This document shows, one piece after another, positions 1-64,000 of a stretch of 64,000 nt of DNA. The DNA is taken from contig CALSSA010000001.1 in NCBI GenBank assembly GCA_943788875.1, positions 248,001 through 312,000 of the forward strand, written 5' to 3'. The position numbers and the translations under genes are program-made. The notes beneath the pieces are model-generated. The model was not told the DNA's origin. It saw nothing but the letters and a program-made list of their open reading frames with translations, and ran no database searches. Within the stretch, counting starts at the first letter, position 1, and every line of letters starts with the position of its first letter. Source of the DNA: an uncultured Pseudomonadales bacterium. GTDB lineage: Bacteria > Pseudomonadota > Gammaproteobacteria > Pseudomonadales > Porticoccaceae.

Positions 1-1336
<1,336 letters not shown>

Positions 1337-2287
1337 AAATAATTGCCACTATAGTGGCATTCTCAACTGTTTCACTCAGTGCCAGTGCTGCAGCAACAGA
1401 ACCGCCAGCAGAGACACCACAAAAAATACCCTCTTCTCTAGCCAGACGACGCATTGCATGCTCGGCATCGGCTTGGGAAATATCCATAACTCTATCTACA
1501 TTGGTGTGATCAAAAATTCCTGGCATATAGGCCTTAGGCCAGCGCCTGATGCCTGGAATTGATGCGCCATCTTCTGGCTGCAAACCAATAATCTGAACCG
1601 CTGAATTCTGTTCTTTGAGATAGGCAGAGACACCCATAATCGTGCCTGTGGTTCCCATCGAACTGACAAAATGGGTAATTGTGCCATTGGTATCGTGCCA
1701 GATTTCCGGGCCTGTGCCCTGATAATGAGCCAGTGGATTATCCGGGTTGTTAAACTGGTCCAGCACAGTGCCCTGACCTTCCGATTGCATTTTTTGCGCA
1801 AGGTCTCGCGCCCCTTCCATACCCTCCGCCTGACTGACCTCAATCAGCTTCGCACCATAGGCGGTCATGGCCCATTTGCGCTCATCAGTGGCATTGTCCG
1901 GCATAATCAATGTCATCCGATAGCCCCTCATGGCCGCAGCCATGGCCAGAGCAATACCGGTATTGCCACTGGTCGCCTCAATCAAATGATCCCCAGGGCT
2001 AATCTCGCCCCGCGCCTCAGCGGCTTTAATCATATTGAGTGCCGGGCGATCTTTAACACTGCCCGCCGGGTTATCGCCTTCCAGTTTGGCAAGAATAGTA
2101 TTGGATGTTTTGCCGGGCATGCGCTGCAGCGCCACCAAACGGGTGTTGCCAACGCAATGTTCGATACTGGGATAGTCCATATTCAAAATCTACAATTGGT
2201 AAAATTTATCACCCCATTGTGCCTCAAACGATGTGCTTGCGCCCCTACAGGGTGGTTATATCACAGAACCATTTCTTCTATATTGAT

Positions 2288-2662
2288 TCAGGTTAAAACT
2301 GCATAGGCCAGTGCATACTGCCGTTCATCTGCCAGACTCAATAACATCCGGCTGCCGCCCAATGACTCCATCACCTGTAATGCACCACCACTGAGTTCCG
2401 CCCCTGGGGCACCAAACTCATTATTTACAATTAGAATATCCTGAAAGCTGACTCCGCGACCAATACCTGTGCCAAGTGCTTTGGCTACCGCTTCTTTAGC
2501 AGCAAAACGCTTGGCCACAAAGGCGACACTCTGGTTTAGGCGATTATATTCCTGCTGCTCTGACTCGCAGAGTATGCGTTGAATAAACTTATTTCCCTGC
2601 CGTTCTAATATTGCCGCAATACGCTCTATTTCAACAATATCTGTGCCTATCGCCAGTGCCAT
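2288..2662 (-). CDS. acpS: Holo-[acyl-carrier-protein] synthase
   Basis: AcpS transfers 4'-phosphopantetheine from CoA to the serine of acyl carrier protein. The 124-residue length is normal. The metal-binding GTDIVEIERI is at residues 7-16 and KRFAAKEAVAKALGTG carries the second ligand set. It overlaps recO by one base, so the two are co-translated. In many gammaproteobacteria pdxJ sits between recO and acpS; here it is missing. Confidence 0.95.
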   Translation of the reverse strand: MALAIGTDIVEIERIAAILERQGNKFIQRILCESEQQEYNRLNQSVAFVAKRFAAKEAVAKALGTGIGRGVSFQDILIVNNEFGAPGAELSGGALQVMESLGGSRMLLSLADERQYALAYAVLT

Positions 2663-3420
2663 TACTCTTTCTCCGCCCGCTGTTGCAGACTATCTGGTTT
2701 TTCTTTCGCAGACATTAGATGCTGTCGGTAGAGTTCACGACTATGTAGCTGCCTGCCACCCAAATAAAAGTCTATCACGCCACGGTTAATTTGTTTGGCT
2801 GTCCTCAACACCGCAGGGAGGCTGTGCTCCCCATTGACCAGTGCAATTAAATCCGCGCCCCTCAATGCCTTGGCATCAGCCCTCTGCTGGTTGCTAAGCA
2901 GCCTTAAACCCTGCTCGGGAATATACTGATACAGCAAGTCAGGATCTATCGCACTACCCTGAGCATCCAAATCCAATACCAGACCATAACCGAGCTCCTC
3001 CAGCAGCGACATTTCCAAATGTCTCAGCATCAGCTCATCCGGCCCATGGTTGGCCAGCTGTAAGATAAACTGTCGGTACTGTTCGTAGAAATACTCATGG
3101 GCATCGTAGTCATGCAACAGGCGATGCAGAAGCTCATTGATATAGAGCCCGGTAAACAATGCTTCAGCGCGCAAAAATACAGGGGCCTGAATAGCATCGG
3201 CACGAGTCAATGTTTTTAGCTCGCCTTTACCCTGCCAGGCAAAATGATGTTCTGTGTAGGGAAAGATAGCGCGGCTGATGCCCTGCTTGTTAGGCTTGCG
3301 AAAGCCCTTGGCCACACAGCGTACGCGGCCGTGGTTGCGGCTATAGAGATCGACCAGAAGACTGGTCTCGCGGTAGGGCGTAACATGCAGCACAAATCCT
3401 GGCTCGGCCTCGATACGCAC
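2662..3420 (-). CDS. recO: DNA repair protein RecO
   Basis: RecO works with RecF and RecR to load RecA on SSB-coated gaps during recombinational repair. The protein has the N-terminal OB-fold (GFVLHVTPYRETSLLVDLYSR, with KGFRKPNK after it) and the helical C-terminal part found in proteobacterial RecO. Its 252 residues are close to the usual 240-250. The start codon is GTG at 3420, six bases after the era stop. It belongs to the rnc-era-recO-acpS operon, an arrangement conserved across gammaproteobacteria. Confidence 0.93.
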   Translation of the reverse strand: MRIEAEPGFVLHVTPYRETSLLVDLYSRNHGRVRCVAKGFRKPNKQGISRAIFPYTEHHFAWQGKGELKTLTRADAIQAPVFLRAEALFTGLYINELLHRLLHDYDAHEYFYEQYRQFILQLANHGPDELMLRHLEMSLLEELGYGLVLDLDAQGSAIDPDLLYQYIPEQGLRLLSNQQRADAKALRGADLIALVNGEHSLPAVLRTAKQINRGVIDFYLGGRQLHSRELYRQHLMSAKEKPDSLQQRAEKE

Positions 3421-3425
3421 TGCAA

Positions 3426-4325
3426 TTAATCATCCATATAGCCAAGACTGCGCAGCGCTCTCTCATCATCAGACCAGCCACTGCGAACCTTGACCCAGGT
3501 TCTGAGCATTACTTTGCAATCCAACAGACTCTCCATATCAGCGCGAGCCTGGGCGCCAATTTTCTTAATACGTTCGCCGTTAGTACCAATAATGATTTTT
3601 TTCTGTCCATCCCGTTCAACCAGAATAAGAGCACTGATATGGGTGATTTTTTTCTCAACGCGAAACTCTTCAATCTCAACCGTCACCTGATAAGGGACTT
3701 CGGCACCCAGTTGACGAGTGATTTTCTCCCGCACAATCTCAGCGGCTAAAAAGCGCTCACTGCGATCAGTAATCTGATCTTCGGGAAACATATGCATTCT
3801 TTCGGGCATATAGGTTTTGATTTTTGCTTCCAACTCATCGAGGTTGGTTCTGCGCAATGCCGACAGAGGCACCAGGTCCGCGGCATCAACTTTGTCGGAC
3901 AAAAATTTCAGGTGGGGCAGAAGAGCTTCTTTGTCTTCAATCATATCCACCTTGTTCACCGCCACAATCACTGGCACAGAATTATTGCCTAGATACTTGG
4001 CCACATATTCATCGGCCTCGCTCCATTCAAAGCGATCAACAACAAACACCACCACATCGACATCGGCAATAACACTGGCTGCCGATCGATTCATCACGCG
4101 GTTAATGGCCCGCTCCTGATTAGTATGAATACCAGGAGTGTCGACATAGATCATCTGTAGATCATCTTCGGTTTTAATGCCTAACAATGTGTGCCTGGTG
4201 GTCTGAGGCTTGCGCGAGGTAATGCATAGCTTCTGCCCCAAAATATGATTGAGCAGAGTCGACTTGCCCACATTGGGGCGGCCAACGATAGCCACATAGC
4301 CACAGCGGGCTGGTACTTCAGTCAA
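3426..4325 (-). CDS. era: GTPase Era
   Basis: Era is an essential GTPase that binds the 3' end of 16S rRNA and assists 30S maturation at the membrane. The P-loop GRPNVGKST is at about residues 15-23, DTPGIH is the G3 motif and NKVD is G4. A C-terminal KH domain contains [14 protein letters not shown]. The length of 299 residues matches E. coli (301). It overlaps the end of rnc by four bases, indicating translational coupling of RNase III and Era. Confidence 0.97.
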
Positions 4326-4999
4326 AGGCCTTTCTCCAGATCATTTAAAAGTTGTTCTGCAACCATCTGTTCAGCCTTGCGCCTACTGCTCGCCGTGGCA
4401 CTGTAATCTTGATCCAATAGCGCAATTCTGCAGCTAACGGTAAATAGTCGACTGTGAGCTTCGCCACCAGTATGGGTCAATTGATAGTCTGGCACCGGCT
4501 TGCCGCGCTGCTGCAGCCATTCCTGCAGGCTGGTTTTAGCATCTTTTGCCGGTTCGTTTTCAGAAGCAGCATCAAGCAGAGGTTTAAACCAACATAGAAT
4601 ACAGCTGCGCGCAGCCTCAAGGCCAGCATCCATATACACAGCGCCAATCAATGCCTCTACTGTATCTCCCAGTATCGAGTCGCGCCTGTGGCCACCACTT
4701 TTCATTTCACCTGGCCCCAACAGTAGTTCGGCACCCAACTCGAGATCTCTGGCAATCTGCGCCAGTGATTCTGCACGCACAATTTGCGAACGCATACGGC
4801 TGAGATCGCCCTCGCGGGCCCGAGGAAATTCAAGGTAGAGAAATTCTGAAACAATGAGACCTAAAACGGAATCACCGAGAAATTCGAGGCGTTCATTGTT
4901 ATTGCTGCCGCAGCTGCGATGGGAGAGCGCAATGGTTAAAAGTTGTTGATCGCCAAACTGGTATTGCAGGCGCTCTTGGAGTTGCCGGGCATTGCTCAA
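4322..4999 (-). CDS. rnc: Ribonuclease III
   Basis: RNase III cleaves double-stranded RNA, including the rRNA precursor. The endonuclease signature [13 protein letters not shown] is near residue 36, with a second acidic cluster [14 protein letters not shown] double-stranded RNA-binding domain occupies roughly residues 153-223. The length of 225 residues matches E. coli (226). The start is TTG at 4999 preceded by GAGG; no ATG lies nearby in frame. The DUF4845 gene is 14 bp upstream. Confidence 0.96.
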
Positions 5000-5013
5000 T
5001 GATAATCCTCAGT

Positions 5014-5388
5014 TTAGTCAGTCTGTTCGGCACTGTTGAATTGATCACTAAACTTCAGAACAACATCCACATTGGCAAACATCTCTACTCTTTTTTCATA
5101 GTCCAAACGTAATACAACCCCCTCGGGACTGCGTTTAATCTGAACCTTAGACGCTGAAATATCGCGAATATTATTAATTGTAAAAAAATCACTAATCTTG
5201 CGTCGAATATCAGTACTAGACTGATCTCTCAAACCAGACTGGCCAACCTGCTCAATGGCCCCTGCAACAATGCGATTGTCCAAATAATGCGGACCAAGCT
5301 TTAAGACTAATGTTAAAAAAAATCCACCAACAAAAATCGCGATAATGGTAGTGGTCAGGGTTGCGCCGCACTGACTGTTTATTCTCAT
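5014..5388 (-). CDS. DUF4845 family small membrane protein
   Basis: A 124-residue protein with one N-terminal membrane segment at about residues 8-28 (TLTTTIIAIFVGGFFLTLVL, similar in style to a pilin signal anchor). A short soluble domain with the LGPHYLDNRIV motif of DUF4845 follows. Family members sit between lepB and rnc in many gammaproteobacteria, exactly as here. Molecular function is unknown; the position suggests a link to secretion or membrane biogenesis, but this is inference. Confidence 0.85.
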   Translation of the reverse strand: MRINSQCGATLTTTIIAIFVGGFFLTLVLKLGPHYLDNRIVAGAIEQVGQSGLRDQSSTDIRRKISDFFTINNIRDISASKVQIKRSPEGVVLRLDYEKRVEMFANVDVVLKFSDQFNSAEQTD

Positions 5389-5454
5389 ACTAAGCTCCTT
5401 CTTAATGTCGAGATATTCATCCTGAATAAAAAACTCGCTTAACTCTCCATCACC

Positions 5455-6186
5455 TTACTGGATTTTTCCTGCACGATCAAAACTGGGCACACTAAAAAAC
5501 TCATTCCAAAACATCCAGCGGGCGAAGGCTTTACCCACAATGCGGTCCTCAGGCACCGGGCCCCAGACTCGACTATCGCTGGAGTTATCCCGATTGTCAC
5601 CCATCATAAAATAATGACCTTCAGGTACCAGTGACGAGAAGTTCTGGCTCAGGCGGGTAGGTGATATCCGCTTCTGCATCAGATGCTCAGCGCCGGTTAA
5701 ATTTTCAGACATGACTACTGAGCGGGCTGAGTTAGCTTCTTCTGATGCCAGAGTCTGCTGCATCGGTTCACCATTGACATAGAGCACGCCATTTAGCACC
5801 TGAATCTTGTCCCCGGGCAGACCCACCACGCGCTTGATAAAATAGCGGTCTTCATGGGGTGGAAAAAACACCATCACATCGCCCCGCTCTGGAAGAGAAA
5901 CTTCAATCACCTTGGTACGCAGCACTGGCAACCTGATACCGTAGGTCCATTTGCTGACCAGAATAAAGTCACCCACTTTTAACGTCGGTACCATTGACTG
6001 AGAGGGGATCTGGAAAGGCTCGATCAGAAATGAGCGCAGTATCAGCACCAAGCCAAGTACAGGCGCCAGGGAACCGGTAAATTCGATCAGCCCCTCTTCC
6101 TGCTTAACGACAAATTTATTCAGTAACCAGAATACCGCTGCAAGCAGAAATATCAGTGTAAGAATCAGTTCAAAATTGAGATCCAT
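5455..6186 (-). CDS. lepB: Signal peptidase I
   Basis: LepB removes signal peptides from exported proteins at the outer face of the inner membrane. Two N-terminal membrane segments (about residues 5-23 and 40-56) precede the catalytic domain. PSQSMVPTL contains the nucleophile Ser64, DRYFIKRVVGLPGD contains the general base Lys118, and MGDNRDNSSDSR is box E. At 243 residues it is shorter than the E. coli enzyme (324) but typical for marine gammaproteobacteria. It follows lepA by 32 bp as the second gene of the operon. Confidence 0.96.
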   Translation of the reverse strand: MDLNFELILTLIFLLAAVFWLLNKFVVKQEEGLIEFTGSLAPVLGLVLILRSFLIEPFQIPSQSMVPTLKVGDFILVSKWTYGIRLPVLRTKVIEVSLPERGDVMVFFPPHEDRYFIKRVVGLPGDKIQVLNGVLYVNGEPMQQTLASEEANSARSVVMSENLTGAEHLMQKRISPTRLSQNFSSLVPEGHYFMMGDNRDNSSDSRVWGPVPEDRIVGKAFARWMFWNEFFSVPSFDRAGKIQ

Positions 6187-6218
6187 AGGACCTGTCTCCG
6201 TTGCAAATGACGAGCGAA

Positions 6219-8012
6219 TTAAGTTTTCAGAACAGCCAAGAAAGCATCCTGTGGTATTTCCACACTGCCAACCTGCTTCATACGTTTTTTACCGGCCTTC
6301 TGTTTTTCCAACAACTTCTTCTTCCGGGTAACATCACCACCGTAACATTTAGCTGTCACATTCTTGCGCAGTGCTTTAACTGTAGTACGAGCAATAACAC
6401 TACCGCCAATCGCGGCTTGAATTGCCACGTCAAACATTTGTCGTGGAATCAGCTCTTTCATCTTATCTGCTAGGTTGCGGCCCTTCTGTATCGAGTGATC
6501 GCGATGAATAATTGCCGCTAGGGCATCAACCCGATCACCATTGATAAGAATATCCAGTTTGACCAGAGACGCAGCTTCAAATCGAGTAAAGCTATAGTCC
6601 AAAGAGGCAAACCCGCGGCTTACAGATTTTAGCCGATCGAAGAAGTCCATGACCACTTCGCTCATTGGCAGTTCATAGCGAATTGACACCTGGCCACCAA
6701 TAAACTGCATATCTTTTTGTACGCCACGCTTTTCAACACAGAGGGTAATAACATTACCCACAAAGTCTTTGGGCACCAGTATGTTGGCTTCGCAGATGGG
6801 CTCGCGCATCTCATCAATATTGCCGGGGTCCGGCAAATCCGACGGGTTTGACACATACAGTGTCTCGCCTTTATTGGTAATAATTTCATAGACCACTGTT
6901 GGGGCAGTAGTGATCAAATCAAGATTGTATTCTCGCTCCAATCGCTCCTGAATGATCTCCATGTGCAGCATACCCAGGAAGCCGCAGCGGAAACCAAAAC
7001 CCAGAGCATCTGAACTCTCAGGCTCATAAAACAAAGAAGCATCGTTAACCGCCAGCTTTGCCAGCGCCTCACGAAAATCTTCAAAGTCATCAGAATCAAC
7101 CGGGAACATACCCGCATAGACCTGCGGCTTAATCTTTTGGAACCCCGGCAGTGCCTCGGCCTCGGAGGTGCTCATATGAGTGATGGTATCCCCCACTGGC
7201 GCGCCGAGAATATCTTTGATTCCAGCTACCATAAAGCCCACTTCACCGGCCTTTAGCACACCGGTTTCATGACGCTTGGGGGTAAACACACCAACACTGT
7301 CAACCACATGGGGCTTGCCGATGGATTTGGCGATAATCTTGCTCTTAGTGCTGAGGGTGCCCTGCATAACCCGCACCAGAGATACAACGCCCAGATAGTT
7401 ATCAAACCAGGAATCTATAATAAGTGCCTGAAGCGGCGCATCCACATCTCCAACCGGGGCAGGCACCTGCTTTACCAGTTCGTCGAGAATCTCCTTGATG
7501 CCATCACCGGTTTTGGCACTGCAGCGCACGGCTTCTTCAGCCTCAATACCAATAATATTCTCAATTTCATTGATCACTTTTTCCGGCTCTGCCTGGGGCA
7601 GATCCATCTTATTTAGTACCGGAATCACTTCCAGCCCCTGGGCAATGGCTGTGTAGCAGTTAGCTACAGACTGAGCCTCTACGCCCTGGGCCGCATCCAC
7701 AATTAGCAGTGCGCCTTCACAGGCCGCCAGAGATCTGGAAACTTCGTAGGTGAAATCCACATGTCCGGGAGTATCAATAAAATTGAGCTGATAGACTTTT
7801 CCATCTTGCGCAGTAAAGGGCAGCGTTACACTCTGAGATTTGATGGTGATGCCGCGCTCGCGTTCGATATCCATAGAATCCAGAACCTGCGAGGCCATTT
7901 CACGCTCGCTAAGTCCGCCACAGAGCTGAATAAAGCGATCAGCAATGGTAGATTTGCCATGGTCGATATGGGCAATAATAGAAAAATTTCTGATATGACT
8001 GAGATCTGACAA
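6219..8012 (-). CDS. lepA: Elongation factor 4 (LepA)
   Basis: LepA is a ribosome-associated GTPase of the EF-G family that affects initiation or back-translocation under stress. The G1 motif AHIDHGKST is at about residues 14-22, DTPGHVDF is G3 and NKMD is G4. The protein ends in the LepA-specific C-terminal domain ([19 protein letters not shown]). At 597 residues it matches E. coli (599). The start codon is TTG at 8012, giving [11 protein letters not shown]. It is the first gene of the lepA-lepB-DUF4845-rnc-era-recO-acpS run. Confidence 0.97.
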
Positions 8013-8087
8013 AGTGTTTGCGCTGCCGTTAAAAAATGCGTGCGGATTCTAGCCTATTTGCGTCTCAGTAGCTATCTCGAGACTCAG

Positions 8088-8123
8088 GGCCACTTGATTT
8101 TTTCAAGCAAAAACCAAGTGGCC
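8088..8123 (-). terminator. Hairpin between mucD and lepA
   Basis: GGCCACTTG (8088-8096) pairs with CAAGTGGCC (8115-8123). The stem continues through five A-T pairs after one mismatch, leaving a loop of about six bases. It lies just after the mucD stop in the direction of transcription. No uridine run follows it, so it may be a processing or weak termination site rather than a classic rho-independent terminator. Confidence 0.45.
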
Positions 8124-8135
8124 GACAGATTAGCC

Positions 8136-9506
8136 CTAATCAATAGTAAAGGTTCTAAATATGGCTCTACCCTGACGGTAAAAACGAATCGCTATGGGAG
8201 TGTTTTCCGGCAATTCGGCGATTACCTGAGAGTACTCATCAACATCATCAATACGGCTGTAACCCAGCTGCATAATAATATCGCCTTTTCGAATCCCGGA
8301 TTTGGCCGCTGCAGAATTGGTCGACACCTCGGCAACCATCACACCACCGCGCAAGCGCAATGCTTCCGCCTGTCGATCAGTCAGTTCCTGAGTGACCAAC
8401 CCCAGCCGATCGCTGCCATCACCGCTGTCTGCCACGGCATCTGCATCTTTGTCCAGAGCAGCCACTGTAACATTGAGGGTTTTGCGCTTACCTTCCCGAT
8501 AAACCTCAACCCTAGCCTTCGCCCCTGGCGCCATCATACCCACCACATGGGGCAGATCGCCGGAGTCAACAATAGGGTCGCCGTTGAATCGAACAATAAC
8601 ATCGCCGGGGAGAATACCGCCCTTATCTGCCGGGCCATCTTCTTCCACTGCATTGATCAAAGCACCCTGGGGCTTACCCAGTTCCAGAGACTCGGCCAGC
8701 GCTTTGTCGACGTCCTGAATAACCACTCCGAGCCAGCCGCGCTGGACCCTGCCATTCTCTTTAAGCTGCTCCACAACACCAAGAGCTACGCTGGTGGGAA
8801 TAGAAAAAGACAGTCCAATCGACCCGCCGGAGCGAGAATATATCTGCGAGTTAATACCCACCACTTCTCCGTCCAGATTAAACAGAGGCCCGCCAGAATT
8901 GCCGGGATTAATAGCTACATCAGTCTGAATAAAAGGCACATAGTTCTCGCCCTTCTCGGTGGGGATGCTGCGTCCAATAGCGCTAACAATGCCAGCGGTC
9001 ACTGAGTAATCAAGGCCGAAAGGCGAACCTATGGCCAGCACCCATTCGCCAACTCGCAGCTCATCGGTGTCGGCAAACTCCACGGTGGGCAGATCCTCAG
9101 CCTCTATCTTCAAAAGAGCCAAATCAGAACGCCGATCCGAGCCGACAATCTCGGCACTGTATTCAAGGCGATCGGCGAACAGCACCTGAATCTTGTCGGC
9201 GCCATCAATCACATGGTGATTGGTCAAAATATATCCGTCATCAGAAATCACAAATCCCGAACCCATCGAGCGCGCAGGTCGCTCGGTCTGCGGCCGATTT
9301 CGCTGTTCGAGGAGTTCACGAAAAATATCAGGCAACTGTCCCTGAAGATTGCGCTGAACTGGAGGCTTGCCTTTGCTAATGGTATTAATTTTAACCACCG
9401 CAGGAGAGACATCCTCTACAAGGTCGGCAAAATTTGGCAGTTGGGCATGGACCGGGACGCTTAGAAAAAAGAAAAATGCAGTGATAGTGATAAATTTCTT
9501 CAGCAC
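8136..9506 (-). CDS. mucD: Periplasmic Do-like serine protease (MucD/DegQ type)
   Basis: A periplasmic trypsin-like protease and chaperone that clears misfolded proteins and limits sigma-E signalling. Residues 1-21 form a signal peptide ending VHA. The catalytic triad is visible as His98 (NHHVIDGAD), Asp128 (RRSDLALL) and Ser204 (GNSGGPL). Two PDZ domains follow, at about 255-345 and 365-450. The length of 456 residues is normal for the Do family. It is the distal gene of the rpoE-rseA-rseB-rseC-mucD cluster, the same order as algU-mucABCD in Pseudomonas, so control by sigma-E is likely. Confidence 0.94.
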   Translation of the reverse strand: MLKKFITITAFFFFLSVPVHAQLPNFADLVEDVSPAVVKINTISKGKPPVQRNLQGQLPDIFRELLEQRNRPQTERPARSMGSGFVISDDGYILTNHHVIDGADKIQVLFADRLEYSAEIVGSDRRSDLALLKIEAEDLPTVEFADTDELRVGEWVLAIGSPFGLDYSVTAGIVSAIGRSIPTEKGENYVPFIQTDVAINPGNSGGPLFNLDGEVVGINSQIYSRSGGSIGLSFSIPTSVALGVVEQLKENGRVQRGWLGVVIQDVDKALAESLELGKPQGALINAVEEDGPADKGGILPGDVIVRFNGDPIVDSGDLPHVVGMMAPGAKARVEVYREGKRKTLNVTVAALDKDADAVADSGDGSDRLGLVTQELTDRQAEALRLRGGVMVAEVSTNSAAAKSGIRKGDIIMQLGYSRIDDVDEYSQVIAELPENTPIAIRFYRQGRAIFRTFTID

Positions 9507-9542
9507 AGAGTTATCTCCAATATTAGGGTTGTGAAAGCAATA

Positions 9543-10001
9543 TTACAAAAAGTCTAAATTTTTCTTTTCGCAATAGCTATCAAATAAGACAGGGTTAGTA
9601 CGTAAATCGTTCCTTGTTTTTTTACTGTGCAGATTAACCACTAGGCCACCAGTGAACAGCCCACAGAGGGCACCCAAAATACTACCCATGTCACCGCCAG
9701 ACCCCGCTACCCAGGCTCCGCTGACAGCACAGACAACAGGTAACAGATAAACCAGCAGAGAACCTTTAACAATGACATCTTCGGGGATGGCAATATCCAC
9801 ATCCTGGCCTATGGCGATAGCATCGGCGGAATATTGATCCAGCAATACACGGATACGGTTGGTTTTGCCCGTTAGCTTAGATAGCACCCTGGTGCCACAG
9901 CCTTTCTGCGCAACACAGGCCTCACAGGCTGTTTTCTGAATCGTTTCCACCCACAGGCTATCGGACTCAATAGCGACCACAGTGCCAGTTTCAACAATCA
10001 T
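9543..10001 (-). CDS. rseC: RseC/MucC family protein
   Basis: An inner-membrane protein that modulates sigma-E signalling and, in related systems, helps reduce SoxR. The cysteine cluster C-x2-C-x5-C (residues 29-40 region, ACEACVAQKGCG) matches the family, and two membrane segments are seen at about residues 78-96 and 103-121. The 152-residue length is typical. It overlaps the rseB stop by four bases (ATGA). Confidence 0.9.
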   Translation of the reverse strand: MIVETGTVVAIESDSLWVETIQKTACEACVAQKGCGTRVLSKLTGKTNRIRVLLDQYSADAIAIGQDVDIAIPEDVIVKGSLLVYLLPVVCAVSGAWVAGSGGDMGSILGALCGLFTGGLVVNLHSKKTRNDLRTNPVLFDSYCEKKNLDFL

Positions 10002-10987
10002 TTAACCGCCTGCGCTGCACCCTCTAAGGTACCGACCAAGGGGCCTATGGAAATGGCGATTTGTTTGGCTGTGGCATCGGGAATCTCACCCACCACACAG
10101 ATAGCATAGTGCTGATCTCCAACAGTCACCTTGTTTAGAACTGCCACTGTAGTACCCAGCTTGGCATCCACGGGAGGAAAACGGCGACTTTTTTCCGCCG
10201 AATCAATAAACACAGAGAACAGAGCCAGACCATCTGTATACATCCAAGCTTCGTCTCCAGTAGCACTGTCAACCTTGATATCTGAGAGAACAAAACCAGG
10301 GGGTAACCAGTTGGGCTGCCACATGGAAATAGAGGGATCCGCAGACGCACTAGAATCAAGACAACCCGGGGCTTGCTGGGAATGCACTAACTGTTCCGGG
10401 AGCTGAATATTGCCCAGATCGACAGGGAAAGAAATATCAACATATTGGAAACGTTCCAGAGGCTTACCGGATTGACTGATCAGCATGGACTGAAGCATCA
10501 AGCCATTGATCTTGTCTATGGCCACGACATAGCCATAGCGCAGCTTATCCTTGGGCCGGATTTCAACCATGTAGGCCAAGCGGCCAGCAATTCTCGCATT
10601 GCCGCGGATATAAAAACTGTAGAGATCATCGAGACCAGAGCCGCTCTCCGCCATTAAATCAGAGCCTCTTAGCAGCATATCGCCAGGACGCAGACAGCCT
10701 ACATCATCACCACGGCGAACAATTTCGTGGCCAGCACCATCCATATGCACGATACGCTCATAGGTCTGACCGTCTCGCACCAGATGGGCTACTTTGATGC
10801 TGCGCAGGGTACCGCGAAACTCATAGGTGAATACACCCTGATAATTTAGCTCTTTGGCCGCCATGGCAGTCCCGGCAACAAGGTCATAGGCTGACTTATT
10901 TTGCTCAGCGAACAATGGCCCATGAGCAAAAAAGGCGGCTATAAAAGCCGCCAGTCTAAGATTTTTACACCAATGCTTTAGCGTCAT
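9998..10987 (-). CDS. rseB: Sigma-E regulatory protein RseB/MucB
   Basis: RseB is a periplasmic sensor that binds RseA and shields it from DegS cleavage until envelope stress releases it. The protein has a signal peptide and the two MucB/RseB beta domains (FTYEFRGTLRSIKVAHLVRDG near the start; WQPNWLPPGFVLSD opening the C-terminal domain). The frame is open upstream to 11017, inside rseA. The ATG at 10987 is preferred because it starts the signal peptide (MTLKHWCKNLRLAAFIAAFF) and follows GAGTGA, and it lies four bases after the rseA stop. Confidence 0.92.
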   Translation of the reverse strand: MTLKHWCKNLRLAAFIAAFFAHGPLFAEQNKSAYDLVAGTAMAAKELNYQGVFTYEFRGTLRSIKVAHLVRDGQTYERIVHMDGAGHEIVRRGDDVGCLRPGDMLLRGSDLMAESGSGLDDLYSFYIRGNARIAGRLAYMVEIRPKDKLRYGYVVAIDKINGLMLQSMLISQSGKPLERFQYVDISFPVDLGNIQLPEQLVHSQQAPGCLDSSASADPSISMWQPNWLPPGFVLSDIKVDSATGDEAWMYTDGLALFSVFIDSAEKSRRFPPVDAKLGTTVAVLNKVTVGDQHYAICVVGEIPDATAKQIAISIGPLVGTLEGAAQAVK

Positions 10988-10991
10988 TGAA

Positions 10992-11684
10992 TCACTCTTG
11001 GCTGGCAGCAGCCTCATTCTTAGTTACCCGAGCGAACGGAAGCATGCCCCGATTACTGTTAAGTGCTGCGTTATTAGAATGTCGAAGCATAATGTCATCC
11101 ATGTACAGGCGCAATTGCTTTTCGGAAAAATTCATGCTGTTCACTGGTCGCACCTGAACAAAAGCGGCAGGGCGCTGAGACGTATTTACTGCCCCTCCAG
11201 CGCTCACCGTACGCACTGGCGCATTGGGCTGGAATCCTGCAGGGAACTGCAGAGCCGGACCTGTATTCTGCTGGCCAGCGTCAATATCCATTTCCGCAAA
11301 CTGCAGTGCATCTGCACTGGCGGGATCTGGACTATTGAGCTGTTGCACACCAAGTACAGCCACCATGGCCACAGAGGCGGCAATCGCAAAACGACCGGTT
11401 GAGCTAGCAAAACGCGTAATAGGATTCTGTCTGTGAGTATCCTCTGTATCAATGGCTGCCGCTATAGAGGCAGACAGATCGATTTTATCGACCGGCTCAC
11501 CTGCTATAGATGCCGATACCATATGATAGCGCTGCCAAATGCCGCGTACAGAGTCCGGTGAGTCAATTTGTTGATCCTGATCAATCCCTACTTCCTTTAG
11601 TATTCGATGCAGTTCAATCTCGCTGGTCTCCCCATCCATTAGGGCCGAAACTGATTCTGCCAAGCGCTCTTTGCTGTCGCTCAT
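10992..11684 (-). CDS. rseA: Anti-sigma-E factor RseA/MucA
   Basis: A single-pass membrane anti-sigma factor that holds sigma-E inactive and is destroyed by regulated proteolysis. The cytoplasmic N-terminal domain begins ERLAESVSALMDGETSEIE, the pattern that contacts sigma-E. One membrane segment lies at about residues 92-109 (RFAIAASVAMVAVLGVQ), and a periplasmic tail rich in Q, N and A follows. The 230 residues are similar to E. coli RseA (216). It lies directly downstream of rpoE and upstream of rseB. Confidence 0.93.
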   Translation of the reverse strand: MSDSKERLAESVSALMDGETSEIELHRILKEVGIDQDQQIDSPDSVRGIWQRYHMVSASIAGEPVDKIDLSASIAAAIDTEDTHRQNPITRFASSTGRFAIAASVAMVAVLGVQQLNSPDPASADALQFAEMDIDAGQQNTGPALQFPAGFQPNAPVRTVSAGGAVNTSQRPAAFVQVRPVNSMNFSEKQLRLYMDDIMLRHSNNAALNSNRGMLPFARVTKNEAAASQE

Positions 11685-11770
11685 TGTTTTACCTCGTTTA
11701 CAAAATTAAGTCGTGTTGTCAAAAAGTCTGAGGGTATGACCGGTGATTATTATAAAGGTTCACCAAACAA

Positions 11771-12361
11771 TCAATTCTCACCCATTAAATCCAAAACCCG
11801 CACATCAATTGACTCTCGAGCCCGGAAAATTCTTGATCTTACTGTGCCTACAGGACAGTCCATTACCGAGGCTATATCCTCATAACTGAGACCTTCATAT
11901 TCGCGCAATGTCACGGCGGTGCGCAAATCTTCCGGCAGATCTTCCATTGCACGCTTGATCACCACCTCAAGTTCATCGCGAAACAGCTGATTTTCCGGCG
12001 TGCCCACATCTTTTAGACGCTCGCTGCCGGAATAGTATTCAGCGTCGGCCAAATCTACATCCGAAGATGGCGGCCGGCGGCTGCGCGACACCAGATAATT
12101 TTTTGCTGTGTTCACTGCGATTCTATAAAGCCAAGTATAGAACTGGCTATCACCACGGAATCTGGGCAGCGCACGATAGGCCTTAATAAAAGCCTCCTGA
12201 GTCACATCAGCTACTTCATCCCTGTCACGAACAAAACGCCCTACAATAGCCTGCACTTTGTACTGGTACTTGAGTACCAGCAGGTCAAACGCGCGTTTAT
12301 CGCCTTTTTGTACTCTAACCACCAACTGCTGGTCAGTCGGCTCAGTCTTAGTTTCCGTCAT
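11771..12361 (-). CDS. rpoE: RNA polymerase sigma factor RpoE/AlgU
   Basis: An extracytoplasmic-function sigma factor that drives the envelope-stress response. Region 2 is visible as FDLLVLKYQYKVQAIVGRFV with DVTQEAFIKAYRALPRFRG. Region 4 is AVTLREYEGLSYEDIASVM with CPVGTVRSRIFRARE. The length of 196 residues is close to E. coli (191) and Pseudomonas AlgU (193). It heads the rpoE-rseA-rseB-rseC-mucD cluster and has its own sigma-E-like promoter upstream. Confidence 0.97.
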   Translation of the reverse strand: MTETKTEPTDQQLVVRVQKGDKRAFDLLVLKYQYKVQAIVGRFVRDRDEVADVTQEAFIKAYRALPRFRGDSQFYTWLYRIAVNTAKNYLVSRSRRPPSSDVDLADAEYYSGSERLKDVGTPENQLFRDELEVVIKRAMEDLPEDLRTAVTLREYEGLSYEDIASVMDCPVGTVRSRIFRARESIDVRVLDLMGEN

Positions 12362-12436
12362 GGAGCAATCCGTTTTCCCAACCCTATGGGTTATTTTTTT
12401 ATAGCTGAGAAATCACAACTTTCAGCGGCCACCAGA

Positions 12437-12464
12437 GACAGACCTGCCGGGCAGCAATAAGTTC
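12437..12464 (-). promoter_or_regulatory. Sigma-E-type promoter of rpoE
   Basis: On the minus strand GAACTT (12464-12459) is followed after 16 bases by TCTGTC (12442-12437). This matches the RpoE/AlgU consensus (GAACTT, 16-17 bp, TCTGA-like), about 75 bp upstream of rpoE. Autoregulation of rpoE from such a promoter is well established in relatives. Confidence 0.75.
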
Positions 12465-12529
12465 GCGATTTAGTCGCACGATTTCTGCTCTTATACTATC
12501 ATGCTGCGACAAATCTGTGTGGCTATCAA

Positions 12530-14167
12530 ATGAAACAACCCCATCTCTACGATGTTTTAATTATTGGCAGCGGTGTCGCCGGTCTGACTTTGGCGCTGCA
12601 GCTAGACAAAAACCTGCGCATTGCTCTTATCAGCAAGGCCTCGATGCAGGCTGGCGCCTCCTGGCTGGCTCAGGGTGGCATTGCCGCAGTATTCGATAAA
12701 AACGACAGCTCGGATGCCCATATTGCCGATACATTGGTTGCCGGCGCAGGCCTGTGCCACGAGGATGCAGTGCGCCTGGTAGTGGAGAATGGCCCAGAAG
12801 CAGTTAACTGGCTTATAGATCAGGGGGTCAACTTTACACGCGACTCAGACCAGGCAAATTACCACCTGACCCAAGAGGGCGGGCATAGCCACAGGCGCAT
12901 TTTGCATACTGCCGACGCCACCGGAAAAGAAGTCACAGGAACTCTGGTTGATCAGGTAGCTGCTGCGTCCAATATCGATATATTTGACCATCAATGCGCT
13001 GTAGACCTGACCACTCAGGCTGACAACAATTCGCGTAAGATTCGCTGCACCGGGGCCTACCTGCTCAATATCAAAACCGGTGTGGTGTCATTGTTTCAGG
13101 CGAAAAGTGTGGTTCTGGCCTCTGGCGGCGCCAGCAAAGCCTACTTGTATACCAGCAACCCGGATGGTGCCAGTGGTGATGGACTGGCCATGGCATGGCG
13201 TCGAGGCTGCCGCGTGGCCAACTTGGAATTTAACCAGTTTCACCCCACCTGTCTGTACCACCCCAAGGCCAAATCATTTTTGATTACCGAAGCCCTGCGC
13301 GGGGAAGGAGCATTGCTACGCCTGCCCGATGGCAGCCGCTTTATGGATAAATTTCATGCCGACGGCGAACTGGCACCAAGAGATGTGGTAGCACGAGCCA
13401 TTGACCACGAGATGAAGCGACTGGGCAGCGACTGCCTATATCTGGATATCAGCCATAAACCAGCCGACTTTATTATTGAGCACTTTCCGACGGTGTACAA
13501 AAACTGTCTCGAATTTGGCATAGATATCACCAGCGACCAGATTCCCGTCGTCCCGGCCGCCCATTACACCTGTGGCGGCATTATGGTCAATGACAATGGT
13601 CAGACCGACCTGCTCAATCTCTATGCTATTGGTGAAGCGGCCTTTACCGGCCTCCACGGAGCCAATCGTATGGCCAGCAACTCATTGCTGGAATGCCTGG
13701 TCTATGCCCAGTCAGCCGCCAGAGCTATCAACCAGCTTAGTGAGGGCATCAACGAGCCAGACTTTATTCCCAACTGGGATGAATCCAGAGTCAGCAGTTC
13801 AGATGAAAATGTGGTGATATCCCATAACTGGGACGAGCTGCGCCGCTTTATGTGGGACTATGTCGGCATAGTGCGCACCGACAAACGCCTGCAGCGAGCA
13901 CAGCACCGCATCAAGTTGCTGCAAAGTGAAATTCAGGAATATTACAGCAACTGCAAAGTCACCAGAGATCTGCTGGAACTGCGCAATCTGGCAACCGTCT
14001 CAGAGTTAATTATTCGCTGTGCTATGCAGCGCAAAGAGAGCCGCGGACTGCACTTCACATTGGACTACCCAGACGTTTCCTCTATTGCCCGGGATACCAT
14101 TATGGTGCCAATTAACTTTGCCGGTCAGGATGTGATTGTTCATCGTGATCAGCCCGGCGCAGAATAA
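12530..14167 (+). CDS. nadB: L-aspartate oxidase
   Basis: NadB oxidises L-aspartate to iminoaspartate with FAD, the first step of de novo NAD synthesis. [11 protein letters not shown] at residues 13-23 is the FAD-binding motif. [21 protein letters not shown] and the [10 protein letters not shown] and [21 protein letters not shown] blocks are diagnostic. The C-terminal helical domain (RTDKRLQRA) is present. At 545 residues it is full length. It is divergent from rpoE, as in many gammaproteobacteria. The last 56 bp overlap the 3' end of the convergent ygfX frame. Confidence 0.97.
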
Positions 14168-14561
14168 GAAGCTGACGCAATAGCCGGTGCTGGTTCTCAG
14201 TCAGCGAATCTCGGGGAATTGCTCGACTGATGCGCTTGCCGTAATTGGTCTGCAAGTAGAGAATAATCAAACTGCGACTGACAAACTGCTCAGCCCTGAG
14301 CTGACAACGCAGTCCATCACCGACAATGCACTGGTTAATTGAGGGGTAAAATATTAGCACCTCAGCACCAGCGCTGCGCCATTCACGCAGCCATGCCAGA
14401 GCCACAGAGATAATGATTAGCAGCAACAAAGACTTCGCCCACAGCAAAACGGGCAACATGGCACTGAGCAGAAATAACGAAACCAGCAGCCAAAATTGAG
14501 CCAGCGCCAAGGTTTTCGATGGGACTAGAGTAACTTCAAGACGACTTTCCATGATTGTCAT
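14112..14561 (-). CDS. ygfX: YgfX/CptA-like inner-membrane protein
   Basis: A 149-residue protein with two adjacent membrane segments (about residues 18-36 and 38-56) and a short cytoplasmic domain ending [17 protein letters not shown], the pattern of the YgfX/CptA family. In E. coli CptA was described as a toxin-like protein acting on FtsZ and MreB, although a role linked to SdhE is also discussed. It overlaps sdhE by 26 bp, the usual pairing. Its last 18 codons overlap the 3' end of nadB on the other strand. Homology is weak in sequence but supported by position. Confidence 0.72.
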
Positions 14562-14781
14562 GAATAATTTGCACTATCCTTTGGGTATCGGGATCGGTTG
14601 GCTGCTCGCGTTTCATCAGCCACATAAACAGCTGCTGATCTTCACGCTCCAGCAGCGCTTCAAAGCGCAGTTGATCATCTTCTTCGAGAGAATCGTAGGA
14701 ATTTTCAACAAAGGGTTGCAGGATTAGATCCAGTTCCAGCATACCGCGACGACTGGCCCACATTAGGCGATTCTTATTCAT
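14536..14781 (-). CDS. sdhE: FAD assembly factor SdhE
   Basis: SdhE promotes covalent flavinylation of the succinate dehydrogenase flavoprotein subunit. The 81-residue protein has the invariant RGMLELD near residues 12-18 (the RGxxE motif that contacts SdhA) and the acidic helix LEEDDQLRFEALLEREDQQLFMWL. The start is ATG at 14781. It is transcribed leftward with ygfX, the same pair as ygfY-ygfX in E. coli, and diverges from ygfZ. Confidence 0.93.
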   Translation of the reverse strand: MNKNRLMWASRRGMLELDLILQPFVENSYDSLEEDDQLRFEALLEREDQQLFMWLMKREQPTDPDTQRIVQIIHDNHGKSS

Positions 14782-14875
14782 AGATAATCAGTAATTGTGT
14801 TAAAGCGGCATTATAAGAGACAATTGACGAAACGCCTACAGGCGCAAATTTACGGCTAACATCGACGGATTGGCA

Positions 14876-15604
14876 ATGACCGAACAAAGCAACAGCAGTA
14901 CCAGAGGCTACATTGAACTCAGCGGCCCAGACAGCCGCAAATTTCTGCAGGGCCAGGTAACATGTGATATGACAACCCTGAGTCAGGATCAGGTCATCTA
15001 TGGCGCTCAATGCACCCCCAAAGGACGCATCATTTTCTTATTTAAAGCTAGCTGTGACGAGCAGGACAATATTATTCTGGAGACCCACAGCTCCATCGTC
15101 GAGACCGCCATCGCCAGTCTGAAAAAATATGCTGTTTTCTTTAAAACCGAGATTAAACAAATCGACGGTCATTCAGAGGCGCTAGAGATCACTGATCTAC
15201 AGCGACTGCGCAATGGGTCCGCAGATGTGACCGCAGATACAACAGATATGTTTATCCCACAGATGCTCAACCTAGATGCCCAGGGCTATATCAGCTTTAA
15301 AAAAGGCTGCTACACAGGCCAGGAAATTGTCGCCCGCGCCCATTACCGCGGTGCAGTAAAACGCAGAATGCACCATCTGCAACTAACGGCTTCAACCCTG
15401 CCAACCCCAGGGGCAGAGATCCTCAACCCCGCGGGCAAAACTATAGGTAATATAGTTAGCGCGGCCGTTGCAGAGGAACAGACTATTGAAGTGCTCGCGG
15501 TGCTGGCCGACAAATCCAGCGACAGCACAGAGATTACTGTTGCTGGCCAAAGTTACCATGTCAGCCATCTGCCCCTGCCCTACGACATTCCCAGCGGCCC
15601 GTGA
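14876..15604 (+). CDS. ygfZ: Folate-binding protein YgfZ (Fe-S cluster maintenance)
   Basis: YgfZ is a tetrahydrofolate-binding protein of the GcvT-like fold that helps repair or assemble Fe-S enzymes. The signature KGCYTGQEIVARAHYRGAVKRR with its conserved cysteine is clear. The N-terminal FLQGQVTCDM block also fits. At about 242 residues it is shorter than E. coli YgfZ (326), as in many marine species. ATG at 14876 is taken as the start; an in-frame TTG two codons upstream (14870) is the alternative. Confidence 0.9.
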   Translation: MTEQSNSSTRGYIELSGPDSRKFLQGQVTCDMTTLSQDQVIYGAQCTPKGRIIFLFKASCDEQDNIILETHSSIVETAIASLKKYAVFFKTEIKQIDGHSEALEITDLQRLRNGSADVTADTTDMFIPQMLNLDAQGYISFKKGCYTGQEIVARAHYRGAVKRRMHHLQLTASTLPTPGAEILNPAGKTIGNIVSAAVAEEQTIEVLAVLADKSSDSTEITVAGQSYHVSHLPLPYDIPSGP

Positions 15605-16014
15605 GCTTGCTAATGGAGATGCTAGAAAAGTACCAGCACCTGCTGGTATGGATGGGTATAGGCTCCGCATTTGTATTTGCTATCAGTCTTCTTAGCCTGC
15701 CTTGGCTAGTGGCACTGATCCCTGATGATTATTTTGTGCCAAAAAAACGCCAGCCCAGCCAGTGGAAAGCTCAGCGGCCGCTGGCGAGATTAATTGTTTT
15801 GATCGGCAAAAACTGTCTCGGTTATGTGCTTCTGCTGGGCGGCATACTGATGCTGTTCCTCCCCGGCCAGGGTCTTCTTACCATGATCACGGGATTACTG
15901 CTGGTGGACTACCCGGGTAAGTTTCGTATTGAGCGCAAAATAGTAAACACCCCGGCTGTGTTAAAAAGCCTGAACTGGCTGCGCGCTAAAGCGAGAAAAC
16001 CGCCCTTGATTTAG
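15601..16014 (+). CDS. Small two-helix membrane protein, function unknown
   Basis: A protein of up to 137 residues with hydrophobic stretches at about residues 17-40 and 72-102. The second contains GGILMLFLPGQGLLTMITGLLL, similar to the PGPGW-type small membrane proteins. The tail is basic (RIERKIVNTPAVLKSLNWLRAK). The GTG at 15601 overlaps the ygfZ stop, and an ATG at 15613 is an alternative start. No function can be assigned; translation may be coupled to ygfZ. Confidence 0.7.
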   Translation: MSLLMEMLEKYQHLLVWMGIGSAFVFAISLLSLPWLVALIPDDYFVPKKRQPSQWKAQRPLARLIVLIGKNCLGYVLLLGGILMLFLPGQGLLTMITGLLLVDYPGKFRIERKIVNTPAVLKSLNWLRAKARKPPLI

Positions 16015-16065
16015 CGCTTTGCGGGGAGTGACGAAGGAAGTGAAGGATCGAGAGAACAGCGATAC

Positions 16066-17259
16066 CTAAAGGGCGGGAGCCACAGTCGTCACCCGCCCCA
16101 TCACCACTTCATTACCAGCGGTGGGATTCGAGGGAATATTGAGAGCCAGCACCAGACTGATAGCCGCCATACCTGTGCCCATCAAAAATACCGCCGTGGG
16201 CGACACCAGCCACACCAAACCAAACAGCGCAGGAATAACTACCGCGGCAATATGATTAATGGTAAAGGCCACACCAGCTGTAGACGCCATATCCGCCGGA
16301 TCAGCAATCTTCTGAAAATAGGTTTTAATCGCAATAGCCAGACTAAAAAACAGGTGGTCCAACACATAGAGACTCGCCGCCCAATAGGCATTGTCGACAA
16401 AAGCATAGGCGGTAAACACACCGATCAACCCACAGTACTCAAACGTCAGGGCGCGACGCTCGCCAATACGCCCTACCAAAGCACCGATGCGCCCGGCAAA
16501 GGCCCAGTTAAACAGATGGTTTATTAAATACAGCGCCGCCACATCGCGGACCGAATAGCCAAATTTCTCCACCATTAAAAACCCGGCAAACACCACAAAG
16601 ATCTGGCGCCGGGCACCACCCATAAAGGTCAGTGCATAGTAGAGCCAGTAACGTTTGCGCATCAGCAGGTTTTTGCGCTGGGGCGTGGCACTTTTAAAAT
16701 GGGGGAAAGCCAGCCAGGCAAATAATGTCAGCCCCAGACAGACCACACCACCAATCACATAGATACTCTTGTAAGTCAGGCCCAAATAACTCTGAGCCAG
16801 TATAAGAAACCCGTAGACCAGCAATGATGCCATTGAACCCACAGCAATCAACTGACCCAACACTTTGGGCGCCTCATCGATGCTCAGCCACTGCAACGAC
16901 AGCGATTGCTTAACCGTTTCAAAATAATGAAAACCCACAGACATCACAAAGGTGGTCAGATACAGCCCTACCACAGAGGGAAAATAACCTACCATAGCAA
17001 CACCGACACCCAACAGTGCCAGTGACAAATAGGCGAACAGCTGTTCGCGAATAATCAGCAATACCAGCACTGCGGTAAATGCCAAAAACCCGGGGATTTC
17101 TCGAATACTCTGCAACATGCCAATTTCAGCGCCGGTAAAAGCCGCTTTTTCAATAACAAAATTATTTAACAGCGCCATCCACACAGCAAAGGCAACTGTC
17201 ATGGCGACAGTCATCACCAAGAGTAAATTTTTTGGCGTCTGCCAGGGTTTAGCGATCAA
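16066..17259 (-). CDS. MFS family transporter
   Basis: A 397-residue integral membrane protein with about 12 hydrophobic segments arranged as two six-helix halves, separated by a basic loop near residues 190-205 (SATPQRKNLLMRKRYW). Conserved basic turns such as GRIGALVGRIGERRA are typical of the major facilitator superfamily. The substrate cannot be read from the sequence. The start is TTG at 17259, preceded by AGGAG. It is transcribed leftward 21 bp after ung and may be cotranscribed with it. Confidence 0.85.
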   Translation of the reverse strand: MIAKPWQTPKNLLLVMTVAMTVAFAVWMALLNNFVIEKAAFTGAEIGMLQSIREIPGFLAFTAVLVLLIIREQLFAYLSLALLGVGVAMVGYFPSVVGLYLTTFVMSVGFHYFETVKQSLSLQWLSIDEAPKVLGQLIAVGSMASLLVYGFLILAQSYLGLTYKSIYVIGGVVCLGLTLFAWLAFPHFKSATPQRKNLLMRKRYWLYYALTFMGGARRQIFVVFAGFLMVEKFGYSVRDVAALYLINHLFNWAFAGRIGALVGRIGERRALTFEYCGLIGVFTAYAFVDNAYWAASLYVLDHLFFSLAIAIKTYFQKIADPADMASTAGVAFTINHIAAVVIPALFGLVWLVSPTAVFLMGTGMAAISLVLALNIPSNPTAGNEVVMGRVTTVAPAL

Positions 17260-17280
17260 TATCTGCTCCTAAAATAAAAA

Positions 17281-17982
17281 CTATAAACTGGCTTGCAGCG
17301 GCAATTGCCAATCAATTGCTTGCTGGCCCTGCTGCTGCAGGTAACTATTTGCCGAAGAAAAATGTTTGCAGCCCAAAAACCCGCGGTAGGCTGACAGCGG
17401 CGACGGATGTACCGACTTAAGGACCAGATGCCGCGACTGATCAATAAACGCGCCCTTCTTCTGGGCATAACTGCCCCAGAGCAAAAACACAATACCATCG
17501 CGCTGGTCGTTTAACGCTCTGATCGCCTGATCAGTAAAGCGCTCCCAACCCTTGCCCTGATGGGCGCCCGCATTGGCCTGCTCCACCGTTAGAGTAGCAT
17601 TGAGCAACAGCACCCCCTGCTCGGCCCAGCTGGTTAAGCATCCATGGGGCGGCGGCGACACAGACAGATCATCCTGTAGCTCCTTGAAAATATTCATCAG
17701 CGAAGGCGGTACTTTAACGCCAGGCATTACCGAGAAACACAGACCGTGGGCCTGATTGGGACCATGGTATGGATCCTGCCCAAGAATCACCACACGCACC
17801 TGATCAAATGGCGTCGAGTTGAACGCTGAAAACCACTGTGGACATGGGGGATAAATCACCTGGCCAGCACCTTTCTGTTGCACCAGAAACTCCCTTAACT
17901 GTTGCATATAAGGCTGATCAAATTCACCGCCGAGCACATTGAACCAGCCCGGTTCCAACTTGACCGAATTTTGATCTACCAT
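17281..17982 (-). CDS. ung: Uracil-DNA glycosylase
   Basis: Ung removes uracil from DNA to start base-excision repair. The water-activating loop [14 protein letters not shown] begins at residue 68, with the catalytic Asp at residue 70. [10 protein letters not shown] is the uracil-recognition region, and [14 protein letters not shown] carries the catalytic histidine and the leucine loop. The length of 233 residues matches E. coli (229). It is divergent from the MATE gene. Confidence 0.97.
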
Positions 17983-18051
17983 ATTAATTTCCTGAATTAC
18001 GACTATGAAATGCTAACCGAAAAACTCCGGTGAATGTTATCATAGACTCTC

Positions 18052-19386
18052 ATGCAACCTGTCTCCACTTTCAATATCTGGCGCCTCACCTGGCCAACCA
18101 TCCTCAGCAATATGGCCTTTATGCTGACGGGTCTCGTGTTCCTGAAAATTGCTGGCGGCATGGGCCTCGATGAAGTGGCCGCAGTTACTACCGGCCAGCG
18201 GCTATTCTTTATTCTATTTGCGGTGATGATGGGGATGTCCAGCGGCACTACCGCCCTGGTGGGTCGCTATTGGGGGGCAGATAACAAACAGATGGTTGGC
18301 CGTATTGCCTCATTGTCTGTAATTATCTTTTTCTTTGCCGGCATACTTTTATCCTGGCTGGCGATCCCCTTTCTTGAGCAGCTGGTGGGGATATTCAGCC
18401 TTACCCCAGAAGCCCATGTGGCGGCCATCGACTTTATTTATTATACCGTGCTCTATGCGCCCCCAATGCTAATAGTGCTGGTTTTCAGCATGGCCTTTCG
18501 TGCTACCGGCGATAGTAAGACGCCCCTCTGGGCAGCAGTGATAGGCGCAATTTTAGGTGTCTATCTGGGTATTGTGTACACCTATGGCTGGCATGGTGTT
18601 GCGCCCGTAGGTCTGTCTGGCCTTGCCATAGGTAACGGCGTAGCCGCCATTATCACTGTGCTGCTATTTTTGCTGCTGTGGTTATTCGGCAAGCTGTCAT
18701 TTAAACCAGCCAACCCATTGCCAGGTATTGTGAGCAATAGCCGCGACCTGATAAAAATCGGCATGCCCGCAGCCTTCGAACAGGTGTTTTTTCAGGCCGG
18801 TTTATTAGTGTTTTTGGTATTTCTGGCTAGCTATGGCAATGCAGCTTTTGCCACCTATGGTATCGGCCTGTCTATTCTTGGGCTAATGATTGTGATCGCC
18901 TTTAGCTTCTCTATTTCCAGCGCCACATTAGTCAGCCAGTATCTGGGTGCCGGCGATAAAAAAGGTGCCTACAATGCAGGCTGGCGCACCATGCGCACCT
19001 GCGTCTACATTATGGTGGTGGGCGGCGCATTGATGAGCCTGTTTGCCGAAGAAATAGCGCGCTTCATGATAGATGACCCTGAGGTGATAGCACTTATGGT
19101 GCCCTTCACCTACATCATCAGTTGCAGCCTGCCACTGATGGGTATCGAGTTCAGCATGGCTGGAGCATTGCGCGGCGCAGGAGATACCAGATATCCAATG
19201 ATGGTGACTATGTTCAGCATCGCACTCAGCCGTGTACTGGTACCCTTTGTGCTGGTGCAGATTGGTGCTGATGTAATGTGGCTCTATGCAACTTCGTTAT
19301 TAGATTTTGGTATAAAATCTAGTCTGAATTTGCGCCGCTTTCGTAAAAAAGATTGGTTACAGGCTCAACCGCACAATCAACAATAG
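18052..19386 (+). CDS. MATE family efflux transporter
   Basis: A 444-residue protein with about 12 membrane helices in two homologous halves (FNIWRLTWPTILSNMAFML in the first, LIKIGMPAAFEQVFFQAGL in the second), the layout of multidrug and toxic compound extrusion pumps driven by Na+ or H+. The motif GALRGAGDTRYPM before the last helices is typical. The start is ATG at 18052; no strong ribosome-binding site is visible. The heme A synthase gene follows after 20 bp, so they may be cotranscribed, without an obvious functional link. Confidence 0.9.
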   Translation: MQPVSTFNIWRLTWPTILSNMAFMLTGLVFLKIAGGMGLDEVAAVTTGQRLFFILFAVMMGMSSGTTALVGRYWGADNKQMVGRIASLSVIIFFFAGILLSWLAIPFLEQLVGIFSLTPEAHVAAIDFIYYTVLYAPPMLIVLVFSMAFRATGDSKTPLWAAVIGAILGVYLGIVYTYGWHGVAPVGLSGLAIGNGVAAIITVLLFLLLWLFGKLSFKPANPLPGIVSNSRDLIKIGMPAAFEQVFFQAGLLVFLVFLASYGNAAFATYGIGLSILGLMIVIAFSFSISSATLVSQYLGAGDKKGAYNAGWRTMRTCVYIMVVGGALMSLFAEEIARFMIDDPEVIALMVPFTYIISCSLPLMGIEFSMAGALRGAGDTRYPMMVTMFSIALSRVLVPFVLVQIGADVMWLYATSLLDFGIKSSLNLRRFRKKDWLQAQPHNQQ

Positions 19387-19406
19387 TCGATCACATAGAG
19401 TGTTAA

Positions 19407-20462
19407 ATGCCCCAAGCTAATTCAACCCGAATCCATGAAGATCAATACGATCGTCAAATCGCCTACTGGTTATTTTTCTGTGCCGCGGTGATATTCGGCA
19501 TGATTCTACTGGGAGGTGTTACCCGCCTGACTAACTCCGGTCTGTCCATGGTGGACTGGAAACCTTTAATGGGGATTATTCCGCCACTATCGGAAGCAGA
19601 CTGGGAGCATATGTTCGCCAAATACAAGCAGTTTCCAGAGTATCAACAGATCAATGCTGGCATGTCTATGGAATCCTTTAAGTCGATCTTTATGTACGAA
19701 TACCTGCACCGGGTGTTGGGACGCTTGATCGGTGTTATTTTTATACTGCCATTCCTGTTTTTCTACTTTACCCAGCGCATCAAAGCTGGCCTTACCCCAA
19801 AGCTGATTATTATGCTGATAGGCGGAGGCTGTCAGGGTTTGTTAGGCTGGTACATGGTCAAGAGCGGCCTGGTGGATAAACCTGATGTCAGCCAATACAG
19901 ACTCAGTGCCCACCTGGGTGCCGCAGTTCTGATCTACTCATTTATTCTGTGGACCGCCTTTGATCTGGTCTGCCGCAGAACAGAGCAACCAGCACAGCTA
20001 CAAACCTTTGCCTACAGTCTCAGCGGTTTGATCTTCCTGATGATTTTGACTGGTGGGCTGGTGGCCGGGACCAAGGCGGGTTACGCCTATCCAACTTGGC
20101 CATTGATGGGTGACAGCTTTATCCCAGCCGGGTTATACAGCATGACACCAGCATGGTTATCAGCCTTTGAAGATATCACCACCATTCAGTTTAACCACCG
20201 TATCTTCGCCTACATTATTGTCGCCCTGGTCCTCGGCTTTGCCGCCAAAGCCTTTAGGGCTGGTGTTCAAGGCCCAATTCGGACCGCTGTATTCTGTCTG
20301 ATTGGCCTGTTGATACTGCAGGTCAGCCTGGGCATCAGCACATTAATTTTTTATGTTCCGATACCTGTAGCAGCAGCTCACCAGGTCGGAGCAGTCGCCC
20401 TTTTAAGCGCCTCGCTATTTATCAGTCATGCACTGACTAAAAGCCAAGGCCAACCGAATTAA
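19407..20462 (+). CDS. ctaA: Heme A synthase, COX15/CtaA type
   Basis: COX15 oxidises the C8 methyl group of heme O to the formyl group of heme A, needed for aa3-type cytochrome c oxidase. The 351-residue protein has about eight membrane helices and the family motifs [38 protein letters not shown] and [12 protein letters not shown], which carry the heme-ligating histidines. It is longer than CtaA of Bacillus and fits the proteobacterial COX15 class. The small cytochrome c gene follows after 16 bp. Confidence 0.9.
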
Positions 20463-20478
20463 TCATTGGAGAAGCAAC

Positions 20479-20775
20479 ATGAAAAAACTTGTTATTACCT
20501 TTATAGCAGCAACATTATCTTTTGGCGCCATGGCCGGTGACCCGGCCGCAGGAAAGGCTAAATCCATGACCTGTGCAGGCTGCCACGGTATTAATGGCAT
20601 CAGCAACAATGGCATGTGGCCTAACCTGGCGGGGCAGAAAGAACCCTACCTGGTCAGCCAGCTACAACAGTTTAGAGCTGGGCAGCGCAACAATGCCATG
20701 ATGACCGCAATGGCCAAAGGCCTGAGCGACGCAGATATTGCCAATCTGGCGGCTTACTACAGCAGCCTCAAGTAA
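20479..20775 (+). CDS. Small periplasmic cytochrome c (c553/c4-like)
   Basis: A 98-residue monoheme cytochrome. Residues 1-19 form a signal peptide (ending GAMA). The heme motif CAGCH is at residues 32-36, and [26 protein letters not shown] carries the methionine ligand region and the C-terminal helix. It is similar to one half of a cytochrome c4. It follows heme A synthase closely and is closed by a terminator, so a role in respiratory electron transfer near a heme-copper oxidase is plausible. Confidence 0.9.
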
Positions 20776-20793
20776 GCTTTTAACCCTGTACTG

Positions 20794-20827
20794 AAAGCTC
20801 GTGTCTGTTGCCAGGCGCGGGCTTTTT
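20794..20827 (+). terminator. Rho-independent terminator after cytochrome c
   Basis: AAAGCTCGTGTC (20794-20805) pairs with GGCGCGGGCTTT (20814-20825) over 12 bp, including three G-U pairs, with an 8-base loop and a short T run after it. It ends the MATE-ctaA-cytochrome unit. Confidence 0.7.
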
Positions 20828-20854
20828 AGCGCTTAAATCACCAAAGCGCTCAGC

Positions 20855-20882
20855 TTGTTTTAAAATTTAAACAATGTATATT
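20855..20882 (+). promoter_or_regulatory. Promoter of the ferredoxin gene (TTGTTT-16-TATATT)
   Basis: TTGTTT at 20855 and TATATT at 20877 are 16 bp apart and lie 43 bp before the ferredoxin ATG. The -35 hexamer and its mirror AAACAA (20869-20874) form an inverted repeat with an 8-bp centre, a possible operator. The block around the -10 (ATGTATATT) resembles ATGTATAGT at the promoters before 21539 and 33261. A second dyad, AGCGCTT with AAGCGCT (20828-20850), lies just upstream. Confidence 0.55.
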
Positions 20883-20924
20883 GCAGCCGCATCTTAATCA
20901 CACCCACAGCAACGGAGTTTAGAT

Positions 20925-21245
20925 ATGCCCACAGTCACCTATGTAGAAGCCAACGGCCACAGCCATGAAATTGATATCGCATCTGGAGTCAGCCTGATGC
21001 AGGGTGCTGTAGACAATATGATTGAGGGCATTGTTGCGGAATGTGGCGGTGCCTGTGCCTGCGCAACCTGCCATTGCTATATAGACGAAAGCTGGGTTGA
21101 CAAACTCGAACCCGCCAGCGAAATGGAGAAGGACCTGCTGGACTGTGTTACTGACCCTCAAGACAATAGCCGATTATCTTGTCAGGTCAAAATGACCGAT
21201 GCGCTCAATGGTCTGGTAGTACATTTACCCGAGTCTCAATTCTAG
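20925..21245 (+). CDS. Putidaredoxin-like [2Fe-2S] ferredoxin
   Basis: A 106-residue plant-type/adrenodoxin-class ferredoxin that passes single electrons, typically to a class I cytochrome P450. The cluster ligands are Cys40, Cys46, Cys49 and Cys86 (C-x5-C-x2-C-x36-C). The protein aligns from end to end with putidaredoxin of Pseudomonas putida, including VSLMQGAV and the C-terminal NGLVVHLPESQ. The last residue is Phe where putidaredoxin has its functional C-terminal Trp. An extra cysteine (Cys44) lies inside the cluster loop. The CYP101-like P450 at 41028-42227 is the obvious partner by inference. A matching ferredoxin reductase is not in the window. Confidence 0.9.
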   Translation: MPTVTYVEANGHSHEIDIASGVSLMQGAVDNMIEGIVAECGGACACATCHCYIDESWVDKLEPASEMEKDLLDCVTDPQDNSRLSCQVKMTDALNGLVVHLPESQF

Positions 21246-21276
21246 CGACCAGCAGAATTTTTGGCCCTGTCTGCAC

Positions 21277-21296
21277 CCCGCCTATCAATAGGCGGG
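21277..21296. other. Perfect 8-bp hairpin after the ferredoxin gene
   Basis: CCCGCCTA and TAGGCGGG (21277-21284 and 21289-21296) form a perfect stem around the tetraloop TCAA, 32 bp after the ferredoxin stop. No T run follows, so it may protect the transcript end or act as a rho-assisted stop. The rest of the 21246-21538 gap holds the operon A promoter and nothing else recognised. Confidence 0.5.
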
Positions 21297-21461
21297 TTAG
21301 CATCAACCGGGCTTTCACCCTTCCAGCAACAACCTAATCGCCCTATCCAACCCGCAGCAATGCCCTGACCGAAAACTCTCTGGCCAGAATATGCCGTGTG
21401 CCCCTATGTCCGCATGATTTTCCAGCGCGATCGCAGAGAAAAATACCTCACTATGCGAAAA

Positions 21462-21499
21462 CCATCACGTTTGTTTTTTTTATTTATAAGATGTATAGT
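21462..21499 (+). promoter_or_regulatory. Operon A promoter with CCATCACGTTTGTT motif
   Basis: TTGTTT (21471-21476) and TATAGT (21494-21499) are separated by 17 bp and lie 40 bp before the E1 alpha start. The -35 is embedded in CCATCACGTTTGTTTTTT (21462-21479). That 18-mer recurs with one change at 48130-48147 in the leader of the TonB receptor gene. The -10 context ATGTATAGT recurs exactly at 33214-33222. This suggests a shared regulator. Confidence 0.6.
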
Positions 21500-21538
21500 T
21501 TAAGCAGCTCATAACTCAACAAAAAAAGGTTCATCTCC

Positions 21539-22510
21539 ATGCCATATCAAGAGGAATTTCTACTCAGAGCCTACCGCTCCATGAGAACTATTCGCGAGTT
21601 CGAAGAACGCTGCATCGCCGAATTTATGGGCGGTAATGTGCCTGGCTTTGTGCACGCCTCCAACGGTCAAGAAGCCATTGCGGTTGCTGCCTGTATTGAT
21701 CTTAGCGACAGCGACATTATTGGCAGTACTCATCGCGGGCACGGCCACTGCATTGCCAAAGGCTGCGATATTGGCGGCATGATGAAAGAGATCATGGGTC
21801 GCTCCACCGGCCTTTGCAAAGGCAAAGGCGGCTCCATGCATATTGCCGATATTGATAAAGGCATGCTCGGCGCCAACGCTATTGTTGGTGGTGGGCCGCC
21901 ACTGGTTAACGGCGCGGCACTGGCCTCCAAAACTCTGGGCACCAAGAATGTCGCCCTGTCATTTAATGGCGATGGCAGTGCCAACCAGGGTACGGCTATG
22001 GAAGCCATGAATATGGCGGTGGTTCTGCAGCTACCCCATGTGTTTATTTACGAGAACAATGGTTATGCGGAAGGCACAGCAGCTAACTATGGTCTTGGCT
22101 GTGACAGCCTGACCGATCGCAATGCCGGCTTTGGTATGCCCGCTGAATGCGTTGATGGCAATGACTTCTTTGCCACCTACGAGGCAATCAAGGTTGCAAC
22201 TAAACGGGCACGCGATGGCGGTGGCCCTACTTCTATCGAAGCCAAATGTGTGCGCTTTGATGGCCACTTTATTGGTGACCCACAGCTCTACCGCGGCAAA
22301 GACGAAGTCAAAAATGCCCGCAAGAATCAGGATTGCTTAAAAATCTTCCGTGACCGCGTGATTAAAGAAGGCTGGTTAAAAACCGCGGCCATGGATGCGA
22401 TCGACAAAGAGATTAAAGTCGAAATAGAACAGGCGGTTGCAGACGGTCTTGCTGCACCGCATCCAGATCCCGTCACGGACCTGATGTCCGATGTCTACTG
22501 CTCATACTAA
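21539..22510 (+). CDS. acoA: 2-oxo acid/acetoin dehydrogenase E1 component, alpha subunit
   Basis: The thiamine-diphosphate E1 alpha subunit of an acetoin-dehydrogenase-type complex, which decarboxylates a 2-oxo acid or cleaves a 2-hydroxyketone or diketone. The ThDP motif GDGSANQG starts at residue 144 and closes with NN at 173-174. STHRGHGHCIAKG and GKGGSMHIAD are typical of AcoA and short PDH E1 alpha chains. The length of 323 residues fits AcoA. It is the first gene of operon A, with AAAGGT upstream of its ATG. The natural substrate in this island is unknown. Confidence 0.88.
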   Translation: MPYQEEFLLRAYRSMRTIREFEERCIAEFMGGNVPGFVHASNGQEAIAVAACIDLSDSDIIGSTHRGHGHCIAKGCDIGGMMKEIMGRSTGLCKGKGGSMHIADIDKGMLGANAIVGGGPPLVNGAALASKTLGTKNVALSFNGDGSANQGTAMEAMNMAVVLQLPHVFIYENNGYAEGTAANYGLGCDSLTDRNAGFGMPAECVDGNDFFATYEAIKVATKRARDGGGPTSIEAKCVRFDGHFIGDPQLYRGKDEVKNARKNQDCLKIFRDRVIKEGWLKTAAMDAIDKEIKVEIEQAVADGLAAPHPDPVTDLMSDVYCSY

Positions 22511-22520
22511 GGTGACCCAA

Positions 22521-23567
22521 ATGACTAACAATTCTAATAATGCACAGGTCGCCGGCAAGACTTCAATTAAGACTTACCGCGACGCCATCAATGACGCTAT
22601 TCGCGAAGAGATGCGCCGTGACCCCACAGTTATAGTTCTCGGTGAAGAAGTTTCTGGTGGTGCCGGTTGTGACGGTGAAGATGATGCTTACGGTGGTGTT
22701 TTTGGCGTAACCAAAGGTCTGATGCCCGAATTCGGGCGCGAGCGTGTGATCGATACCCCTATTTCGGAAGCCGCTATTATTGGTGCCGCTGCCGGTGCTG
22801 CTAACAATGGTTTGCGGCCGATTGCCGAGCTAATGTTCTTTGACTTTATCGGCGTATCCTTTGACCAGATCTTTAACCAGGCGGCCAAGTTCCGCTATAT
22901 GTTTGGCGGCAAGTCAAAAACGCCCATGGTTATCCGCGGCACAGTGGGCGGCGGTTGGCGCGCCGGTGCACAGCACTCCAGCATGCTGCACTCTATTGTT
23001 ACCCATATTGCCGGCCTTAAGGTGGTTATGCCCAGCAATGCCTATGATGCCAAAGGGCTGATGGTACAGGCAATTCGTGACGATGACCCGGTGATCTTCC
23101 TTGAGCACAAAGTGATGTACGACAATGAGTGTGAAGTGCCCGACGAGCAGTATGCCATTCCCTTTGGTGAGGCCGCATTCCCCCGTCAGGGCAAGGATGT
23201 GACCATAGTCGCCATCTCAAATATGGTCACCCATGCCATTGCCGCCGCCGACATTCTGGCCGAGGAAGGTATTAGCTGCGATGTAATTGACCCGCGCACC
23301 GTGTCGCCAATGGATGATGAAGCCATTCTCGAGAGTGTCGAGGTCACAGGTCGACTGGTGGTGGTTGATGAGGGTAACCCGCGCTGCGGACTGGCTTCAG
23401 ATATCGCTGGTATTGTTGCAGAGAAAGGCTTCCATAGCCTTAGAGCACCGATTCGCACGGTAACAGCACCTCATACGCCGGTACCTTTTGCACCTGAATT
23501 AGAAGATGCCTACCTGCCGAATGTGGATAAGGTACTTGCCGCTGTTCGGGAAGTACTGGGAGCCTAA
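22521..23567 (+). CDS. acoB: 2-oxo acid/acetoin dehydrogenase E1 component, beta subunit
   Basis: The beta subunit completes the E1 active site. GEEVSGGAG, RVIDTPISEAAIIGAA, RGTVGGGWRAGAQHS and VIDPRTVSPMDDE are the family blocks. The QHS histidine is the conserved active-site residue. The frame is open from 22491, overlapping acoA, but ATG at 22521 has AAGGTGA five bases upstream and is the likely start, giving 348 residues. The E2 gene follows after two bases. Confidence 0.9.
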   Translation: MTNNSNNAQVAGKTSIKTYRDAINDAIREEMRRDPTVIVLGEEVSGGAGCDGEDDAYGGVFGVTKGLMPEFGRERVIDTPISEAAIIGAAAGAANNGLRPIAELMFFDFIGVSFDQIFNQAAKFRYMFGGKSKTPMVIRGTVGGGWRAGAQHSSMLHSIVTHIAGLKVVMPSNAYDAKGLMVQAIRDDDPVIFLEHKVMYDNECEVPDEQYAIPFGEAAFPRQGKDVTIVAISNMVTHAIAAADILAEEGISCDVIDPRTVSPMDDEAILESVEVTGRLVVVDEGNPRCGLASDIAGIVAEKGFHSLRAPIRTVTAPHTPVPFAPELEDAYLPNVDKVLAAVREVLGA

Positions 23568-23569
23568 TC

Positions 23570-25030
23570 ATGAGCAATGAAATCAAGTCAATCCAGATGC
23601 CCAAATGGGGCATGGAAATGTCAGAGGGTGAAATTAATGCCTGGCATGTTGAAATAGGTGCTCAGGTAAATGCTGAGGATGATCTGGTGGATGTTGAAAC
23701 CAGCAAGATCATCAATACAGTCACTGCCGCTCACAGCGGCGTGTTGCGAGCTATTGTCGCCCAGACCGGCGAAACCCATGATGTGGGTGCCCTTCTTGGT
23801 GTTCTTGCATCGGCGGAGACCAGCGAAGCAGAGATTCAGGCATTTATTGATAGTCACAAAACCACCAGCGCAGATTCAGTAGCCGCCAAGCCCGTAGCAT
23901 CGGAGCCTGCACCCGCAGTGACAGACGCTGCACCTAAGGCAAGTAGCAATTCAGCCCTGGCTGAAGGAGGGGATGATGGCCATATTGCCGCTTCGCCCGT
24001 AGCCCGCCGACTGGCTGCAGAATACGGCGTGAATCTCAATAATATTACCGGCACAGGCCGCCATGGCCGCGTCTCCAAAAGTGATCTTGAGGCAGTTGTG
24101 ACTGCCTCCGGTGGTCAGCTAGTTGGCACCAACCCCGCAGCTCCGGCAGGCGCAGCCCAGCATGGTGATGATAGTCAGGTTAAGGCCACACCAGTTGCGC
24201 GTCGTCTGGCTAAAGAGCTGGGTATTAATCTTCATGAATGCCGTGTCAGTGGCGATCGTGGCCGTGTCTGTAAAGCTGATGTTGAAGCCGCAGCAGCGCT
24301 GAAAAACAAACTGCCAGCCCAGTCAGTGACTGTAAGCTCAGCACCAAGCAGCTCTGAGTCACAGGTTATTAGTGGGATGCGCAAAACGATTGCCGCACGC
24401 CTGCAGTCATCCAAACAAACTGCCCCCCATTACCGAGTGCAGATTGATGCCGAACTGGACAACCTGCTAGCCACACGCAAGCAGATTAATGATGCCAACA
24501 CCCAGACCAAAGTCTCGGTCAATGACTTTATTATCAAAGCCTGTGCCAGCGCATTAATAAGAGTGCCCGCGGTTAATGTGCAGTTTGATGGCGAGCAAGT
24601 CACTCAGTTTGCTGATGCCGATATCAGTGTTGCAGTGGCCATCAAAGATGGGTTGATCACCCCCATTATTTGTGGTGCCAACAACAAAGGGCTGGAAGGC
24701 ATTTCCCATGAGATGCGCGACCTATCCACCAGAGCCAAACTCAACCGTCTCAAGCCTGAAGAGTTTCAGGGAGGCAGTTTCTGTATCTCTAATCTGGGTA
24801 TGTATGGCATCAAGCAGTTCGACGCCATTATTAACCCACCTCAGGGCGCGATTTTAGCCGTGGGTTCAGGGGAGCAGAGAGCCGTGGTGAAAAATGGTGA
24901 ACTGGCCGTAGCCACTGTTATAAGCCTTACTCTGTCCAGCGACCATCGCATTATTGATGGCGCGGTTGCCGCTGAATTTATGTCTGTACTCAAAGGCTTC
25001 CTAGAGCAGCCCGCGACTATGTTGGTATAA
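23570..25030 (+). CDS. acoC: Dihydrolipoamide acyltransferase (E2) with two peripheral-subunit-binding domains
   Basis: The E2 core of the complex transfers the acyl group from lipoamide to CoA. An N-terminal lipoyl domain has its modified Lys at residue 46 (VETSKI). Two E3/E1-binding domains follow in tandem, at about residues 139-175 (ASPVARRLAAEYGVNLNNI) and 206-242 (ATPVARRLAKELGINLHEC), where most E2 chains have one. The catalytic domain spans about 264-486, with His459 and Asp463 in DHRIIDGA. Ala/Pro-rich linkers separate the domains. Full length is 486 residues. It lies between E1 beta and lpd in operon A. Confidence 0.92.
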   Translation: MSNEIKSIQMPKWGMEMSEGEINAWHVEIGAQVNAEDDLVDVETSKIINTVTAAHSGVLRAIVAQTGETHDVGALLGVLASAETSEAEIQAFIDSHKTTSADSVAAKPVASEPAPAVTDAAPKASSNSALAEGGDDGHIAASPVARRLAAEYGVNLNNITGTGRHGRVSKSDLEAVVTASGGQLVGTNPAAPAGAAQHGDDSQVKATPVARRLAKELGINLHECRVSGDRGRVCKADVEAAAALKNKLPAQSVTVSSAPSSSESQVISGMRKTIAARLQSSKQTAPHYRVQIDAELDNLLATRKQINDANTQTKVSVNDFIIKACASALIRVPAVNVQFDGEQVTQFADADISVAVAIKDGLITPIICGANNKGLEGISHEMRDLSTRAKLNRLKPEEFQGGSFCISNLGMYGIKQFDAIINPPQGAILAVGSGEQRAVVKNGELAVATVISLTLSSDHRIIDGAVAAEFMSVLKGFLEQPATMLV

Positions 25031-25053
25031 ACAATGGGCGAGCGTAGACAACA

Positions 25054-26451
25054 GTGAGTATTCAGCAATACGACCTAATGGTAGTAGGTGGCGGCCCCGG
25101 TGGCTATGTGGCCGCCATTCGTGCCGCCCAATTGGGTTTTAAAACAGCGCTGGTCGAAAAACAACACCTGGGTGGCGTGTGCCTAAACTGGGGCTGCATT
25201 CCCACCAAGGCACTGCTCCGCGGTGCGGATATTGCCCATACTTTAAAAGAGGCAGACCACTTCGGCTTTAGCTTCGATAACCTCAGTTTTGATATTAATA
25301 AACTGGTTAAACATAGCCGCTCGGTAGCCAGCAAGCTCAGTGGCGGCGTTGCCTATCTGATGCAGAAAAATAACATTACTGTGATTGATGGCACAGCCAC
25401 TGTGGCCGAAAAATGTCTGCTTGATGTCAGCCACAACGGCGCAGTCACCCAGTACCGCAGCAACCATATTATTCTCGCCACCGGTGCCCGAGCGCGCAAT
25501 TTACCCAATATTGAGATTGATGGCGACCTTGTCTGGGGTGCCCGCGAAGCTATGACTCCCACTGCCCTGCCCGGCAGCCTGCTGGTTATTGGCGGCGGCG
25601 CCATAGGCGTGGAATTTGCCAGTCTCTACAATGATCTGGGTACCGATGTCACCTTGGTCGAGGCCGCAGAGCGCATTACCCCGGCAGAAGATGCCGAGAT
25701 TTCAGCCCTGGCAGAAAAATCCTTTGCACAGCGAGGTATTAAGATACTGACCAATACCTTGGTCGACTCCATTGAAGGCGCTGGAAAACAGGCCTTAGCC
25801 CTGATTAAAGGCGCCGATGGCGACCAGCACCTAAAATTTGATCAGGTCATTCTGGCTGTGGGAATACAGGGCAATATCGAAGGACTTGGCCTTGAGAGTC
25901 TAGGTGTTAAAACCGAAAACAGTTTTTTAAGCGCTGACCCCTTTGGTAGAACCAATCTGGTTGGCCTGTACGCCATCGGCGATGTCGCCGGTGCTCCCTG
26001 GCTGGCCCATAAAGCCAGCCATGAAGCCATTGTCTGCGTGGAAAATATTGCCGGCATCGAGGCTGTCCAGCCGTTAAATAAAAACCGCGTGCCCGGCTGT
26101 ACCTATTGCCGTCCGCAGATTGCCAGCGTCGGCCTGACCGAAGCTCAGGCTAAGGCCGCAGGACATAGCATTCGAGTGGGGCGCTCCAGCCTCAGCGCCA
26201 ATGGCAAAGCTCTGGCCATCCATGAAGCAGAAGGAATGGTTAAAACCATCTTCGATGCCGACAGTGGCGAATTACTAGGCGCCCACATGATTGGCCCAGA
26301 AGTCACAGAGCAAATTCAGGGGTTTGGTATAGCACAACAGCTTGCAGCCACAGAACATGATTTGGCCCATACCATTTACGCCCACCCAACCGTATCTGAA
26401 AGCATGCATGAGTCTGTGTTGGACAGCCTCGGCGTGGCGATCCATCAATAG
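25054..26451 (+). CDS. lpdA: Dihydrolipoyl dehydrogenase (E3)
   Basis: A flavoprotein that reoxidises dihydrolipoamide with NAD+. GGGPGGYVAAIRAAQ (residues 12-26) is the FAD site. The redox disulfide is Cys43/Cys48 in GGVCLNWGCIPTKA, GGGAIGVEFASLY is the NAD site, and YAHPTVSESMHE carries the catalytic His-Glu pair. The 465-residue length is normal. The start is GTG at 25054. The presence of a dedicated E3 indicates that operon A encodes a self-contained dehydrogenase complex. Confidence 0.95.
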   Translation: MSIQQYDLMVVGGGPGGYVAAIRAAQLGFKTALVEKQHLGGVCLNWGCIPTKALLRGADIAHTLKEADHFGFSFDNLSFDINKLVKHSRSVASKLSGGVAYLMQKNNITVIDGTATVAEKCLLDVSHNGAVTQYRSNHIILATGARARNLPNIEIDGDLVWGAREAMTPTALPGSLLVIGGGAIGVEFASLYNDLGTDVTLVEAAERITPAEDAEISALAEKSFAQRGIKILTNTLVDSIEGAGKQALALIKGADGDQHLKFDQVILAVGIQGNIEGLGLESLGVKTENSFLSADPFGRTNLVGLYAIGDVAGAPWLAHKASHEAIVCVENIAGIEAVQPLNKNRVPGCTYCRPQIASVGLTEAQAKAAGHSIRVGRSSLSANGKALAIHEAEGMVKTIFDADSGELLGAHMIGPEVTEQIQGFGIAQQLAATEHDLAHTIYAHPTVSESMHESVLDSLGVAIHQ

Positions 26452-26460
26452 AGTCTATTT

Positions 26461-26892
26461 ATGAGTAACCAAGTCCCAATCCATGAAGGTCTATTTACTT
26501 GGCCAGCCGCCAAACCCCAGTTACTGGGCAGTCGCTGCAACCAATGTGCCGAAGCCACCTTCCCCGCCCAACCCGATTGTCGCAGCTGTGGCTCGCGGGA
26601 AACAACAATTGTTGAGCTGGGTGATCGAGGCATATTGTGGACCTGGACCATTCAGACCTTTATGCCCAAACAGCCCTACCGCAGTGACGAGACCCCAGAG
26701 ACATTTCGCCCCTACGGCGTAGGCTATGTGGAAATGCCCGGCGGTGTGCGTGTCGAGACTCGACTGCAAGCCAATAGCCCAGATCAGTTGCAAATAGGCA
26801 TGGCCATGCAGCTGGATATTATTCCGTTTCGCACCGACGAAAATGGCGATCAAAAAATGACCTTTAGTTTTAGTGCAGCACAGGGAGCATAG
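26461..26892 (+). CDS. DUF35 OB-fold/zinc-ribbon acyl-CoA-binding protein
   Basis: A 143-residue protein with a rubredoxin-like zinc ribbon (Cys26, Cys29, Cys40, Cys43) followed by an OB-fold (LWTWTIQTFMPKQPYR onward). DUF35 proteins pair with thiolase-like subunits, as in the steroid side-chain aldolase Ltp2-ChsH2 and in BbsA-BbsB of toluene degradation. There they help bind the CoA substrate. The thiolase-like gene follows after three bases, so the two are very likely a complex. Confidence 0.85.
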   Translation: MSNQVPIHEGLFTWPAAKPQLLGSRCNQCAEATFPAQPDCRSCGSRETTIVELGDRGILWTWTIQTFMPKQPYRSDETPETFRPYGVGYVEMPGGVRVETRLQANSPDQLQIGMAMQLDIIPFRTDENGDQKMTFSFSAAQGA

Positions 26893-26895
26893 ATT

Positions 26896-28038
26896 ATGGA
26901 TGTAGCAATTATAGGTATAGGACTTCATCGCTTTGGTCGCTCCCCCGACATGTCCGGCATGCAGCAAGGCGCCTCTGCGGTGCGCGCAGCGCTCGCCGAT
27001 GCCGGTCTCTCATGGGCAGATATGCAATTCGCCTACGGCGGCAGTCAAGACGGCGGCAATGCCGACGCGCTGGTTAATGAGCTGGGACTAACTGGTCTGC
27101 AATTTACTAATATCTGGAATGGCTGTGCCACGGGCGGCAGTTCATTGCATGCGGCTTACAGTGCGATTAAATCCGGCGAGTACGATGTGGGCGTTGTGGT
27201 TGGTTTCGACAAGCACCCGCGGGGTGCCTTTAATCCCCAACCCAAAGAATGGGGATTGGACGAATGGTATGGGGAGACTGGGCTTATGCTCACTACCCAG
27301 TTTTTTGCCCTTAAGACCCAGCGCTATATGTACGATCACGGTATTACCGAAGATGCCTTAATTCGCGTCTCCGAAAAAGCCTTTACCAATGGCTCGCTGA
27401 CACCAACCGCCTGGCGCCAGCAGGCCCTGAGCTATGAAGAGATTGCCAACTCGGCCATGGTCAGCGACCCATTGCGCAAGTATATGTTCTGCAGCCCTGC
27501 CGAAGGTGGCGCGGCGCTGATTATTTGCAATGCCGACAAGGCTCATCAGTACTGCAGTAACCCGTTATTTTTGAAAGCGGCCGCCGTGCGCACCCGCCAC
27601 TATGGCAGCTTTGAAGTATTCGCCCCTTCTCAGGCAATGGAGGTTGCCGACGCACCAACCGTCACTGCCTCCAAGGCCGCCTTTGAACAGGCGGGCATTG
27701 GCCCAGAAGATGTGGATGTTATGCAGCTTCAGGATACCGACAGCGGCACAGAGATTATGCACATGGCAGAAAATGGCTTCTGTGAGCACGGCGAGCAGGA
27801 AAAACTGCTCCTTGAGGGCGCCACCGGTATTCATGGCCGTCTACCTATTAATACCGATGGCGGCTGTTTAGCCAATGGTGAACCTGTTGGCGCCTCTGGC
27901 CTGCGGCAGGTGTATGAAGTATGCGTGCAATTGCGTGGTGAAGGTGGTGCTCGACAGGTGCCTAACAAGCCCAAAGTTGGCTACACCCATGTCTATGGTG
28001 CCCCCGGCATCAGTGGCGTTAATATTATTACTAAATAA
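26896..28038 (+). CDS. Thiolase-like (SCP2/Ltp-type) acyl-CoA cleaving enzyme
   Basis: A 380-residue thiolase-superfamily protein of the lipid-transfer-protein class. Cys77 in NGCATGGSS occupies the nucleophile position. The C-terminal loop reads ANGEPVGASG, where classical thiolases have GHPxGxSG, so the catalytic histidine position is changed. This is common among DUF35-linked members and suggests a retro-aldol or other C-C cleavage rather than ordinary thiolysis. It sits directly after its probable DUF35 partner and before a Rieske oxygenase gene. Confidence 0.82.
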   Translation: MDVAIIGIGLHRFGRSPDMSGMQQGASAVRAALADAGLSWADMQFAYGGSQDGGNADALVNELGLTGLQFTNIWNGCATGGSSLHAAYSAIKSGEYDVGVVVGFDKHPRGAFNPQPKEWGLDEWYGETGLMLTTQFFALKTQRYMYDHGITEDALIRVSEKAFTNGSLTPTAWRQQALSYEEIANSAMVSDPLRKYMFCSPAEGGAALIICNADKAHQYCSNPLFLKAAAVRTRHYGSFEVFAPSQAMEVADAPTVTASKAAFEQAGIGPEDVDVMQLQDTDSGTEIMHMAENGFCEHGEQEKLLLEGATGIHGRLPINTDGGCLANGEPVGASGLRQVYEVCVQLRGEGGARQVPNKPKVGYTHVYGAPGISGVNIITK

Positions 28039-28065
28039 TGAAAATAATAAGTAGGAGTAAATTCT

Positions 28066-29448
28066 ATGTCTGAATTAATTAAAGTAAAACAGCAGGGTGA
28101 AGCCCGCTGTGAAGGTCTGAGCTATCAGGATCTGCTCAACGACGAAACTATCGAAGTACCGGCCTACCTGCGCGAAGATAACAACCCTTACATGGGTGAC
28201 GAAGACATAGATGTAGCACGCTGGATCGGCCGTGATTTTCACGAGCAAGAAAAGAAAAAGCTATGGCCCAAGGTCTGGCAAATGACCTGCCGCGAGGAAG
28301 ATATTCCTGAAGTGGGCGACCATCATGTTTATGAGATTGTCGACCAGTCGATTATTGTTACTCGCACCGGTGAAAATGAATTTAAAGCCTTTATTAACTC
28401 CTGCTTACACCGCGGCCGCATACTGCGTGACAACGACGGTCATGCGGAAGAATTTGTGTGCCCATTCCACGGCGCAACCTGGGATATTCATGGCAACTTT
28501 AAAGGTATCCCCTGCAAGTGGGACTTTAGCCATTTAGACGAGAAAGATATGAGTCTGCCACAGGTCAAAACCGGTACCTGGGGTGGCTTTATCTTTATAA
28601 ACTTTGATGAAAACTGCGTCCCTCTGGAAGACTACCTCAGCCCGTTGCCAGAGCATTTCGCCCGTTTCCCACTGCACGACTACTACAAAGGCGCCCATGT
28701 TGAGCGCGTCGTTCAGTGCAACTGGAAAGTCGGCGCCGAGGCCTTTATGGAGTCATTCCATACCCTCGAAACCCACAGCGAGATTCTCACCTTTACCGGT
28801 GATGCCAACTCCCAGTACGACACCTTTGGTGATCATGTAAGCCGGTCTGTCACCCCTATGGGTGTGCCCAGTCCGCATATGCCAGAAGTCACTGAAGCTG
28901 AGACCATGCGCGATATTCTTGAGCTGTCGGGCCGTATGGCAACCGATAGCGCCGAGGGACACGAAATGCCCGAAGGCCTGACTGCACGTACCTACGTAGC
29001 AGAGACCAATCGTGAAATGTTTAGCGAGATTATTGGCGAGCCACTGGATCAGGCCACCAAGTCAGAACTGGAAGACGCCATACTTTATATGCTGTTCCCC
29101 AATACTCAGGTATGGACTGGCTACCACGGCAATATCGTCTATCGTTTCCTGCCTAATGGTGACGACCACAATAGCTGTATCTTCGAAACCATGATTCTGA
29201 TGCGCTACCCAAAGGGTACTAAAAAGCCCGATCCCGCAGAGAAAAATACACTGCGCCCAGATCAAGCCTTTAGTGAAGCGCCAGAAATTGGTGGCCTGGG
29301 TCCAGTATTTGATCAGGACGACAGCAATATGGCCGCAGTGCAAAAAGGTATGATTGCCTCCAAGAAAGGGGCGGTAAGCCTGGCCAGTTATCAAGAGAGC
29401 CGTATTCGTCATCTGCACCAAACCATTGATAAGTACCTCAATGCCTAA
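28066..29448 (+). CDS. Rieske non-heme iron oxygenase, alpha subunit (1)
   Basis: A ring-hydroxylating-type oxygenase of 460 residues. The Rieske centre is Cys113/His115 and Cys132/His135 (CLHRG and CPFHG). The mononuclear iron ligands are likely His232 and His237 in ESFHTLETH. No small beta subunit gene is adjacent, which fits an alpha-only oxygenase. The start ATG follows AGGAG. It is in operon A, and the Rieske ferredoxin gene downstream could supply its electrons. The substrate is unknown. Confidence 0.9.
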   Translation: MSELIKVKQQGEARCEGLSYQDLLNDETIEVPAYLREDNNPYMGDEDIDVARWIGRDFHEQEKKKLWPKVWQMTCREEDIPEVGDHHVYEIVDQSIIVTRTGENEFKAFINSCLHRGRILRDNDGHAEEFVCPFHGATWDIHGNFKGIPCKWDFSHLDEKDMSLPQVKTGTWGGFIFINFDENCVPLEDYLSPLPEHFARFPLHDYYKGAHVERVVQCNWKVGAEAFMESFHTLETHSEILTFTGDANSQYDTFGDHVSRSVTPMGVPSPHMPEVTEAETMRDILELSGRMATDSAEGHEMPEGLTARTYVAETNREMFSEIIGEPLDQATKSELEDAILYMLFPNTQVWTGYHGNIVYRFLPNGDDHNSCIFETMILMRYPKGTKKPDPAEKNTLRPDQAFSEAPEIGGLGPVFDQDDSNMAAVQKGMIASKKGAVSLASYQESRIRHLHQTIDKYLNA

Positions 29449-29459
29449 AGGCTTTTAGT

Positions 29460-29490
29460 GCCGGGTTCCAGCCCTTACACTGGACCCGGC
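29460..29490 (+). other. Intra-operon hairpin between Rieske oxygenase and ferredoxin genes
   Basis: GCCGGGTTCCAG (29460-29471) pairs with CTGGACCCGGC (29480-29490) with one bulged base and an 8-base loop. No T run follows. It could set relative expression within operon A or stabilise the upstream message. Confidence 0.45.
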
Positions 29491-29523
29491 GCACAGAGCT
29501 AACAATTTACTGAAGAGATTTGC

Positions 29524-29838
29524 ATGGCCACCACAGATACGTTAATTCCCGCAACCGATATTACCGACAATCAAACAGTCCCTGTCACCTTGGATGGGAA
29601 GAATATTCTTATCTGCAAGGCTAATGGCGATTTTTATGCGGTTGACAATATGTGTACGCACCAGCGCGCAGAACTGACCGGTGGTCGTATTAGAAATTGT
29701 TATCTAGCCTGCCCCTTACATGGCGTGCGCTTTGATTTACGCACAGGTAAACCCATGGGCGAGCTCACCAGGGTGCCCCTGAAAACCTATGATGTCAGCC
29801 TGGCTGACAACGGCAATCTGCAAATAGAATTGGAATAA
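29524..29838 (+). CDS. Rieske [2Fe-2S] ferredoxin
   Basis: A 104-residue stand-alone Rieske protein with Cys44/His46 and Cys63/His66 (CTHQRA and CPLHG). Such ferredoxins deliver electrons to Rieske oxygenases. It lies 75 bp after the oxygenase gene and three bases before an MDR reductase gene. No flavoprotein reductase of the usual ferredoxin-NAD(P)H type is nearby, so the upstream electron donor is not known. Confidence 0.9.
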   Translation: MATTDTLIPATDITDNQTVPVTLDGKNILICKANGDFYAVDNMCTHQRAELTGGRIRNCYLACPLHGVRFDLRTGKPMGELTRVPLKTYDVSLADNGNLQIELE

Positions 29839-29840
29839 CC

Positions 29841-30854
29841 ATGATCACCAATCGCCAAGTCGTTCTCGCCTCTTACGTCACTGACGCTGCACAGCCGGAA
29901 AACTTTGCGCTGTCAGAGGGCCCAATACCTGAACCGGCGGAAGGCGAGTTTCTGCTGCGCAACATGTACTTTTCAATGGAGCCCGCTATTCGCGGTTGGG
30001 TCGATGGCAAGGCCAACTACTTTGCGCCAATCCCCATCGGGGGTGTGATTCGCGGCCCTTCCGTCGGGCAGGTTATTAAGTCGCGCAATAATGATTTTGT
30101 CGAAGGTGAATATGTTTTTGCCCTCAATCAATGGGAAGACTATTCAATCTGCCACAGTGACGCCATATTGTTAGAAAAACTTCAGCCAGAAGACGGCATC
30201 CCCCTTTCCTACTATGTTGGCTCACTCGGCGGCGCAGGGGCCACAGCCTATATTGGCCTCCATGAAGTAGGCCAGATTCAGGCAGGACAAACCGTTGTGG
30301 TCAGTGCCGCTGCAGGGGCCACCGGCAGCATGGCCGGACAGATCGCCAAACTCTGCGGCTGCACCGTGATAGGCATTGTGGGCAGTGATGATAAGGCGCA
30401 ATTGATTGTGGACGAATTTGGTTTTGATGCCGCCATTAACTACAAAACCGATGATATCACCGCCGCTGTGATGGCCATTGCCCCGGAAGGTGCGGATATC
30501 TATTTTGATAATGTTGGTGGCCCAGTATTAAATGCCATGCTACCCGCCATGAAAGTCTATGGCCGTATTGTCGGCTGCGGCATGATCTCTGATTACAATC
30601 GTACCGATAATCCAAACCCAATTACCAATCTGTGGGAAATGGTGTCACGGCAGCTCACCATGCAGGGGTTTTTATTGCCCACCTATCAAGCCAAGGTGCC
30701 GGCGGCAATGGCTCAGCTTGAGGAATGGATTAGGGCGGAAAAGATTACCGTGATCGAAAATATTACTGAGGGGTTTGCCAATACGCCTACCGCTTTCTGT
30801 GAACTGATGTCGGGTCAAACGGTGGGTAAGGCGTTGGTTAAGATCGACTTGTAG
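29841..30854 (+). CDS. Zinc-independent MDR NADPH oxidoreductase (CurA-like, 1)
   Basis: A 337-residue medium-chain reductase of the leukotriene/prostaglandin reductase and CurA group, which reduces alpha,beta-enones and enals with NADPH. MEPAIRGWVDG near residue 48, SAAAGATGSMAGQIAK (the nucleotide-binding loop) and YFDNVGGPVLNAM are characteristic. No structural-zinc cysteine set is seen. It is the last gene of operon A and one of four paralogues in the window. Confidence 0.9.
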   Translation: MITNRQVVLASYVTDAAQPENFALSEGPIPEPAEGEFLLRNMYFSMEPAIRGWVDGKANYFAPIPIGGVIRGPSVGQVIKSRNNDFVEGEYVFALNQWEDYSICHSDAILLEKLQPEDGIPLSYYVGSLGGAGATAYIGLHEVGQIQAGQTVVVSAAAGATGSMAGQIAKLCGCTVIGIVGSDDKAQLIVDEFGFDAAINYKTDDITAAVMAIAPEGADIYFDNVGGPVLNAMLPAMKVYGRIVGCGMISDYNRTDNPNPITNLWEMVSRQLTMQGFLLPTYQAKVPAAMAQLEEWIRAEKITVIENITEGFANTPTAFCELMSGQTVGKALVKIDL

Positions 30855-30864
30855 GCTACAGAGA

Positions 30865-31281
30865 CTATGTCTCCCTCTCCAACTGAACCTGATCCTCGGC
30901 TAACATCAACCAACAGTGCTTTCTCTCCGTCCAAACATGAACCGACGGTTTTAAATCATCTACATCGTCCAGGGTACCGGCTTTAATAAAAATTAAACCC
31001 ATATCCGGCGCATTCTCTGTGTCTGTAATCACCGGCGACCCACAGTTTCCACAGAAGCGGCGAAACACAGTTTGACCACTGGTACCTACATCTTCGAAGG
31101 TTTTTAACTCACCGGTTAATTGCAAACTATCGCGAGGGTAAAAGGCCACTACCGAAAAGGCAGAGCCGGCCTGTTTCTGACAATTTTTACAATGGCAGAC
31201 CACAGTTTCCACCGGAGTTTGAGGCACCTTGTAGCGCACCTGACCACAGAGACAACCGCCCTCTCTCAATCCTTCTGTCAT
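30865..31281 (-). CDS. GFA family zinc-binding protein
   Basis: A 138-residue protein of the glutathione-dependent formaldehyde-activating (GFA/CENP-V) fold. The zinc ligands are visible as CLCGQVRYKV, CHCKNCQKQ and FCGNCGSP. Most family members have no proven reaction, so a direct role in formaldehyde metabolism should not be assumed. It is convergent with operon A, ten bases away, and follows the SDR gene leftward. Confidence 0.85.
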   Translation of the reverse strand: MTEGLREGGCLCGQVRYKVPQTPVETVVCHCKNCQKQAGSAFSVVAFYPRDSLQLTGELKTFEDVGTSGQTVFRRFCGNCGSPVITDTENAPDMGLIFIKAGTLDDVDDLKPSVHVWTERKHCWLMLAEDQVQLERET

Positions 31282-31301
31282 CGCCCTGTCTCCCCAACTA
31301 T

Positions 31302-32069
31302 TTAGTTAAGACCCAACGCACCATCCACAGTAAACGCAGACCCAGTAATAAATGAAGCCTCTGCACTAACCAGATAAACCGCCATAGCCGCCACGTCCTC
31401 CGGCTCACCAATACGACCAATCGGATGCATGGCCTTGTAACTGTCCATTAGCGCTTCGCCATTGTCCACCTGACTGACCACCTTCTTCAGCATATCGGTC
31501 TGGATAACACCGGGATTAATCGAATTAACATTGATGCCATAGCCACTGCGAGCGCAGTGTAAGGCGACCGATTTAGTCATCATATCAACCCCAGCCTTGG
31601 ACGCATTGTAGGCGACCAGCTCAGGCTGGGCTTTAAAGGAAGAGACCGAGGCCATATTGATAATCGAGCCGCCGCCATCGGTTTTCATTAGCTTGATGGC
31701 TCCCTGACAGCCAAGGAAACAGCTGCGAACATTGATGCCCATGGTTTTATCCCAGGTCTCAACATCCAACTCTTCAATGGTGCCCATCAAGGTCACACCG
31801 GCAACATTGACCATGATATCCAGGCCAGAAAATTTTTCCTTGGCAATAGAAAAGACAGCATCCCAATCTGCCGGGACTGAGACATCATGATGAACAAAGT
31901 CGCAGTTTGGCCCTAACTTTTCCGCGGCTGCTATGCCACCAGGCTGATCAATATCCGTGATAATGACCGTCGCACCTTCAGCGATAAAGCGCAGAGCAAT
32001 ACCATAGCCAATACCCGTGGCGCCACCGGTGACGATGGCCCGCTTACCCAATAGCTTTTGCTCTGCCAT
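31302..32069 (-). CDS. Short-chain dehydrogenase/reductase (SDR 1)
   Basis: A 255-residue classical SDR that oxidises or reduces an alcohol/ketone pair with NAD(P). TGGATGIGYG is the cofactor motif, NVAG the structural motif, and Ser with YNASK the catalytic set. It ends FTVDGALGLN, as is usual for the class. An acidic Asp after beta-strand 2 (ITDID) favours NAD. It lies four bases after the MDR gene in the leftward unit MDR-SDR-GFA. Confidence 0.92.
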   Translation of the reverse strand: MAEQKLLGKRAIVTGGATGIGYGIALRFIAEGATVIITDIDQPGGIAAAEKLGPNCDFVHHDVSVPADWDAVFSIAKEKFSGLDIMVNVAGVTLMGTIEELDVETWDKTMGINVRSCFLGCQGAIKLMKTDGGGSIINMASVSSFKAQPELVAYNASKAGVDMMTKSVALHCARSGYGINVNSINPGVIQTDMLKKVVSQVDNGEALMDSYKAMHPIGRIGEPEDVAAMAVYLVSAEASFITGSAFTVDGALGLN

Positions 32070-32073
32070 AAGC

Positions 32074-33084
32074 CTACACCTTAAGCATTAATTTGCCTGT
32101 ATTACTGCCATCAAACAGCTTGTGGAAAGCCGTCAATGTATTATCAAAACCATCGACAATGTCATACTTAAACTGAATTTTATCGTCAGTTAACAACTTG
32201 GCAATAGCACTGGCACCCGCCTCAAACTGGTCGAGATAATTGCTAATTAAGAAGCCTTTAACGGTGGCGCTTTTAGCCAGCACCTGCCACCAGTTATAGG
32301 GGCCGGGAACAGGCTCTGAAGCGTTATACGTTGAAATAGAACCACAGAAGACAATGCGCGCATTGCTATTGATGTTCAGTAGCGCCGCATCGAGAATTTC
32401 GCCACCCACATTATCAAAGTAAACATCGACGCCCTCTGGGCAAGCCGCAGCAATGGCAGCATTGAGGTTACCGGACTCAGTTTTGTAGTTAATCACCGCA
32501 TCAAAGCCAAGATCGTCCTTGAGCCACTGACACTTGTCATCTGTGCCTGCCAGACCCACCACTCGGCAGCCCATGTTTTTGGCCAGCTGACCACCCAGTG
32601 AACCCACAGCACCAGCGGCAGCACTCATTAACAATGTGTCGCCCGGCTTGAGTTGCGCCGCATCCTGAATACCAAAGTAAGCGGTCAGACCCACAGCACC
32701 AAAGACACTTAAATAGTAGTGCAACGGGAATTGGTTGTCCTTGGGTACCTTGGTAATAAAGTAGCCATCAGACAGGCTGTACTCTTCCCAACCATTTAGA
32801 CCATAGACCTCATCGCCCACGGCAAAATCTGCATGGGTGCTCTCAACAACAGTGCCCACGGTTGAGCTGCGAATAACATCACCAATTTCTATCGGCGGCA
32901 TATAGCTGGGCTCGTCACTCATCCAGCCACGAATAGCGGGATCCAGTGAGAAATACTGGTTTTTAATCAGTATCTGGCCATCAGCTAAGCCATCAACCTC
33001 AACGGTGCGGACCTTAACGTCATTGTCAGTGGTAGCGCCATTTGGACGCTGGTGCAGGTAGTATTGCTGGTAGTTGATCGACAT
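32074..33084 (-). CDS. Zinc-independent MDR NADPH oxidoreductase (CurA-like, 2)
   Basis: A paralogue of the protein at 29841-30854. SLDPAIRGWMSDEPSY, SAAAGAVGSLGGQLAKNMGC and YFDNVGGEILDAAL mark the same double-bond reductase group. Its 336 residues are normal. It diverges from the SnoaL-ABM pair, the first of two such modules in the island. On the minus strand its upstream region holds ATTGTC and GACAAT as a 14-bp-spaced dyad. Confidence 0.9.
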   Translation of the reverse strand: MSINYQQYYLHQRPNGATTDNDVKVRTVEVDGLADGQILIKNQYFSLDPAIRGWMSDEPSYMPPIEIGDVIRSSTVGTVVESTHADFAVGDEVYGLNGWEEYSLSDGYFITKVPKDNQFPLHYYLSVFGAVGLTAYFGIQDAAQLKPGDTLLMSAAAGAVGSLGGQLAKNMGCRVVGLAGTDDKCQWLKDDLGFDAVINYKTESGNLNAAIAAACPEGVDVYFDNVGGEILDAALLNINSNARIVFCGSISTYNASEPVPGPYNWWQVLAKSATVKGFLISNYLDQFEAGASAIAKLLTDDKIQFKYDIVDGFDNTLTAFHKLFDGSNTGKLMLKV

Positions 33085-33192
33085 GCTTTTTCCCGTTTTT
33101 ATTGTCAGTAGATGGTGGTCGACAATACCTACATGCGACCTTTTTAACTCAATCTTTAAGGTACCCCTTTAGAAATAAAAAATCAACTACGA

Positions 33193-33222
33193 TTGTTTTT
33201 TTGATCGACTGTCATGTATAGT
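33193..33222 (+). promoter_or_regulatory. Promoter of the first SnoaL-ABM unit (TTGTTT-18-TATAGT)
   Basis: TTGTTT (33193-33198) and TATAGT (33217-33222) are 18 bp apart, 38 bp before the SnoaL start. The flank ACGATTGTTTTTTT and the -10 context ATGTATAGT match the operon A promoter. AAAAAATCAA to the left and ATTGTTTTTT to the right form an imperfect dyad that could bind a repressor. Confidence 0.55.
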
Positions 33223-33260
33223 GAATTGACGTCAATAAAACCAATAATAGGACGATTATT

Positions 33261-33674
33261 ATGCCTTTTTCCGGATCTATCGAAGATCGTCTCGCCATCC
33301 GCGAGCTGCTGGATGTCTATGCCGACGCAGTCAATCAGCGTGACACTGAACTCTGGGCCTCAACCTGGGCGGAGGATTCCAGCTGGAAGCTTCCGGTGAT
33401 TCCGGGCATGGAAAATGTCGAAGGCAAAGATAATATAATCAGTGCCTGGCAGACTGGCATGTCCATGTTTCCCTTTATCTTTATGGCCTTTTCTGTAGGA
33501 GGCATTGAAGTGAATGGCGACACAGCCAAGGTAAGATCCTATGCCGCAGAAGTGGGCACTACGCAAGAGGGTGAAGAGATTCGCCCTAGAGGTCAGTACG
33601 ATGACCAGCTTGTTAAGATTGACGGCCAGTGGCTGTTTAAAGAGCGTATTTTCCACACTATGTACGGTGAATAA
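33261..33674 (+). CDS. SnoaL-like (NTF2-fold) protein (1)
   Basis: A 137-residue protein with the SnoaL/NTF2 cone fold: an N-terminal helix IEDRLAIRELLDVYADAVNQRD, then LWASTWAEDSSW and a beta-rich end. Family members are polyketide cyclases, ketosteroid-isomerase-like enzymes, hydroxylases, or small subunits of oxygenases, and the reaction here cannot be read. The IRELLDxYADAxxxRD pattern is shared with many catabolic SnoaL proteins. It forms a two-gene unit with the ABM gene. Confidence 0.82.
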   Translation: MPFSGSIEDRLAIRELLDVYADAVNQRDTELWASTWAEDSSWKLPVIPGMENVEGKDNIISAWQTGMSMFPFIFMAFSVGGIEVNGDTAKVRSYAAEVGTTQEGEEIRPRGQYDDQLVKIDGQWLFKERIFHTMYGE

Positions 33675-33715
33675 TTCCATCTTGCCAAAGTAACTCCGAT
33701 TTTCAAGGAGCCACC

Positions 33716-34060
33716 ATGACCGTACTGATTAACGGTACCGTTAACTTCAAGCCTGAAGATGCGGTAAAAGTATTGCCCGAAACTGCCCAGCTAATGGCGG
33801 ATACCCGGCTGCAAAAGGGTTGCCGCCATTATGTCTGGAGTCTAGATCCGGCGGTGCCCGGCAGAATCTATGTGCATGAGAACTGGGAGTCTGTTGAGCA
33901 TCTGCGCGCCCATCTGGCCAGCCATTTTTATACCGATATGTTGGCGATCCTCTATAACTACGAGATTATCGACACCGATATTCTCAAGTATAGCGTTGAT
34001 CATTGCGAGCCAGTCTACGATGAGACCGGTACACCGCGTGCTGATTTCTTTACCAAATAA
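33716..34060 (+). CDS. ABM-domain protein, putative quinol monooxygenase (1)
   Basis: A 114-residue dimeric alpha+beta barrel (antibiotic biosynthesis monooxygenase) protein, like YgiN. The sequence begins MTVLINGTVNFKPE and has the core CRHYVWSLDP and VHENWESVEHLRAHLASHF. YgiN-type proteins oxidise quinols without a cofactor, but many members are uncharacterised. It follows the SnoaL gene after 41 bp. A relative is at 38614-38928. Confidence 0.82.
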   Translation: MTVLINGTVNFKPEDAVKVLPETAQLMADTRLQKGCRHYVWSLDPAVPGRIYVHENWESVEHLRAHLASHFYTDMLAILYNYEIIDTDILKYSVDHCEPVYDETGTPRADFFTK

Positions 34061-34274
34061 TAGTCCAAAACTAATAGTTAGCAACTTCAAAAGCCTCCTA
34101 TCTTAGGATGGGAGCAGCCGGTACGGTGACTGGCGCATAATTATTTTACTGGTCAATATTGGGTTAGCCGCTCTCTTGCGCTATTATTCTTGCTGCTGCT
34201 GCCGCCCCTAAACTCAGCTCGTCTGGGTTAGGCTCGGCAATATTCCTTTATAGGCAAATCAACGAGAGCAAAAT

Positions 34275-35069
34275 ATGTCAAATCATAGAGCGTTACAGAT
34301 GTTTGGTCGTTCAGGTAACCCTGCTTTAAACGCAGATACCTTTGGTAACAGCGCTAAATCCTCACCAGCTGGCATTCAGTTCAAGTCGTCAGAGACAATG
34401 ACTCTTGAGGGAACAGTCAATAAAACAGGCATTCTACTGGCACTGGTTGTCTTGTCAGCCTCATGGACATGGAACATGTTTTTTGAAAGCGGCAATCCAG
34501 CAACGGTTATGCCAATTGCCATTGGCGGTGCGATCGCCGGCTTTATTTTCGCCCTTGTAACCATATTTAAAAAGCAGTGGGCCGGCACTACAGCGCCACT
34601 TTACGCCATAGCGGAGGGACTGTTCCTAGGTGCCATCTCAGGCATATTCGAGATGCAGTATCCAGGTATTGTGATTCAAGCGGTGGGCCTGACTCTGGGT
34701 ACTCTCGCATCGTTATTGTTTCTCTACAAAACCGGTATTGTTAAGCCAACAGAAAATTTCCGCCTGATGATTACCTCGGCCACTATGGGCATTGGCATGC
34801 TGTATCTGGTGAGTATGCTGATGAATATGTTTGGTTCTGGTGGCATAGGGTTTATTCATTCCAACGGCCTGTTCGGTATTGGCTTTAGCCTGTTTGTAGT
34901 GGCAATTGCCGCGCTCAACCTAGTGCTGGATTTTGACTTTATTGAGCAGGGCTCTGAGATGGGCGCACCTAAATATATGGAATGGTTCGGTGCATTTTCA
35001 CTGATGGTGACTCTGATATGGCTCTATCTTGAAATGCTGCGGCTACTGGCCAAGCTCAGAAGCCGCTAG
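34275..35069 (+). CDS. Bax inhibitor-1/YccA family membrane protein
   Basis: A 264-residue protein with seven hydrophobic segments starting near residue 52, after a hydrophilic N-terminus containing FGRSGNPALN. The pattern LEFxxIE-like VLDFDFIEQGSE near the end fits the BI-1/YetJ/YccA family of ion-leak or protease-associated membrane proteins. It looks like a housekeeping gene and has no evident link to the catabolic genes around it. The 214-bp gap before it holds a short stem (CTCCTATC with GATGGGAG) and no gene. Confidence 0.87.
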   Translation: MSNHRALQMFGRSGNPALNADTFGNSAKSSPAGIQFKSSETMTLEGTVNKTGILLALVVLSASWTWNMFFESGNPATVMPIAIGGAIAGFIFALVTIFKKQWAGTTAPLYAIAEGLFLGAISGIFEMQYPGIVIQAVGLTLGTLASLLFLYKTGIVKPTENFRLMITSATMGIGMLYLVSMLMNMFGSGGIGFIHSNGLFGIGFSLFVVAIAALNLVLDFDFIEQGSEMGAPKYMEWFGAFSLMVTLIWLYLEMLRLLAKLRSR

Positions 35070-35275
35070 TGGACGCCAATACCTTAATTTTTGGCTCAAT
35101 GGCAGTCTTGTCATTGGCAATCTTCTTTTATCTCGGTCAGTTTAAAGCCTCTAAAAAGCAAACCGAGCGAGATGATCGTATTGATTGGTCAGTGCGGAAG
35201 TTTTCAATATGGAAAATTCTGCTCTACTCCCTCGTGTTGGTCGGTGGCATTGTGCTGGTCCTGCAGTTTTTATAA
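35069..35275 (+). CDS. Small two-helix membrane protein, unknown
   Basis: A 68-residue protein with hydrophobic segments at about residues 4-24 and 48-67 and a charged middle (KASKKQTERDDRIDW). The GTG start overlaps the stop codon of the BI-1 family gene (TAGTG), implying translational coupling. No family is recognised. Confidence 0.6.
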   Translation: MDANTLIFGSMAVLSLAIFFYLGQFKASKKQTERDDRIDWSVRKFSIWKILLYSLVLVGGIVLVLQFL

Positions 35276-35325
35276 CCGCAGAATAATAAGCTCAATGCCG
35301 CCTAACACTGAGACCTACCCCAACA

Positions 35326-36255
35326 TTATTTCAGGCCGTGGGCTTTGCGCAATGCACTGCCCACCCAATCAACCGCTTCACGGGTTGCTTCAATGATACC
35401 TGCCAATGAAAAGAAAGCATGAATAAAACCGTCAAAGCGGCGCATCTCAACATCCACTCCTGCCTCCGCCAAACGCTTAGCATAGGCCTCGCCTTCATCA
35501 CGCAGGGGATCAAATTCAGCCGTAATCACCAGAGCCGGTGGCAATCCAGAGAGGTCTGGCGCCAATAACGGACTGGCCAATGGCTCATTGCGCTTTTCCA
35601 TCTCCGGACAGTAGTGATCCCAAAACCACGTCATCATTGCCTTGGTGAGCAGGTAACCCTCAGCATTCTCTTGAAAAGAAACACTGGTCATACTGGGCTC
35701 AGTAATTGGATAGAGCAGAAGCTGCATTGCGAATTCAGGACCATTGCGATCCCGCGCCATCAACGCCACCACAGCAGCCAGATTACCGCCAGCAGAATCA
35801 CCGCCAATACTGATTAGGCCGGGACTAGCACCCAGCTCAGTACTATGAGCAGCGGCCCAGCAACTCACCGCATAGCAGTCTTCTGGTGCCGCAGGAAATG
35901 GGTGTTCTGGTGCCAAACGATAATCCACCGCCAGCACCATGCACCCAGATGCCGCGCAAATCTCCCGACAGTCGGCATCATGAGTAACAAGATTACCAAT
36001 CACCCAGCCACCACCATGAAAATGCACATGCAGTGGCACAGGCTTATCGCTGGGCCTGTAGAGGCGCACTGCAATATCTCCTGCTGGGCCAGGCACGACA
36101 AAATCCTCAGCGCTATAGACCTCAACAGTTGGTGGCACCGACTGGGCCTCTGTATACAGGGCGCGACTCTCATTCACAGGCAACTGGTGATACTCGGGAG
36201 CACCAGATTCTGCAATCTGGGCCAAAATAGCGGCGGTCACTGGTTCTAATGGCAT
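35326..36255 (-). CDS. Alpha/beta hydrolase of the hormone-sensitive-lipase family
   Basis: A 309-residue esterase of bacterial family IV. The oxyanion motif HGGG is at residues 80-83, the nucleophile is Ser154 in GGDSAGG, and the other triad members are likely Asp249 (EFDPLRDE) and His279 (GFIHAF). No signal peptide is seen, so it is cytosolic. It could hydrolyse an ester or lactone formed in the island's pathway, but the substrate is unknown. It is read leftward, separated from the MDR gene upstream by a hairpin. Confidence 0.9.
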   Translation of the reverse strand: MPLEPVTAAILAQIAESGAPEYHQLPVNESRALYTEAQSVPPTVEVYSAEDFVVPGPAGDIAVRLYRPSDKPVPLHVHFHGGGWVIGNLVTHDADCREICAASGCMVLAVDYRLAPEHPFPAAPEDCYAVSCWAAAHSTELGASPGLISIGGDSAGGNLAAVVALMARDRNGPEFAMQLLLYPITEPSMTSVSFQENAEGYLLTKAMMTWFWDHYCPEMEKRNEPLASPLLAPDLSGLPPALVITAEFDPLRDEGEAYAKRLAEAGVDVEMRRFDGFIHAFFSLAGIIEATREAVDWVGSALRKAHGLK

Positions 36256-36305
36256 GTTTTATCCCCTCTTGTGCACATGGTTTAAATCCCCAGCCTCAAT
36301 TAAGC

Positions 36306-36336
36306 AAAACCCTCCACGCACAGCGCAGAGGGTTTT
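36306..36336 (-). terminator. Terminator-like hairpin after MDR 3
   Basis: AAAACCCTC (36306-36314) pairs perfectly with GAGGGTTTT (36328-36336). Read leftward, the stem follows the MDR gene and ends in TTTT before GCTTAA. It is a plausible but weak rho-independent terminator. Confidence 0.5.
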
Positions 36337-36376
36337 GAAGGTTGCCGAGGAATCCGGGGAAATTCATCGTTGGGTA

Positions 36377-37393
36377 CTACAGCTTAATTAAACATTTTCC
36401 AAGATTGTCACCTGCCAGCATATCGATAAAGGCTTGCCCTGAAGTTTCAATACCCTCAGACCAGTTAACCGGGCTGACCAATGAACCGGCCTTTAGCATA
36501 GCGATAATATAGTCAATGGCTTCCGGGTAGCGATCCACATGGTCAGAGAACATAAAGCCCTCTGCTCTGGCACGCTTGGTAATAAGTTCCCACATATTGC
36601 CCACAGCCTCATGGCCACCATCGCGTTCATACTGAGACACAGCACCACAGAGAATAATACGCGAGTTTTCGGCGAGCTGGCCGAGCATGGTAGTGAGCAT
36701 AGAGCCACCGACATTGTCATAGACAATATCCATGCCTTCAGGGGCCACAAGCTGAAGTTGCTGCTCAAAGGGTTGAGCCGATTTATAATCAATTACCTGG
36801 TCGTAGCCAAGGGTATCCTGTAGCCATTGACATTTTTCTGTGCCACCGGCAATGCCTACAGTACTGCAGCCTTCGGCCTTGGCAATCTGTCCGGCAATAC
36901 AGCCGATACCACCAGCAGCGGCATTGATCACAAATAAGTCGCCCGGCTTCGGCTGGCCTATATCCATAATGCCGAAATAGGCGGTCATACCAGAGGGCCC
37001 TAGACTACAGAGATACTCATGCAGCTCCACAGCGGGGTCCGGTTCAAGAATACTCATCAAATCGGAGCCATCGGCAATACTGTACTGCTCCCAAGCGGTT
37101 CGACCCATCACGATACTGCCTTCTGGGTACTCAGGATTGCGAGACTCAACAACCGTGCCCATAATAATGCTCTGTACAGGTTCACCCAGCGGCATTGACT
37201 CCAGATAGTTGTCCCCTGACCCCTCATTCATCCACTGACGAAAACCTGCATCTAAAGACAGATAGAGATTTTTGATCATAAACTGCCCCTCACTAATAGT
37301 ACCCAGCGGCTGGGCGTCTACTTCAAAATCCGCTGCTACCAAATGATCCGTAGGTCTGCGAGCGAGCAATACACGTGTATTCATCTGAGCCAT
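36377..37393 (-). CDS. Zinc-independent MDR NADPH oxidoreductase (CurA-like, 3)
   Basis: The third MDR paralogue, 338 residues. LSLDAGFRQWMNEGSG occupies the position of the PAIRGW motif and departs from it. NAAAGGIGCIAGQIAKAEGC is the nucleotide loop and YDNVGGSMLTTM is conserved. The altered substrate-side motif (AGFRQWM) suggests a different substrate from the other copies. It diverges from the second SnoaL-SRPBCC-ABM-Rieske-ThuA operon. Confidence 0.9.
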   Translation of the reverse strand: MAQMNTRVLLARRPTDHLVAADFEVDAQPLGTISEGQFMIKNLYLSLDAGFRQWMNEGSGDNYLESMPLGEPVQSIIMGTVVESRNPEYPEGSIVMGRTAWEQYSIADGSDLMSILEPDPAVELHEYLCSLGPSGMTAYFGIMDIGQPKPGDLFVINAAAGGIGCIAGQIAKAEGCSTVGIAGGTEKCQWLQDTLGYDQVIDYKSAQPFEQQLQLVAPEGMDIVYDNVGGSMLTTMLGQLAENSRIILCGAVSQYERDGGHEAVGNMWELITKRARAEGFMFSDHVDRYPEAIDYIIAMLKAGSLVSPVNWSEGIETSGQAFIDMLAGDNLGKCLIKL

Positions 37394-37493
37394 AACTTAT
37401 TTCCATTTTTTCTTGTTTTATTGAGACACCACAACATCAGGTTCACCGTTCTATTTATCCCCCATACTACCTCAGCTATGGGCACAGGTAAAT

Positions 37494-37515
37494 AACAAAC
37501 ATGTCTGATGGTTTT
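37494..37515 (-). promoter_or_regulatory. Operator-like CCATCA/GTTTGTT motif between MDR 3 and SnoaL 2
   Basis: On the minus strand this reads AAAACCATCAGACATGTTTGTT, given here as two parts: AAAACCATCA (37515-37506) and GTTTGTT (37500-37494). The same two parts occur in the operon A promoter with four fewer bases between them. The element lies just before the -35 of the rightward promoter, in the right place for a regulator to act on both divergent units. Confidence 0.4.
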
Positions 37516-37517
37516 TA

Positions 37518-37546
37518 TTGACGAGTTGTAGGCACCACAGTACTAT
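37518..37546 (+). promoter_or_regulatory. Promoter of the second SnoaL-Rieske operon (TTGACG-17-TACTAT)
   Basis: TTGACG at 37518 and TACTAT at 37541 are 17 bp apart, about 100 bp before the SnoaL start codon. This is one of the closest matches to the sigma-70 consensus in the island. Confidence 0.6.
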
Positions 37547-37646
37547 TGGGGCTTAAGTTGCAATCAATAGCGACACAAAGCCAGCCAATATCACGCCTGA
37601 GTTTACATCAGAGCCTGGTCGGCACATTTTTACTACGGAGGCCATA

Positions 37647-38087
37647 ATGGCAACAACAGACGCGCAAAACTTTGCCGACCACCTAGAAATTCAGCAGGTA
37701 ATCAACCTCTATGCATCGGCTCTCGACAAGCAGCAATGGGATGCTCTGGAAGGCGTATTTACCGATGATGCGGTGGCTAACTTTATCGGCATAGGCGTCT
37801 TTGAGGGCCGCCAGGCAATTGTCGAGCTAGTAGCCAGTGTGCTCACCCAGTGCTCGGTGACACAGCACCTGCTCGGCAACATCAATATTGTTGTGACTGG
37901 CGATACAGCAACGGCCACCTGTTATCTGTCGGCCCTGCATGTGGGGCTCGGCGATTACGCAGCCGAAACACTGACGGTGTGGGGCGAGTACAGCGATGAG
38001 CTAGTTCGCACTGCAGTTGGATGGCGTATTAAGCACCGCACATTGACATCACAGCATGCATCAGGGGATATTGGATTGAATGGTTAG
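37647..38087 (+). CDS. SnoaL-like (NTF2-fold) protein (2)
   Basis: A 146-residue NTF2-fold protein with LEIQQVINLYASALDKQQWDAL followed by FTDDAVANFIGIGVFEGRQAIV, the helix-strand pattern shared with the SnoaL protein at 33261-33674. It heads a rightward operon with SRPBCC, ABM, Rieske and ThuA genes. The exact reaction is unknown; an isomerase, dehydratase or hydroxylase role on a pathway intermediate is possible. Confidence 0.82.
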   Translation: MATTDAQNFADHLEIQQVINLYASALDKQQWDALEGVFTDDAVANFIGIGVFEGRQAIVELVASVLTQCSVTQHLLGNINIVVTGDTATATCYLSALHVGLGDYAAETLTVWGEYSDELVRTAVGWRIKHRTLTSQHASGDIGLNG

Positions 38088-38147
38088 GCTGTAGCCTTTT
38101 CATCGGCTATTGCCGACTATAAAAACATTAAAAGCGAGCACAGCAAG

Positions 38148-38594
38148 ATGATAAAACTGCACTCTCACCACGATATGGGCGCATCCAGAGACACTATTTG
38201 GGGACTGCTGATGGATTTTGGCAATATCGAAGCCTGGTGGCCTGAAGACGGGCCGGTGCAAATTGAGCGTGTTGAGATTGAGGGCAGCGGCCCCGGCATG
38301 ATCCGCTATATGTATAACGCAGGCTTTGATGGTGCTGTCGCTGAACGCCTCGATGATCTGGATCTTGAAAACTACATTATTACGCTATCAATTGTTGGAG
38401 ACCGGCCCGCTGGACTGTTGCACTATCAGGCAAAAGGCCAGCTCACCGAACTCGAGGGCGGCGGCTGCCGCCTGACCTACAACTCAGAGTTTCTTGCGGA
38501 AGACGGCCGCGAAGACGAAGCGCGCGAGTTTTTGCTCGGCGCTTACTCATTGATGTATCTGGGTTTTGATAAAGTGTCTGCACAACAACTATAA
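38148..38594 (+). CDS. SRPBCC family (START-like) protein
   Basis: A 148-residue protein of the polyketide cyclase/START fold. HHDMGASRDTIWGLLMDFGNIEAWWPE at the N-terminus is the typical helix-grip entry, and the C-terminal helix ends the fold (EAREFLLGAYSLMYLGFDKV). These proteins bind hydrophobic ligands in a deep cavity and some catalyse cyclisation or dehydration. It lies between the SnoaL and ABM genes in the operon. Confidence 0.85.
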   Translation: MIKLHSHHDMGASRDTIWGLLMDFGNIEAWWPEDGPVQIERVEIEGSGPGMIRYMYNAGFDGAVAERLDDLDLENYIITLSIVGDRPAGLLHYQAKGQLTELEGGGCRLTYNSEFLAEDGREDEAREFLLGAYSLMYLGFDKVSAQQL

Positions 38595-38613
38595 AAATAT
38601 CAGGGATTAAATT

Positions 38614-38928
38614 ATGTTAGCTATCTCCGCAAAAATTGAACTGGCCCCCAAAGATGCTGCTGCCTATGTCGCCGCTGCACAGAAAATTATCGCTCTAACC
38701 CATGAAGAACCCGGCTGTCTGCGCTATGCCATTGCAGTGGATGTGAATGACGCCAATGTTATCTGGATCTCAGAGCAGTGGGAAAGTGAAGATGCCCTGA
38801 TGGCGCACTTGGCTATGCCCCATATTGTTGAATTTATGGCCTTTTGTGGCACAGTCGAGATCACCGGTATGGATGTTGTTAAATATGATGTATCAGCCGC
38901 TGGTCCGCTGGTGCTGCCCGAAAGCTAA
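38614..38928 (+). CDS. ABM-domain protein, putative quinol monooxygenase (2)
   Basis: A 104-residue YgiN-like protein: MLAISAKIELAPKDAAAYVAAAQKI, then EPGCLRYAIAVDVNDA and ISEQWESEDALMAHLAMPHI. The HEEPGCxRY block is the usual core of the quinol monooxygenase group. It is related to the protein at 33716-34060 and occupies the same relative place after a SnoaL gene. Confidence 0.85.
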   Translation: MLAISAKIELAPKDAAAYVAAAQKIIALTHEEPGCLRYAIAVDVNDANVIWISEQWESEDALMAHLAMPHIVEFMAFCGTVEITGMDVVKYDVSAAGPLVLPES

Positions 38929-38956
38929 AACCTGAAACAGTCGAGGAACACACAAG

Positions 38957-40153
38957 ATGACTATTGCAGAGAACTATAATCGCATTATCGCCCGCATTAT
39001 TGATGATGTAGATAACGGCACCACAGACCAAGCCGAAGGCACATTAACTGTGCCATCAAAAAATTATACCGATGCTGATATCTGGCAGCAGGAAATGGAC
39101 CTGATCTTTAAAAAGGTCCCGGTATTTGTGGCACTGACCCAGGAGCTGCCGAATCCCGGTGACTACAAGACATTTCAATTTCTCGATAAGCCTCTGCTCA
39201 TCACGCGCCTCAAAGACGGCACTGCCCGAGTGATGCTCAATGCCTGTTCCCACCGCGCCATGACTGTGGCTACAGAACCCTGCGGCAATAAATCGCGCTT
39301 TACCTGCCCCTACCACGGCTGGATGTACAGCAATGATGGCGTGCTGCGCGGTGTTGCGGATCAGGAGAAGTTTGGTGACTTCGACAAGCAGACTAATGGC
39401 TTAACCCAGCTACCTGTCTACGAGCGCGGCGGTATGATTTTTACCGTGCTTGAACCCGGCGAAGACGAGGTCGATTTCGATGGTTTCTTAGGCGACGTAA
39501 TGGATGATATTGGTCGCCTAGGTATGGAAAACTGGCATTTCTGTGGTCAGCGCAAGATTGACGGTGCCAACTGGAAAGTGGCCTATGACGGCTATTTGGA
39601 AGGATACCACTTTGCTGCCGCCCATCCAGACACCATTGCCGAGCGCACCTACTCCAACATAATGCAGTTTGATGCCTATGGCCCCCATACCTTGATCTGC
39701 TTCCCCCATCTGGCCATTAAAGAGAACCTTGCCGATGTAGCGCCAGAGGATTATCACAAACACGAAAACAATGGCTACGATTGGATTCGCACCTTGTTTC
39801 CTAATATCTCATTGTTTGTGGCACCAGAGATTACCCTGGTCAGTCAGATTATTCCTGGCCCATTGCCCAATCAGAACACCACCTATATCAACTTTATTCA
39901 CCCGACTGTGCCGGACGGAGAAGATACCGAACTGCAGGGCATGATGGACTTCTTCCAAGAAGTAGTGGATGTCGAAGACTATCAAGTAGGGCTGAAGATT
40001 CAGAAAGGTCTTGAGTCTAATGCTCATGCCAATGTTACCTTCGGTCGCAATGAGGCGGGCAATCAACTGTTCCATAAATGGGTTGAATGGTATTTAGCGC
40101 AGGATCCCTCCGCGCCTAAACCTGAGCTCGATAGAAAAAAGGGTACCTCATGA
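38957..40153 (+). CDS. Rieske non-heme iron oxygenase, alpha subunit (2)
   Basis: A 398-residue oxygenase. The Rieske ligands are Cys97/His99 and Cys117/His120 (CSHRA and CPYHGW), and the iron site likely uses His218 and His223 in EGYHFAAAHPD. Again no beta subunit gene is adjacent. The start ATG follows GAGGA. The stop overlaps the ThuA start by four bases, indicating coupled translation. The substrate is unknown; the two other Rieske oxygenases of the island differ markedly in sequence. Confidence 0.9.
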   Translation: MTIAENYNRIIARIIDDVDNGTTDQAEGTLTVPSKNYTDADIWQQEMDLIFKKVPVFVALTQELPNPGDYKTFQFLDKPLLITRLKDGTARVMLNACSHRAMTVATEPCGNKSRFTCPYHGWMYSNDGVLRGVADQEKFGDFDKQTNGLTQLPVYERGGMIFTVLEPGEDEVDFDGFLGDVMDDIGRLGMENWHFCGQRKIDGANWKVAYDGYLEGYHFAAAHPDTIAERTYSNIMQFDAYGPHTLICFPHLAIKENLADVAPEDYHKHENNGYDWIRTLFPNISLFVAPEITLVSQIIPGPLPNQNTTYINFIHPTVPDGEDTELQGMMDFFQEVVDVEDYQVGLKIQKGLESNAHANVTFGRNEAGNQLFHKWVEWYLAQDPSAPKPELDRKKGTS

Positions 40154-40956
40154 GCATTCACGACAACCGCGCAGGCCGAATCAATTGCCTGCTGATTGCT
40201 GGAGGCGTTTGGCATGATATTGATCACGCCCGTCTTGAGTTATTGAAACTATTGTCGGAAGACGATCGTTTTCGGGTGCGAGTTTTTGAAGATTATGAGA
40301 ATCTTGACGCCCTAGAAGAAGCCGATTTTATTGTTAGCTACACCTGCAATGTGGTGCCCTCTCTGGGCGCTCAGGAAGCCTTAAAAGCCTGGGTTGAACG
40401 AGGCGGTCGCTGGTATGCACTGCATGGCACAAATTCAATTATTCGGCTAATGTCGAGCGGCCTTTACGGCACACCCGACTGGGCGCCCCTATTTGTAGAA
40501 ACACTTGGCTCAATGTTCCGTTCTCATCCACCTATCGCTCCTTATACAGTGTCTGTGGCCGATCCTGAGCACCGTCTGGCTAAGGGTATCGAACCCTTTG
40601 AATCTGATGATGAGCTATATCTGATGAAGACCTACGGCGATCTGCATGTAATTCTCGATACAGAGTACGGCGGCAAGGCAGAGGGGTTTGAAGAAGATGA
40701 ATGGGAACATGCCCGTCACCCGGTGTTTTATACCCACAAGGTTGGGGAAGGCGAGGTTCTGTATCTCACTCTAGGTCACTGCCGCCACCATCATGATATG
40801 CAGCCAATGCTGGACTACTGGCCCACCATGGATCGAGGCTCATGGGAATTACCGGTTTTCTATGAACTGCTGCGCAGAGGTATTCAATGGGCCATCGAAC
40901 CTATGGATAAAGAAACTGCAGATGCCATGGCGAAGGCGCGGGCTGCGGCAGAATAA
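40150..40956 (+). CDS. ThuA-like domain protein
   Basis: A 268-residue class I glutamine-amidotransferase-like fold of the ThuA family: INCLLIAGGVWHDIDHARLELLKLL at the start, then ALHGTNSIIRL and HPVFYTHKVGEGEVLYLTLGHCRHHHDM. ThuA proteins act in sugar (trehalose-type) metabolism in some bacteria, but most have no proven reaction. Coupling to a Rieske oxygenase by a four-base overlap is unusual. A bidirectional terminator closes the operon. Confidence 0.85.
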   Translation: MSIHDNRAGRINCLLIAGGVWHDIDHARLELLKLLSEDDRFRVRVFEDYENLDALEEADFIVSYTCNVVPSLGAQEALKAWVERGGRWYALHGTNSIIRLMSSGLYGTPDWAPLFVETLGSMFRSHPPIAPYTVSVADPEHRLAKGIEPFESDDELYLMKTYGDLHVILDTEYGGKAEGFEEDEWEHARHPVFYTHKVGEGEVLYLTLGHCRHHHDMQPMLDYWPTMDRGSWELPVFYELLRRGIQWAIEPMDKETADAMAKARAAAE

Positions 40957-40980
40957 CTTTTTAGAGAAAAAAAAACAAAA

Positions 40981-41007
40981 AAAAGGGGCATCTGATGCCC
41001 CTTTTTT
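40981..41007. terminator. Bidirectional rho-independent terminator
   Basis: AAAAGGGGCAT and ATGCCCCTTTT form a perfect 11-bp stem with a three-base loop, with a T run on the right and an A run on the left. It sits between the convergent ThuA and P450 genes and can stop both transcripts. Confidence 0.9.
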
Positions 41008-41027
41008 AATCGGTTTACATTAACGCA

Positions 41028-42227
41028 CTACCAGCGTAAATTTAGCTCATTGACCACACCCACTATACCGCTGCTAAAACTCAGCTGACTTTTATTATCT
41101 ACCTGAAAATCAGGGATTCGCTTAAGCCATTCTTCAATCGCAATACGCAACTCCACCCTAGCCAGGTTCTTCCCCGGACAGGTATGTGCGCCGCGACCAA
41201 AGGTTAGACTATTGCCCTGTTTGCGACCGAACTCCACATCCACTGCATTAGGTGTAAAGGCATTGTCCATACCCGCCAATGGCGTTGGTGCGGCTACCAT
41301 ATCCCCCGCCTTTAACTGCACACCGTGAAACTCCATATCTTCGGTCACTTCTCTAGCGACAGTGACTAATGGAAAGCGCCTTAAGATTTCTTCTACCGCG
41401 TCGCTAACAGTGGTTTCACCCGAGGTAATTTGTACACGATGTTCTATGCTGCGAGCCAAAAACAAAAACACAAAACCCAGTAAATTAACTACCGTATCCA
41501 CACCGGCAATAAACACCTGAATGGATAATTTAATCGCTTCTTCACGGGTCAGGCGTCGACCATTAGTTTCAGTATTAATCATGCGGCTGAGCATATCTGT
41601 GCCATCGCCACCCATGCGTTCGTCCACATAGGGAGCAATATAATCCTTCAGATTTTGCAGTGCGTCGACAAAGGTAATAGTGCCATCCGGCCTAATCAGC
41701 TGATCAGTCCAGTACTTAGTCTGGGGAATATCATCTTCCGGTAAATCCATCATCGACAGAAAGACTCGGATGGGCAAAATATCTGCAAAATCACGAGTGA
41801 AATTACATTCGCCTTTATCCACAAACCCGTCGATTAAGGATGTCACAATGCCACGGATATCATCGCCCATGGCATTGACGGCAGCTGGTGCCATGCTGTG
41901 ATTTAGAGTTTTACGATAAAAATGATGTTCCGGGGGATCGATAGTGGTGGGCAGCAAACCATGGTCAGCACTGTGGCTTTTGGGCAGGATAATACTGCGG
42001 CTGGAAAATCTGCTGTAGTCGGTCAGTATCTCTTCAATAATGGACGTTCTTGTGGGCAGCCAATGGCCTTCATTTTCCTGGGTCCAAACCAGAGGACAGG
42101 AATCGTCCTCTTGCAATAATGTGGCCCAGGCTTCGTGGAAGTCTTTATCAATGCCCGGGGGGCCGTACATATTAAAGTCTCGAACCAGATACTCTGGAAC
42201 ATGGTCAGGTAATGATTCAGTGCTCAT
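41028..42227 (-). CDS. Cytochrome P450, CYP101 (P450cam)-like
   Basis: A class I soluble P450 of 399 residues. The heme loop FGRGAHTCPG carries Cys350, the oxygen-binding I-helix motif AGVDT is at 241-245, and ExxR is Glu280-Arg283. DTVVNLLGF, FLARSIEHR, EFHGVQLKAGD and the C-terminal SGIVGVVNELNLRW follow P450cam closely, so hydroxylation of an alicyclic or terpenoid-like carbon is likely. The ATG at 42227 has GGAGG five bases upstream; an in-frame TTG at 42239 is less likely. It is the last gene of operon B, and the putidaredoxin-like protein at 20925 is its probable donor. Confidence 0.92.
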   Translation of the reverse strand: MSTESLPDHVPEYLVRDFNMYGPPGIDKDFHEAWATLLQEDDSCPLVWTQENEGHWLPTRTSIIEEILTDYSRFSSRSIILPKSHSADHGLLPTTIDPPEHHFYRKTLNHSMAPAAVNAMGDDIRGIVTSLIDGFVDKGECNFTRDFADILPIRVFLSMMDLPEDDIPQTKYWTDQLIRPDGTITFVDALQNLKDYIAPYVDERMGGDGTDMLSRMINTETNGRRLTREEAIKLSIQVFIAGVDTVVNLLGFVFLFLARSIEHRVQITSGETTVSDAVEEILRRFPLVTVAREVTEDMEFHGVQLKAGDMVAAPTPLAGMDNAFTPNAVDVEFGRKQGNSLTFGRGAHTCPGKNLARVELRIAIEEWLKRIPDFQVDNKSQLSFSSGIVGVVNELNLRW

Positions 42228-42245
42228 CTCAGCCTCCAATAGGTT

Positions 42246-43025
42246 TTATCCCAACCTGAGAGAATGGGCAGCATCTGCAGTGACCACAGTGCCCGCCATA
42301 TAGCTTGCCGCATTACTGGCCAACAGTAAGATCGCGCCATCCAATTCAGATAGCCGGCCTGCTCTACCGAGAGGCAGATTAGCCAGATCAGCTTTGCCTT
42401 GCTCTGTCTCATAGTAGTCAGCCACCAGATCCGTATGCAAAAAGCCCGGCGCCAATGCATTAACTCGGATGCCATGCTCCAACAGCTCATGGCCCATTAC
42501 CGCAGTCAACTGATTAACCGCTCCTTTAGAGGCACTGTAATGGGTAAGACCCTTAAAGGAAGACACTGCACAGATAGAGGAAATATTAATAATATTGCCG
42601 CCAATACCCGAGGCCAACATTCGTTGAGCAGCTTCCTGACCCAGATTAAACACCCCTTTAATATTCACATTCAGTACATGATCCCAGTTGTCCTCATCCA
42701 TCTCGATAAAGGGTTGGCGACCCGTGGCACCAGCATTGCTAAAGATAATATCCGGCGTACCAAATTCCTTCTCCGCAAGATCAAAGCCTGCTTTGACTGA
42801 GGCCCGATCGGTGACATCCATAGCCACTGCAAGGGCTTTTCCGCCTCTCGCCTTGATACGCTCCGCAAGGTTCTCCAACAAATCCAGCCTCCGAGCAGCA
42901 CAGACCACAGCTACACCATTATCTGCCAGCAACTCAGCAATATGCTCTCCCAAACCACTGGATGCACCGCTGACCATTGCCACTCTGCCCTTTACGGAAA
43001 ATAGTTTATCTATCACGGAATTCAC
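42246..43025 (-). CDS. Short-chain dehydrogenase/reductase (SDR 2)
   Basis: A 259-residue classical SDR: SGASSGLGEHIA cofactor motif, NAGA, catalytic Ser and YSASK, ending TVVTADAAHSLRLG. An Arg-rich strand after beta-2 (CAARRLDLLE) suggests NADP(H). The start is GTG at 43025, with a second GTG three codons inside. It lies six bases upstream of the longer P450 frame, so the alcohol made by the P450 could be its substrate. Confidence 0.9.
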   Translation of the reverse strand: MNSVIDKLFSVKGRVAMVSGASSGLGEHIAELLADNGVAVVCAARRLDLLENLAERIKARGGKALAVAMDVTDRASVKAGFDLAEKEFGTPDIIFSNAGATGRQPFIEMDEDNWDHVLNVNIKGVFNLGQEAAQRMLASGIGGNIINISSICAVSSFKGLTHYSASKGAVNQLTAVMGHELLEHGIRVNALAPGFLHTDLVADYYETEQGKADLANLPLGRAGRLSELDGAILLLASNAASYMAGTVVTADAAHSLRLG

Positions 43026-43061
43026 CTTTTCTTGTTATTTTTTAAGCTCAATCTACAGCGT

Positions 43062-43823
43062 TTAAAATTGCACTCTCTTGGTAAAGCCACCATCAATCAC
43101 CACATTGGTGCCCGAGGTATAGGCCGAGAGTGGGCTTAGCAACAGCGCAACCTGAACACAGACTTCTTCAGCCGTGCCCATGCGCCCCGCAGGAATCATG
43201 GCTACTGTGGACTCGTAAATTTCCGGCATCGCCGCTTTAATCTGATCCCAGGCACCACCATCGATAAAGATAGGGCCGGGGCTTACGGTATTCACGCGAA
43301 TGCCCATCGGCGCCAGATCCTGGGCCAGATTGCCAAAGTAGTTAAGCAGTGCAGCTTTCATCGCGCCATAGGGCACAGCACCGGCAAAGGCTTCCAGTGA
43401 AGCGGTAGAACCAATGCTGACAATAGAGCCACAGTCAGATTTTTCCAGATGGGGCTTAGCTGCATTAACCGCTTTCCAACTGGCCAGAACATCCGCTTCA
43501 AAATTGCTGCGCCATCCAGATTCCTCTGCATCAGCACCACCGGCACTGACATTAGCGACAAAGCCATCTACGCCACCCAGTGCATCGGCACAGTTACCCA
43601 CCCAGGCTTCTAGAGAAGCGGAGTCTGTAACATCAACCACTTCACCGTGGGCTTTCACGCCCATTGCCTTAATGGTATCTACCGCTGCATTAACCTCATC
43701 GGCATTGCGCGCACAGATGCCCACATTACAGCCCTCAGCGGCCAGGGTTTTTGCCAGCGCAAAACCAATGCCTTTGGATGAGCCGGTAATCAAAACTGAT
43801 TTATTCTTTAATTGCAGATCCAT
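43062..43823 (-). CDS. Short-chain dehydrogenase/reductase (SDR 3)
   Basis: A 253-residue SDR with ITGSSKGIGFALA, the altered structural motif NVSAGGADAEE where most have NNAG, and the catalytic YGAMK. It ends VIDGGFTKRVQF. The start is ATG at 43823 with AAGGAG upstream. Its arrangement between acyl-CoA dehydrogenase and SDR 2 genes suggests a beta-hydroxyacyl or ring-alcohol oxidation step. Confidence 0.9.
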   Translation of the reverse strand: MDLQLKNKSVLITGSSKGIGFALAKTLAAEGCNVGICARNADEVNAAVDTIKAMGVKAHGEVVDVTDSASLEAWVGNCADALGGVDGFVANVSAGGADAEESGWRSNFEADVLASWKAVNAAKPHLEKSDCGSIVSIGSTASLEAFAGAVPYGAMKAALLNYFGNLAQDLAPMGIRVNTVSPGPIFIDGGAWDQIKAAMPEIYESTVAMIPAGRMGTAEEVCVQVALLLSPLSAYTSGTNVVIDGGFTKRVQF

Positions 43824-43865
43824 ATTGATCGCTCCTTATTATTAATTTTTATATGACGCGAAAGC

Positions 43866-44996
43866 TCAAGCCTGCATATAGCGCGACAGATGAGAATCTC
43901 GCGATCCAAACATCACACCTATAGCCGCCAAGCGCTTAAAATAATGACCAACGCTAAACTCGTCGGTCGTACCTATACCTCCGTGGAGCTGTATCGCATT
44001 GTGCGAAACATAGCGCCCTGCCTTGCCCACCTTTGCTTTCAAGGCGGCAACACATTGCTCTGCATCTTCAGAGCCGTTATCCAGTTTCCAGGCCGTCGCC
44101 ATTAGCAGTGATCTGGTTAATTCAATTTCCATATACATATCGACCATGCGGTGACGCAATACTTGAAAGCTGGAAATTGACTGACCAAATTGTTTGCGCT
44201 GCTTGGTGTAATCGACAGTTGCCTCCAACAGTGCATCCATGGCACCAACCGCCTCGGCACAGACAGCCACAATGGCGCGAGAAAAAATTGGCGCTGCCAT
44301 AGCAGAGGCATTGCCTATTTCACCGACCAAAGCGTCGGCATTCAGTGCCACATTGTCTAACTGCAACTCGCAGGCTGAACGACCATCGTAGGTTTTATAA
44401 TTATTACAATGTAAACCCTGCCTGCTCTTGTCCACTACAAACAGGCTGATGCCTTCTTTTGCGTCGATTGAGCTATCGCCAACACGGGCTGATACCAAAA
44501 ACATATCCGCCTCAGGGCCATTAAGCACAACGGCCTTGCTGCCATTAAGCACGTAACCATCGCCTGTTACTTCCGCTTTGGTTTCCACATAATGGGGGTT
44601 GGCCACATTGCCCTCTTCCAAATACGCCAGTGCGCCCTGCAACTCGCCAGCCATCAGGCCGGAGAGATAATGTTCTTTAATAGCAGGTTGTGCGCCAACG
44701 GAAATTAATCCGCCCACCAGTACAACAGATTCTAGATAGGGCTCAAGCACCAGATACTTGCCAAACTGTTCGCACAGAATCATGGTCTCGAGTGCGCCGC
44801 CACCAAAGCCACCAGCCTCTTCTTCAAAGGTCATTCCCAGCCAGCCTAAATCAGCAAACATCTGCCACTGCTCAGCGCTAAAGCCACGGCTTTGCTTGAC
44901 AGTGGCCTGACGGTTTTCAAAGCTGTAATTTTCACGAAGATACTTATCTGCACTGTCATGCAACATTGTCTGTTCTTCGCTGTACTCAATAAACAT
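43866..44996 (-). CDS. Acyl-CoA dehydrogenase (1)
   Basis: A 376-residue FAD enzyme that forms the alpha,beta double bond of an acyl-CoA. The C-terminal block LHGGIGTTDEFSVGHYFKR is typical of this family. The YEGT-type glutamate motif of medium-chain enzymes is absent; the position reads FGSRDS. It is adjacent to a second dehydrogenase gene, and paired genes of this kind often encode heteromeric enzymes acting on bulky steroid-like CoA thioesters. Part of operon B. Confidence 0.9.
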   Translation of the reverse strand: MFIEYSEEQTMLHDSADKYLRENYSFENRQATVKQSRGFSAEQWQMFADLGWLGMTFEEEAGGFGGGALETMILCEQFGKYLVLEPYLESVVLVGGLISVGAQPAIKEHYLSGLMAGELQGALAYLEEGNVANPHYVETKAEVTGDGYVLNGSKAVVLNGPEADMFLVSARVGDSSIDAKEGISLFVVDKSRQGLHCNNYKTYDGRSACELQLDNVALNADALVGEIGNASAMAAPIFSRAIVAVCAEAVGAMDALLEATVDYTKQRKQFGQSISSFQVLRHRMVDMYMEIELTRSLLMATAWKLDNGSEDAEQCVAALKAKVGKAGRYVSHNAIQLHGGIGTTDEFSVGHYFKRLAAIGVMFGSRDSHLSRYMQA

Positions 44997-45022
44997 ACAA
45001 ATTTATACTCAATAAAATTTAG

Positions 45023-46210
45023 TTAGAGGCGCAGAACCCGCTTGGCAATAATATCCCGCTGGATTTCTGCCGAGCCGCCGTAAATAGTTGAGGCGCGATT
45101 ATTAATATATTCCGCCATTGTGGTGAGCCCGCAGTCAGGGCCAATAGAGTCACCCTCATAACCTGGCTGTATTGCATCAAGCTGTTTGACCAGTGCATGC
45201 TCACCCATTATTTCTACACTTAATTCATTAAAGCGCTGACCGATCTCTGTGCCCATTACCTTGGTTAGAGAAGACAGTGCGCCGGCATTGCCGCCCGCTT
45301 CAAATGCACCTTTAACCCGCAACTCAGTAAATTCCAGAGCCAGAGCATCCACAGCCACATCTGCCAGTTTGGATGAAAATACCGGATTGTCTTGCCACAG
45401 TCTGTTGTCGGCATCCTGCTGGGAAGCAGCCTGTTTGCTGATTTTGGCCATTTGTTTTTTATGGTCGATGGTGAAGTTGTGGCCGCCCCGCTCAAACTCA
45501 AGCAGCGACTTGGCAACATCCCAGCCCTGATTCTCAGCGCCGAGAAGATTGACTGCTGGGACCCGCACATTGTCAAAGAACACCTGACATTGCTCGACCG
45601 TGCCGTCCAGGCCAACAATAGGCTCAACCTTTAAACCCTCTGTAGCCATATCCACCAGAATAAAACTGATGCCCGCCTGGGGTCGCCCTTCTTTAGAAGT
45701 TCTTACCAGGCAAAAAATCATATTGGAATGCTGGGCATAGCTGGTCCAGATCTTGGACCCATTAATAAGGTAGTCATCGCCATCGCGGACAGCGGAGGTA
45801 ATCAACGACGCAAGGTCAGAACCTGCACCGGGCTCAGAATAACCCTGGCACCACATATCCTCGCCCGAGAGTATTCTTGGCAAGTAATAGTCTTTTTGTT
45901 CGGCGGTACCATGATGCATCAGCATCGGGCCAAGCATCTGCAGACCCATAGCAGGAAATGCTGGCGCATTGGCTAGCTTGCACTCTTCCTGAAAGATATA
46001 GCGCTGATTTAATGTCCAACCGGTGCCGCCATATTCTTCGGGCCAGTCTGGTGCAATCCAGCCTTTGGCATGGAGAATGCGGTGCCATTTCATGGTGGCG
46101 TCAAAGTCCGCAAAGACACTAGTCATCAGTTCGCCAGCGCGGCTGATATCTGGCGTTAGAGACTCTTCCAGAAACGCCCTGACTTCTTCGCGAAATACAT
46201 TATCAGTCAT
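45023..46210 (-). CDS. Acyl-CoA dehydrogenase (2)
   Basis: A 395-residue acyl-CoA dehydrogenase, with WPEEYGGTGW at the N-terminal domain, YSEPGAGSDLAS for substrate and FAD binding, and STIYGGSAEIQRDIIAKRVL at the end. In this last motif a Gly stands where medium-chain enzymes have the catalytic Glu. It lies 26 bp upstream of dehydrogenase 1, so the two may form a heteromer. A 127-bp gap with a TGTTT dyad separates it from the ligase gene. Confidence 0.9.
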   Translation of the reverse strand: MTDNVFREEVRAFLEESLTPDISRAGELMTSVFADFDATMKWHRILHAKGWIAPDWPEEYGGTGWTLNQRYIFQEECKLANAPAFPAMGLQMLGPMLMHHGTAEQKDYYLPRILSGEDMWCQGYSEPGAGSDLASLITSAVRDGDDYLINGSKIWTSYAQHSNMIFCLVRTSKEGRPQAGISFILVDMATEGLKVEPIVGLDGTVEQCQVFFDNVRVPAVNLLGAENQGWDVAKSLLEFERGGHNFTIDHKKQMAKISKQAASQQDADNRLWQDNPVFSSKLADVAVDALALEFTELRVKGAFEAGGNAGALSSLTKVMGTEIGQRFNELSVEIMGEHALVKQLDAIQPGYEGDSIGPDCGLTTMAEYINNRASTIYGGSAEIQRDIIAKRVLRL

Positions 46211-46250
46211 AATTTATCTCAGTTGAGAAATTTTCCGTCATAACATAAAC

Positions 46251-46264
46251 AAACAGAATTGTTT
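46251..46264. promoter_or_regulatory. AAACA/TGTTT dyad between ligase and dehydrogenase genes
   Basis: AAACA (46251-46255) and TGTTT (46260-46264) flank GAAT, and the right arm extends into a T run. It sits in the only sizeable gap of operon B (46211-46337) and resembles the TTGTTT elements elsewhere in the island. Function is conjectural. Confidence 0.3.
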
Positions 46265-46337
46265 TTTAGTTTAGGGTTAATGAAAAGTTATTGCAATGAA
46301 ATACCATTAATACTGACCCTATTGTTTGTACAGTTCG

Positions 46338-47921
46338 TTATGATTGTTCAGATTCAATGGCAGCTTTGACAGTTTGCCGCAGCACATCTTTTCGCACCTT
46401 GCCCGATGCTGTCTTTTCCAATTCATCGCGCATCTCCAGTCGCTGGGGCCACTTTTGTTTAGCCAGCCCACTGCGCTCCAGAAAAAGCTGCAGCTCGGCA
46501 AGGTCTAGCTGCACCGAATCTCTGGTTACCAGCAATGCACAGACCCCTTCCCCCAGCCGTCCATGGGGCATGGCCACTACAGCGGCCTCGGAAATCAGCG
46601 GATGCTGGTGCAGCACATCTTCAATTTCCCGGGCAGAAATATTCTCGCCGCCACGGATAATGATATCTTTCTTGCGATCAGTGATAACAATGGCACCCTG
46701 GGCGGTGATATGTCCTATATCGCCAGTGTAAAAATAACCGCGGTCATCAATCGCCTGTCTGGTTTGCTCCTCTTCGCCGTAGCCGAGCATCATTGCCGGG
46801 CCCTTGACCAGAATCTCTCCATCTAATCCCTGGGCCAGTGGCTTACCATCGTCATCAGCAATAATCACATCCCAGTTATTAATGCGACCGTCGGTTGTGG
46901 CGGCCAGCATTTCTTCTTCGGGCTTTAGAAACCCCACCGTAATTAATGGTGCTTCGGTGCAACCATAAACTCTAAATGCCCGGCAGTTGGCTAAAACGCT
47001 GTGGGCGTCAGTAATCAAGTTGGGCGGCACAGAGGCACCACCGCAGGCAAAAAAGCGCAGCGAAGGCAAATCCAGAGAATCGTTTTTAGCCTTCTCTACC
47101 AGCTCCTGTAAAAACGGTGTGGCACTGACACAGCCAGTTGCCCCGACCTTCTCTATATAGGCGACGGCATTGTTAACATCCCAGCGCTCCATAAAGGCGG
47201 TTTTACAGTCACTGATAAAGGCCTGCTCAATACCATTGGCAAAACCAGTGATATGGGTGACCGGTGAAGGCATCAGCATGACATCCTCAGCACCCAGTCC
47301 CCAGGCCTCTACGCCATTATCGATCGCCCGGGCCAGTGACTGATGTGTATGGCGCACGGCTTTTGCCCGACCTGTAGTGCCGGAGGTATACATAATCACC
47401 TTTACCGCCTGCATATCTGTGGGCTGCTTATCTGGTATTGGCCCGCCCCGCTGTTGTATCAAGTCTTCATAGCGCAGCATTCCACTCGTTGCACTGTCGT
47501 GGCGCACAGAGACCACATGCTGCAAATCAGACAGCTGGAGTTTCAAGCGCTCAATCATCTCGGGGAAATCATGGCCGCGATAGACACCGGGAATAAACAG
47601 ACAGCGACTGCGGCTATCGGCCAGAATAAAAGCCAATTCGCGGTCTCTATATATAGGTATCACCGGGTTGACCACTAGTCCAAGCCATACAGCAGCAATA
47701 TCAACTGCGACAGCCTCGCGCCAGTTAGGCAGCTGGAAACTAATAACATCTCCAGCCCTGAGGCCTAAACCCACCATTGATGCCGCCAGAGCCATTGCCT
47801 CATCAAAGATACTGCCAAAGCGGATATGTTCACCATCTTCTGTAAAGATAGCCACAGCCTCAGCGCTGCCGCTTGCCTTCTGCTGGGCATAGTCCGCCAA
47901 ATTTTTAGTCCGTAGTCGCAT
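46338..47921 (-). CDS. AMP-dependent acyl-CoA synthetase/ligase
   Basis: A 527-residue adenylate-forming enzyme that activates a carboxylic acid as its CoA thioester. YTSGTTGRAKAVRHTH is the AMP-binding P-loop, YTGDIGHI with VITDRKKDIIIRGGENI is the hinge region, and ASGKVRKDVLR carries the catalytic Lys. It resembles cyclohexanecarboxylate and medium-chain CoA ligases in length and motifs. As the first gene of operon B it would start the beta-oxidation steps encoded downstream. The start is ATG at 47921. Confidence 0.92.
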   Translation of the reverse strand: MRLRTKNLADYAQQKASGSAEAVAIFTEDGEHIRFGSIFDEAMALAASMVGLGLRAGDVISFQLPNWREAVAVDIAAVWLGLVVNPVIPIYRDRELAFILADSRSRCLFIPGVYRGHDFPEMIERLKLQLSDLQHVVSVRHDSATSGMLRYEDLIQQRGGPIPDKQPTDMQAVKVIMYTSGTTGRAKAVRHTHQSLARAIDNGVEAWGLGAEDVMLMPSPVTHITGFANGIEQAFISDCKTAFMERWDVNNAVAYIEKVGATGCVSATPFLQELVEKAKNDSLDLPSLRFFACGGASVPPNLITDAHSVLANCRAFRVYGCTEAPLITVGFLKPEEEMLAATTDGRINNWDVIIADDDGKPLAQGLDGEILVKGPAMMLGYGEEEQTRQAIDDRGYFYTGDIGHITAQGAIVITDRKKDIIIRGGENISAREIEDVLHQHPLISEAAVVAMPHGRLGEGVCALLVTRDSVQLDLAELQLFLERSGLAKQKWPQRLEMRDELEKTASGKVRKDVLRQTVKAAIESEQS

Positions 47922-48012
47922 TAGCGGCCCTGTGCCTCTATTTCACTGTATTTGTATCCTGCAGGTCTCTGATTAAGTCATTACTGAACCAAGACTGCGA
48001 CCTAAAAGATGT

Positions 48013-48036
48013 GCTATTTAAGTTAACTTAAATAGC
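48013..48036. promoter_or_regulatory. 24-bp perfect palindrome (operator candidate)
   Basis: The half-site GCTATTTAAGTT is followed directly by its exact reverse complement, giving a perfect 24-bp palindrome. It lies between divergent catabolic operons and overlaps a possible leftward promoter. A dimeric regulator is the likely ligand. The identity of that protein is unknown; the TetR at 59798 is one candidate. Confidence 0.65.
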
Positions 48037-48079
48037 CAAAACATACAACCTTGTTTGTTTATTAATGTTGTTAAATAGG

Positions 48080-48108
48080 TTGAACTTTGCAATCACTAGC
48101 GCTATATT
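48080..48108 (+). promoter_or_regulatory. Promoter of the TonB receptor gene (TTGAAC-17-TATATT)
   Basis: TTGAAC (48080-48085) and TATATT (48103-48108) are 17 bp apart. Transcription would start near 48115, giving a leader of about 130 bases that includes the CCATCTCGTTTGTT element. Confidence 0.6.
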
Positions 48109-48129
48109 CAGCATCCGGCAGATAAAAAG

Positions 48130-48147
48130 CCATCTCGTTTGTTTTTT
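48130..48147 (+). promoter_or_regulatory. CCATCTCGTTTGTTTTTT element in the TonB receptor leader
   Basis: This 18-mer differs at one base from the element at 21462-21479 before operon A. Here no -10 box stands at the right distance from its TTGTTT, so it is more likely an operator than a -35 region. It would lie about 15-30 bases after the predicted transcription start. Confidence 0.5.
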
Positions 48148-48248
48148 GTTGGCCTATTAAAGGGGAGAGCGCCAGACGCGGGGCTATTTTAGTTCGATCC
48201 GCAGCGGCCTTGAATAAAATAACACTAGAATCCTGAAGGTATATAATA

Positions 48249-50504
48249 ATGAATTATCAAAAAACCTATAAAAAACAATTACTTCCAGCAATCATATCAA
48301 TTTGTACTCTGCCTCTGTATGCGGGCGGGGCTATTGCTCAAGAAGAGTCTGTGGGTCTTGAAGAAATCGTGGTTACAGCCCGAAAGCGTCAAGAATCCAT
48401 TCAAGATGTACCTGTTGCTGTATCTGCAATCAGCCCGGGACAGTTGGAGCGCGGATCCATCACTAGCTCTCTTGAGCTTGGCAAGATGGTTCCCAACGTT
48501 GAACTTCATGAGACAGCAATCGGCTCCGAATCGATAAGCGCCTCAATTCGAGGACTTAGCTATGACGATATCGAAAAGTCTATCGAACCGACCGTTGGTA
48601 TTGCTATTGATGGCGTATTTTTAGCCAGTAACTCAGGCGGAGTTTTTGACCTGTTTGACGTAGAGTCAGTCGAAGTCCTACGGGGTCCTCAGGGAACTCT
48701 GTTCGGCCGTAACACAATCGGTGGTGTAATCAATGTTCAGCGAACTGAGCCCACTGGTGAGTTTGGCATGAAATTAGAGGCAGTAGCCGGCGATCAAGAC
48801 ATGTCTGATGTTAAAGGGATTATCAATATGCCCTTATCGGACAAAGGTGGGATCAAACTATCCTTTAAAAACACAGAATCAGACTCTCATGTATACAACA
48901 CTACATTAAATGACCGCCGCCCTTACAAAGATTCAGAGACAATGGGCATAGCTATTAAGTACAACTTCACTGAAAATACCTCAGCAGTCTTGTCCTACGA
49001 TGACTATGATCACCAGACTACTGCGCCAGATACCGTGAACCCAGGGTTCGGCAATGGCATGGGAGCCTCAGAGGCTGACGATTGGAAGACTTCACCTCAG
49101 ATGTTTCCCCTCACTGCTTATCTGGAAGGTGAGAATACTACTTTAAAGATTACCCATGACGCGGATAACTATCAAATTAAATACATTATGGGCATCATGG
49201 ACTACTCGGAGACAGTGCGAGAGGCATCCTGGGGTATTGGCTCTTTTGATCTTGGTTTAGGCGAAGATGGAGAACCAATCAGCCAGGCTCTTCTAGACGG
49301 CATATTCTTCCCAGTAGACAGAGATCAAGACTTTAAACAAACTTCTCATGAAGTCCAGTTTACGTCTGACTTTGATGGTCCAATGAACTTTGTGGCAGGC
49401 GTGTATATGTTGGAAGCAGATTCATATATCACCTCAGGTCCGGTTCAAAACTTCACTGCATTGCACTATCTGGACAGCACCGCGGTCTTTGGTGAAGTAA
49501 GTTATGACCTCAATGATGTTTGGTCACTGGCAGTAGGTGCCCGTTACACAGAGGAAGAGAAAGAGCTAAATTCTCGCTCTTATGCGCAAGCCACCGGCAA
49601 CGCAGCCAGACTCGCGGGTAGCTCGGATCCTACGGATCTGGTCAATCTGGCAAACCCAACTTTTAAGGACAATAACACGTCATTTAGGGTTTCGCTGCAA
49701 AGAGAGATCGAGTCCGGGATGATGTATGCCTCTTACTCAACTGGTTTTCGCAGTGGCGGCTTCTTCAACCGAGGAATTACAGAGCTCGAAACACAGCCTT
49801 TCCAGTCGGAAGAAGTAACCAGTATTGAGCTAGGAATACGCAGTAATCCAACCGAAAACTCACAGATCAATGTTACCTACTTCGATGCTGAATATACGGA
49901 TAAGCAAACTACTGTAATTGTATCTGCCGATGACTCGATGTGTTTGAAAGAACAAAATGACGCAGGCAGCGTTACTTGTTCATTTGTTCGTAACGCAGGT
50001 GAGGCATCCATGAACGGCATCGAATTTGAGGGTATGTATATGCCTTCAGATGATCTTACGCTTCGCCTGTCGTTTGGTACCTTCGACGGTGACTACGATG
50101 AGTATGATTACAATGGTGTTGATATCTCGGACAAAGCGCGATTGCTTTACGCTCCTGAGTTAACTGCATATCTTGGTGCTGAACATACTTCAGAGATGGC
50201 TGGCGGTATCCTGACCATTAATGCTGGGTTGAGCTATAAAGACAAAGTAGAGACCCAGGCTGATTGGTCTACCTATGATCCAGAAACTGGTCCAGTGGTC
50301 ACCATTGATAGCTTCGAATCATTGGATTTATCTGCAACCTTTATGAAGGATATGGGCGAAGGCACGCTTAAGCTTCGTGCATACGGTACCGATGTTCTAG
50401 AGGACGGCAACAGAGTTGGTAGACGATTTGACGCTGGCGCCTTCTCTTGGGGTGAGCTAGTTCCCCGTCGCCAGTTTGGTGTTTCGGTAGGATACGAGTT
50501 CTAA
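48249..50504 (+). CDS. TonB-dependent outer-membrane receptor
   Basis: A 751-residue receptor for energy-driven uptake across the outer membrane. Residues 1-30 form a signal peptide. The TonB box and plug domain follow (LEEIVVTARKRQESIQDVPVAVSAI; later VLRGPQGTLFGRNTIGGVINV), then a 22-strand barrel ending with the aromatic residue in GVSVGYEF. The plug motif is of the type common in sphingomonads and marine gammaproteobacteria for organic substrates. The ligand cannot be read from the sequence, but its divergence from operon B suggests it imports that operon's substrate. Confidence 0.94.
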   Translation: MNYQKTYKKQLLPAIISICTLPLYAGGAIAQEESVGLEEIVVTARKRQESIQDVPVAVSAISPGQLERGSITSSLELGKMVPNVELHETAIGSESISASIRGLSYDDIEKSIEPTVGIAIDGVFLASNSGGVFDLFDVESVEVLRGPQGTLFGRNTIGGVINVQRTEPTGEFGMKLEAVAGDQDMSDVKGIINMPLSDKGGIKLSFKNTESDSHVYNTTLNDRRPYKDSETMGIAIKYNFTENTSAVLSYDDYDHQTTAPDTVNPGFGNGMGASEADDWKTSPQMFPLTAYLEGENTTLKITHDADNYQIKYIMGIMDYSETVREASWGIGSFDLGLGEDGEPISQALLDGIFFPVDRDQDFKQTSHEVQFTSDFDGPMNFVAGVYMLEADSYITSGPVQNFTALHYLDSTAVFGEVSYDLNDVWSLAVGARYTEEEKELNSRSYAQATGNAARLAGSSDPTDLVNLANPTFKDNNTSFRVSLQREIESGMMYASYSTGFRSGGFFNRGITELETQPFQSEEVTSIELGIRSNPTENSQINVTYFDAEYTDKQTTVIVSADDSMCLKEQNDAGSVTCSFVRNAGEASMNGIEFEGMYMPSDDLTLRLSFGTFDGDYDEYDYNGVDISDKARLLYAPELTAYLGAEHTSEMAGGILTINAGLSYKDKVETQADWSTYDPETGPVVTIDSFESLDLSATFMKDMGEGTLKLRAYGTDVLEDGNRVGRRFDAGAFSWGELVPRRQFGVSVGYEF

Positions 50505-50527
50505 ACACCTGAACTCAAGCAAGACCC

Positions 50528-50562
50528 AAAGGCGGTTGAACCTAGTTCAACCGCCTTTTTTA
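50528..50562 (+). terminator. Terminator of the TonB receptor gene
   Basis: AAAGGCGGTTGAAC (50528-50541) and GTTCAACCGCCTTT (50545-50558) form a perfect stem of 14 bp with loop CTA and a T run after it. It lies 24 bp after the receptor stop codon. Confidence 0.92.
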
Positions 50563-50598
50563 TGGACCACCAATAACTACCCTTTAGCAAACCCAATG

Positions 50599-50629
50599 AC
50601 AAAAAAAAGCCGCTGAATCCAGCGGCTTT
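50599..50629 (-). terminator. Terminator of operon C
   Basis: Read leftward, AAAGCCGCTG (50629-50620 complement) pairs with CAGCGGCTTT around a four-base loop, followed by a run of T. It closes the long leftward SDR-to-SDR operon, 31 bp after its last stop codon. Confidence 0.9.
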
Positions 50630-50659
50630 CTCATACTAAACTACTATAGTGCCTTTGAA

Positions 50660-51427
50660 TCAGAACCCCATCTCTGTTGCCGTAGGAATACGGCGCAATG
50701 TTTGCCCCCCCGAAATATCCAGCATTCTGCCGGTCATAAATGACTCATCAGAGAGCAGCCACAGTGCTGCATTAGCCATATCATCGGTGGAGGGCAGTTT
50801 GCCCATGGGTATCTCATTGATAAAAGCCTGCTCAATGGCCGGCATAGCCAGAAATCCCTCAGTCATAGCACTGGGAGTAAACCCTGGAGACAGGGAGTTA
50901 ACCCGAATATTCTGCGCGCCGTATTCTACCGCCGCTATACGCACTATATGGTCGGCCCCAGCCTTAGTGCCCGCATAGGCCGCAAGCCCGGGAGGAGCCA
51001 ATAGAGCCGTCTGGGAGGAGGTTGTCACCACAGAGCCACCATCGGTCATACGGGCCGCCATATGCTTGATAAATAAAGTAGTTCCAATTAGGTGCACATC
51101 GCAGTTTTCCTGCAGCACCTCGCGGCTGATATCAGCGATCGGTGAAGAGGTTTCAATACCGGCAAAATTAATTGCCCCATCCAGCTTGCCATAATGGGAC
51201 ACGGCTGCATCGGCCAGTCCAGCAAGTTGCTGCTCATCAGTAATATCACAGCCAATCGCCAGCGCACCCAAACTATCGGCGATAGCCTGTACCCTATCCA
51301 ACCTGCGCGCCGCCAAAACCAATTTGGCGCCTTCGGCCTGACAGCGCTGGGCAGTTGCCGCACCCATACTGCGCTCGTCGGACGCGCCGAGAATAACAAT
51401 TACCTTGCCTTCCAATCTACCTGCCAT
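50660..51427 (-). CDS. Short-chain dehydrogenase/reductase (SDR 4)
   Basis: A 255-residue SDR-fold protein. The cofactor motif is unusual (LGASDERSMGAATA, not TGxxxGIG), but YAGTK is retained as the catalytic pair. The C-terminal tail SGGQTLRRIPTATEMGF is shared in style with SDR 8 (58711-59511), its closest relative in the window. The shape recalls the enoyl-ACP-reductase-like and 'SDR with divergent glycine motif' groups. It is the last gene of operon C. Confidence 0.88.
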   Translation of the reverse strand: MAGRLEGKVIVILGASDERSMGAATAQRCQAEGAKLVLAARRLDRVQAIADSLGALAIGCDITDEQQLAGLADAAVSHYGKLDGAINFAGIETSSPIADISREVLQENCDVHLIGTTLFIKHMAARMTDGGSVVTTSSQTALLAPPGLAAYAGTKAGADHIVRIAAVEYGAQNIRVNSLSPGFTPSAMTEGFLAMPAIEQAFINEIPMGKLPSTDDMANAALWLLSDESFMTGRMLDISGGQTLRRIPTATEMGF

Positions 51428-51473
51428 ATCTATTTACCCCTGCTGTTCTATTGTTATTATTCAGTGGTGGCAA

Positions 51474-52490
51474 TCAGATCTTTACCAGCTGCTTGCCAAA
51501 ATTTTGTCCGGAGAAAAGACCAGCCAGTGCGTCCGGGCACTGTTCTATGCCCTCAAGGATATGCTCTTTGACCCGGATTTTACCCTCAGCCACCCAATGC
51601 ATTAACTGCTCTGTGGCCGTCGGGTAGCGGTTCACATGGTCTAGCACAATAAAACCTTCCATATGGCAGCGGCGAATCACCAGCTGCATATAATTTTTCG
51701 GTCCCGGTGGTAATTCCTGAACCTGATAACCACTGGAGATACCACCACAGAGCACAATGCGCCCTCTGTTGGCCATATTGACCAGTGCCGAATCTAGAAT
51801 ATCGCCACCAACATTATCAAAAAACACATCGATACTGTTTTTGCACAGCTCCTGCAAACGCTCGTCCACAGACTCGGACTTGTAATCAATCACCGCATCG
51901 TAGCCTAGCTCATCAATCAGCCACTGGCACTTGGCCTGACCACCGGCAATACCAATAACCCGGCAGCCCTTAAGCTTGGCAATCTGGCCCACAGTGGACC
52001 CAGTGGCACCAGCAGCACCGGAAATCAATACAGTCTCCCCGGCTTTGGGCTGGCCTATATCGAGCAGGCCAAAATAGGCGGTAAGGCCAGTCAGACCATA
52101 GATATGTAAGGGATAAGACAATGGTATATCCACAGGTACTTTGGTCACTGGAAACAAACCAGAACCATCGCTGATAGCATATTCCTGCCAGCCAAAACCT
52201 CCCTGCACCCTGTCGCCTATCTGATAGTCAGGATGCTTGCTGGCAATCACTTCACCGGCGGCAACCGAGCGCATCACCTCACCAATGGCTACTGGCGGTA
52301 CATAGCTGCGCACATCATTGAGCCAGCCACGCTGGGCTGGCTCAAAGGATAGATACTGGTTCTTTACCAGAAACTCGCCATCGGCCAAGTCGCGAACCGA
52401 CTCGGTCTCAAAGTTAAAATGCTCTTTGCTGACAGTGGTTTGAGGTCGCGAACTCAGGGTCCATTTTTTATTGGTTAATGCTGCTGTCAT
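51474..52490 (-). CDS. Zinc-independent MDR NADPH oxidoreductase (CurA-like, 4)
   Basis: The fourth MDR paralogue, 338 residues. LSFEPAQRGWLNDVRSY is the substrate-side motif, SGAAGATGSTVGQIAKLKGC the nucleotide loop and FFDNVGGDILDSAL the conserved block. It overlaps the DUF3604 stop codon by four bases, so the two are translated together. It would reduce an enone or enal intermediate. Confidence 0.9.
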   Translation of the reverse strand: MTAALTNKKWTLSSRPQTTVSKEHFNFETESVRDLADGEFLVKNQYLSFEPAQRGWLNDVRSYVPPVAIGEVMRSVAAGEVIASKHPDYQIGDRVQGGFGWQEYAISDGSGLFPVTKVPVDIPLSYPLHIYGLTGLTAYFGLLDIGQPKAGETVLISGAAGATGSTVGQIAKLKGCRVIGIAGGQAKCQWLIDELGYDAVIDYKSESVDERLQELCKNSIDVFFDNVGGDILDSALVNMANRGRIVLCGGISSGYQVQELPPGPKNYMQLVIRRCHMEGFIVLDHVNRYPTATEQLMHWVAEGKIRVKEHILEGIEQCPDALAGLFSGQNFGKQLVKI

Positions 52491-54355
52491 GGGGTGTACC
52501 AGATAGGTGATGAATAGGCGCGATCCTGAATAATATCTGGCGCGCGGGGATCGATGACCGCGCCAAAATATTTGCGGTCATAGGCAGTCCAGCGTGGCGT
52601 AGGAATCTGAATAACCCTTGCATAGTAGAAGGCGCGCTGCTCTGGATCGAAGTCCGGATCAGTCCACACCGCCGTTAATTCGGGGTCGCCTATGCTATTG
52701 CTATAGCTGGCATTGGCTATATCGACGGTATTGCCCACCGGCGCAATGTTGCCCAGCCAGTTGGCACTGCGATCATCGGACAGAGCCACATCATAGATCT
52801 GCTCTTGGGTTTCGCCATTGGCATTGAGCCAGCCTTTAATAATCTGAATACGATCGAGATTAGCACCGTCTGCATCCCGGGAGGCCGCCACCATAAAGCT
52901 TGGGGCACCACTATCGCTATGGCCATTTAAATCACCACCCATGGGCACCCCTTTGCGGTAGCCAATGGTGGCAAAGTCTGCCTGCATTACATCCGTCTGT
53001 TTAAACGCCCAGCCGCCAAAGAAGCGCAGCTGAATGCGAGTGCCTGAGGTGGCATAGACCTCACGGCGCTTAATCGCTCGAAACAGGGACTCACGGGTAT
53101 TTTCTTCCGCCCAGACCGCTGCCAAACCAGAAGACACCAGCTGCCAGATCTTCTGCAACTGGTCGGCCATGCGCTTTTCCGTGCGATCGACAGAGGGCTC
53201 ATCATGGGCAAATTTGCCAAAGAAGTTATCCTCATAGGTGGTGGCCATACCGGTGTGGGAATCGGTGCTGCCAATCAGACCGAACTTAAACGGGTTAACC
53301 CCCAGATTTTCTTCATGGCGCAGGCCCTCACGCAGCGCCGAGCGACTGTATTCATACTGCAGCATATGGGACTCTTTGGGCGTGCCAAGGGTAATATTGC
53401 CCTCATCCCAGGTCTCAAAATCGGCAAATTCATCTGTCGGTGACAGAAATGGATGGGCCTCGCCATCCCCTTTTATCTGGGTGGTTTCATACACCGGCTC
53501 CCAGCGCGCCCGCTTGCGGGCATATGATGCATCTAGGGGTAGTCCGTTTTCACGATTCGGGGAAAACATGCGTCCATTGCTGACATTACCATTGTGGGCA
53601 ATGGCCAGTACCTCACCCCCGGTCTGCTTTTCATAGTCTGCCAGGGCATCCCATAAATCTTCCGGGTCATTGCTATGCTGAGCGGAAAAAGGCGTTTGTT
53701 GGGAGGCCAGCTCTGCGCCATCTTTATATATGACCACCCGGTGCAAATTATCCCCGGTAATCATTGAGGTCCATTCATAGCCGACAAAGGCGGTAAACAG
53801 CCCGGGCTCATTGTATTTGTTCGCCACTTCAGAGGCTTCCGCCCAAATTGATTTGCGCAGGCTGTCCGGAGTTAAGTATTCAGGCTCGCTGGTTTGAATA
53901 GCATCAGAGAAAGCCAGCGCCAGACCCATCATATCCCCCTGTTTCATCATCTCCTGCCATTCCATGCCCATCTTCCATTCCTTAAGACGGGGATCATTGG
54001 CCTCCAGCTGCGCATAGATACCCAGATACTCCGCATGGTCTGTTACCGCCAAAAAATCCAGCGGGCGGCGCAGTCGCGCCGGCATGCCATTGTCTGCCTC
54101 TACTGTTTCTCCTCGAGCAAATCTAAAGGCCTGATCTTTGGTTAAGCGGGTTTGCAAAATATAAGCATCTGCGGACAGTTGCGAATGCAGGTGCAGATCG
54201 CCCCAATAGAGATTGGTTATTTTCTCTCTGACCGGTGCTGAATAATCTAATTTTTGCTCTGCCAATGTTTTCTCGTGATCATCGGCATTTAATAAACCAC
54301 TCATTGCCAGCACTATCACCACCGCTGTGGCACCACTAATAAGCTTATGCATCAT
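52487..54355 (-). CDS. Exported DUF3604 (PHP-like) protein
   Basis: A protein of 622 residues with a signal peptide (hydrophobic core AVVIVLAMSGLL, end near LNA) and a PHP-like metal motif, YWGDLHLHSQLSAD, near residue 50. DUF3604 proteins are exported, widespread in marine bacteria and without a proven reaction; a metal-dependent hydrolase is likely. The frame is open to 54463, inside the VOC gene. ATG at 54355 is preferred because AGGA lies five bases upstream and it starts the signal peptide. It is in operon C with the exported VOC protein. Confidence 0.88.
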   Translation of the reverse strand: MMHKLISGATAVVIVLAMSGLLNADDHEKTLAEQKLDYSAPVREKITNLYWGDLHLHSQLSADAYILQTRLTKDQAFRFARGETVEADNGMPARLRRPLDFLAVTDHAEYLGIYAQLEANDPRLKEWKMGMEWQEMMKQGDMMGLALAFSDAIQTSEPEYLTPDSLRKSIWAEASEVANKYNEPGLFTAFVGYEWTSMITGDNLHRVVIYKDGAELASQQTPFSAQHSNDPEDLWDALADYEKQTGGEVLAIAHNGNVSNGRMFSPNRENGLPLDASYARKRARWEPVYETTQIKGDGEAHPFLSPTDEFADFETWDEGNITLGTPKESHMLQYEYSRSALREGLRHEENLGVNPFKFGLIGSTDSHTGMATTYEDNFFGKFAHDEPSVDRTEKRMADQLQKIWQLVSSGLAAVWAEENTRESLFRAIKRREVYATSGTRIQLRFFGGWAFKQTDVMQADFATIGYRKGVPMGGDLNGHSDSGAPSFMVAASRDADGANLDRIQIIKGWLNANGETQEQIYDVALSDDRSANWLGNIAPVGNTVDIANASYSNSIGDPELTAVWTDPDFDPEQRAFYYARVIQIPTPRWTAYDRKYFGAVIDPRAPDIIQDRAYSSPIWYTP

Positions 54356-54374
54356 TGTGTTCCTGTATTTATTA

Positions 54375-54917
54375 TTATTTATAGGCAGAGAGGGGCGTAA
54401 CAATCTCAATAAGATTGCCATTGTTGTCACGAATAAATAGCAACCGAACACCAGCCGCATCAAAGTTGGTTGGCGGTAACTCTAATTCCACGCCACGACT
54501 AACTAGCTCCGCAGCCACCGCATCTACATCGGCACTGCTAAAGGCCATATGCACATAGCCACGATCAGACATGGCAGTAAACACATCTGGGGCGACTTTC
54601 TCATCTTGAAACGGCTCCTTGGTGCCAACCACTTCAATCATAAAACCATTGGCAGAGATATAGCCCACATCCACATCTGGGTAACCGGCGATATCCCATT
54701 CCCGCACAACCTCAAACCCAAGCACAGTTTTATACCAGTCTAAAGTAGCGGCATAGTCCTGAGTTGAAATCATAATATGATCGGCACGCATCATAGCCAG
54801 GGGGTTGGCCTGGGGAGCACTGGGCGACGCGTCTTCAGCCGGAGCTAGATCGGCAGCAACCAGAGCCGAAAAACAAAAAACAATCAATCCTAAAAAGCTG
54901 GCTTTTGACATCTGCAT
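54375..54917 (-). CDS. Exported VOC (glyoxalase-like) protein
   Basis: A 180-residue protein. A signal peptide (hydrophobic SFLGLIVFCFSALVA) is followed by one VOC module: ADHIMISTQDYAATLDWYKTVLGFEVV at the start and LLFIRDNNGNLIEIVTPL at the end. The metal-binding residue pattern (His in ADHI, Glu in LIEIV) is present. It is much shorter than two-module extradiol dioxygenases. Its start overlaps the Rieske oxygenase stop by one base (TAATG). It probably works in the periplasm, like DUF3604. Confidence 0.85.
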   Translation of the reverse strand: MQMSKASFLGLIVFCFSALVAADLAPAEDASPSAPQANPLAMMRADHIMISTQDYAATLDWYKTVLGFEVVREWDIAGYPDVDVGYISANGFMIEVVGTKEPFQDEKVAPDVFTAMSDRGYVHMAFSSADVDAVAAELVSRGVELELPPTNFDAAGVRLLFIRDNNGNLIEIVTPLSAYK

Positions 54918-56260
54918 TACCTCAGCTGGTCAGAATTAATAATATCGGTATTGACATAGTCATTGAGCAGTTCATGGAACCGCTGCACGCGTTTTTCTTG
55001 ATGGGTGAGAATACAACCTTTAAAGCCACGGGAATTTAGCCCCTGCTGCTGGCTGGTGCCTATGCTCAGATCCTGGTCGGCCACATAGCCAACCGACTGT
55101 CCATCGCCATAGACACTGTGGCGGTTTTCGGCCCATTCCAACGGCATAGGACCAATAGGTGTAATAACTTCTTTCATCCCCTCAACCGGTGGTGCAAGTA
55201 CCCAGTGATGGAAAACGCATTTTTGTGGATCCGTTGGATGGGGTTCGGTACGCAGAATCTGGCACTGCTCTGGGGACATGGTAATCGTCAAATTGGGGAA
55301 CAGGGTGCAGTGAAAATAATCCACCAGCTGCTGATCGCTCATATTTTCATAATTGGTATAGCCTATCTCTGGGCCCATGCGCCGCTTCGCCGCCACTATC
55401 GCCTCGCGAATATCACCGGTGTGGCCCTTAAAGTCCTCGGGGTCAAGACCCCAGGCCCGAGCCACATCATCCAGCGGCGCAGGCACTTCTCCGGTTTCAA
55501 ACTCTGGGGTTCTGGTGGTAGCCTGATGGCCTTTCATCCACATGGAATTGTGGCCGGTTTCATACATCTCAAAAACAGTGTCAGACAGGCCATCGTTGAT
55601 AAAGGTCGACAGCTCGGGATGGATAGTGGGCAGGTGATAACTTTCGTTAAAGTTATCGCGGATAATCTTCCAGTTAAAATCTGCGTCCGCCGACAGGTAC
55701 ATGACCCGAATCCAATCGTCTAAGCCATAGCTTTTCAGGCGCTCGGGCAAAGGCGCCAGCCAGTCCAGCAAAGGTGCCACATCCTCATCCATGCAGTAGA
55801 AAATAAATGGCCCCCAGATCTCGCAGCGCACCTCCGCAAGGGTCACCTTGCCGCAGGGGTTGCCATCGGGAAAGTCATCCGCGTCCTGAACATTGACCAG
55901 CACTCCGTCGGGAGCAAACTGCCAGCCATGATAGCCACAGGTAATCTTGTCACTGCCGCCAATCTCACCCAATACCAAGCGATTGCCTCGGTGGGGGCAA
56001 GAATTATAGAACGCCTTAATACTCTCATCGGCCTGACGCACCATAATCACAGATTCGGTGCCCAGATTATGCCGCACATAGTCGCCCTCCTGCTCCAACT
56101 CAGCAACCATGCCACCGAGATGCCAAACCTTGGGCCACAGATGCTGGTTCTCGAGCCCCATAAATTCTTTGGAGATATAGCGATCCGCCGTAATGGTATC
56201 TCCCCGAACCGGAAGATCAAAACCCTGGGTATAGCGAGATGTCTCTGACGGTGCAGCCAT
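54917..56260 (-). CDS. Rieske non-heme iron oxygenase, alpha subunit (3)
   Basis: A 447-residue oxygenase. The Rieske ligands are Cys88/His90 and Cys108/His111 (CPHRGNRL and CGYHGW), and the iron site is likely His209 and His214 in ESYHLPTIHPE. No beta subunit or dedicated reductase is nearby. It heads the second half of operon C, after four SDR genes and before VOC and DUF3604. It aligns poorly with the other two Rieske oxygenases, so a different substrate or step is probable. Confidence 0.9.
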   Translation of the reverse strand: MAAPSETSRYTQGFDLPVRGDTITADRYISKEFMGLENQHLWPKVWHLGGMVAELEQEGDYVRHNLGTESVIMVRQADESIKAFYNSCPHRGNRLVLGEIGGSDKITCGYHGWQFAPDGVLVNVQDADDFPDGNPCGKVTLAEVRCEIWGPFIFYCMDEDVAPLLDWLAPLPERLKSYGLDDWIRVMYLSADADFNWKIIRDNFNESYHLPTIHPELSTFINDGLSDTVFEMYETGHNSMWMKGHQATTRTPEFETGEVPAPLDDVARAWGLDPEDFKGHTGDIREAIVAAKRRMGPEIGYTNYENMSDQQLVDYFHCTLFPNLTITMSPEQCQILRTEPHPTDPQKCVFHHWVLAPPVEGMKEVITPIGPMPLEWAENRHSVYGDGQSVGYVADQDLSIGTSQQQGLNSRGFKGCILTHQEKRVQRFHELLNDYVNTDIINSDQLR

Positions 56261-56326
56261 GATATGACCTCAAAACTTAATAGTAATAGTTAAAATGTGC
56301 GTCGATAACCGCCCGGCCCGGGGGAG

Positions 56327-57088
56327 TTACTTGGCTATAAGGCCGCCATCAACTACCAGCTCAGCGCCAGTCACATAACTCGACTCATCAGAGGCAAGGA
56401 ATAGAGCACAGTTCGCCACTTCCACCGGGTAGCCCATGCGACCGAAGGGTACTGTGGCCCCCAGCTTCTCAAACTCATCTGGGTTATCACGGCGGGAATC
56501 ATTTTGGATATTGGTGTCAATCAGCCCTGGGTGCAGAGAGTTACAGCGAATACCGTCCGCCGCATGTTCTAGGGCAATACCTTTACTAAAGATTTGCACA
56601 CCTGCCTTCGCAATGCCATACACAGAGACACCGGGAATACCGCGCAGCGCAGCAACCGAAGACATATTGACAATAGAACCACCGCCAGACGCAATCATGG
56701 CGGGAAGTGCTTTTTTACAGCCAAAGAAAACACTGCGAATATTTACATCCATCTGCAGGTCGTAATCCGCGGTCGAGTACTCGCTGATAGGCCGCATCAA
56801 CGCGATACCAGCATTATTAACCAGCACATTGAGACCACCAAAACGCTCAACGGCGGCGTCAATAACTTGCTGCCAACGGTTTTCATCGACCACGTTTTGC
56901 TCCATGGTCAAGACCTCGGCACCCATAGCCGTCAGCTCTTTCTCTACAGCAGCTAGCCCAACCATATCAATATCAGTCAACACCAACTTAGCGCCCTCTT
57001 CAGCAAAGCGAACGGCAATAGCATGACCCAGACCAGGGTTGGAGGCAGCACCGGTAATAATGGCAACTTTATTTAACAATCTAGACAT
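56327..57088 (-). CDS. Short-chain dehydrogenase/reductase (SDR 5)
   Basis: A 253-residue classical SDR: ITGAASNPGLGHAIA, NNAG, Ser and YGIAK, and the end VVDGGLIAK. The two extra residues in the glycine motif (AASNPGLG) are a small departure from TGxxxGxG. The frame is open upstream to 57163, but ATG at 57088 has AGGGGA seven bases before it and gives the usual N-terminus (MSRLLNKVAIITG). Part of operon C. Confidence 0.91.
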   Translation of the reverse strand: MSRLLNKVAIITGAASNPGLGHAIAVRFAEEGAKLVLTDIDMVGLAAVEKELTAMGAEVLTMEQNVVDENRWQQVIDAAVERFGGLNVLVNNAGIALMRPISEYSTADYDLQMDVNIRSVFFGCKKALPAMIASGGGSIVNMSSVAALRGIPGVSVYGIAKAGVQIFSKGIALEHAADGIRCNSLHPGLIDTNIQNDSRRDNPDEFEKLGATVPFGRMGYPVEVANCALFLASDESSYVTGAELVVDGGLIAK

Positions 57089-57131
57089 AGGAATTTCCCC
57101 TGTTATTATTTTTAATAATTTAATGTAACGT

Positions 57132-57887
57132 TTATATGGCGTTCCAGCCACCGTCGACTTCAAGCAAACTTCCGGTGCTAAAAGACGATAAATCTGATGC
57201 TAAAAACATCACACCATTGGCCACCTCTTCAGGCGTACCAAGGCGCTTAATCGCATGTTTTGTAGCCAGCACTGATAGATCCTTAACCAGACTCACCACT
57301 AAAGGCGTGGCAACATTGCCGGGACATATGGCATTAATACGAATATCCCGCTCGGCATATTCCACCGCCACGGTTCGGGTCAAACCCGCCACCGCAAACT
57401 TGCTGGTGACATAGGGGGACGCATTGGGAAAGGTATTGCGGCTAGTCGCTGAGGCCATATTGACGATACGGCCACTGCCCTGCTTGAGCATTTGACGAAT
57501 TTCTGCCTGCATACAGAGCCACACGCCTTTGAGGTTAACCCCCATAACGCGGTCAAATTCGGCTTCGCCCACCTGATGAAATTCCTGCAGTGGCGTAGCC
57601 GTACCTGCATTATTAACGGCAATATCCAAACAGCCAAAACGCGCAACAATAGCGTCGAGCATGGCATTCACATCGGCAGAGTCACTGGCATCATTAAGCA
57701 ACCCCAGCACCTCGGCACCCGTATCTTGCAGATCTGCCACAGCACTATCCAGTGCCTCTTGGGAGATATCCGTAAGCGCAATTTTGGCCCCCGCCTTGGC
57801 AAAGGCCTGGGCACAGGCATAGCCCAAACCGGCGCCAGCGCCAGTGATCAGTACTACCTTATCTTTAAAATCAAATGTCATAGCCAT
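57132..57887 (-). CDS. Short-chain dehydrogenase/reductase (SDR 6)
   Basis: A 251-residue classical SDR with ITGAGAGLGYACA, the structural motif NNAG, the catalytic YVTSK, and LLEVDGGWNAI at the end. Asp at the end of beta-2 (LTDIS) favours NAD as cofactor. The start is ATG at 57887, with an alternative at 57881. It lies 43 bp from SDR 5 in operon C. Confidence 0.92.
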   Translation of the reverse strand: MAMTFDFKDKVVLITGAGAGLGYACAQAFAKAGAKIALTDISQEALDSAVADLQDTGAEVLGLLNDASDSADVNAMLDAIVARFGCLDIAVNNAGTATPLQEFHQVGEAEFDRVMGVNLKGVWLCMQAEIRQMLKQGSGRIVNMASATSRNTFPNASPYVTSKFAVAGLTRTVAVEYAERDIRINAICPGNVATPLVVSLVKDLSVLATKHAIKRLGTPEEVANGVMFLASDLSSFSTGSLLEVDGGWNAI

Positions 57888-57914
57888 TGTTCTTATTCTG
57901 GGTAAGGTTTAAAT

Positions 57915-58676
57915 CTAGGTAGAATTACCACCGTCGACCATATACACACCGCCAGTGCAGTAGCTGCTGTCATCACTGCCGAGGAACACCATCATGTTGG
58001 CAATCTCGTCGGGCTGACCATAGCGACCCAGAGGTGTCCCAGCCTCAACCAGCGCTTTAAAGTCTCCCGCGCCTGCCTCAGCAAAACCGTCTTCAATAGA
58101 GGTCATCATGCGGGTTTCAACCGCCCCCGGATTCACCGTATTGACGCGGATACCAAACTGAGCCACTTCCAATGCGGCACAGCGCATCAAGCCAATGACC
58201 GCGTGCTTACTGGCGTTGTAACAGGCCGTATTGGGCGAGCCCTGAACCCCAGCGCCAGATGAGGTAATCATAATGCTGCCACCACCACCATCGCGCATCA
58301 CCGGGATCACATAATGCAGCCCCAGCCATACACCGCGCACATTGACCGCCAGCACCTTATCCAAGTTAGAGACATCGGTGCTCATAATGTCACCAATCTC
58401 ACCTTCAACACCGGCATTGGCAACAAATACATCAATGCCGCCAAAGGTTTTCACACAGGCATTGACCATATTTTCAACCTGATCATCCTGAGTAACATCC
58501 ACCGCCACACAGGCGCAGAGATCAGAGCCCAGCTCATCGACGAGTGGCTGAGTATCATCAGTACCTAGGTCAGCCAACATAACTCTGGCACCTTCAGCGA
58601 CAAATTTGCGCACCGCTGCCTGGCCAATACCACCGCCAGCACCAGTGATTAAAACTACCTTATTATTAAGCTTCAC
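57915..58676 (-). CDS. Short-chain dehydrogenase/reductase (SDR 7)
   Basis: A 253-residue classical SDR: ITGAGGGIGQAAV, VANAG, Ser and YNASK, ending MVDGGNST. Asp after beta-2 (LADLG) favours NAD. It resembles the cyclopentanol and 2,5-diketo type alcohol dehydrogenases in outline. It lies between SDR 6 and SDR 8 in operon C. Confidence 0.92.
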   Translation of the reverse strand: MKLNNKVVLITGAGGGIGQAAVRKFVAEGARVMLADLGTDDTQPLVDELGSDLCACVAVDVTQDDQVENMVNACVKTFGGIDVFVANAGVEGEIGDIMSTDVSNLDKVLAVNVRGVWLGLHYVIPVMRDGGGGSIMITSSGAGVQGSPNTACYNASKHAVIGLMRCAALEVAQFGIRVNTVNPGAVETRMMTSIEDGFAEAGAGDFKALVEAGTPLGRYGQPDEIANMMVFLGSDDSSYCTGGVYMVDGGNST

Positions 58677-58710
58677 GCTGTGTCCTCTAGTCAGTTTTGC
58701 TGTTTAAACC

Positions 58711-59511
58711 CTAAGCCGCAGGTATTTCACCCGCAGCAACCATGGCATCAAATAATTCAGTGCCCAGTGGATTGCGACGCAGGCACAGGCCACCATTAAC
58801 CTGCAAATTTTCACCGGTCATAAAGCATTCAGCTGACGCGAGGAAGGTAGCTGCAGCGGCAATATCTTCACTAGTACCAATGCGGCCCAATGGGTAGCAG
58901 CTTTCAAACTCAGCCAGCAACGCCGCGCTCTTTAGAGGCTCTGCTGTCATAGGAGTTGCGGTTAAACCGGGAGAAATGCTGTTGGCACGAATGCCTTTAG
59001 GGCCATATTGATTCGCCACGCAGCGAATAAGATGGTCAGTGCCCGCTTTGGTGCCCATATAAGCAGCATGGTCATCCAGCATGATATTGGCAGTTGCGGA
59101 GGAAATTTGAATAATCGAGCCACCAGTGGCTTCCATGGTCTGAACCAGTTTTTGCAGCCATACAAATGGCCCCTTAAACTGCAGATCAATCATCTGGTCG
59201 AGCTGCTCTTCGGAGTTATCGGGCAGCGGCACCAACAGCCCCCAACCCGTAGAGTTAATAGCCACATCCAGACGCGAATGGCGCTCGACAATAGTATCGA
59301 TCATGGCATTGATTGAGGTCTTTTTGCTGAAATCGCAATACACCCAATCGCCATTGATCTCACTGGCAAGCGCACGTAAACGGTCTTCATTGCGACCGGA
59401 GACCACAACTTTCGCGCCCTCGGCAGCGAAACGACGAGCCATTACTTGGCCCATATTATCCTGGCTGGCAGCGCCCACTATAGAGACGACTTTGCCATCG
59501 AAACGGCCCAT
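58711..59511 (-). CDS. Short-chain dehydrogenase/reductase (SDR 8)
   Basis: An SDR-fold protein of 266 residues from ATG 59511 (MGRFDGKVVSIVG, with AGGGGA upstream); the frame itself is open to 59622. The glycine motif departs from the usual form (VGAASQDNMGQVMA), while YMGTK is kept. The tail VNGGLCLRRNPLGTELFD resembles that of SDR 4. It is the first gene of operon C, so the two ends of the operon encode related proteins. Confidence 0.88.
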   Translation of the reverse strand: MGRFDGKVVSIVGAASQDNMGQVMARRFAAEGAKVVVSGRNEDRLRALASEINGDWVYCDFSKKTSINAMIDTIVERHSRLDVAINSTGWGLLVPLPDNSEEQLDQMIDLQFKGPFVWLQKLVQTMEATGGSIIQISSATANIMLDDHAAYMGTKAGTDHLIRCVANQYGPKGIRANSISPGLTATPMTAEPLKSAALLAEFESCYPLGRIGTSEDIAAAATFLASAECFMTGENLQVNGGLCLRRNPLGTELFDAMVAAGEIPAA

Positions 59512-59645
59512 AAGAGTTCCCCTTGGTGTAGCTATAATTCTTATTATGCTCTGGCTGTCACAGCGCAGAGTGAAACACGATAAAACAGGCATGAATGTTT
59601 CTTTTATAGATGATATTACCAATCAACGAGGCCTGCAAGGGCTTT

Positions 59646-59711
59646 GTCATTCTGAGCCTAGTGAAGAACCTCAAGACGCGCCAGGAGATCCTTCGCTTCG
59701 CTCAGGATGAC
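59646..59711. repeat. Imperfect palindromic intergenic repeat
   Basis: GTCATTCTGAGC at 59646 and GCTCAGGATGAC ending at 59711 are the outer parts of two 27-bp arms that match at about 21 positions as inverted repeats, around AAGACGCGCCAG. This type of sequence is known to me as a dispersed intergenic repeat in diverse bacteria. It lies between the start of operon C and the TetR gene. Confidence 0.65.
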
Positions 59712-59786
59712 GGGAATAGGATAATTGGGGAAAGAAGACGGAAGTACGATGACAATGGAAACCTTGTCATCCGGGTCAAAGTTAAC

Positions 59787-59815
59787 GCAAACCTGATCTA
59801 TTCGATCAGGTTTGC
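59787..59815 (-). terminator. Perfect 12-bp hairpin at the end of the TetR gene
   Basis: GCAAACCTGATC and GATCAGGTTTGC form a perfect stem around a five-base loop. The stem includes the last codons and stop of the TetR gene. No strong T run follows, so it may terminate weakly or stabilise the transcript end. Confidence 0.55.
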
Positions 59816-60484
59816 CTCTTGGTAGATATCGTAAAGAATAGCAGTGAGGTAGGTCATTACACGTTTAGCTCGGGCCTTCTTGCGCACCGACATATGGCTC
59901 AGTGCCATACCTTTCATTAAAAACTGCACCATATCGTGGGCGCCTTCAAGTCTCGACAAGTTCTGCCAATGGGGAAATACCGCCTTGGCTGTATCGAGAA
60001 ACTGTTTCTCAAAATCTTTTTCTACTGGATCAATCACCTGACGTAACTCAGCGTCAGTGCGCGAGGCGCCCAACAGTTCCTGATAGGCCAGAAATGAGGG
60101 TAAATTGACATATTGCCAAGCAGCCTCAACGGACTCGCGTATCACCTGGTGAGTCAGAGAGCGCTGAGGGTCATCAATATCAGCCATTAACTCAAGGTAC
60201 TCTTGCAATCGTAGCTGGTGCAAATGATCAACCACAGCCCTCATTACCGACATGCGCGAGGGGAAGTGATGCATCATAGCGCCGCGAGAAACACCGGCAT
60301 AATTAGCAATTAACGCGGTTGTCGTATTTGCATAACCCAACTCAAGAAGACACTGAATTGTCGCTTCCAGTATCGCCAAACGCGTCATGGCACTTTTTTC
60401 TGCCTGCCAGCCTTTCTCATTGCGCTTTGGTCGCTTGGTTTCCGTCATCTTTACTGTCACTTTCTCTGCCTTAAATTCTTTCAT
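59798..60484 (-). CDS. TetR/AcrR family regulator
   Basis: A regulator of 228 residues from ATG 60484 (GGTGG five bases upstream; an in-frame GTG at 60496 is the alternative). The helix-turn-helix is at about residues 53-75 (NTTTALIANYAGVSRGAMMHHF). The C-terminal ligand-binding part is helical. It is the only transcriptional regulator in the island, which makes it the leading candidate for controlling operons A-C. Its own upstream region contains an inverted repeat over the promoter. The effector is unknown, perhaps an acyl-CoA or pathway intermediate. Confidence 0.92.
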   Translation of the reverse strand: MKEFKAEKVTVKMTETKRPKRNEKGWQAEKSAMTRLAILEATIQCLLELGYANTTTALIANYAGVSRGAMMHHFPSRMSVMRAVVDHLHQLRLQEYLELMADIDDPQRSLTHQVIRESVEAAWQYVNLPSFLAYQELLGASRTDAELRQVIDPVEKDFEKQFLDTAKAVFPHWQNLSRLEGAHDMVQFLMKGMALSHMSVRKKARAKRVMTYLTAILYDIYQEANLIE

Positions 60485-60547
60485 TAATGCCACCACTACA
60501 AAGTCCGTTTAAATCGGTGAAATATGTTAGCCCCCAAAAACAAGCCG

Positions 60548-60583
60548 GTGATTGTAAGTTTCTTTGAAGTTAAAAACAATCAC
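60548..60583 (-). promoter_or_regulatory. TetR gene promoter overlapped by an inverted repeat
   Basis: GTGATTGT (60548-60555) and ACAATCAC (60576-60583) are exact inverted repeats 20 bp apart. On the minus strand TTGTTT (60579-60574), a 17-bp spacer and TACAAT (60556-60551) form a promoter that lies almost wholly inside them. A further AACAATCA half-site occurs at 60635-60642. This layout suggests autorepression by the TetR protein. Confidence 0.55.
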
Positions 60584-60590
60584 GAATGCC

Positions 60591-60604
60591 TTATCTATAG
60601 ATAA
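60591..60604. promoter_or_regulatory. 14-bp perfect palindrome upstream of the TetR gene
   Basis: TTATCTATAGATAA is its own reverse complement. It lies just upstream of the predicted -35 of the TetR promoter. It may be a second operator, though AT-rich palindromes of this length can occur by chance. Confidence 0.35.
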
Positions 60605-60697
60605 ATGATTAAATTCTGAGAATTTTTGCCTCTAAACAATCAACTTAACCGCCATTTCAGCCAGCGAGCACCGCATCATTATGGGCGGGCACTTTAT

Positions 60698-61927
60698 TCA
60701 GGCTTTGCTATCGGAATAACGTTCGATAATTTGCTTGCCTAGCGCCATCTGGTGCACCTGATCCGGGCCATCGGCCTGACGGCACCAGCGGGCATAGTTA
60801 TAACCCTCAGCCATGCAGTAATCTTCTGTCAAACCACCGGCACCATGCATTTGCATAGCTCGGTCAATCACATTCTGCACCAGCAGCGGTATCGTGGTTT
60901 TTGTTGCGGCAATCATATCGATGGAGGCAGGTACCCCCTCCTCATCAATTTTGTGGCAGGTTTTTAATACCAGCAGGCGAGCCATTTCAATTTCAGAAAA
61001 CATCCGAGATATGTCTTCACGCACAGATTGATGCTTACTTAATGGACGGCCAAAAGTCACTCTGGAAGTGGCTCTCTGACAGGCCAATTCCAGCGACCGC
61101 TGAGCAGTCCCGATCAGCCGCATACAATGATGCATGCGCCCAGGCCCCAGTCGACCCTGAGCAATTTCAAAGCCACGCCCCTCACCCAGCAGCACATTTT
61201 CTGCGGGAACACGGCAGTTTTCAAAGATGAGTTCCGCATGACCTATGGGTGCATCGTCATAACCAAAGGTAGACAGAGGCCGTACCAACGTGAGGCCCGG
61301 CGTATCCTTGGGCACCAGCACCTGAGTCTGCTGCAAATGGCGGTTAGCATTGTCTGGGTCTGACTTGCCCATCACAATAAGAATCTTAGTGCGCTCATTC
61401 ATGGCGCCGGTGATAAACCACTTGCGGCCATTAAGTACCCATTCATCACCGTCTTTTACAATACTCATCTCAACATTGGTCGCATCACTCGACGCAACCT
61501 GAGGCTCCGTCATAGCGTAGGAAGAGCGGATATCACCGTTTAACAGTGGCTGCAGCCATTTATCTTGCTGTGCCTTGGTCGCGTAATTCATAAACACTTC
61601 CATATTGCCAGTGTCAGGCGCATTGCAATTAAACACCTCAGGGGACCAGATAACCCGACCCATCACCTCACACAGCGGCGCATATTCAGCAAAGCTCAAA
61701 CCACCATGATCACAGTATTCAGCATGGGATGGTGGGACAAAAAGATTCCACAGACCAGCTGCCTTAGCCTTTAATTTCAGCTCGTCCATCAGCGGCAGAG
61801 GGGCAAAACGGTTTTCCGCCGCGTCTAATTGGCGAGCATAATTTTCTTCATTGGGGTAAATGTGTTCATCGAAAAAGTCATTCAGCCGCTCGAGTATCTG
61901 CTGAGATTTTTCACTGTTATGGTACAT
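60698..61927 (-). CDS. Acyl-CoA dehydrogenase (3), ACAD10/11-like
   Basis: A 409-residue dehydrogenase with AMTEPQVASSDATN in the FAD/substrate region, LNGRKWFITGA, and the end block ARWCRQADGPDQVHQMALGKQ. The ADGPDxVH motif is typical of the ACAD10/ACAD11-like branch, which handles long or branched acyl-CoAs. Unlike the pair in operon B it stands alone, followed leftward by the TetR gene after a 200-bp regulatory gap. The start is ATG at 61927. Confidence 0.92.
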   Translation of the reverse strand: MYHNSEKSQQILERLNDFFDEHIYPNEENYARQLDAAENRFAPLPLMDELKLKAKAAGLWNLFVPPSHAEYCDHGGLSFAEYAPLCEVMGRVIWSPEVFNCNAPDTGNMEVFMNYATKAQQDKWLQPLLNGDIRSSYAMTEPQVASSDATNVEMSIVKDGDEWVLNGRKWFITGAMNERTKILIVMGKSDPDNANRHLQQTQVLVPKDTPGLTLVRPLSTFGYDDAPIGHAELIFENCRVPAENVLLGEGRGFEIAQGRLGPGRMHHCMRLIGTAQRSLELACQRATSRVTFGRPLSKHQSVREDISRMFSEIEMARLLVLKTCHKIDEEGVPASIDMIAATKTTIPLLVQNVIDRAMQMHGAGGLTEDYCMAEGYNYARWCRQADGPDQVHQMALGKQIIERYSDSKA

Positions 61928-62001
61928 ATTGGGGCTCCGCTAGAGGCCTTATTCACCAGGCCGAGTTAATAATTGAAAGACTGAGTTAGCAATTGCTACC
62001 T

Positions 62002-62865
62002 TTACCACCAGGGATAAAAGGAAGGCATGTCCGAAGTAGCACTGGACTTAAAATCCGCCTGTCGTTTTTCCATAAATGCCGACACCCCCTCCTTGCCATC
62101 AGCCGCACTGGTGTAATAAACCGCGAGGGATTCAACTTTGTGGGCTTCTATCGGATGGTCAGTCGCAGAGTTGCGATACATCATCTGTCTGATCAGCGCA
62201 GAGGACACCGGCGCAGTGTTGCTGGCAATCTCCCCGGCCATCTCATAGGCCCTGGCCAGCAAATTGTCCGGCTCGCAAACCTCATATACCAACCCGCCCT
62301 GCTGGGCGTCGCTGGCATTAAATATCTCCCCAGTCAGCATCCACTTCAACGACTGCTGCATGCCCACAATGCGAGGCAAAAACCAGGTAGAACAACCCTC
62401 AGGAGCAATACCGATCTTGCCAAACACAAACCCGATACGGGCCTTCTCAGACGCCAGGCGAATGTCCATCGCGCAGATCATGGTCGCGCCAATACCCACA
62501 GCAGCGCCGTTAATCGCAGCAATGACCGGCTTTTTACATTCATAAATTGCCAGAGTCACCTTGCCGCCACTATCACGAACACCAGGCATACTGTCCGGAT
62601 TCTCCATCTCCGCAAGGGTAGGCTGACGCCCCTCATCAAGACCAAACACATTGCCTGCTGAAGTCAGATCCATCCCAGCGCAAAATGCTTTGCCCGCACC
62701 GGTGACAACAATCACGCGAACATCATCATCTTCACTGGCGCGATAAAACGCCGCCGCCAACTCATCGCTCATTTCCAGCGTAAAAGCGTTCATGCTGTCT
62801 GGTCGATTGAGCAGCAATGTTAAAATGCCGTCCTCAACCAAATATTTAATTGTGTTGTATTCCAT
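62002..62865 (-). CDS. Enoyl-CoA hydratase/isomerase family protein
   Basis: A 287-residue crotonase-fold protein that would hydrate or isomerise an enoyl-CoA. VVTGAGKAFCAGMDLTSAG forms the first half of the oxyanion hole, and AAINGAAVGIGATMICAMDIRLA the second. FGKIGIAPEGCSTWFLPRIVG carries the Glu common in hydratases. The C-terminus extends beyond the core and ends MPSFYPWW. It is transcribed leftward just before dehydrogenase 3, with a TTTGTTTTTT element in its upstream region. Confidence 0.92.
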   Translation of the reverse strand: MEYNTIKYLVEDGILTLLLNRPDSMNAFTLEMSDELAAAFYRASEDDDVRVIVVTGAGKAFCAGMDLTSAGNVFGLDEGRQPTLAEMENPDSMPGVRDSGGKVTLAIYECKKPVIAAINGAAVGIGATMICAMDIRLASEKARIGFVFGKIGIAPEGCSTWFLPRIVGMQQSLKWMLTGEIFNASDAQQGGLVYEVCEPDNLLARAYEMAGEIASNTAPVSSALIRQMMYRNSATDHPIEAHKVESLAVYYTSAADGKEGVSAFMEKRQADFKSSATSDMPSFYPWW

Positions 62866-62980
62866 AATCAGTCCTTGTTAAGCCATCAATCAATGGGAGA
62901 GAGCAGCGACTTGCCAACCTAGGTGAAGAGTTTAAAAGGCAAACTCTCGATACATTTAGGGCTCAGATATTAGCATCAGT

Positions 62981-62996
62981 AAAAAAAACAAACTAG
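62981..62996 (-). promoter_or_regulatory. CTAGTTTGTTTTTTTT element upstream of the hydratase gene
   Basis: On the minus strand this element matches the GTTTGTTTTTT core seen before operon A and the TonB receptor gene. TATCTG stands 16 bp after its TTGTTT and could serve as a poor -10. The rest of the 62866-63081 gap holds the lysS terminator. Confidence 0.35.
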
Positions 62997-63042
62997 AATA
63001 ACTTTTATTTTTTAATAAATATCTTATTGGTCTGAACACAAA

Positions 63043-63066
63043 AAAGCCCAGCAATAGCTGGGCTTT
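63043..63066 (-). terminator. Rho-independent terminator of lysS
   Basis: AAAGCCCAGC and GCTGGGCTTT form a perfect 10-bp stem with loop AATA. Read leftward, it follows the lysS stop codon and is succeeded by a run of T. Confidence 0.9.
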
Positions 63067-63081
63067 ATTTAGTCGGCGCTT

Positions 63082-64000
63082 TTATTCAGGCCGCATATGA
63101 GGGAACAGCAGCACATCTCGGATAGAAGGCGAGTCAGTCAACAGCATCACCAGCCGGTCAATACCAATACCCTCACCGGCCGTGGGTGGCATGCCATACT
63201 CAAGGGCGCGAATATAATCGGCATCAAAGTGCATAGCCTCATCATCACCCGCATCCTTCTCAGCCACCTGCTGCTTAAAGCGTGACTCCTGATCTTCCGC
63301 ATCATTCAGCTCCGAGAAGCCATTGGCAATCTCGCGGCCACCGACAAAAAACTCAAAGCGGTCAGTCACATGAGGGTCCTGATCATTGCGGCGCGCCAGA
63401 GGAGATACCTCTGCCGGGTACATAGTAATGAAAGTAGGCTGCTCTAAAAGATGCTCAACCGTCTTCTCAAAAATCTCAATCTGCACCTTGCCCAGACCCC
63501 AGATATCCTTCAAAGGAATATGCAAACCCTCGGCAATCGTGCGCGCACCAGCTTCATCAGCCAACTGCTCCGCACTAAAGTCCGGGTTGTACTGCAAAAT
63601 AGAATCAAACACCGACAGACGGGTAAACGGCTCAGCAAAGTCATAATGCGTCTCGCTAACCACCTCGCCCTCAGCATCCTTCACAGTATTCACCACCTTA
63701 GTCGAACCCAGCACCTCAGTAGTCATCTTGCGCAGCATATCTTCCGTGAGATCCATCAGATCATTAAAGTCTGAGTACGCCTGATAGAACTCCAACATAG
63801 TGAACTCAGGGTTGTGCCGCGTCGACAAACCCTCATTGCGGAAATTGCGGTTAATCTCATAGACCCGCTCAAAGCCACCCACCACCAGACGCTTCAAATA
63901 CAGCTCCGGCGCAATACGCATATACATATCAATATCCAGCGCATTGTGATGAGTCACAAAAGGACGCGCCACAGCACCCCCAGGAATCACCTGCAACATA
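63082..64000 (-). CDS. lysS: Lysyl-tRNA synthetase, C-terminal part (cut by window edge)
   Basis: The C-terminal 306 or so codons of a class II lysyl-tRNA synthetase, which charges tRNA-Lys. [30 protein letters not shown] contains motif 2, and [14 protein letters not shown] is motif 3. [14 protein letters not shown] and [22 protein letters not shown] are typical of LysS. The N-terminal anticodon-binding domain lies beyond the right edge. It marks the return to core genome after the catabolic island. Confidence 0.97.

Follow-up and report, generated by a model that had tools for sequence, protein, structure and literature searches.

A candidate cyclic-isoprenoid catabolic island with a CYP101-family P450 in a SAR92-clade bacterium

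When analyzing a 64,000-nucleotide stretch of DNA (the window) from a member of the SAR92/HTCC2207 genus (Porticoccaceae), we found a single catabolic block of 42 genes (20925-62865, 93% coding) flanked by ctaA on one side and a gene for a class II tRNA synthetase on the other. Our preferred reading, which we hold tentatively, is that the block encodes enzymes, in an upper and a lower layer, that break down a small cyclic isoprenoid completely, an ionone-type norisoprenoid being the likeliest substrate. It draws on a P450 assigned to the CYP101 family, a homologous gene cluster around the ionone hydroxylase CYP101B1, and a set of CoA-ester enzymes that recurs in other bacteria.

Extent and gene content of the island

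The site between ctaA and the tRNA-synthetase gene spans 42-50 kb in 7 island-bearing relatives and 0.4-5.5 kb in 22 island-free ones; the block is therefore a true island, and each of the 29 genomes measured has either all or none of it at this site. All 11 same-genus sources preserve the gene order (over ~40 kb in 8 and over 4-20 kb in 3), the exceptions being single-gene absences and two extra distant matches in one genome (G039), so the arrangement is more than chance. The island is present in 16 of the 50 sampled genomes of the genus. Its content, from Pfam scans unless another source is given, is as follows.

20925-21245, +, [2Fe-2S] ferredoxin (Fer2; PF00111, 2e-8), candidate P450 redox partner
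21539-22510, 22491-23567, 23570-25030 and 25054-26451, +, E1alpha, E1beta, E2 and E3 (Pfam, NCBIfam)
26461-26892, +, DUF35 protein, ChsH2-type zinc ribbon plus OB fold (PF12172, PF01796)
26896-28038, +, thiolase-like protein, GHP His replaced by Glu (Pfam, PDB alignments)
28066-29448, +, RO1, Rieske oxygenase alpha subunit (PF00848/PF00355)
29524-29838, +, Rieske ferredoxin (PF00355, 7e-18)
29841-30854, +, MDR1, ADH_N_2-type (PF16884), presumably enone reductase-like
30865-31281, 31302-32069 and 32074-33084, -, GFA, SDR1 and MDR2
33261-34060, +, SnoaL1 and ABM1
34275-35069, +, BaxI-like membrane protein (PF12811)
35326-36255 and 36377-37393, -, alpha/beta hydrolase and MDR3
37647-40956, +, SnoaL2, START-like, ABM2, RO2 (38957-40153) and ThuA (40150-40956)
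41028-42239, -, CYP101-family P450, His93 at the P450cam Tyr96 position (PDB phmmer, alignments)
42246-43823, -, SDR2 (from 42246) and SDR3 (from 43062)
43866-46210, -, paired acyl-CoA dehydrogenases ACAD1 (PimD-like, from 43866) and ACAD2 (PimC-like, from 45023)
46338-47921, -, acyl-CoA ligase (PF00501)
48249-50504, +, TonB-dependent receptor (PF00593/PF07715)
50660-54355, -, SDR4 (from 50660), MDR4 (from 51474) and DUF3604 protein (52487-54355)
54375-54917 and 54917-56260, -, VOC/glyoxalase-fold protein and RO3
56327-59622, -, SDR5-SDR8 (from 56327, 57132, 57915 and 58711)
59798-60496, -, TetR regulator (PF00440)
60698-62865, -, ACAD3 (from 60698) and enoyl-CoA hydratase (from 62002)

The original prediction of an oxidative catabolic island agrees with this block, and its inventory was correct throughout: one TonB receptor, CoA ligase, enoyl-CoA hydratase, P450 and TetR, three acyl-CoA dehydrogenases, three Rieske oxygenases (beside the separate Rieske ferredoxin), eight SDRs, four MDRs, a DUF35-thiolase pair and an E1/E2/E3 complex, all within the island. 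At least three large operons had been described; four of the 8 directons hold 5-12 genes each, with gaps inside directons mostly below 130 bp and three of 175-293 bp. The scans also showed the [2Fe-2S] ferredoxin, GFA, two SnoaL, two ABM, START-like, ThuA, alpha/beta hydrolase, DUF3604, VOC/glyoxalase and BaxI families. The BaxI-like gene, seen elsewhere only in G038 and L059, is probably a passenger. The DUF3604 start was re-set from 54463 to 54355; the protein has a signal-like N terminus, and a structure model searched with Foldseek suggests a PHP-like protein. The enoyl-CoA hydratase scores above the NCBIfam PRK08260 cut-off.

The P450 and a related cluster on plasmid pNL2

The best PDB matches of the P450 by phmmer are CYP101J2 (1e-110) and P450cam (7e-107), and its identity is 44.6% to the pNL2 CYP101 (CYP101B1), 42.7% to P450cam and 42.1% to CYP101J2. 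The CYP101 family takes in proteins that share roughly 40% identity or more with its named members, and at 42-45% to all three members compared we assign the window P450 to it. The alignment contains the heme-Cys motif FGRGAHTCPG and an Asp-Thr pair (DT at 248-249). The Cys spacing of the 20925 ferredoxin is C-x5-C-x2-C-x36-C.

At the P450cam Phe87/Tyr96/Phe98 sites, the window P450 has Ile84/His93/Leu95. According to PMC9655578, Tyr96 holds camphor in the camphor enzymes, and CYP101B1 and CYP101C1, which use ionone, are without it; section 2.6 of that paper describes ionone-type CYP101s as having no Tyr96 and smaller residues at the Phe87 and Phe98 sites, a pattern also found here. CYP101D5 is given there as an exception, taking ionone yet keeping the Tyr, pointed outwards. 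According to PMC10302094, replacing HIS85 of CYP101B1 by PHE lowers beta-ionone affinity. With one island P450 taken per genome, all 16 island genomes have His at the Tyr96 site, as do the P450s of three Novosphingobium clusters (L131, L132 and L170) and of G005. His is not a strict ionone marker, since CYP101D5 keeps Tyr and an N. marinum CYP101 has Ile. Two CYP101s, from Pseudomonas MYb185 and Pseudoduganella, have Phe/Tyr/Phe as in P450cam, and the RO1 core is absent from the 39-40 kb read around each.

The nearly equal identities to CYP101B1 and to the camphor and cineole enzymes count against an ionone-specific reading. They would fit a general cyclic-terpenoid island with CYP101 entry and the same lower layer, acting on a monoterpenoid (bornane, cineole or p-menthane type) or a sesqui- or diterpenoid, as would the activity of CYP101 members on camphor and cineole in the literature consulted and the fact that Pseudomonas, Zoogloea and Halieaceae carry the lower layer separately from any CYP101. 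We consider this possible but doubtful: the camphor set Phe87/Tyr96/Phe98 is absent, CYP101J2 (the 1,8-cineole hydroxylase of Sphingobium yanoikuyae) belongs to the same family but also has Tyr where the island P450 has His, and no Bac_luciferase-type monooxygenase was found in the genome (PF00296 gave 0 matches here, at 95% completeness, and was positive in 10 of 14 controls).

Camphor degradation uses a luciferase-type diketocamphane monooxygenase, with an FAD-type Baeyer-Villiger enzyme in the cluster. Like the camphor pathway (CYP101A1), the island has a CYP101 P450 and a [2Fe-2S] ferredoxin at the entry, but it differs at the three P450cam residues and has no Baeyer-Villiger enzyme by Pfam. 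Three partial FMO-like matches lie on other contigs, and a Baeyer-Villiger enzyme may be encoded outside the island, a point against the ring-cleavage scheme proposed below. We rejected camphor degradation because the P450 lacks Phe87/Tyr96 and no luciferase-type enzyme was found in the genome.

A related cluster lies around CYP101B1 at about 144-181 kb on plasmid pNL2 of Novosphingobium aromaticivorans DSM 12444. Comparing 51 window proteins with 66 pNL2 proteins (125.5-202.2 kb) gave 18 reciprocal best hits, all to island proteins, 17 of them among the 36 proteins at 143.6-181.3 kb and one among the 30 others. By sequence, the pNL2 P450 is identified as CYP101B1 through elimination and through its His85: it has no identical PDB chain, whereas C1 (3OFU) and D1 (3LXH) are solved, and we take 3NV5 to be CYP101D2. 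Both clusters have a CYP101 with His at the Tyr96 site, RO3 (71%), an RO1-type enzyme, ThuA (60%), a DUF35-thiolase pair (thiolase 60%), an ACAD, E1alpha/E1beta (62%)/E2, TetR and a TonB receptor. In contrast to the island, the pNL2 cluster has its own gene order and FAD and GMC oxidoreductases; E3, ligase, Rieske ferredoxin and DUF3604 are missing from its PLSDB gene table, which is incomplete. The annotation places an apocarotenoid 13,14-cleaving dioxygenase 17 kb away from this cluster. Against the norisoprenoid reading, RPE65-type carotenoid-cleavage genes, absent from the island's own genome, do not track the island in the genus (5 of 16 genomes with it, 12 of 34 without).

The statement that the island has no recognisable match thus needs revision in part: it matched no named pathway in our searches, but its P450 belongs to CYP101 and a homologous cluster exists on pNL2. 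Our literature search, in an incomplete collection, found no published description of the gene set, nor a pathway description for the CYP101B1 cluster. Because CYP101B1's His replaces Tyr96 and the pNL2 cluster surrounds an ionone hydroxylase, the sequence comparison favours a (nor)isoprenoid over a steroid or camphor.

The E1-DUF35-thiolase-Rieske core and its distribution

The genes at 21539-26451 encode a predicted 2-oxo acid/acyloin dehydrogenase complex whose E2 has lipoyl and E3-binding domains. In NCBIfam, E3 (TIGR01350) and E1beta (PRK09212, 364 vs 321) exceed their cut-offs, and E1alpha (TIGR03182, 306 vs 394) and E2 (TIGR01349, 435 vs 445) fall below those for pyruvate dehydrogenase. 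Sequence does not tell the specificity of an E1, and E1beta relatives at 60-64% are widespread on plasmids in other contexts; both points count against the preferred reading. RO1 has the motifs CxH-x16-CxxH and NWK...E...H...H.

The GHP His is the catalytic residue of Claisen chemistry. In the alignments, Glu replaces it in 57 of 57 homologous thiolase segments, a count in which a gene can appear more than once, and the Cys is kept in all 57; BbsB and SCP2-thiolase have the His. The DUF35 partner (zinc ribbon plus OB fold) and the SCP2-type thiolase fold are shared with Ltp2-ChsH2 and the benzoylsuccinyl-CoA thiolase BbsAB. PDB scores place the island protein nearer BbsB (138 bits; SCP2-thiolase, 134) than 6ok1 (97), which we take to be the lipid-transfer protein Ltp2, whereas NCBIfam places it nearer 'lipid-transfer protein' (234) than BbsB (146), both below cut-off; for this reason we do not assign it to Ltp2. 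Such a partner together with loss of the Claisen His would suit a retro-aldolase. A possible parallel is ibuprofen side-chain removal by ipf enzymes, which uses a CoA ligase, a Rieske oxygenase and an SCPx-thiolase/DUF35 pair as a unit on an aromatic substrate.

The ChsH2-type DUF35, paired ACADs and SCP2-type thiolase also resemble sterol side-chain enzymes. We nonetheless consider it very unlikely that the island degrades a steroid, a bile acid or the side chain of a sterol. The 9,10-seco set (KstD-, KshA- and HsaC-like genes) was not found within the island, which has no KstD-type FAD enzyme and no two-domain extradiol dioxygenase; in PDB searches RO3 matched KshA at 1.6e-6 and carnitine monooxygenase at 6e-28, and RO1 had no KshA match at 1e-3. 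CYP101 enzymes are described in PMC9655578 for small substrates, flavonoids being the exception. Of the original reading, the single island, the alicyclic or terpenoid substrate type and the CoA-thioester chemistry are supported and the steroid option is not. The claimed lack of an extradiol enzyme holds for the two-domain type, and a single-domain VOC protein is present at 54375.

In 80 named RO1 loci, from the best 80 of at least 578 RO1 relatives, DUF35, thiolase and RO1 are adjacent in 41, E1alpha and E1beta in 33, and both in 23. No CYP101-like P450 (35% or more) occurs in these 80 loci of up to 21 kb, of which nine from SAR92 end before the P450, and the CYP101 alignment, at E 1e-40, finds nothing in 4 of 23 genomes with RO1 loci; the lower layer is therefore not ionone-specific. 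As E1/E2, DUF35-thiolase, RO1, ACADs and ligase it recurs in Pseudomonas, Zoogloea, Halieaceae and others, and the core extends in part to sphingomonads and actinobacteria, so it is probably common to several substrates.

RO3 has a different phylogeny. It is 70-75% identical to 8 sphingomonad plasmid records and forms one clade with Novosphingobium RO3 (support 100/100); strong matches occur in only 7 of 390 genomes of the order, six of these in the SAR92/HTCC2207 genus. Three further RO3 regions (N. humi, N. capsulatum and Croceicoccus marinus) contain no P450 as read, which counts against the preferred reading; a 33% P450 lies about 16 kb from that of N. humi. The same 29-kb N. humi stretch as RO3 carries 3-hydroxyisobutyrate and methylmalonate-semialdehyde dehydrogenase genes, which would be expected if a gem-dimethyl group left as an isobutyryl unit. 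The thiolase groups with gammaproteobacteria and RO3 with sphingomonads, and the core also occurs alone, as a patchwork of two or three adjacent pathways (ionone-type upper, alicyclic-acid lower, exported DUF3604/VOC set) would predict. We think this improbable given the conserved order in same-genus sources, the all-or-none presence at one site and the joint occurrence of both sets on pNL2.

Another scheme, less probable still, has abscisic acid (ABA), vomifoliol-like hormones or free alicyclic acids such as naphthenic acids as substrates. Ligase and paired ACADs resemble cyclohexanecarboxylate/pimelate enzymes, below cut-off (ACAD1, TIGR03203, 325 bits; ACAD2, TIGR03204, 354 bits). A bacterial ABA metabolite reported in PMC9599779, rhodococcal acid, has the structure of a tertiary beta-hydroxy acid, and RO1, ligase and DUF35-thiolase would be expected to handle such a compound; the Discussion there includes algae and sponges among ABA sources. 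Against it, that paper names no genes for ABA degradation in the text consulted, and the Novosphingobium plasmids to which RO1, RO3 or thiolase matched include none from the ABA degrader sp. P6W, whose plasmids may not be in the collection.

A candidate pathway

For the preferred norisoprenoid reading, the substrate could be an apocarotenoid, C13 or related, whose ring is a gem-dimethylcyclohexane, taken up through the TonB receptor. The CYP101 P450 and 20925 ferredoxin would hydroxylate the ring, SDRs would oxidize alcohols to ketones, and ADH_N_2-type MDRs would saturate enones. In the lower layer, the ligase would form a CoA ester whose side chain ACAD1/ACAD2, the hydratase and an SDR would shorten. 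RO1 with the Rieske ferredoxin may then hydroxylate the side-chain-bearing carbon, and the DUF35-thiolase-like pair may split the beta-hydroxyacyl-CoA by retro-aldol cleavage to a cyclic ketone plus acetyl- or propionyl-CoA. Hydroxylation of the carbon next to the ketone by a further Rieske enzyme would lead to an acyloin, 1,2-diketone or 2-oxo acid, which the thiamine-dependent E1/E2/E3 complex would cleave to an acyl-CoA, making Baeyer-Villiger and extradiol steps unnecessary. More cautiously, the island looks like a route for small ring-shaped terpenoids, perhaps ionone-like carotenoid fragments, for which we found no matching pathway description.

A bolder version, which we rate as unlikely in full, makes the island the native context of CYP101B1-type ionone hydroxylases, opening the trimethylcyclohexane ring by Rieske, His-less retro-aldol and thiamine-dependent CoA-forming steps and feeding SAR92 on carotenoid breakdown products of algal blooms. 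We found no description of ring opening by this route for terpenoids, in which an E1/E2/E3 complex dedicated to the task would take over from Baeyer-Villiger and extradiol cleavage alike; the core would be a testable alternative to them. SAR92 is a common coastal clade, and a dedicated 42-kb terpenoid island would give the species carrying it a defined isoprenoid niche. For CYP101B1, already known for its use in biocatalysis (PMC8197338, Table 6), the island is a candidate native pathway.

Gene content and insertion site of the island

The stretch holds a catabolic island of terpenoid type that is genuine and conserved; its entry is CYP101B1-like, and its lower core is widely shared. No description of the gene set was found in the literature searched, which was incomplete and included few subscription papers; to that extent, the original prediction that the gene order is not that of a named pathway holds. 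The island runs from a ferredoxin gene at 20925 to the end of an enoyl-CoA hydratase gene at 62865, with 42 genes in 8 directons, a coding share of 93%, and a GC content of 50.3% versus 49.7% upstream. Pfam scans of the 42 genes recovered every gene family that had been predicted, in the predicted interval and numbers; the NCBIfam scan covered 20 of the 42 proteins. Scanning the window for tRNA genes and Rfam families gave no matches, and the promoter and terminator scan of the island's 5' edge gave no signal exceeding shuffles. The flanking genes and two island genes discussed here are as follows.

19407-20462, ctaA, island flank, housekeeping-like
34275-35069, + strand, BaxI-like membrane protein gene within the island
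52487-54355, - strand, DUF3604 protein with a signal-like N terminus
63082 on, class II tRNA synthetase gene, island flank, housekeeping-like

The predicted model of the DUF3604 protein (mean pLDDT 67.5, low confidence) matches PHP-like metal phosphoesterases (3e38, E 1.4e-4; 2anu, E 0.02), which suggests an exported metal hydrolase.

A P450 at least 80% identical to that of the window was found in 16 of 50 sampled genomes of the SAR92/HTCC2207 genus. Island-type E1beta (at least 89%) was present in 15 of these 16 (13 full, 2 partial) and in none of the 34 genomes without the island P450, where the best match was at most 44% at E 1e-40; in the genus it thus accompanies the island only. The source genome has a second E1beta (44%). 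The nine named relatives of the Rieske oxygenase RO1 at 88 to 100% identity come from records labelled Porticoccaceae (seven) or HTCC2207 (two), which places the window in the SAR92/HTCC2207 genus. Genomes G033 and G045 carry the island P450 twice, the additional copy (90 to 92% identical) lying on another contig.

All 11 same-genus sources compared preserve the gene order; G005 and G004, both from other genera, do not. Single genes are absent in places; for example, DUF3604, VOC, SDR7, and hydrolase genes were not detected in G051, START is absent from G038, and SDR4 is absent from G014. G039 has two additional distant matches. BaxI was found in only one of the 11, G038. Among all sources compared, just three have a BaxI-like gene within the island: the window, G038, and locus L059. 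The gene is probably a passenger.

The ctaA-to-synthetase distance could be taken where both genes lie on one contig (29 genomes), which leaves out 20 genomes with separate contigs or one gene missing and G057 with both missing. It was 387-5456 bp in 22 genomes without the island and 41.8-50.5 kb in 7 genomes with it. Nine island-less sites were read. Seven (G019, G025, G026, G027, G046, G048, and G050) hold a different, distantly related pair of acyl-CoA dehydrogenases (ACADs), 27 to 34% identical to the island's ACAD1/ACAD2; in the other two the flanks match and no other window gene was matched. Distances and site contents show a single island at a single site, which is either present or absent as a whole in the genomes measured. 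Since a similar ACAD pair also stands ahead of the island in locus L057, the site may be a hotspot.

The CYP101-family P450 and related clusters outside the genus

The closest solved proteins to the window P450 in a PDB search were CYP101J2 (42.1% identity) and P450cam (42.7%), and its identity to the CYP101 encoded on Novosphingobium aromaticivorans plasmid pNL2 is 44.6%. These figures make membership in the CYP101 family clear but, being nearly equal, do not settle the subfamily. The pNL2 enzyme is not identical to any solved CYP101, a set that presumably includes CYP101D2, and its residue 85 is His. CYP101C1 and CYP101D1 are also among the solved members (PMC9655578), and residue 85 of CYP101B1 is His (PMC10302094). 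Because of the missing identical structure and the His, we identify the pNL2 enzyme, by sequence, as CYP101B1.

As described in PMC9655578, camphor enzymes hold camphor with Tyr96 and bulky neighbours, the ionone users CYP101B1 and CYP101C1 are without the Tyr, and CYP101D5 accepts ionone though its Tyr is kept, pointing outwards. The window P450 has Ile84/His93/Leu95 at the camphor-contact sites. His occupies the Tyr96 site in the island P450 of all 16 island genomes (one copy each, the second copies in G033 and G045 left out), in Novosphingobium P450s within RO3 clusters (L131, L132, and L170), and in G005, a G004 fragment, and Luminiphilus syltensis. Not all non-camphor CYP101s share the His: one from N. 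marinum (L135/L169) has Ile at this site. The CYP101s of Pseudomonas MYb185 and Pseudoduganella are camphor-like, with Phe/Tyr/Phe as in P450cam; no RO1 core lies within the 39-40 kb read around them.

Searches with island proteins led to the pNL2 CYP101B1 neighbourhood and to a recurring RO1 core. Common to island and pNL2 neighbourhood are RO3 (71%), ThuA (60%), an RO1-type oxygenase (43%), DUF35, thiolase (60%), ACAD2 (43%), E1a (50%), E1b (62%), E2, and TetR, TonB receptor, and SnoaL homologues. In N. aromaticivorans DSM 12444, the CYP101B1 gene is SARO_RS18540, the thiolase gene RS18655, and the E1/E2 genes RS18665-18675. When 51 window proteins (42 island, 9 flanking) were compared with 66 pNL2 proteins, 18 reciprocal best hits were obtained, all with island proteins; 17 involve the 36 pNL2 proteins whose genes start between 143.6 and 181.3 kb, and the remaining 30 proteins account for 1.

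In the RO3 tree, SAR92 and Novosphingobium form a single clade (100/100), whereas the island thiolase groups with Aestuariicella, Zhongshania, and other gammaproteobacteria. These differing groupings make the island a mosaic, and genes were probably exchanged between classes. RO3 is rarely matched strongly: of 390 genomes sampled in the order, 7 have such a match, 6 of which belong to the SAR92/HTCC2207 genus. The one strong thiolase match among 369 class genomes sampled is the source genome. The stretches read around RO3 in N. humi, N. capsulatum, and Croceicoccus marinus contain no P450. In N. humi, a P450 of 33% identity lies about 16 kb away, and the RO3 stretch includes 3-hydroxyisobutyrate and methylmalonate-semialdehyde dehydrogenases. 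A compact set on a plasmid of Niveispirillum cyanobacteriorum, an isolate from cyanobacterial aggregates (L176), comprises ThuA, VOC, MaoC, ferredoxin, SDRs, Rieske ferredoxin, ACAD, Rieske oxygenase, E1a, E1b, E2, and a TonB receptor.

The RO1 core and the substrate

The RO1 comparison covered the best 80 named loci out of at least 578 relatives. DUF35-thiolase-RO1 neighbours occur in 41, E1a-E1b in 33, and both in 23; the ligase is found in 27 and ACAD2 in 32. None of the 80 has a P450 of at least 35%, nine SAR92 loci among them ending before their own P450. A CYP101 alignment search of 23 RO1-locus genomes left four without a match at E 1e-40: Aestuariicella albida, Zoogloea oleivorans, Pseudomonas tumuqii, and MAG SZAS-78. 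Hosts of the core include Aestuariicella, Zhongshania, Luminiphilus, Pseudomonas, Zoogloea, and actinobacteria. Given this spread and its occurrence without CYP101, the core is not proof of ionones; it probably acts on an intermediate that several substrates share. The Pseudomonas saliphila core locus additionally has two SnoaL genes, RO3, VOC, a DmmA-like reductase, and a 3-hydroxyacyl-CoA dehydrogenase; its E2 reading frame (L084:5803-6564) has an acyltransferase domain only and no lipoyl domain.

The substrate had been predicted to be a terpenoid, a steroid, or another alicyclic compound. The terpenoid type stands; steroid degradation is improbable because of the gene content, and a biosynthetic role was dropped because a beta-oxidation set is present. 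That the island degrades an ionone-type norisoprenoid is a tentative reading, which we hold with slightly more doubt than belief. Against it count the lack of an RPE65-family (carotenoid-cleavage) gene in the source genome, the occurrence of such genes in the genus without association to the island (5 of 16 island versus 12 of 34 island-less genomes), and the further compounds that CYP101B1 accepts (PMC8197338, Table 6). The pNL2 annotation includes an apocarotenoid 13,14-cleaving dioxygenase, 17 kb beyond the CYP101B1 neighbourhood.

Proposed chemistry

Together, the ligase, Rieske oxygenase, and DUF35-thiolase suggest a scheme in which the oxygenase would hydroxylate the side-chain-bearing carbon and the DUF35-thiolase would then release acetyl- or propionyl-CoA by a retro-aldol reaction. 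The scheme is drawn by analogy with ibuprofen ipf and sterol Ltp2-ChsH2. In all 57 homologous segments read, duplicates among them, Glu stands in place of the His of the thiolase GHP and the Cys is kept, and in NCBIfam the thiolase scores higher as a lipid-transfer protein than as BbsB; both argue for the retro-aldol reading, while the PDB search, with a score nearer BbsB than 6ok1, argues against it.

E1/E2/E3 is best read as a cleavage complex, which would act on a hydroxyketone, diketone, or 2-oxo acid made by the Rieske enzymes and SDRs. E1beta relatives of 60-64% occur on plasmids in other contexts. On an Agrobacterium plasmid (L175), an E1alpha/E1beta pair, its E1beta about 62% identical to the island's, adjoins SDR, TetR, and VOC genes, and the gene table lists no E2 near it. 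For bacterial ABA degradation, a Baeyer-Villiger step is considered in the available part of PMC9599779, where the authors attribute the reactions to no genes. Such a step by an enzyme coded outside the island is conceivable here: the source genome has three partial FMO-like matches, all away from the island, but no Bac_luciferase match.

A Rieske oxygenase gene directly followed by a ThuA-domain gene (38957-40956, + strand, in the window) is also seen in loci L131, L133, L177, and L187, and the pair recurs across SAR92, Novosphingobium, and Croceicoccus; the ThuA-domain protein may act as a partner in the chemistry.
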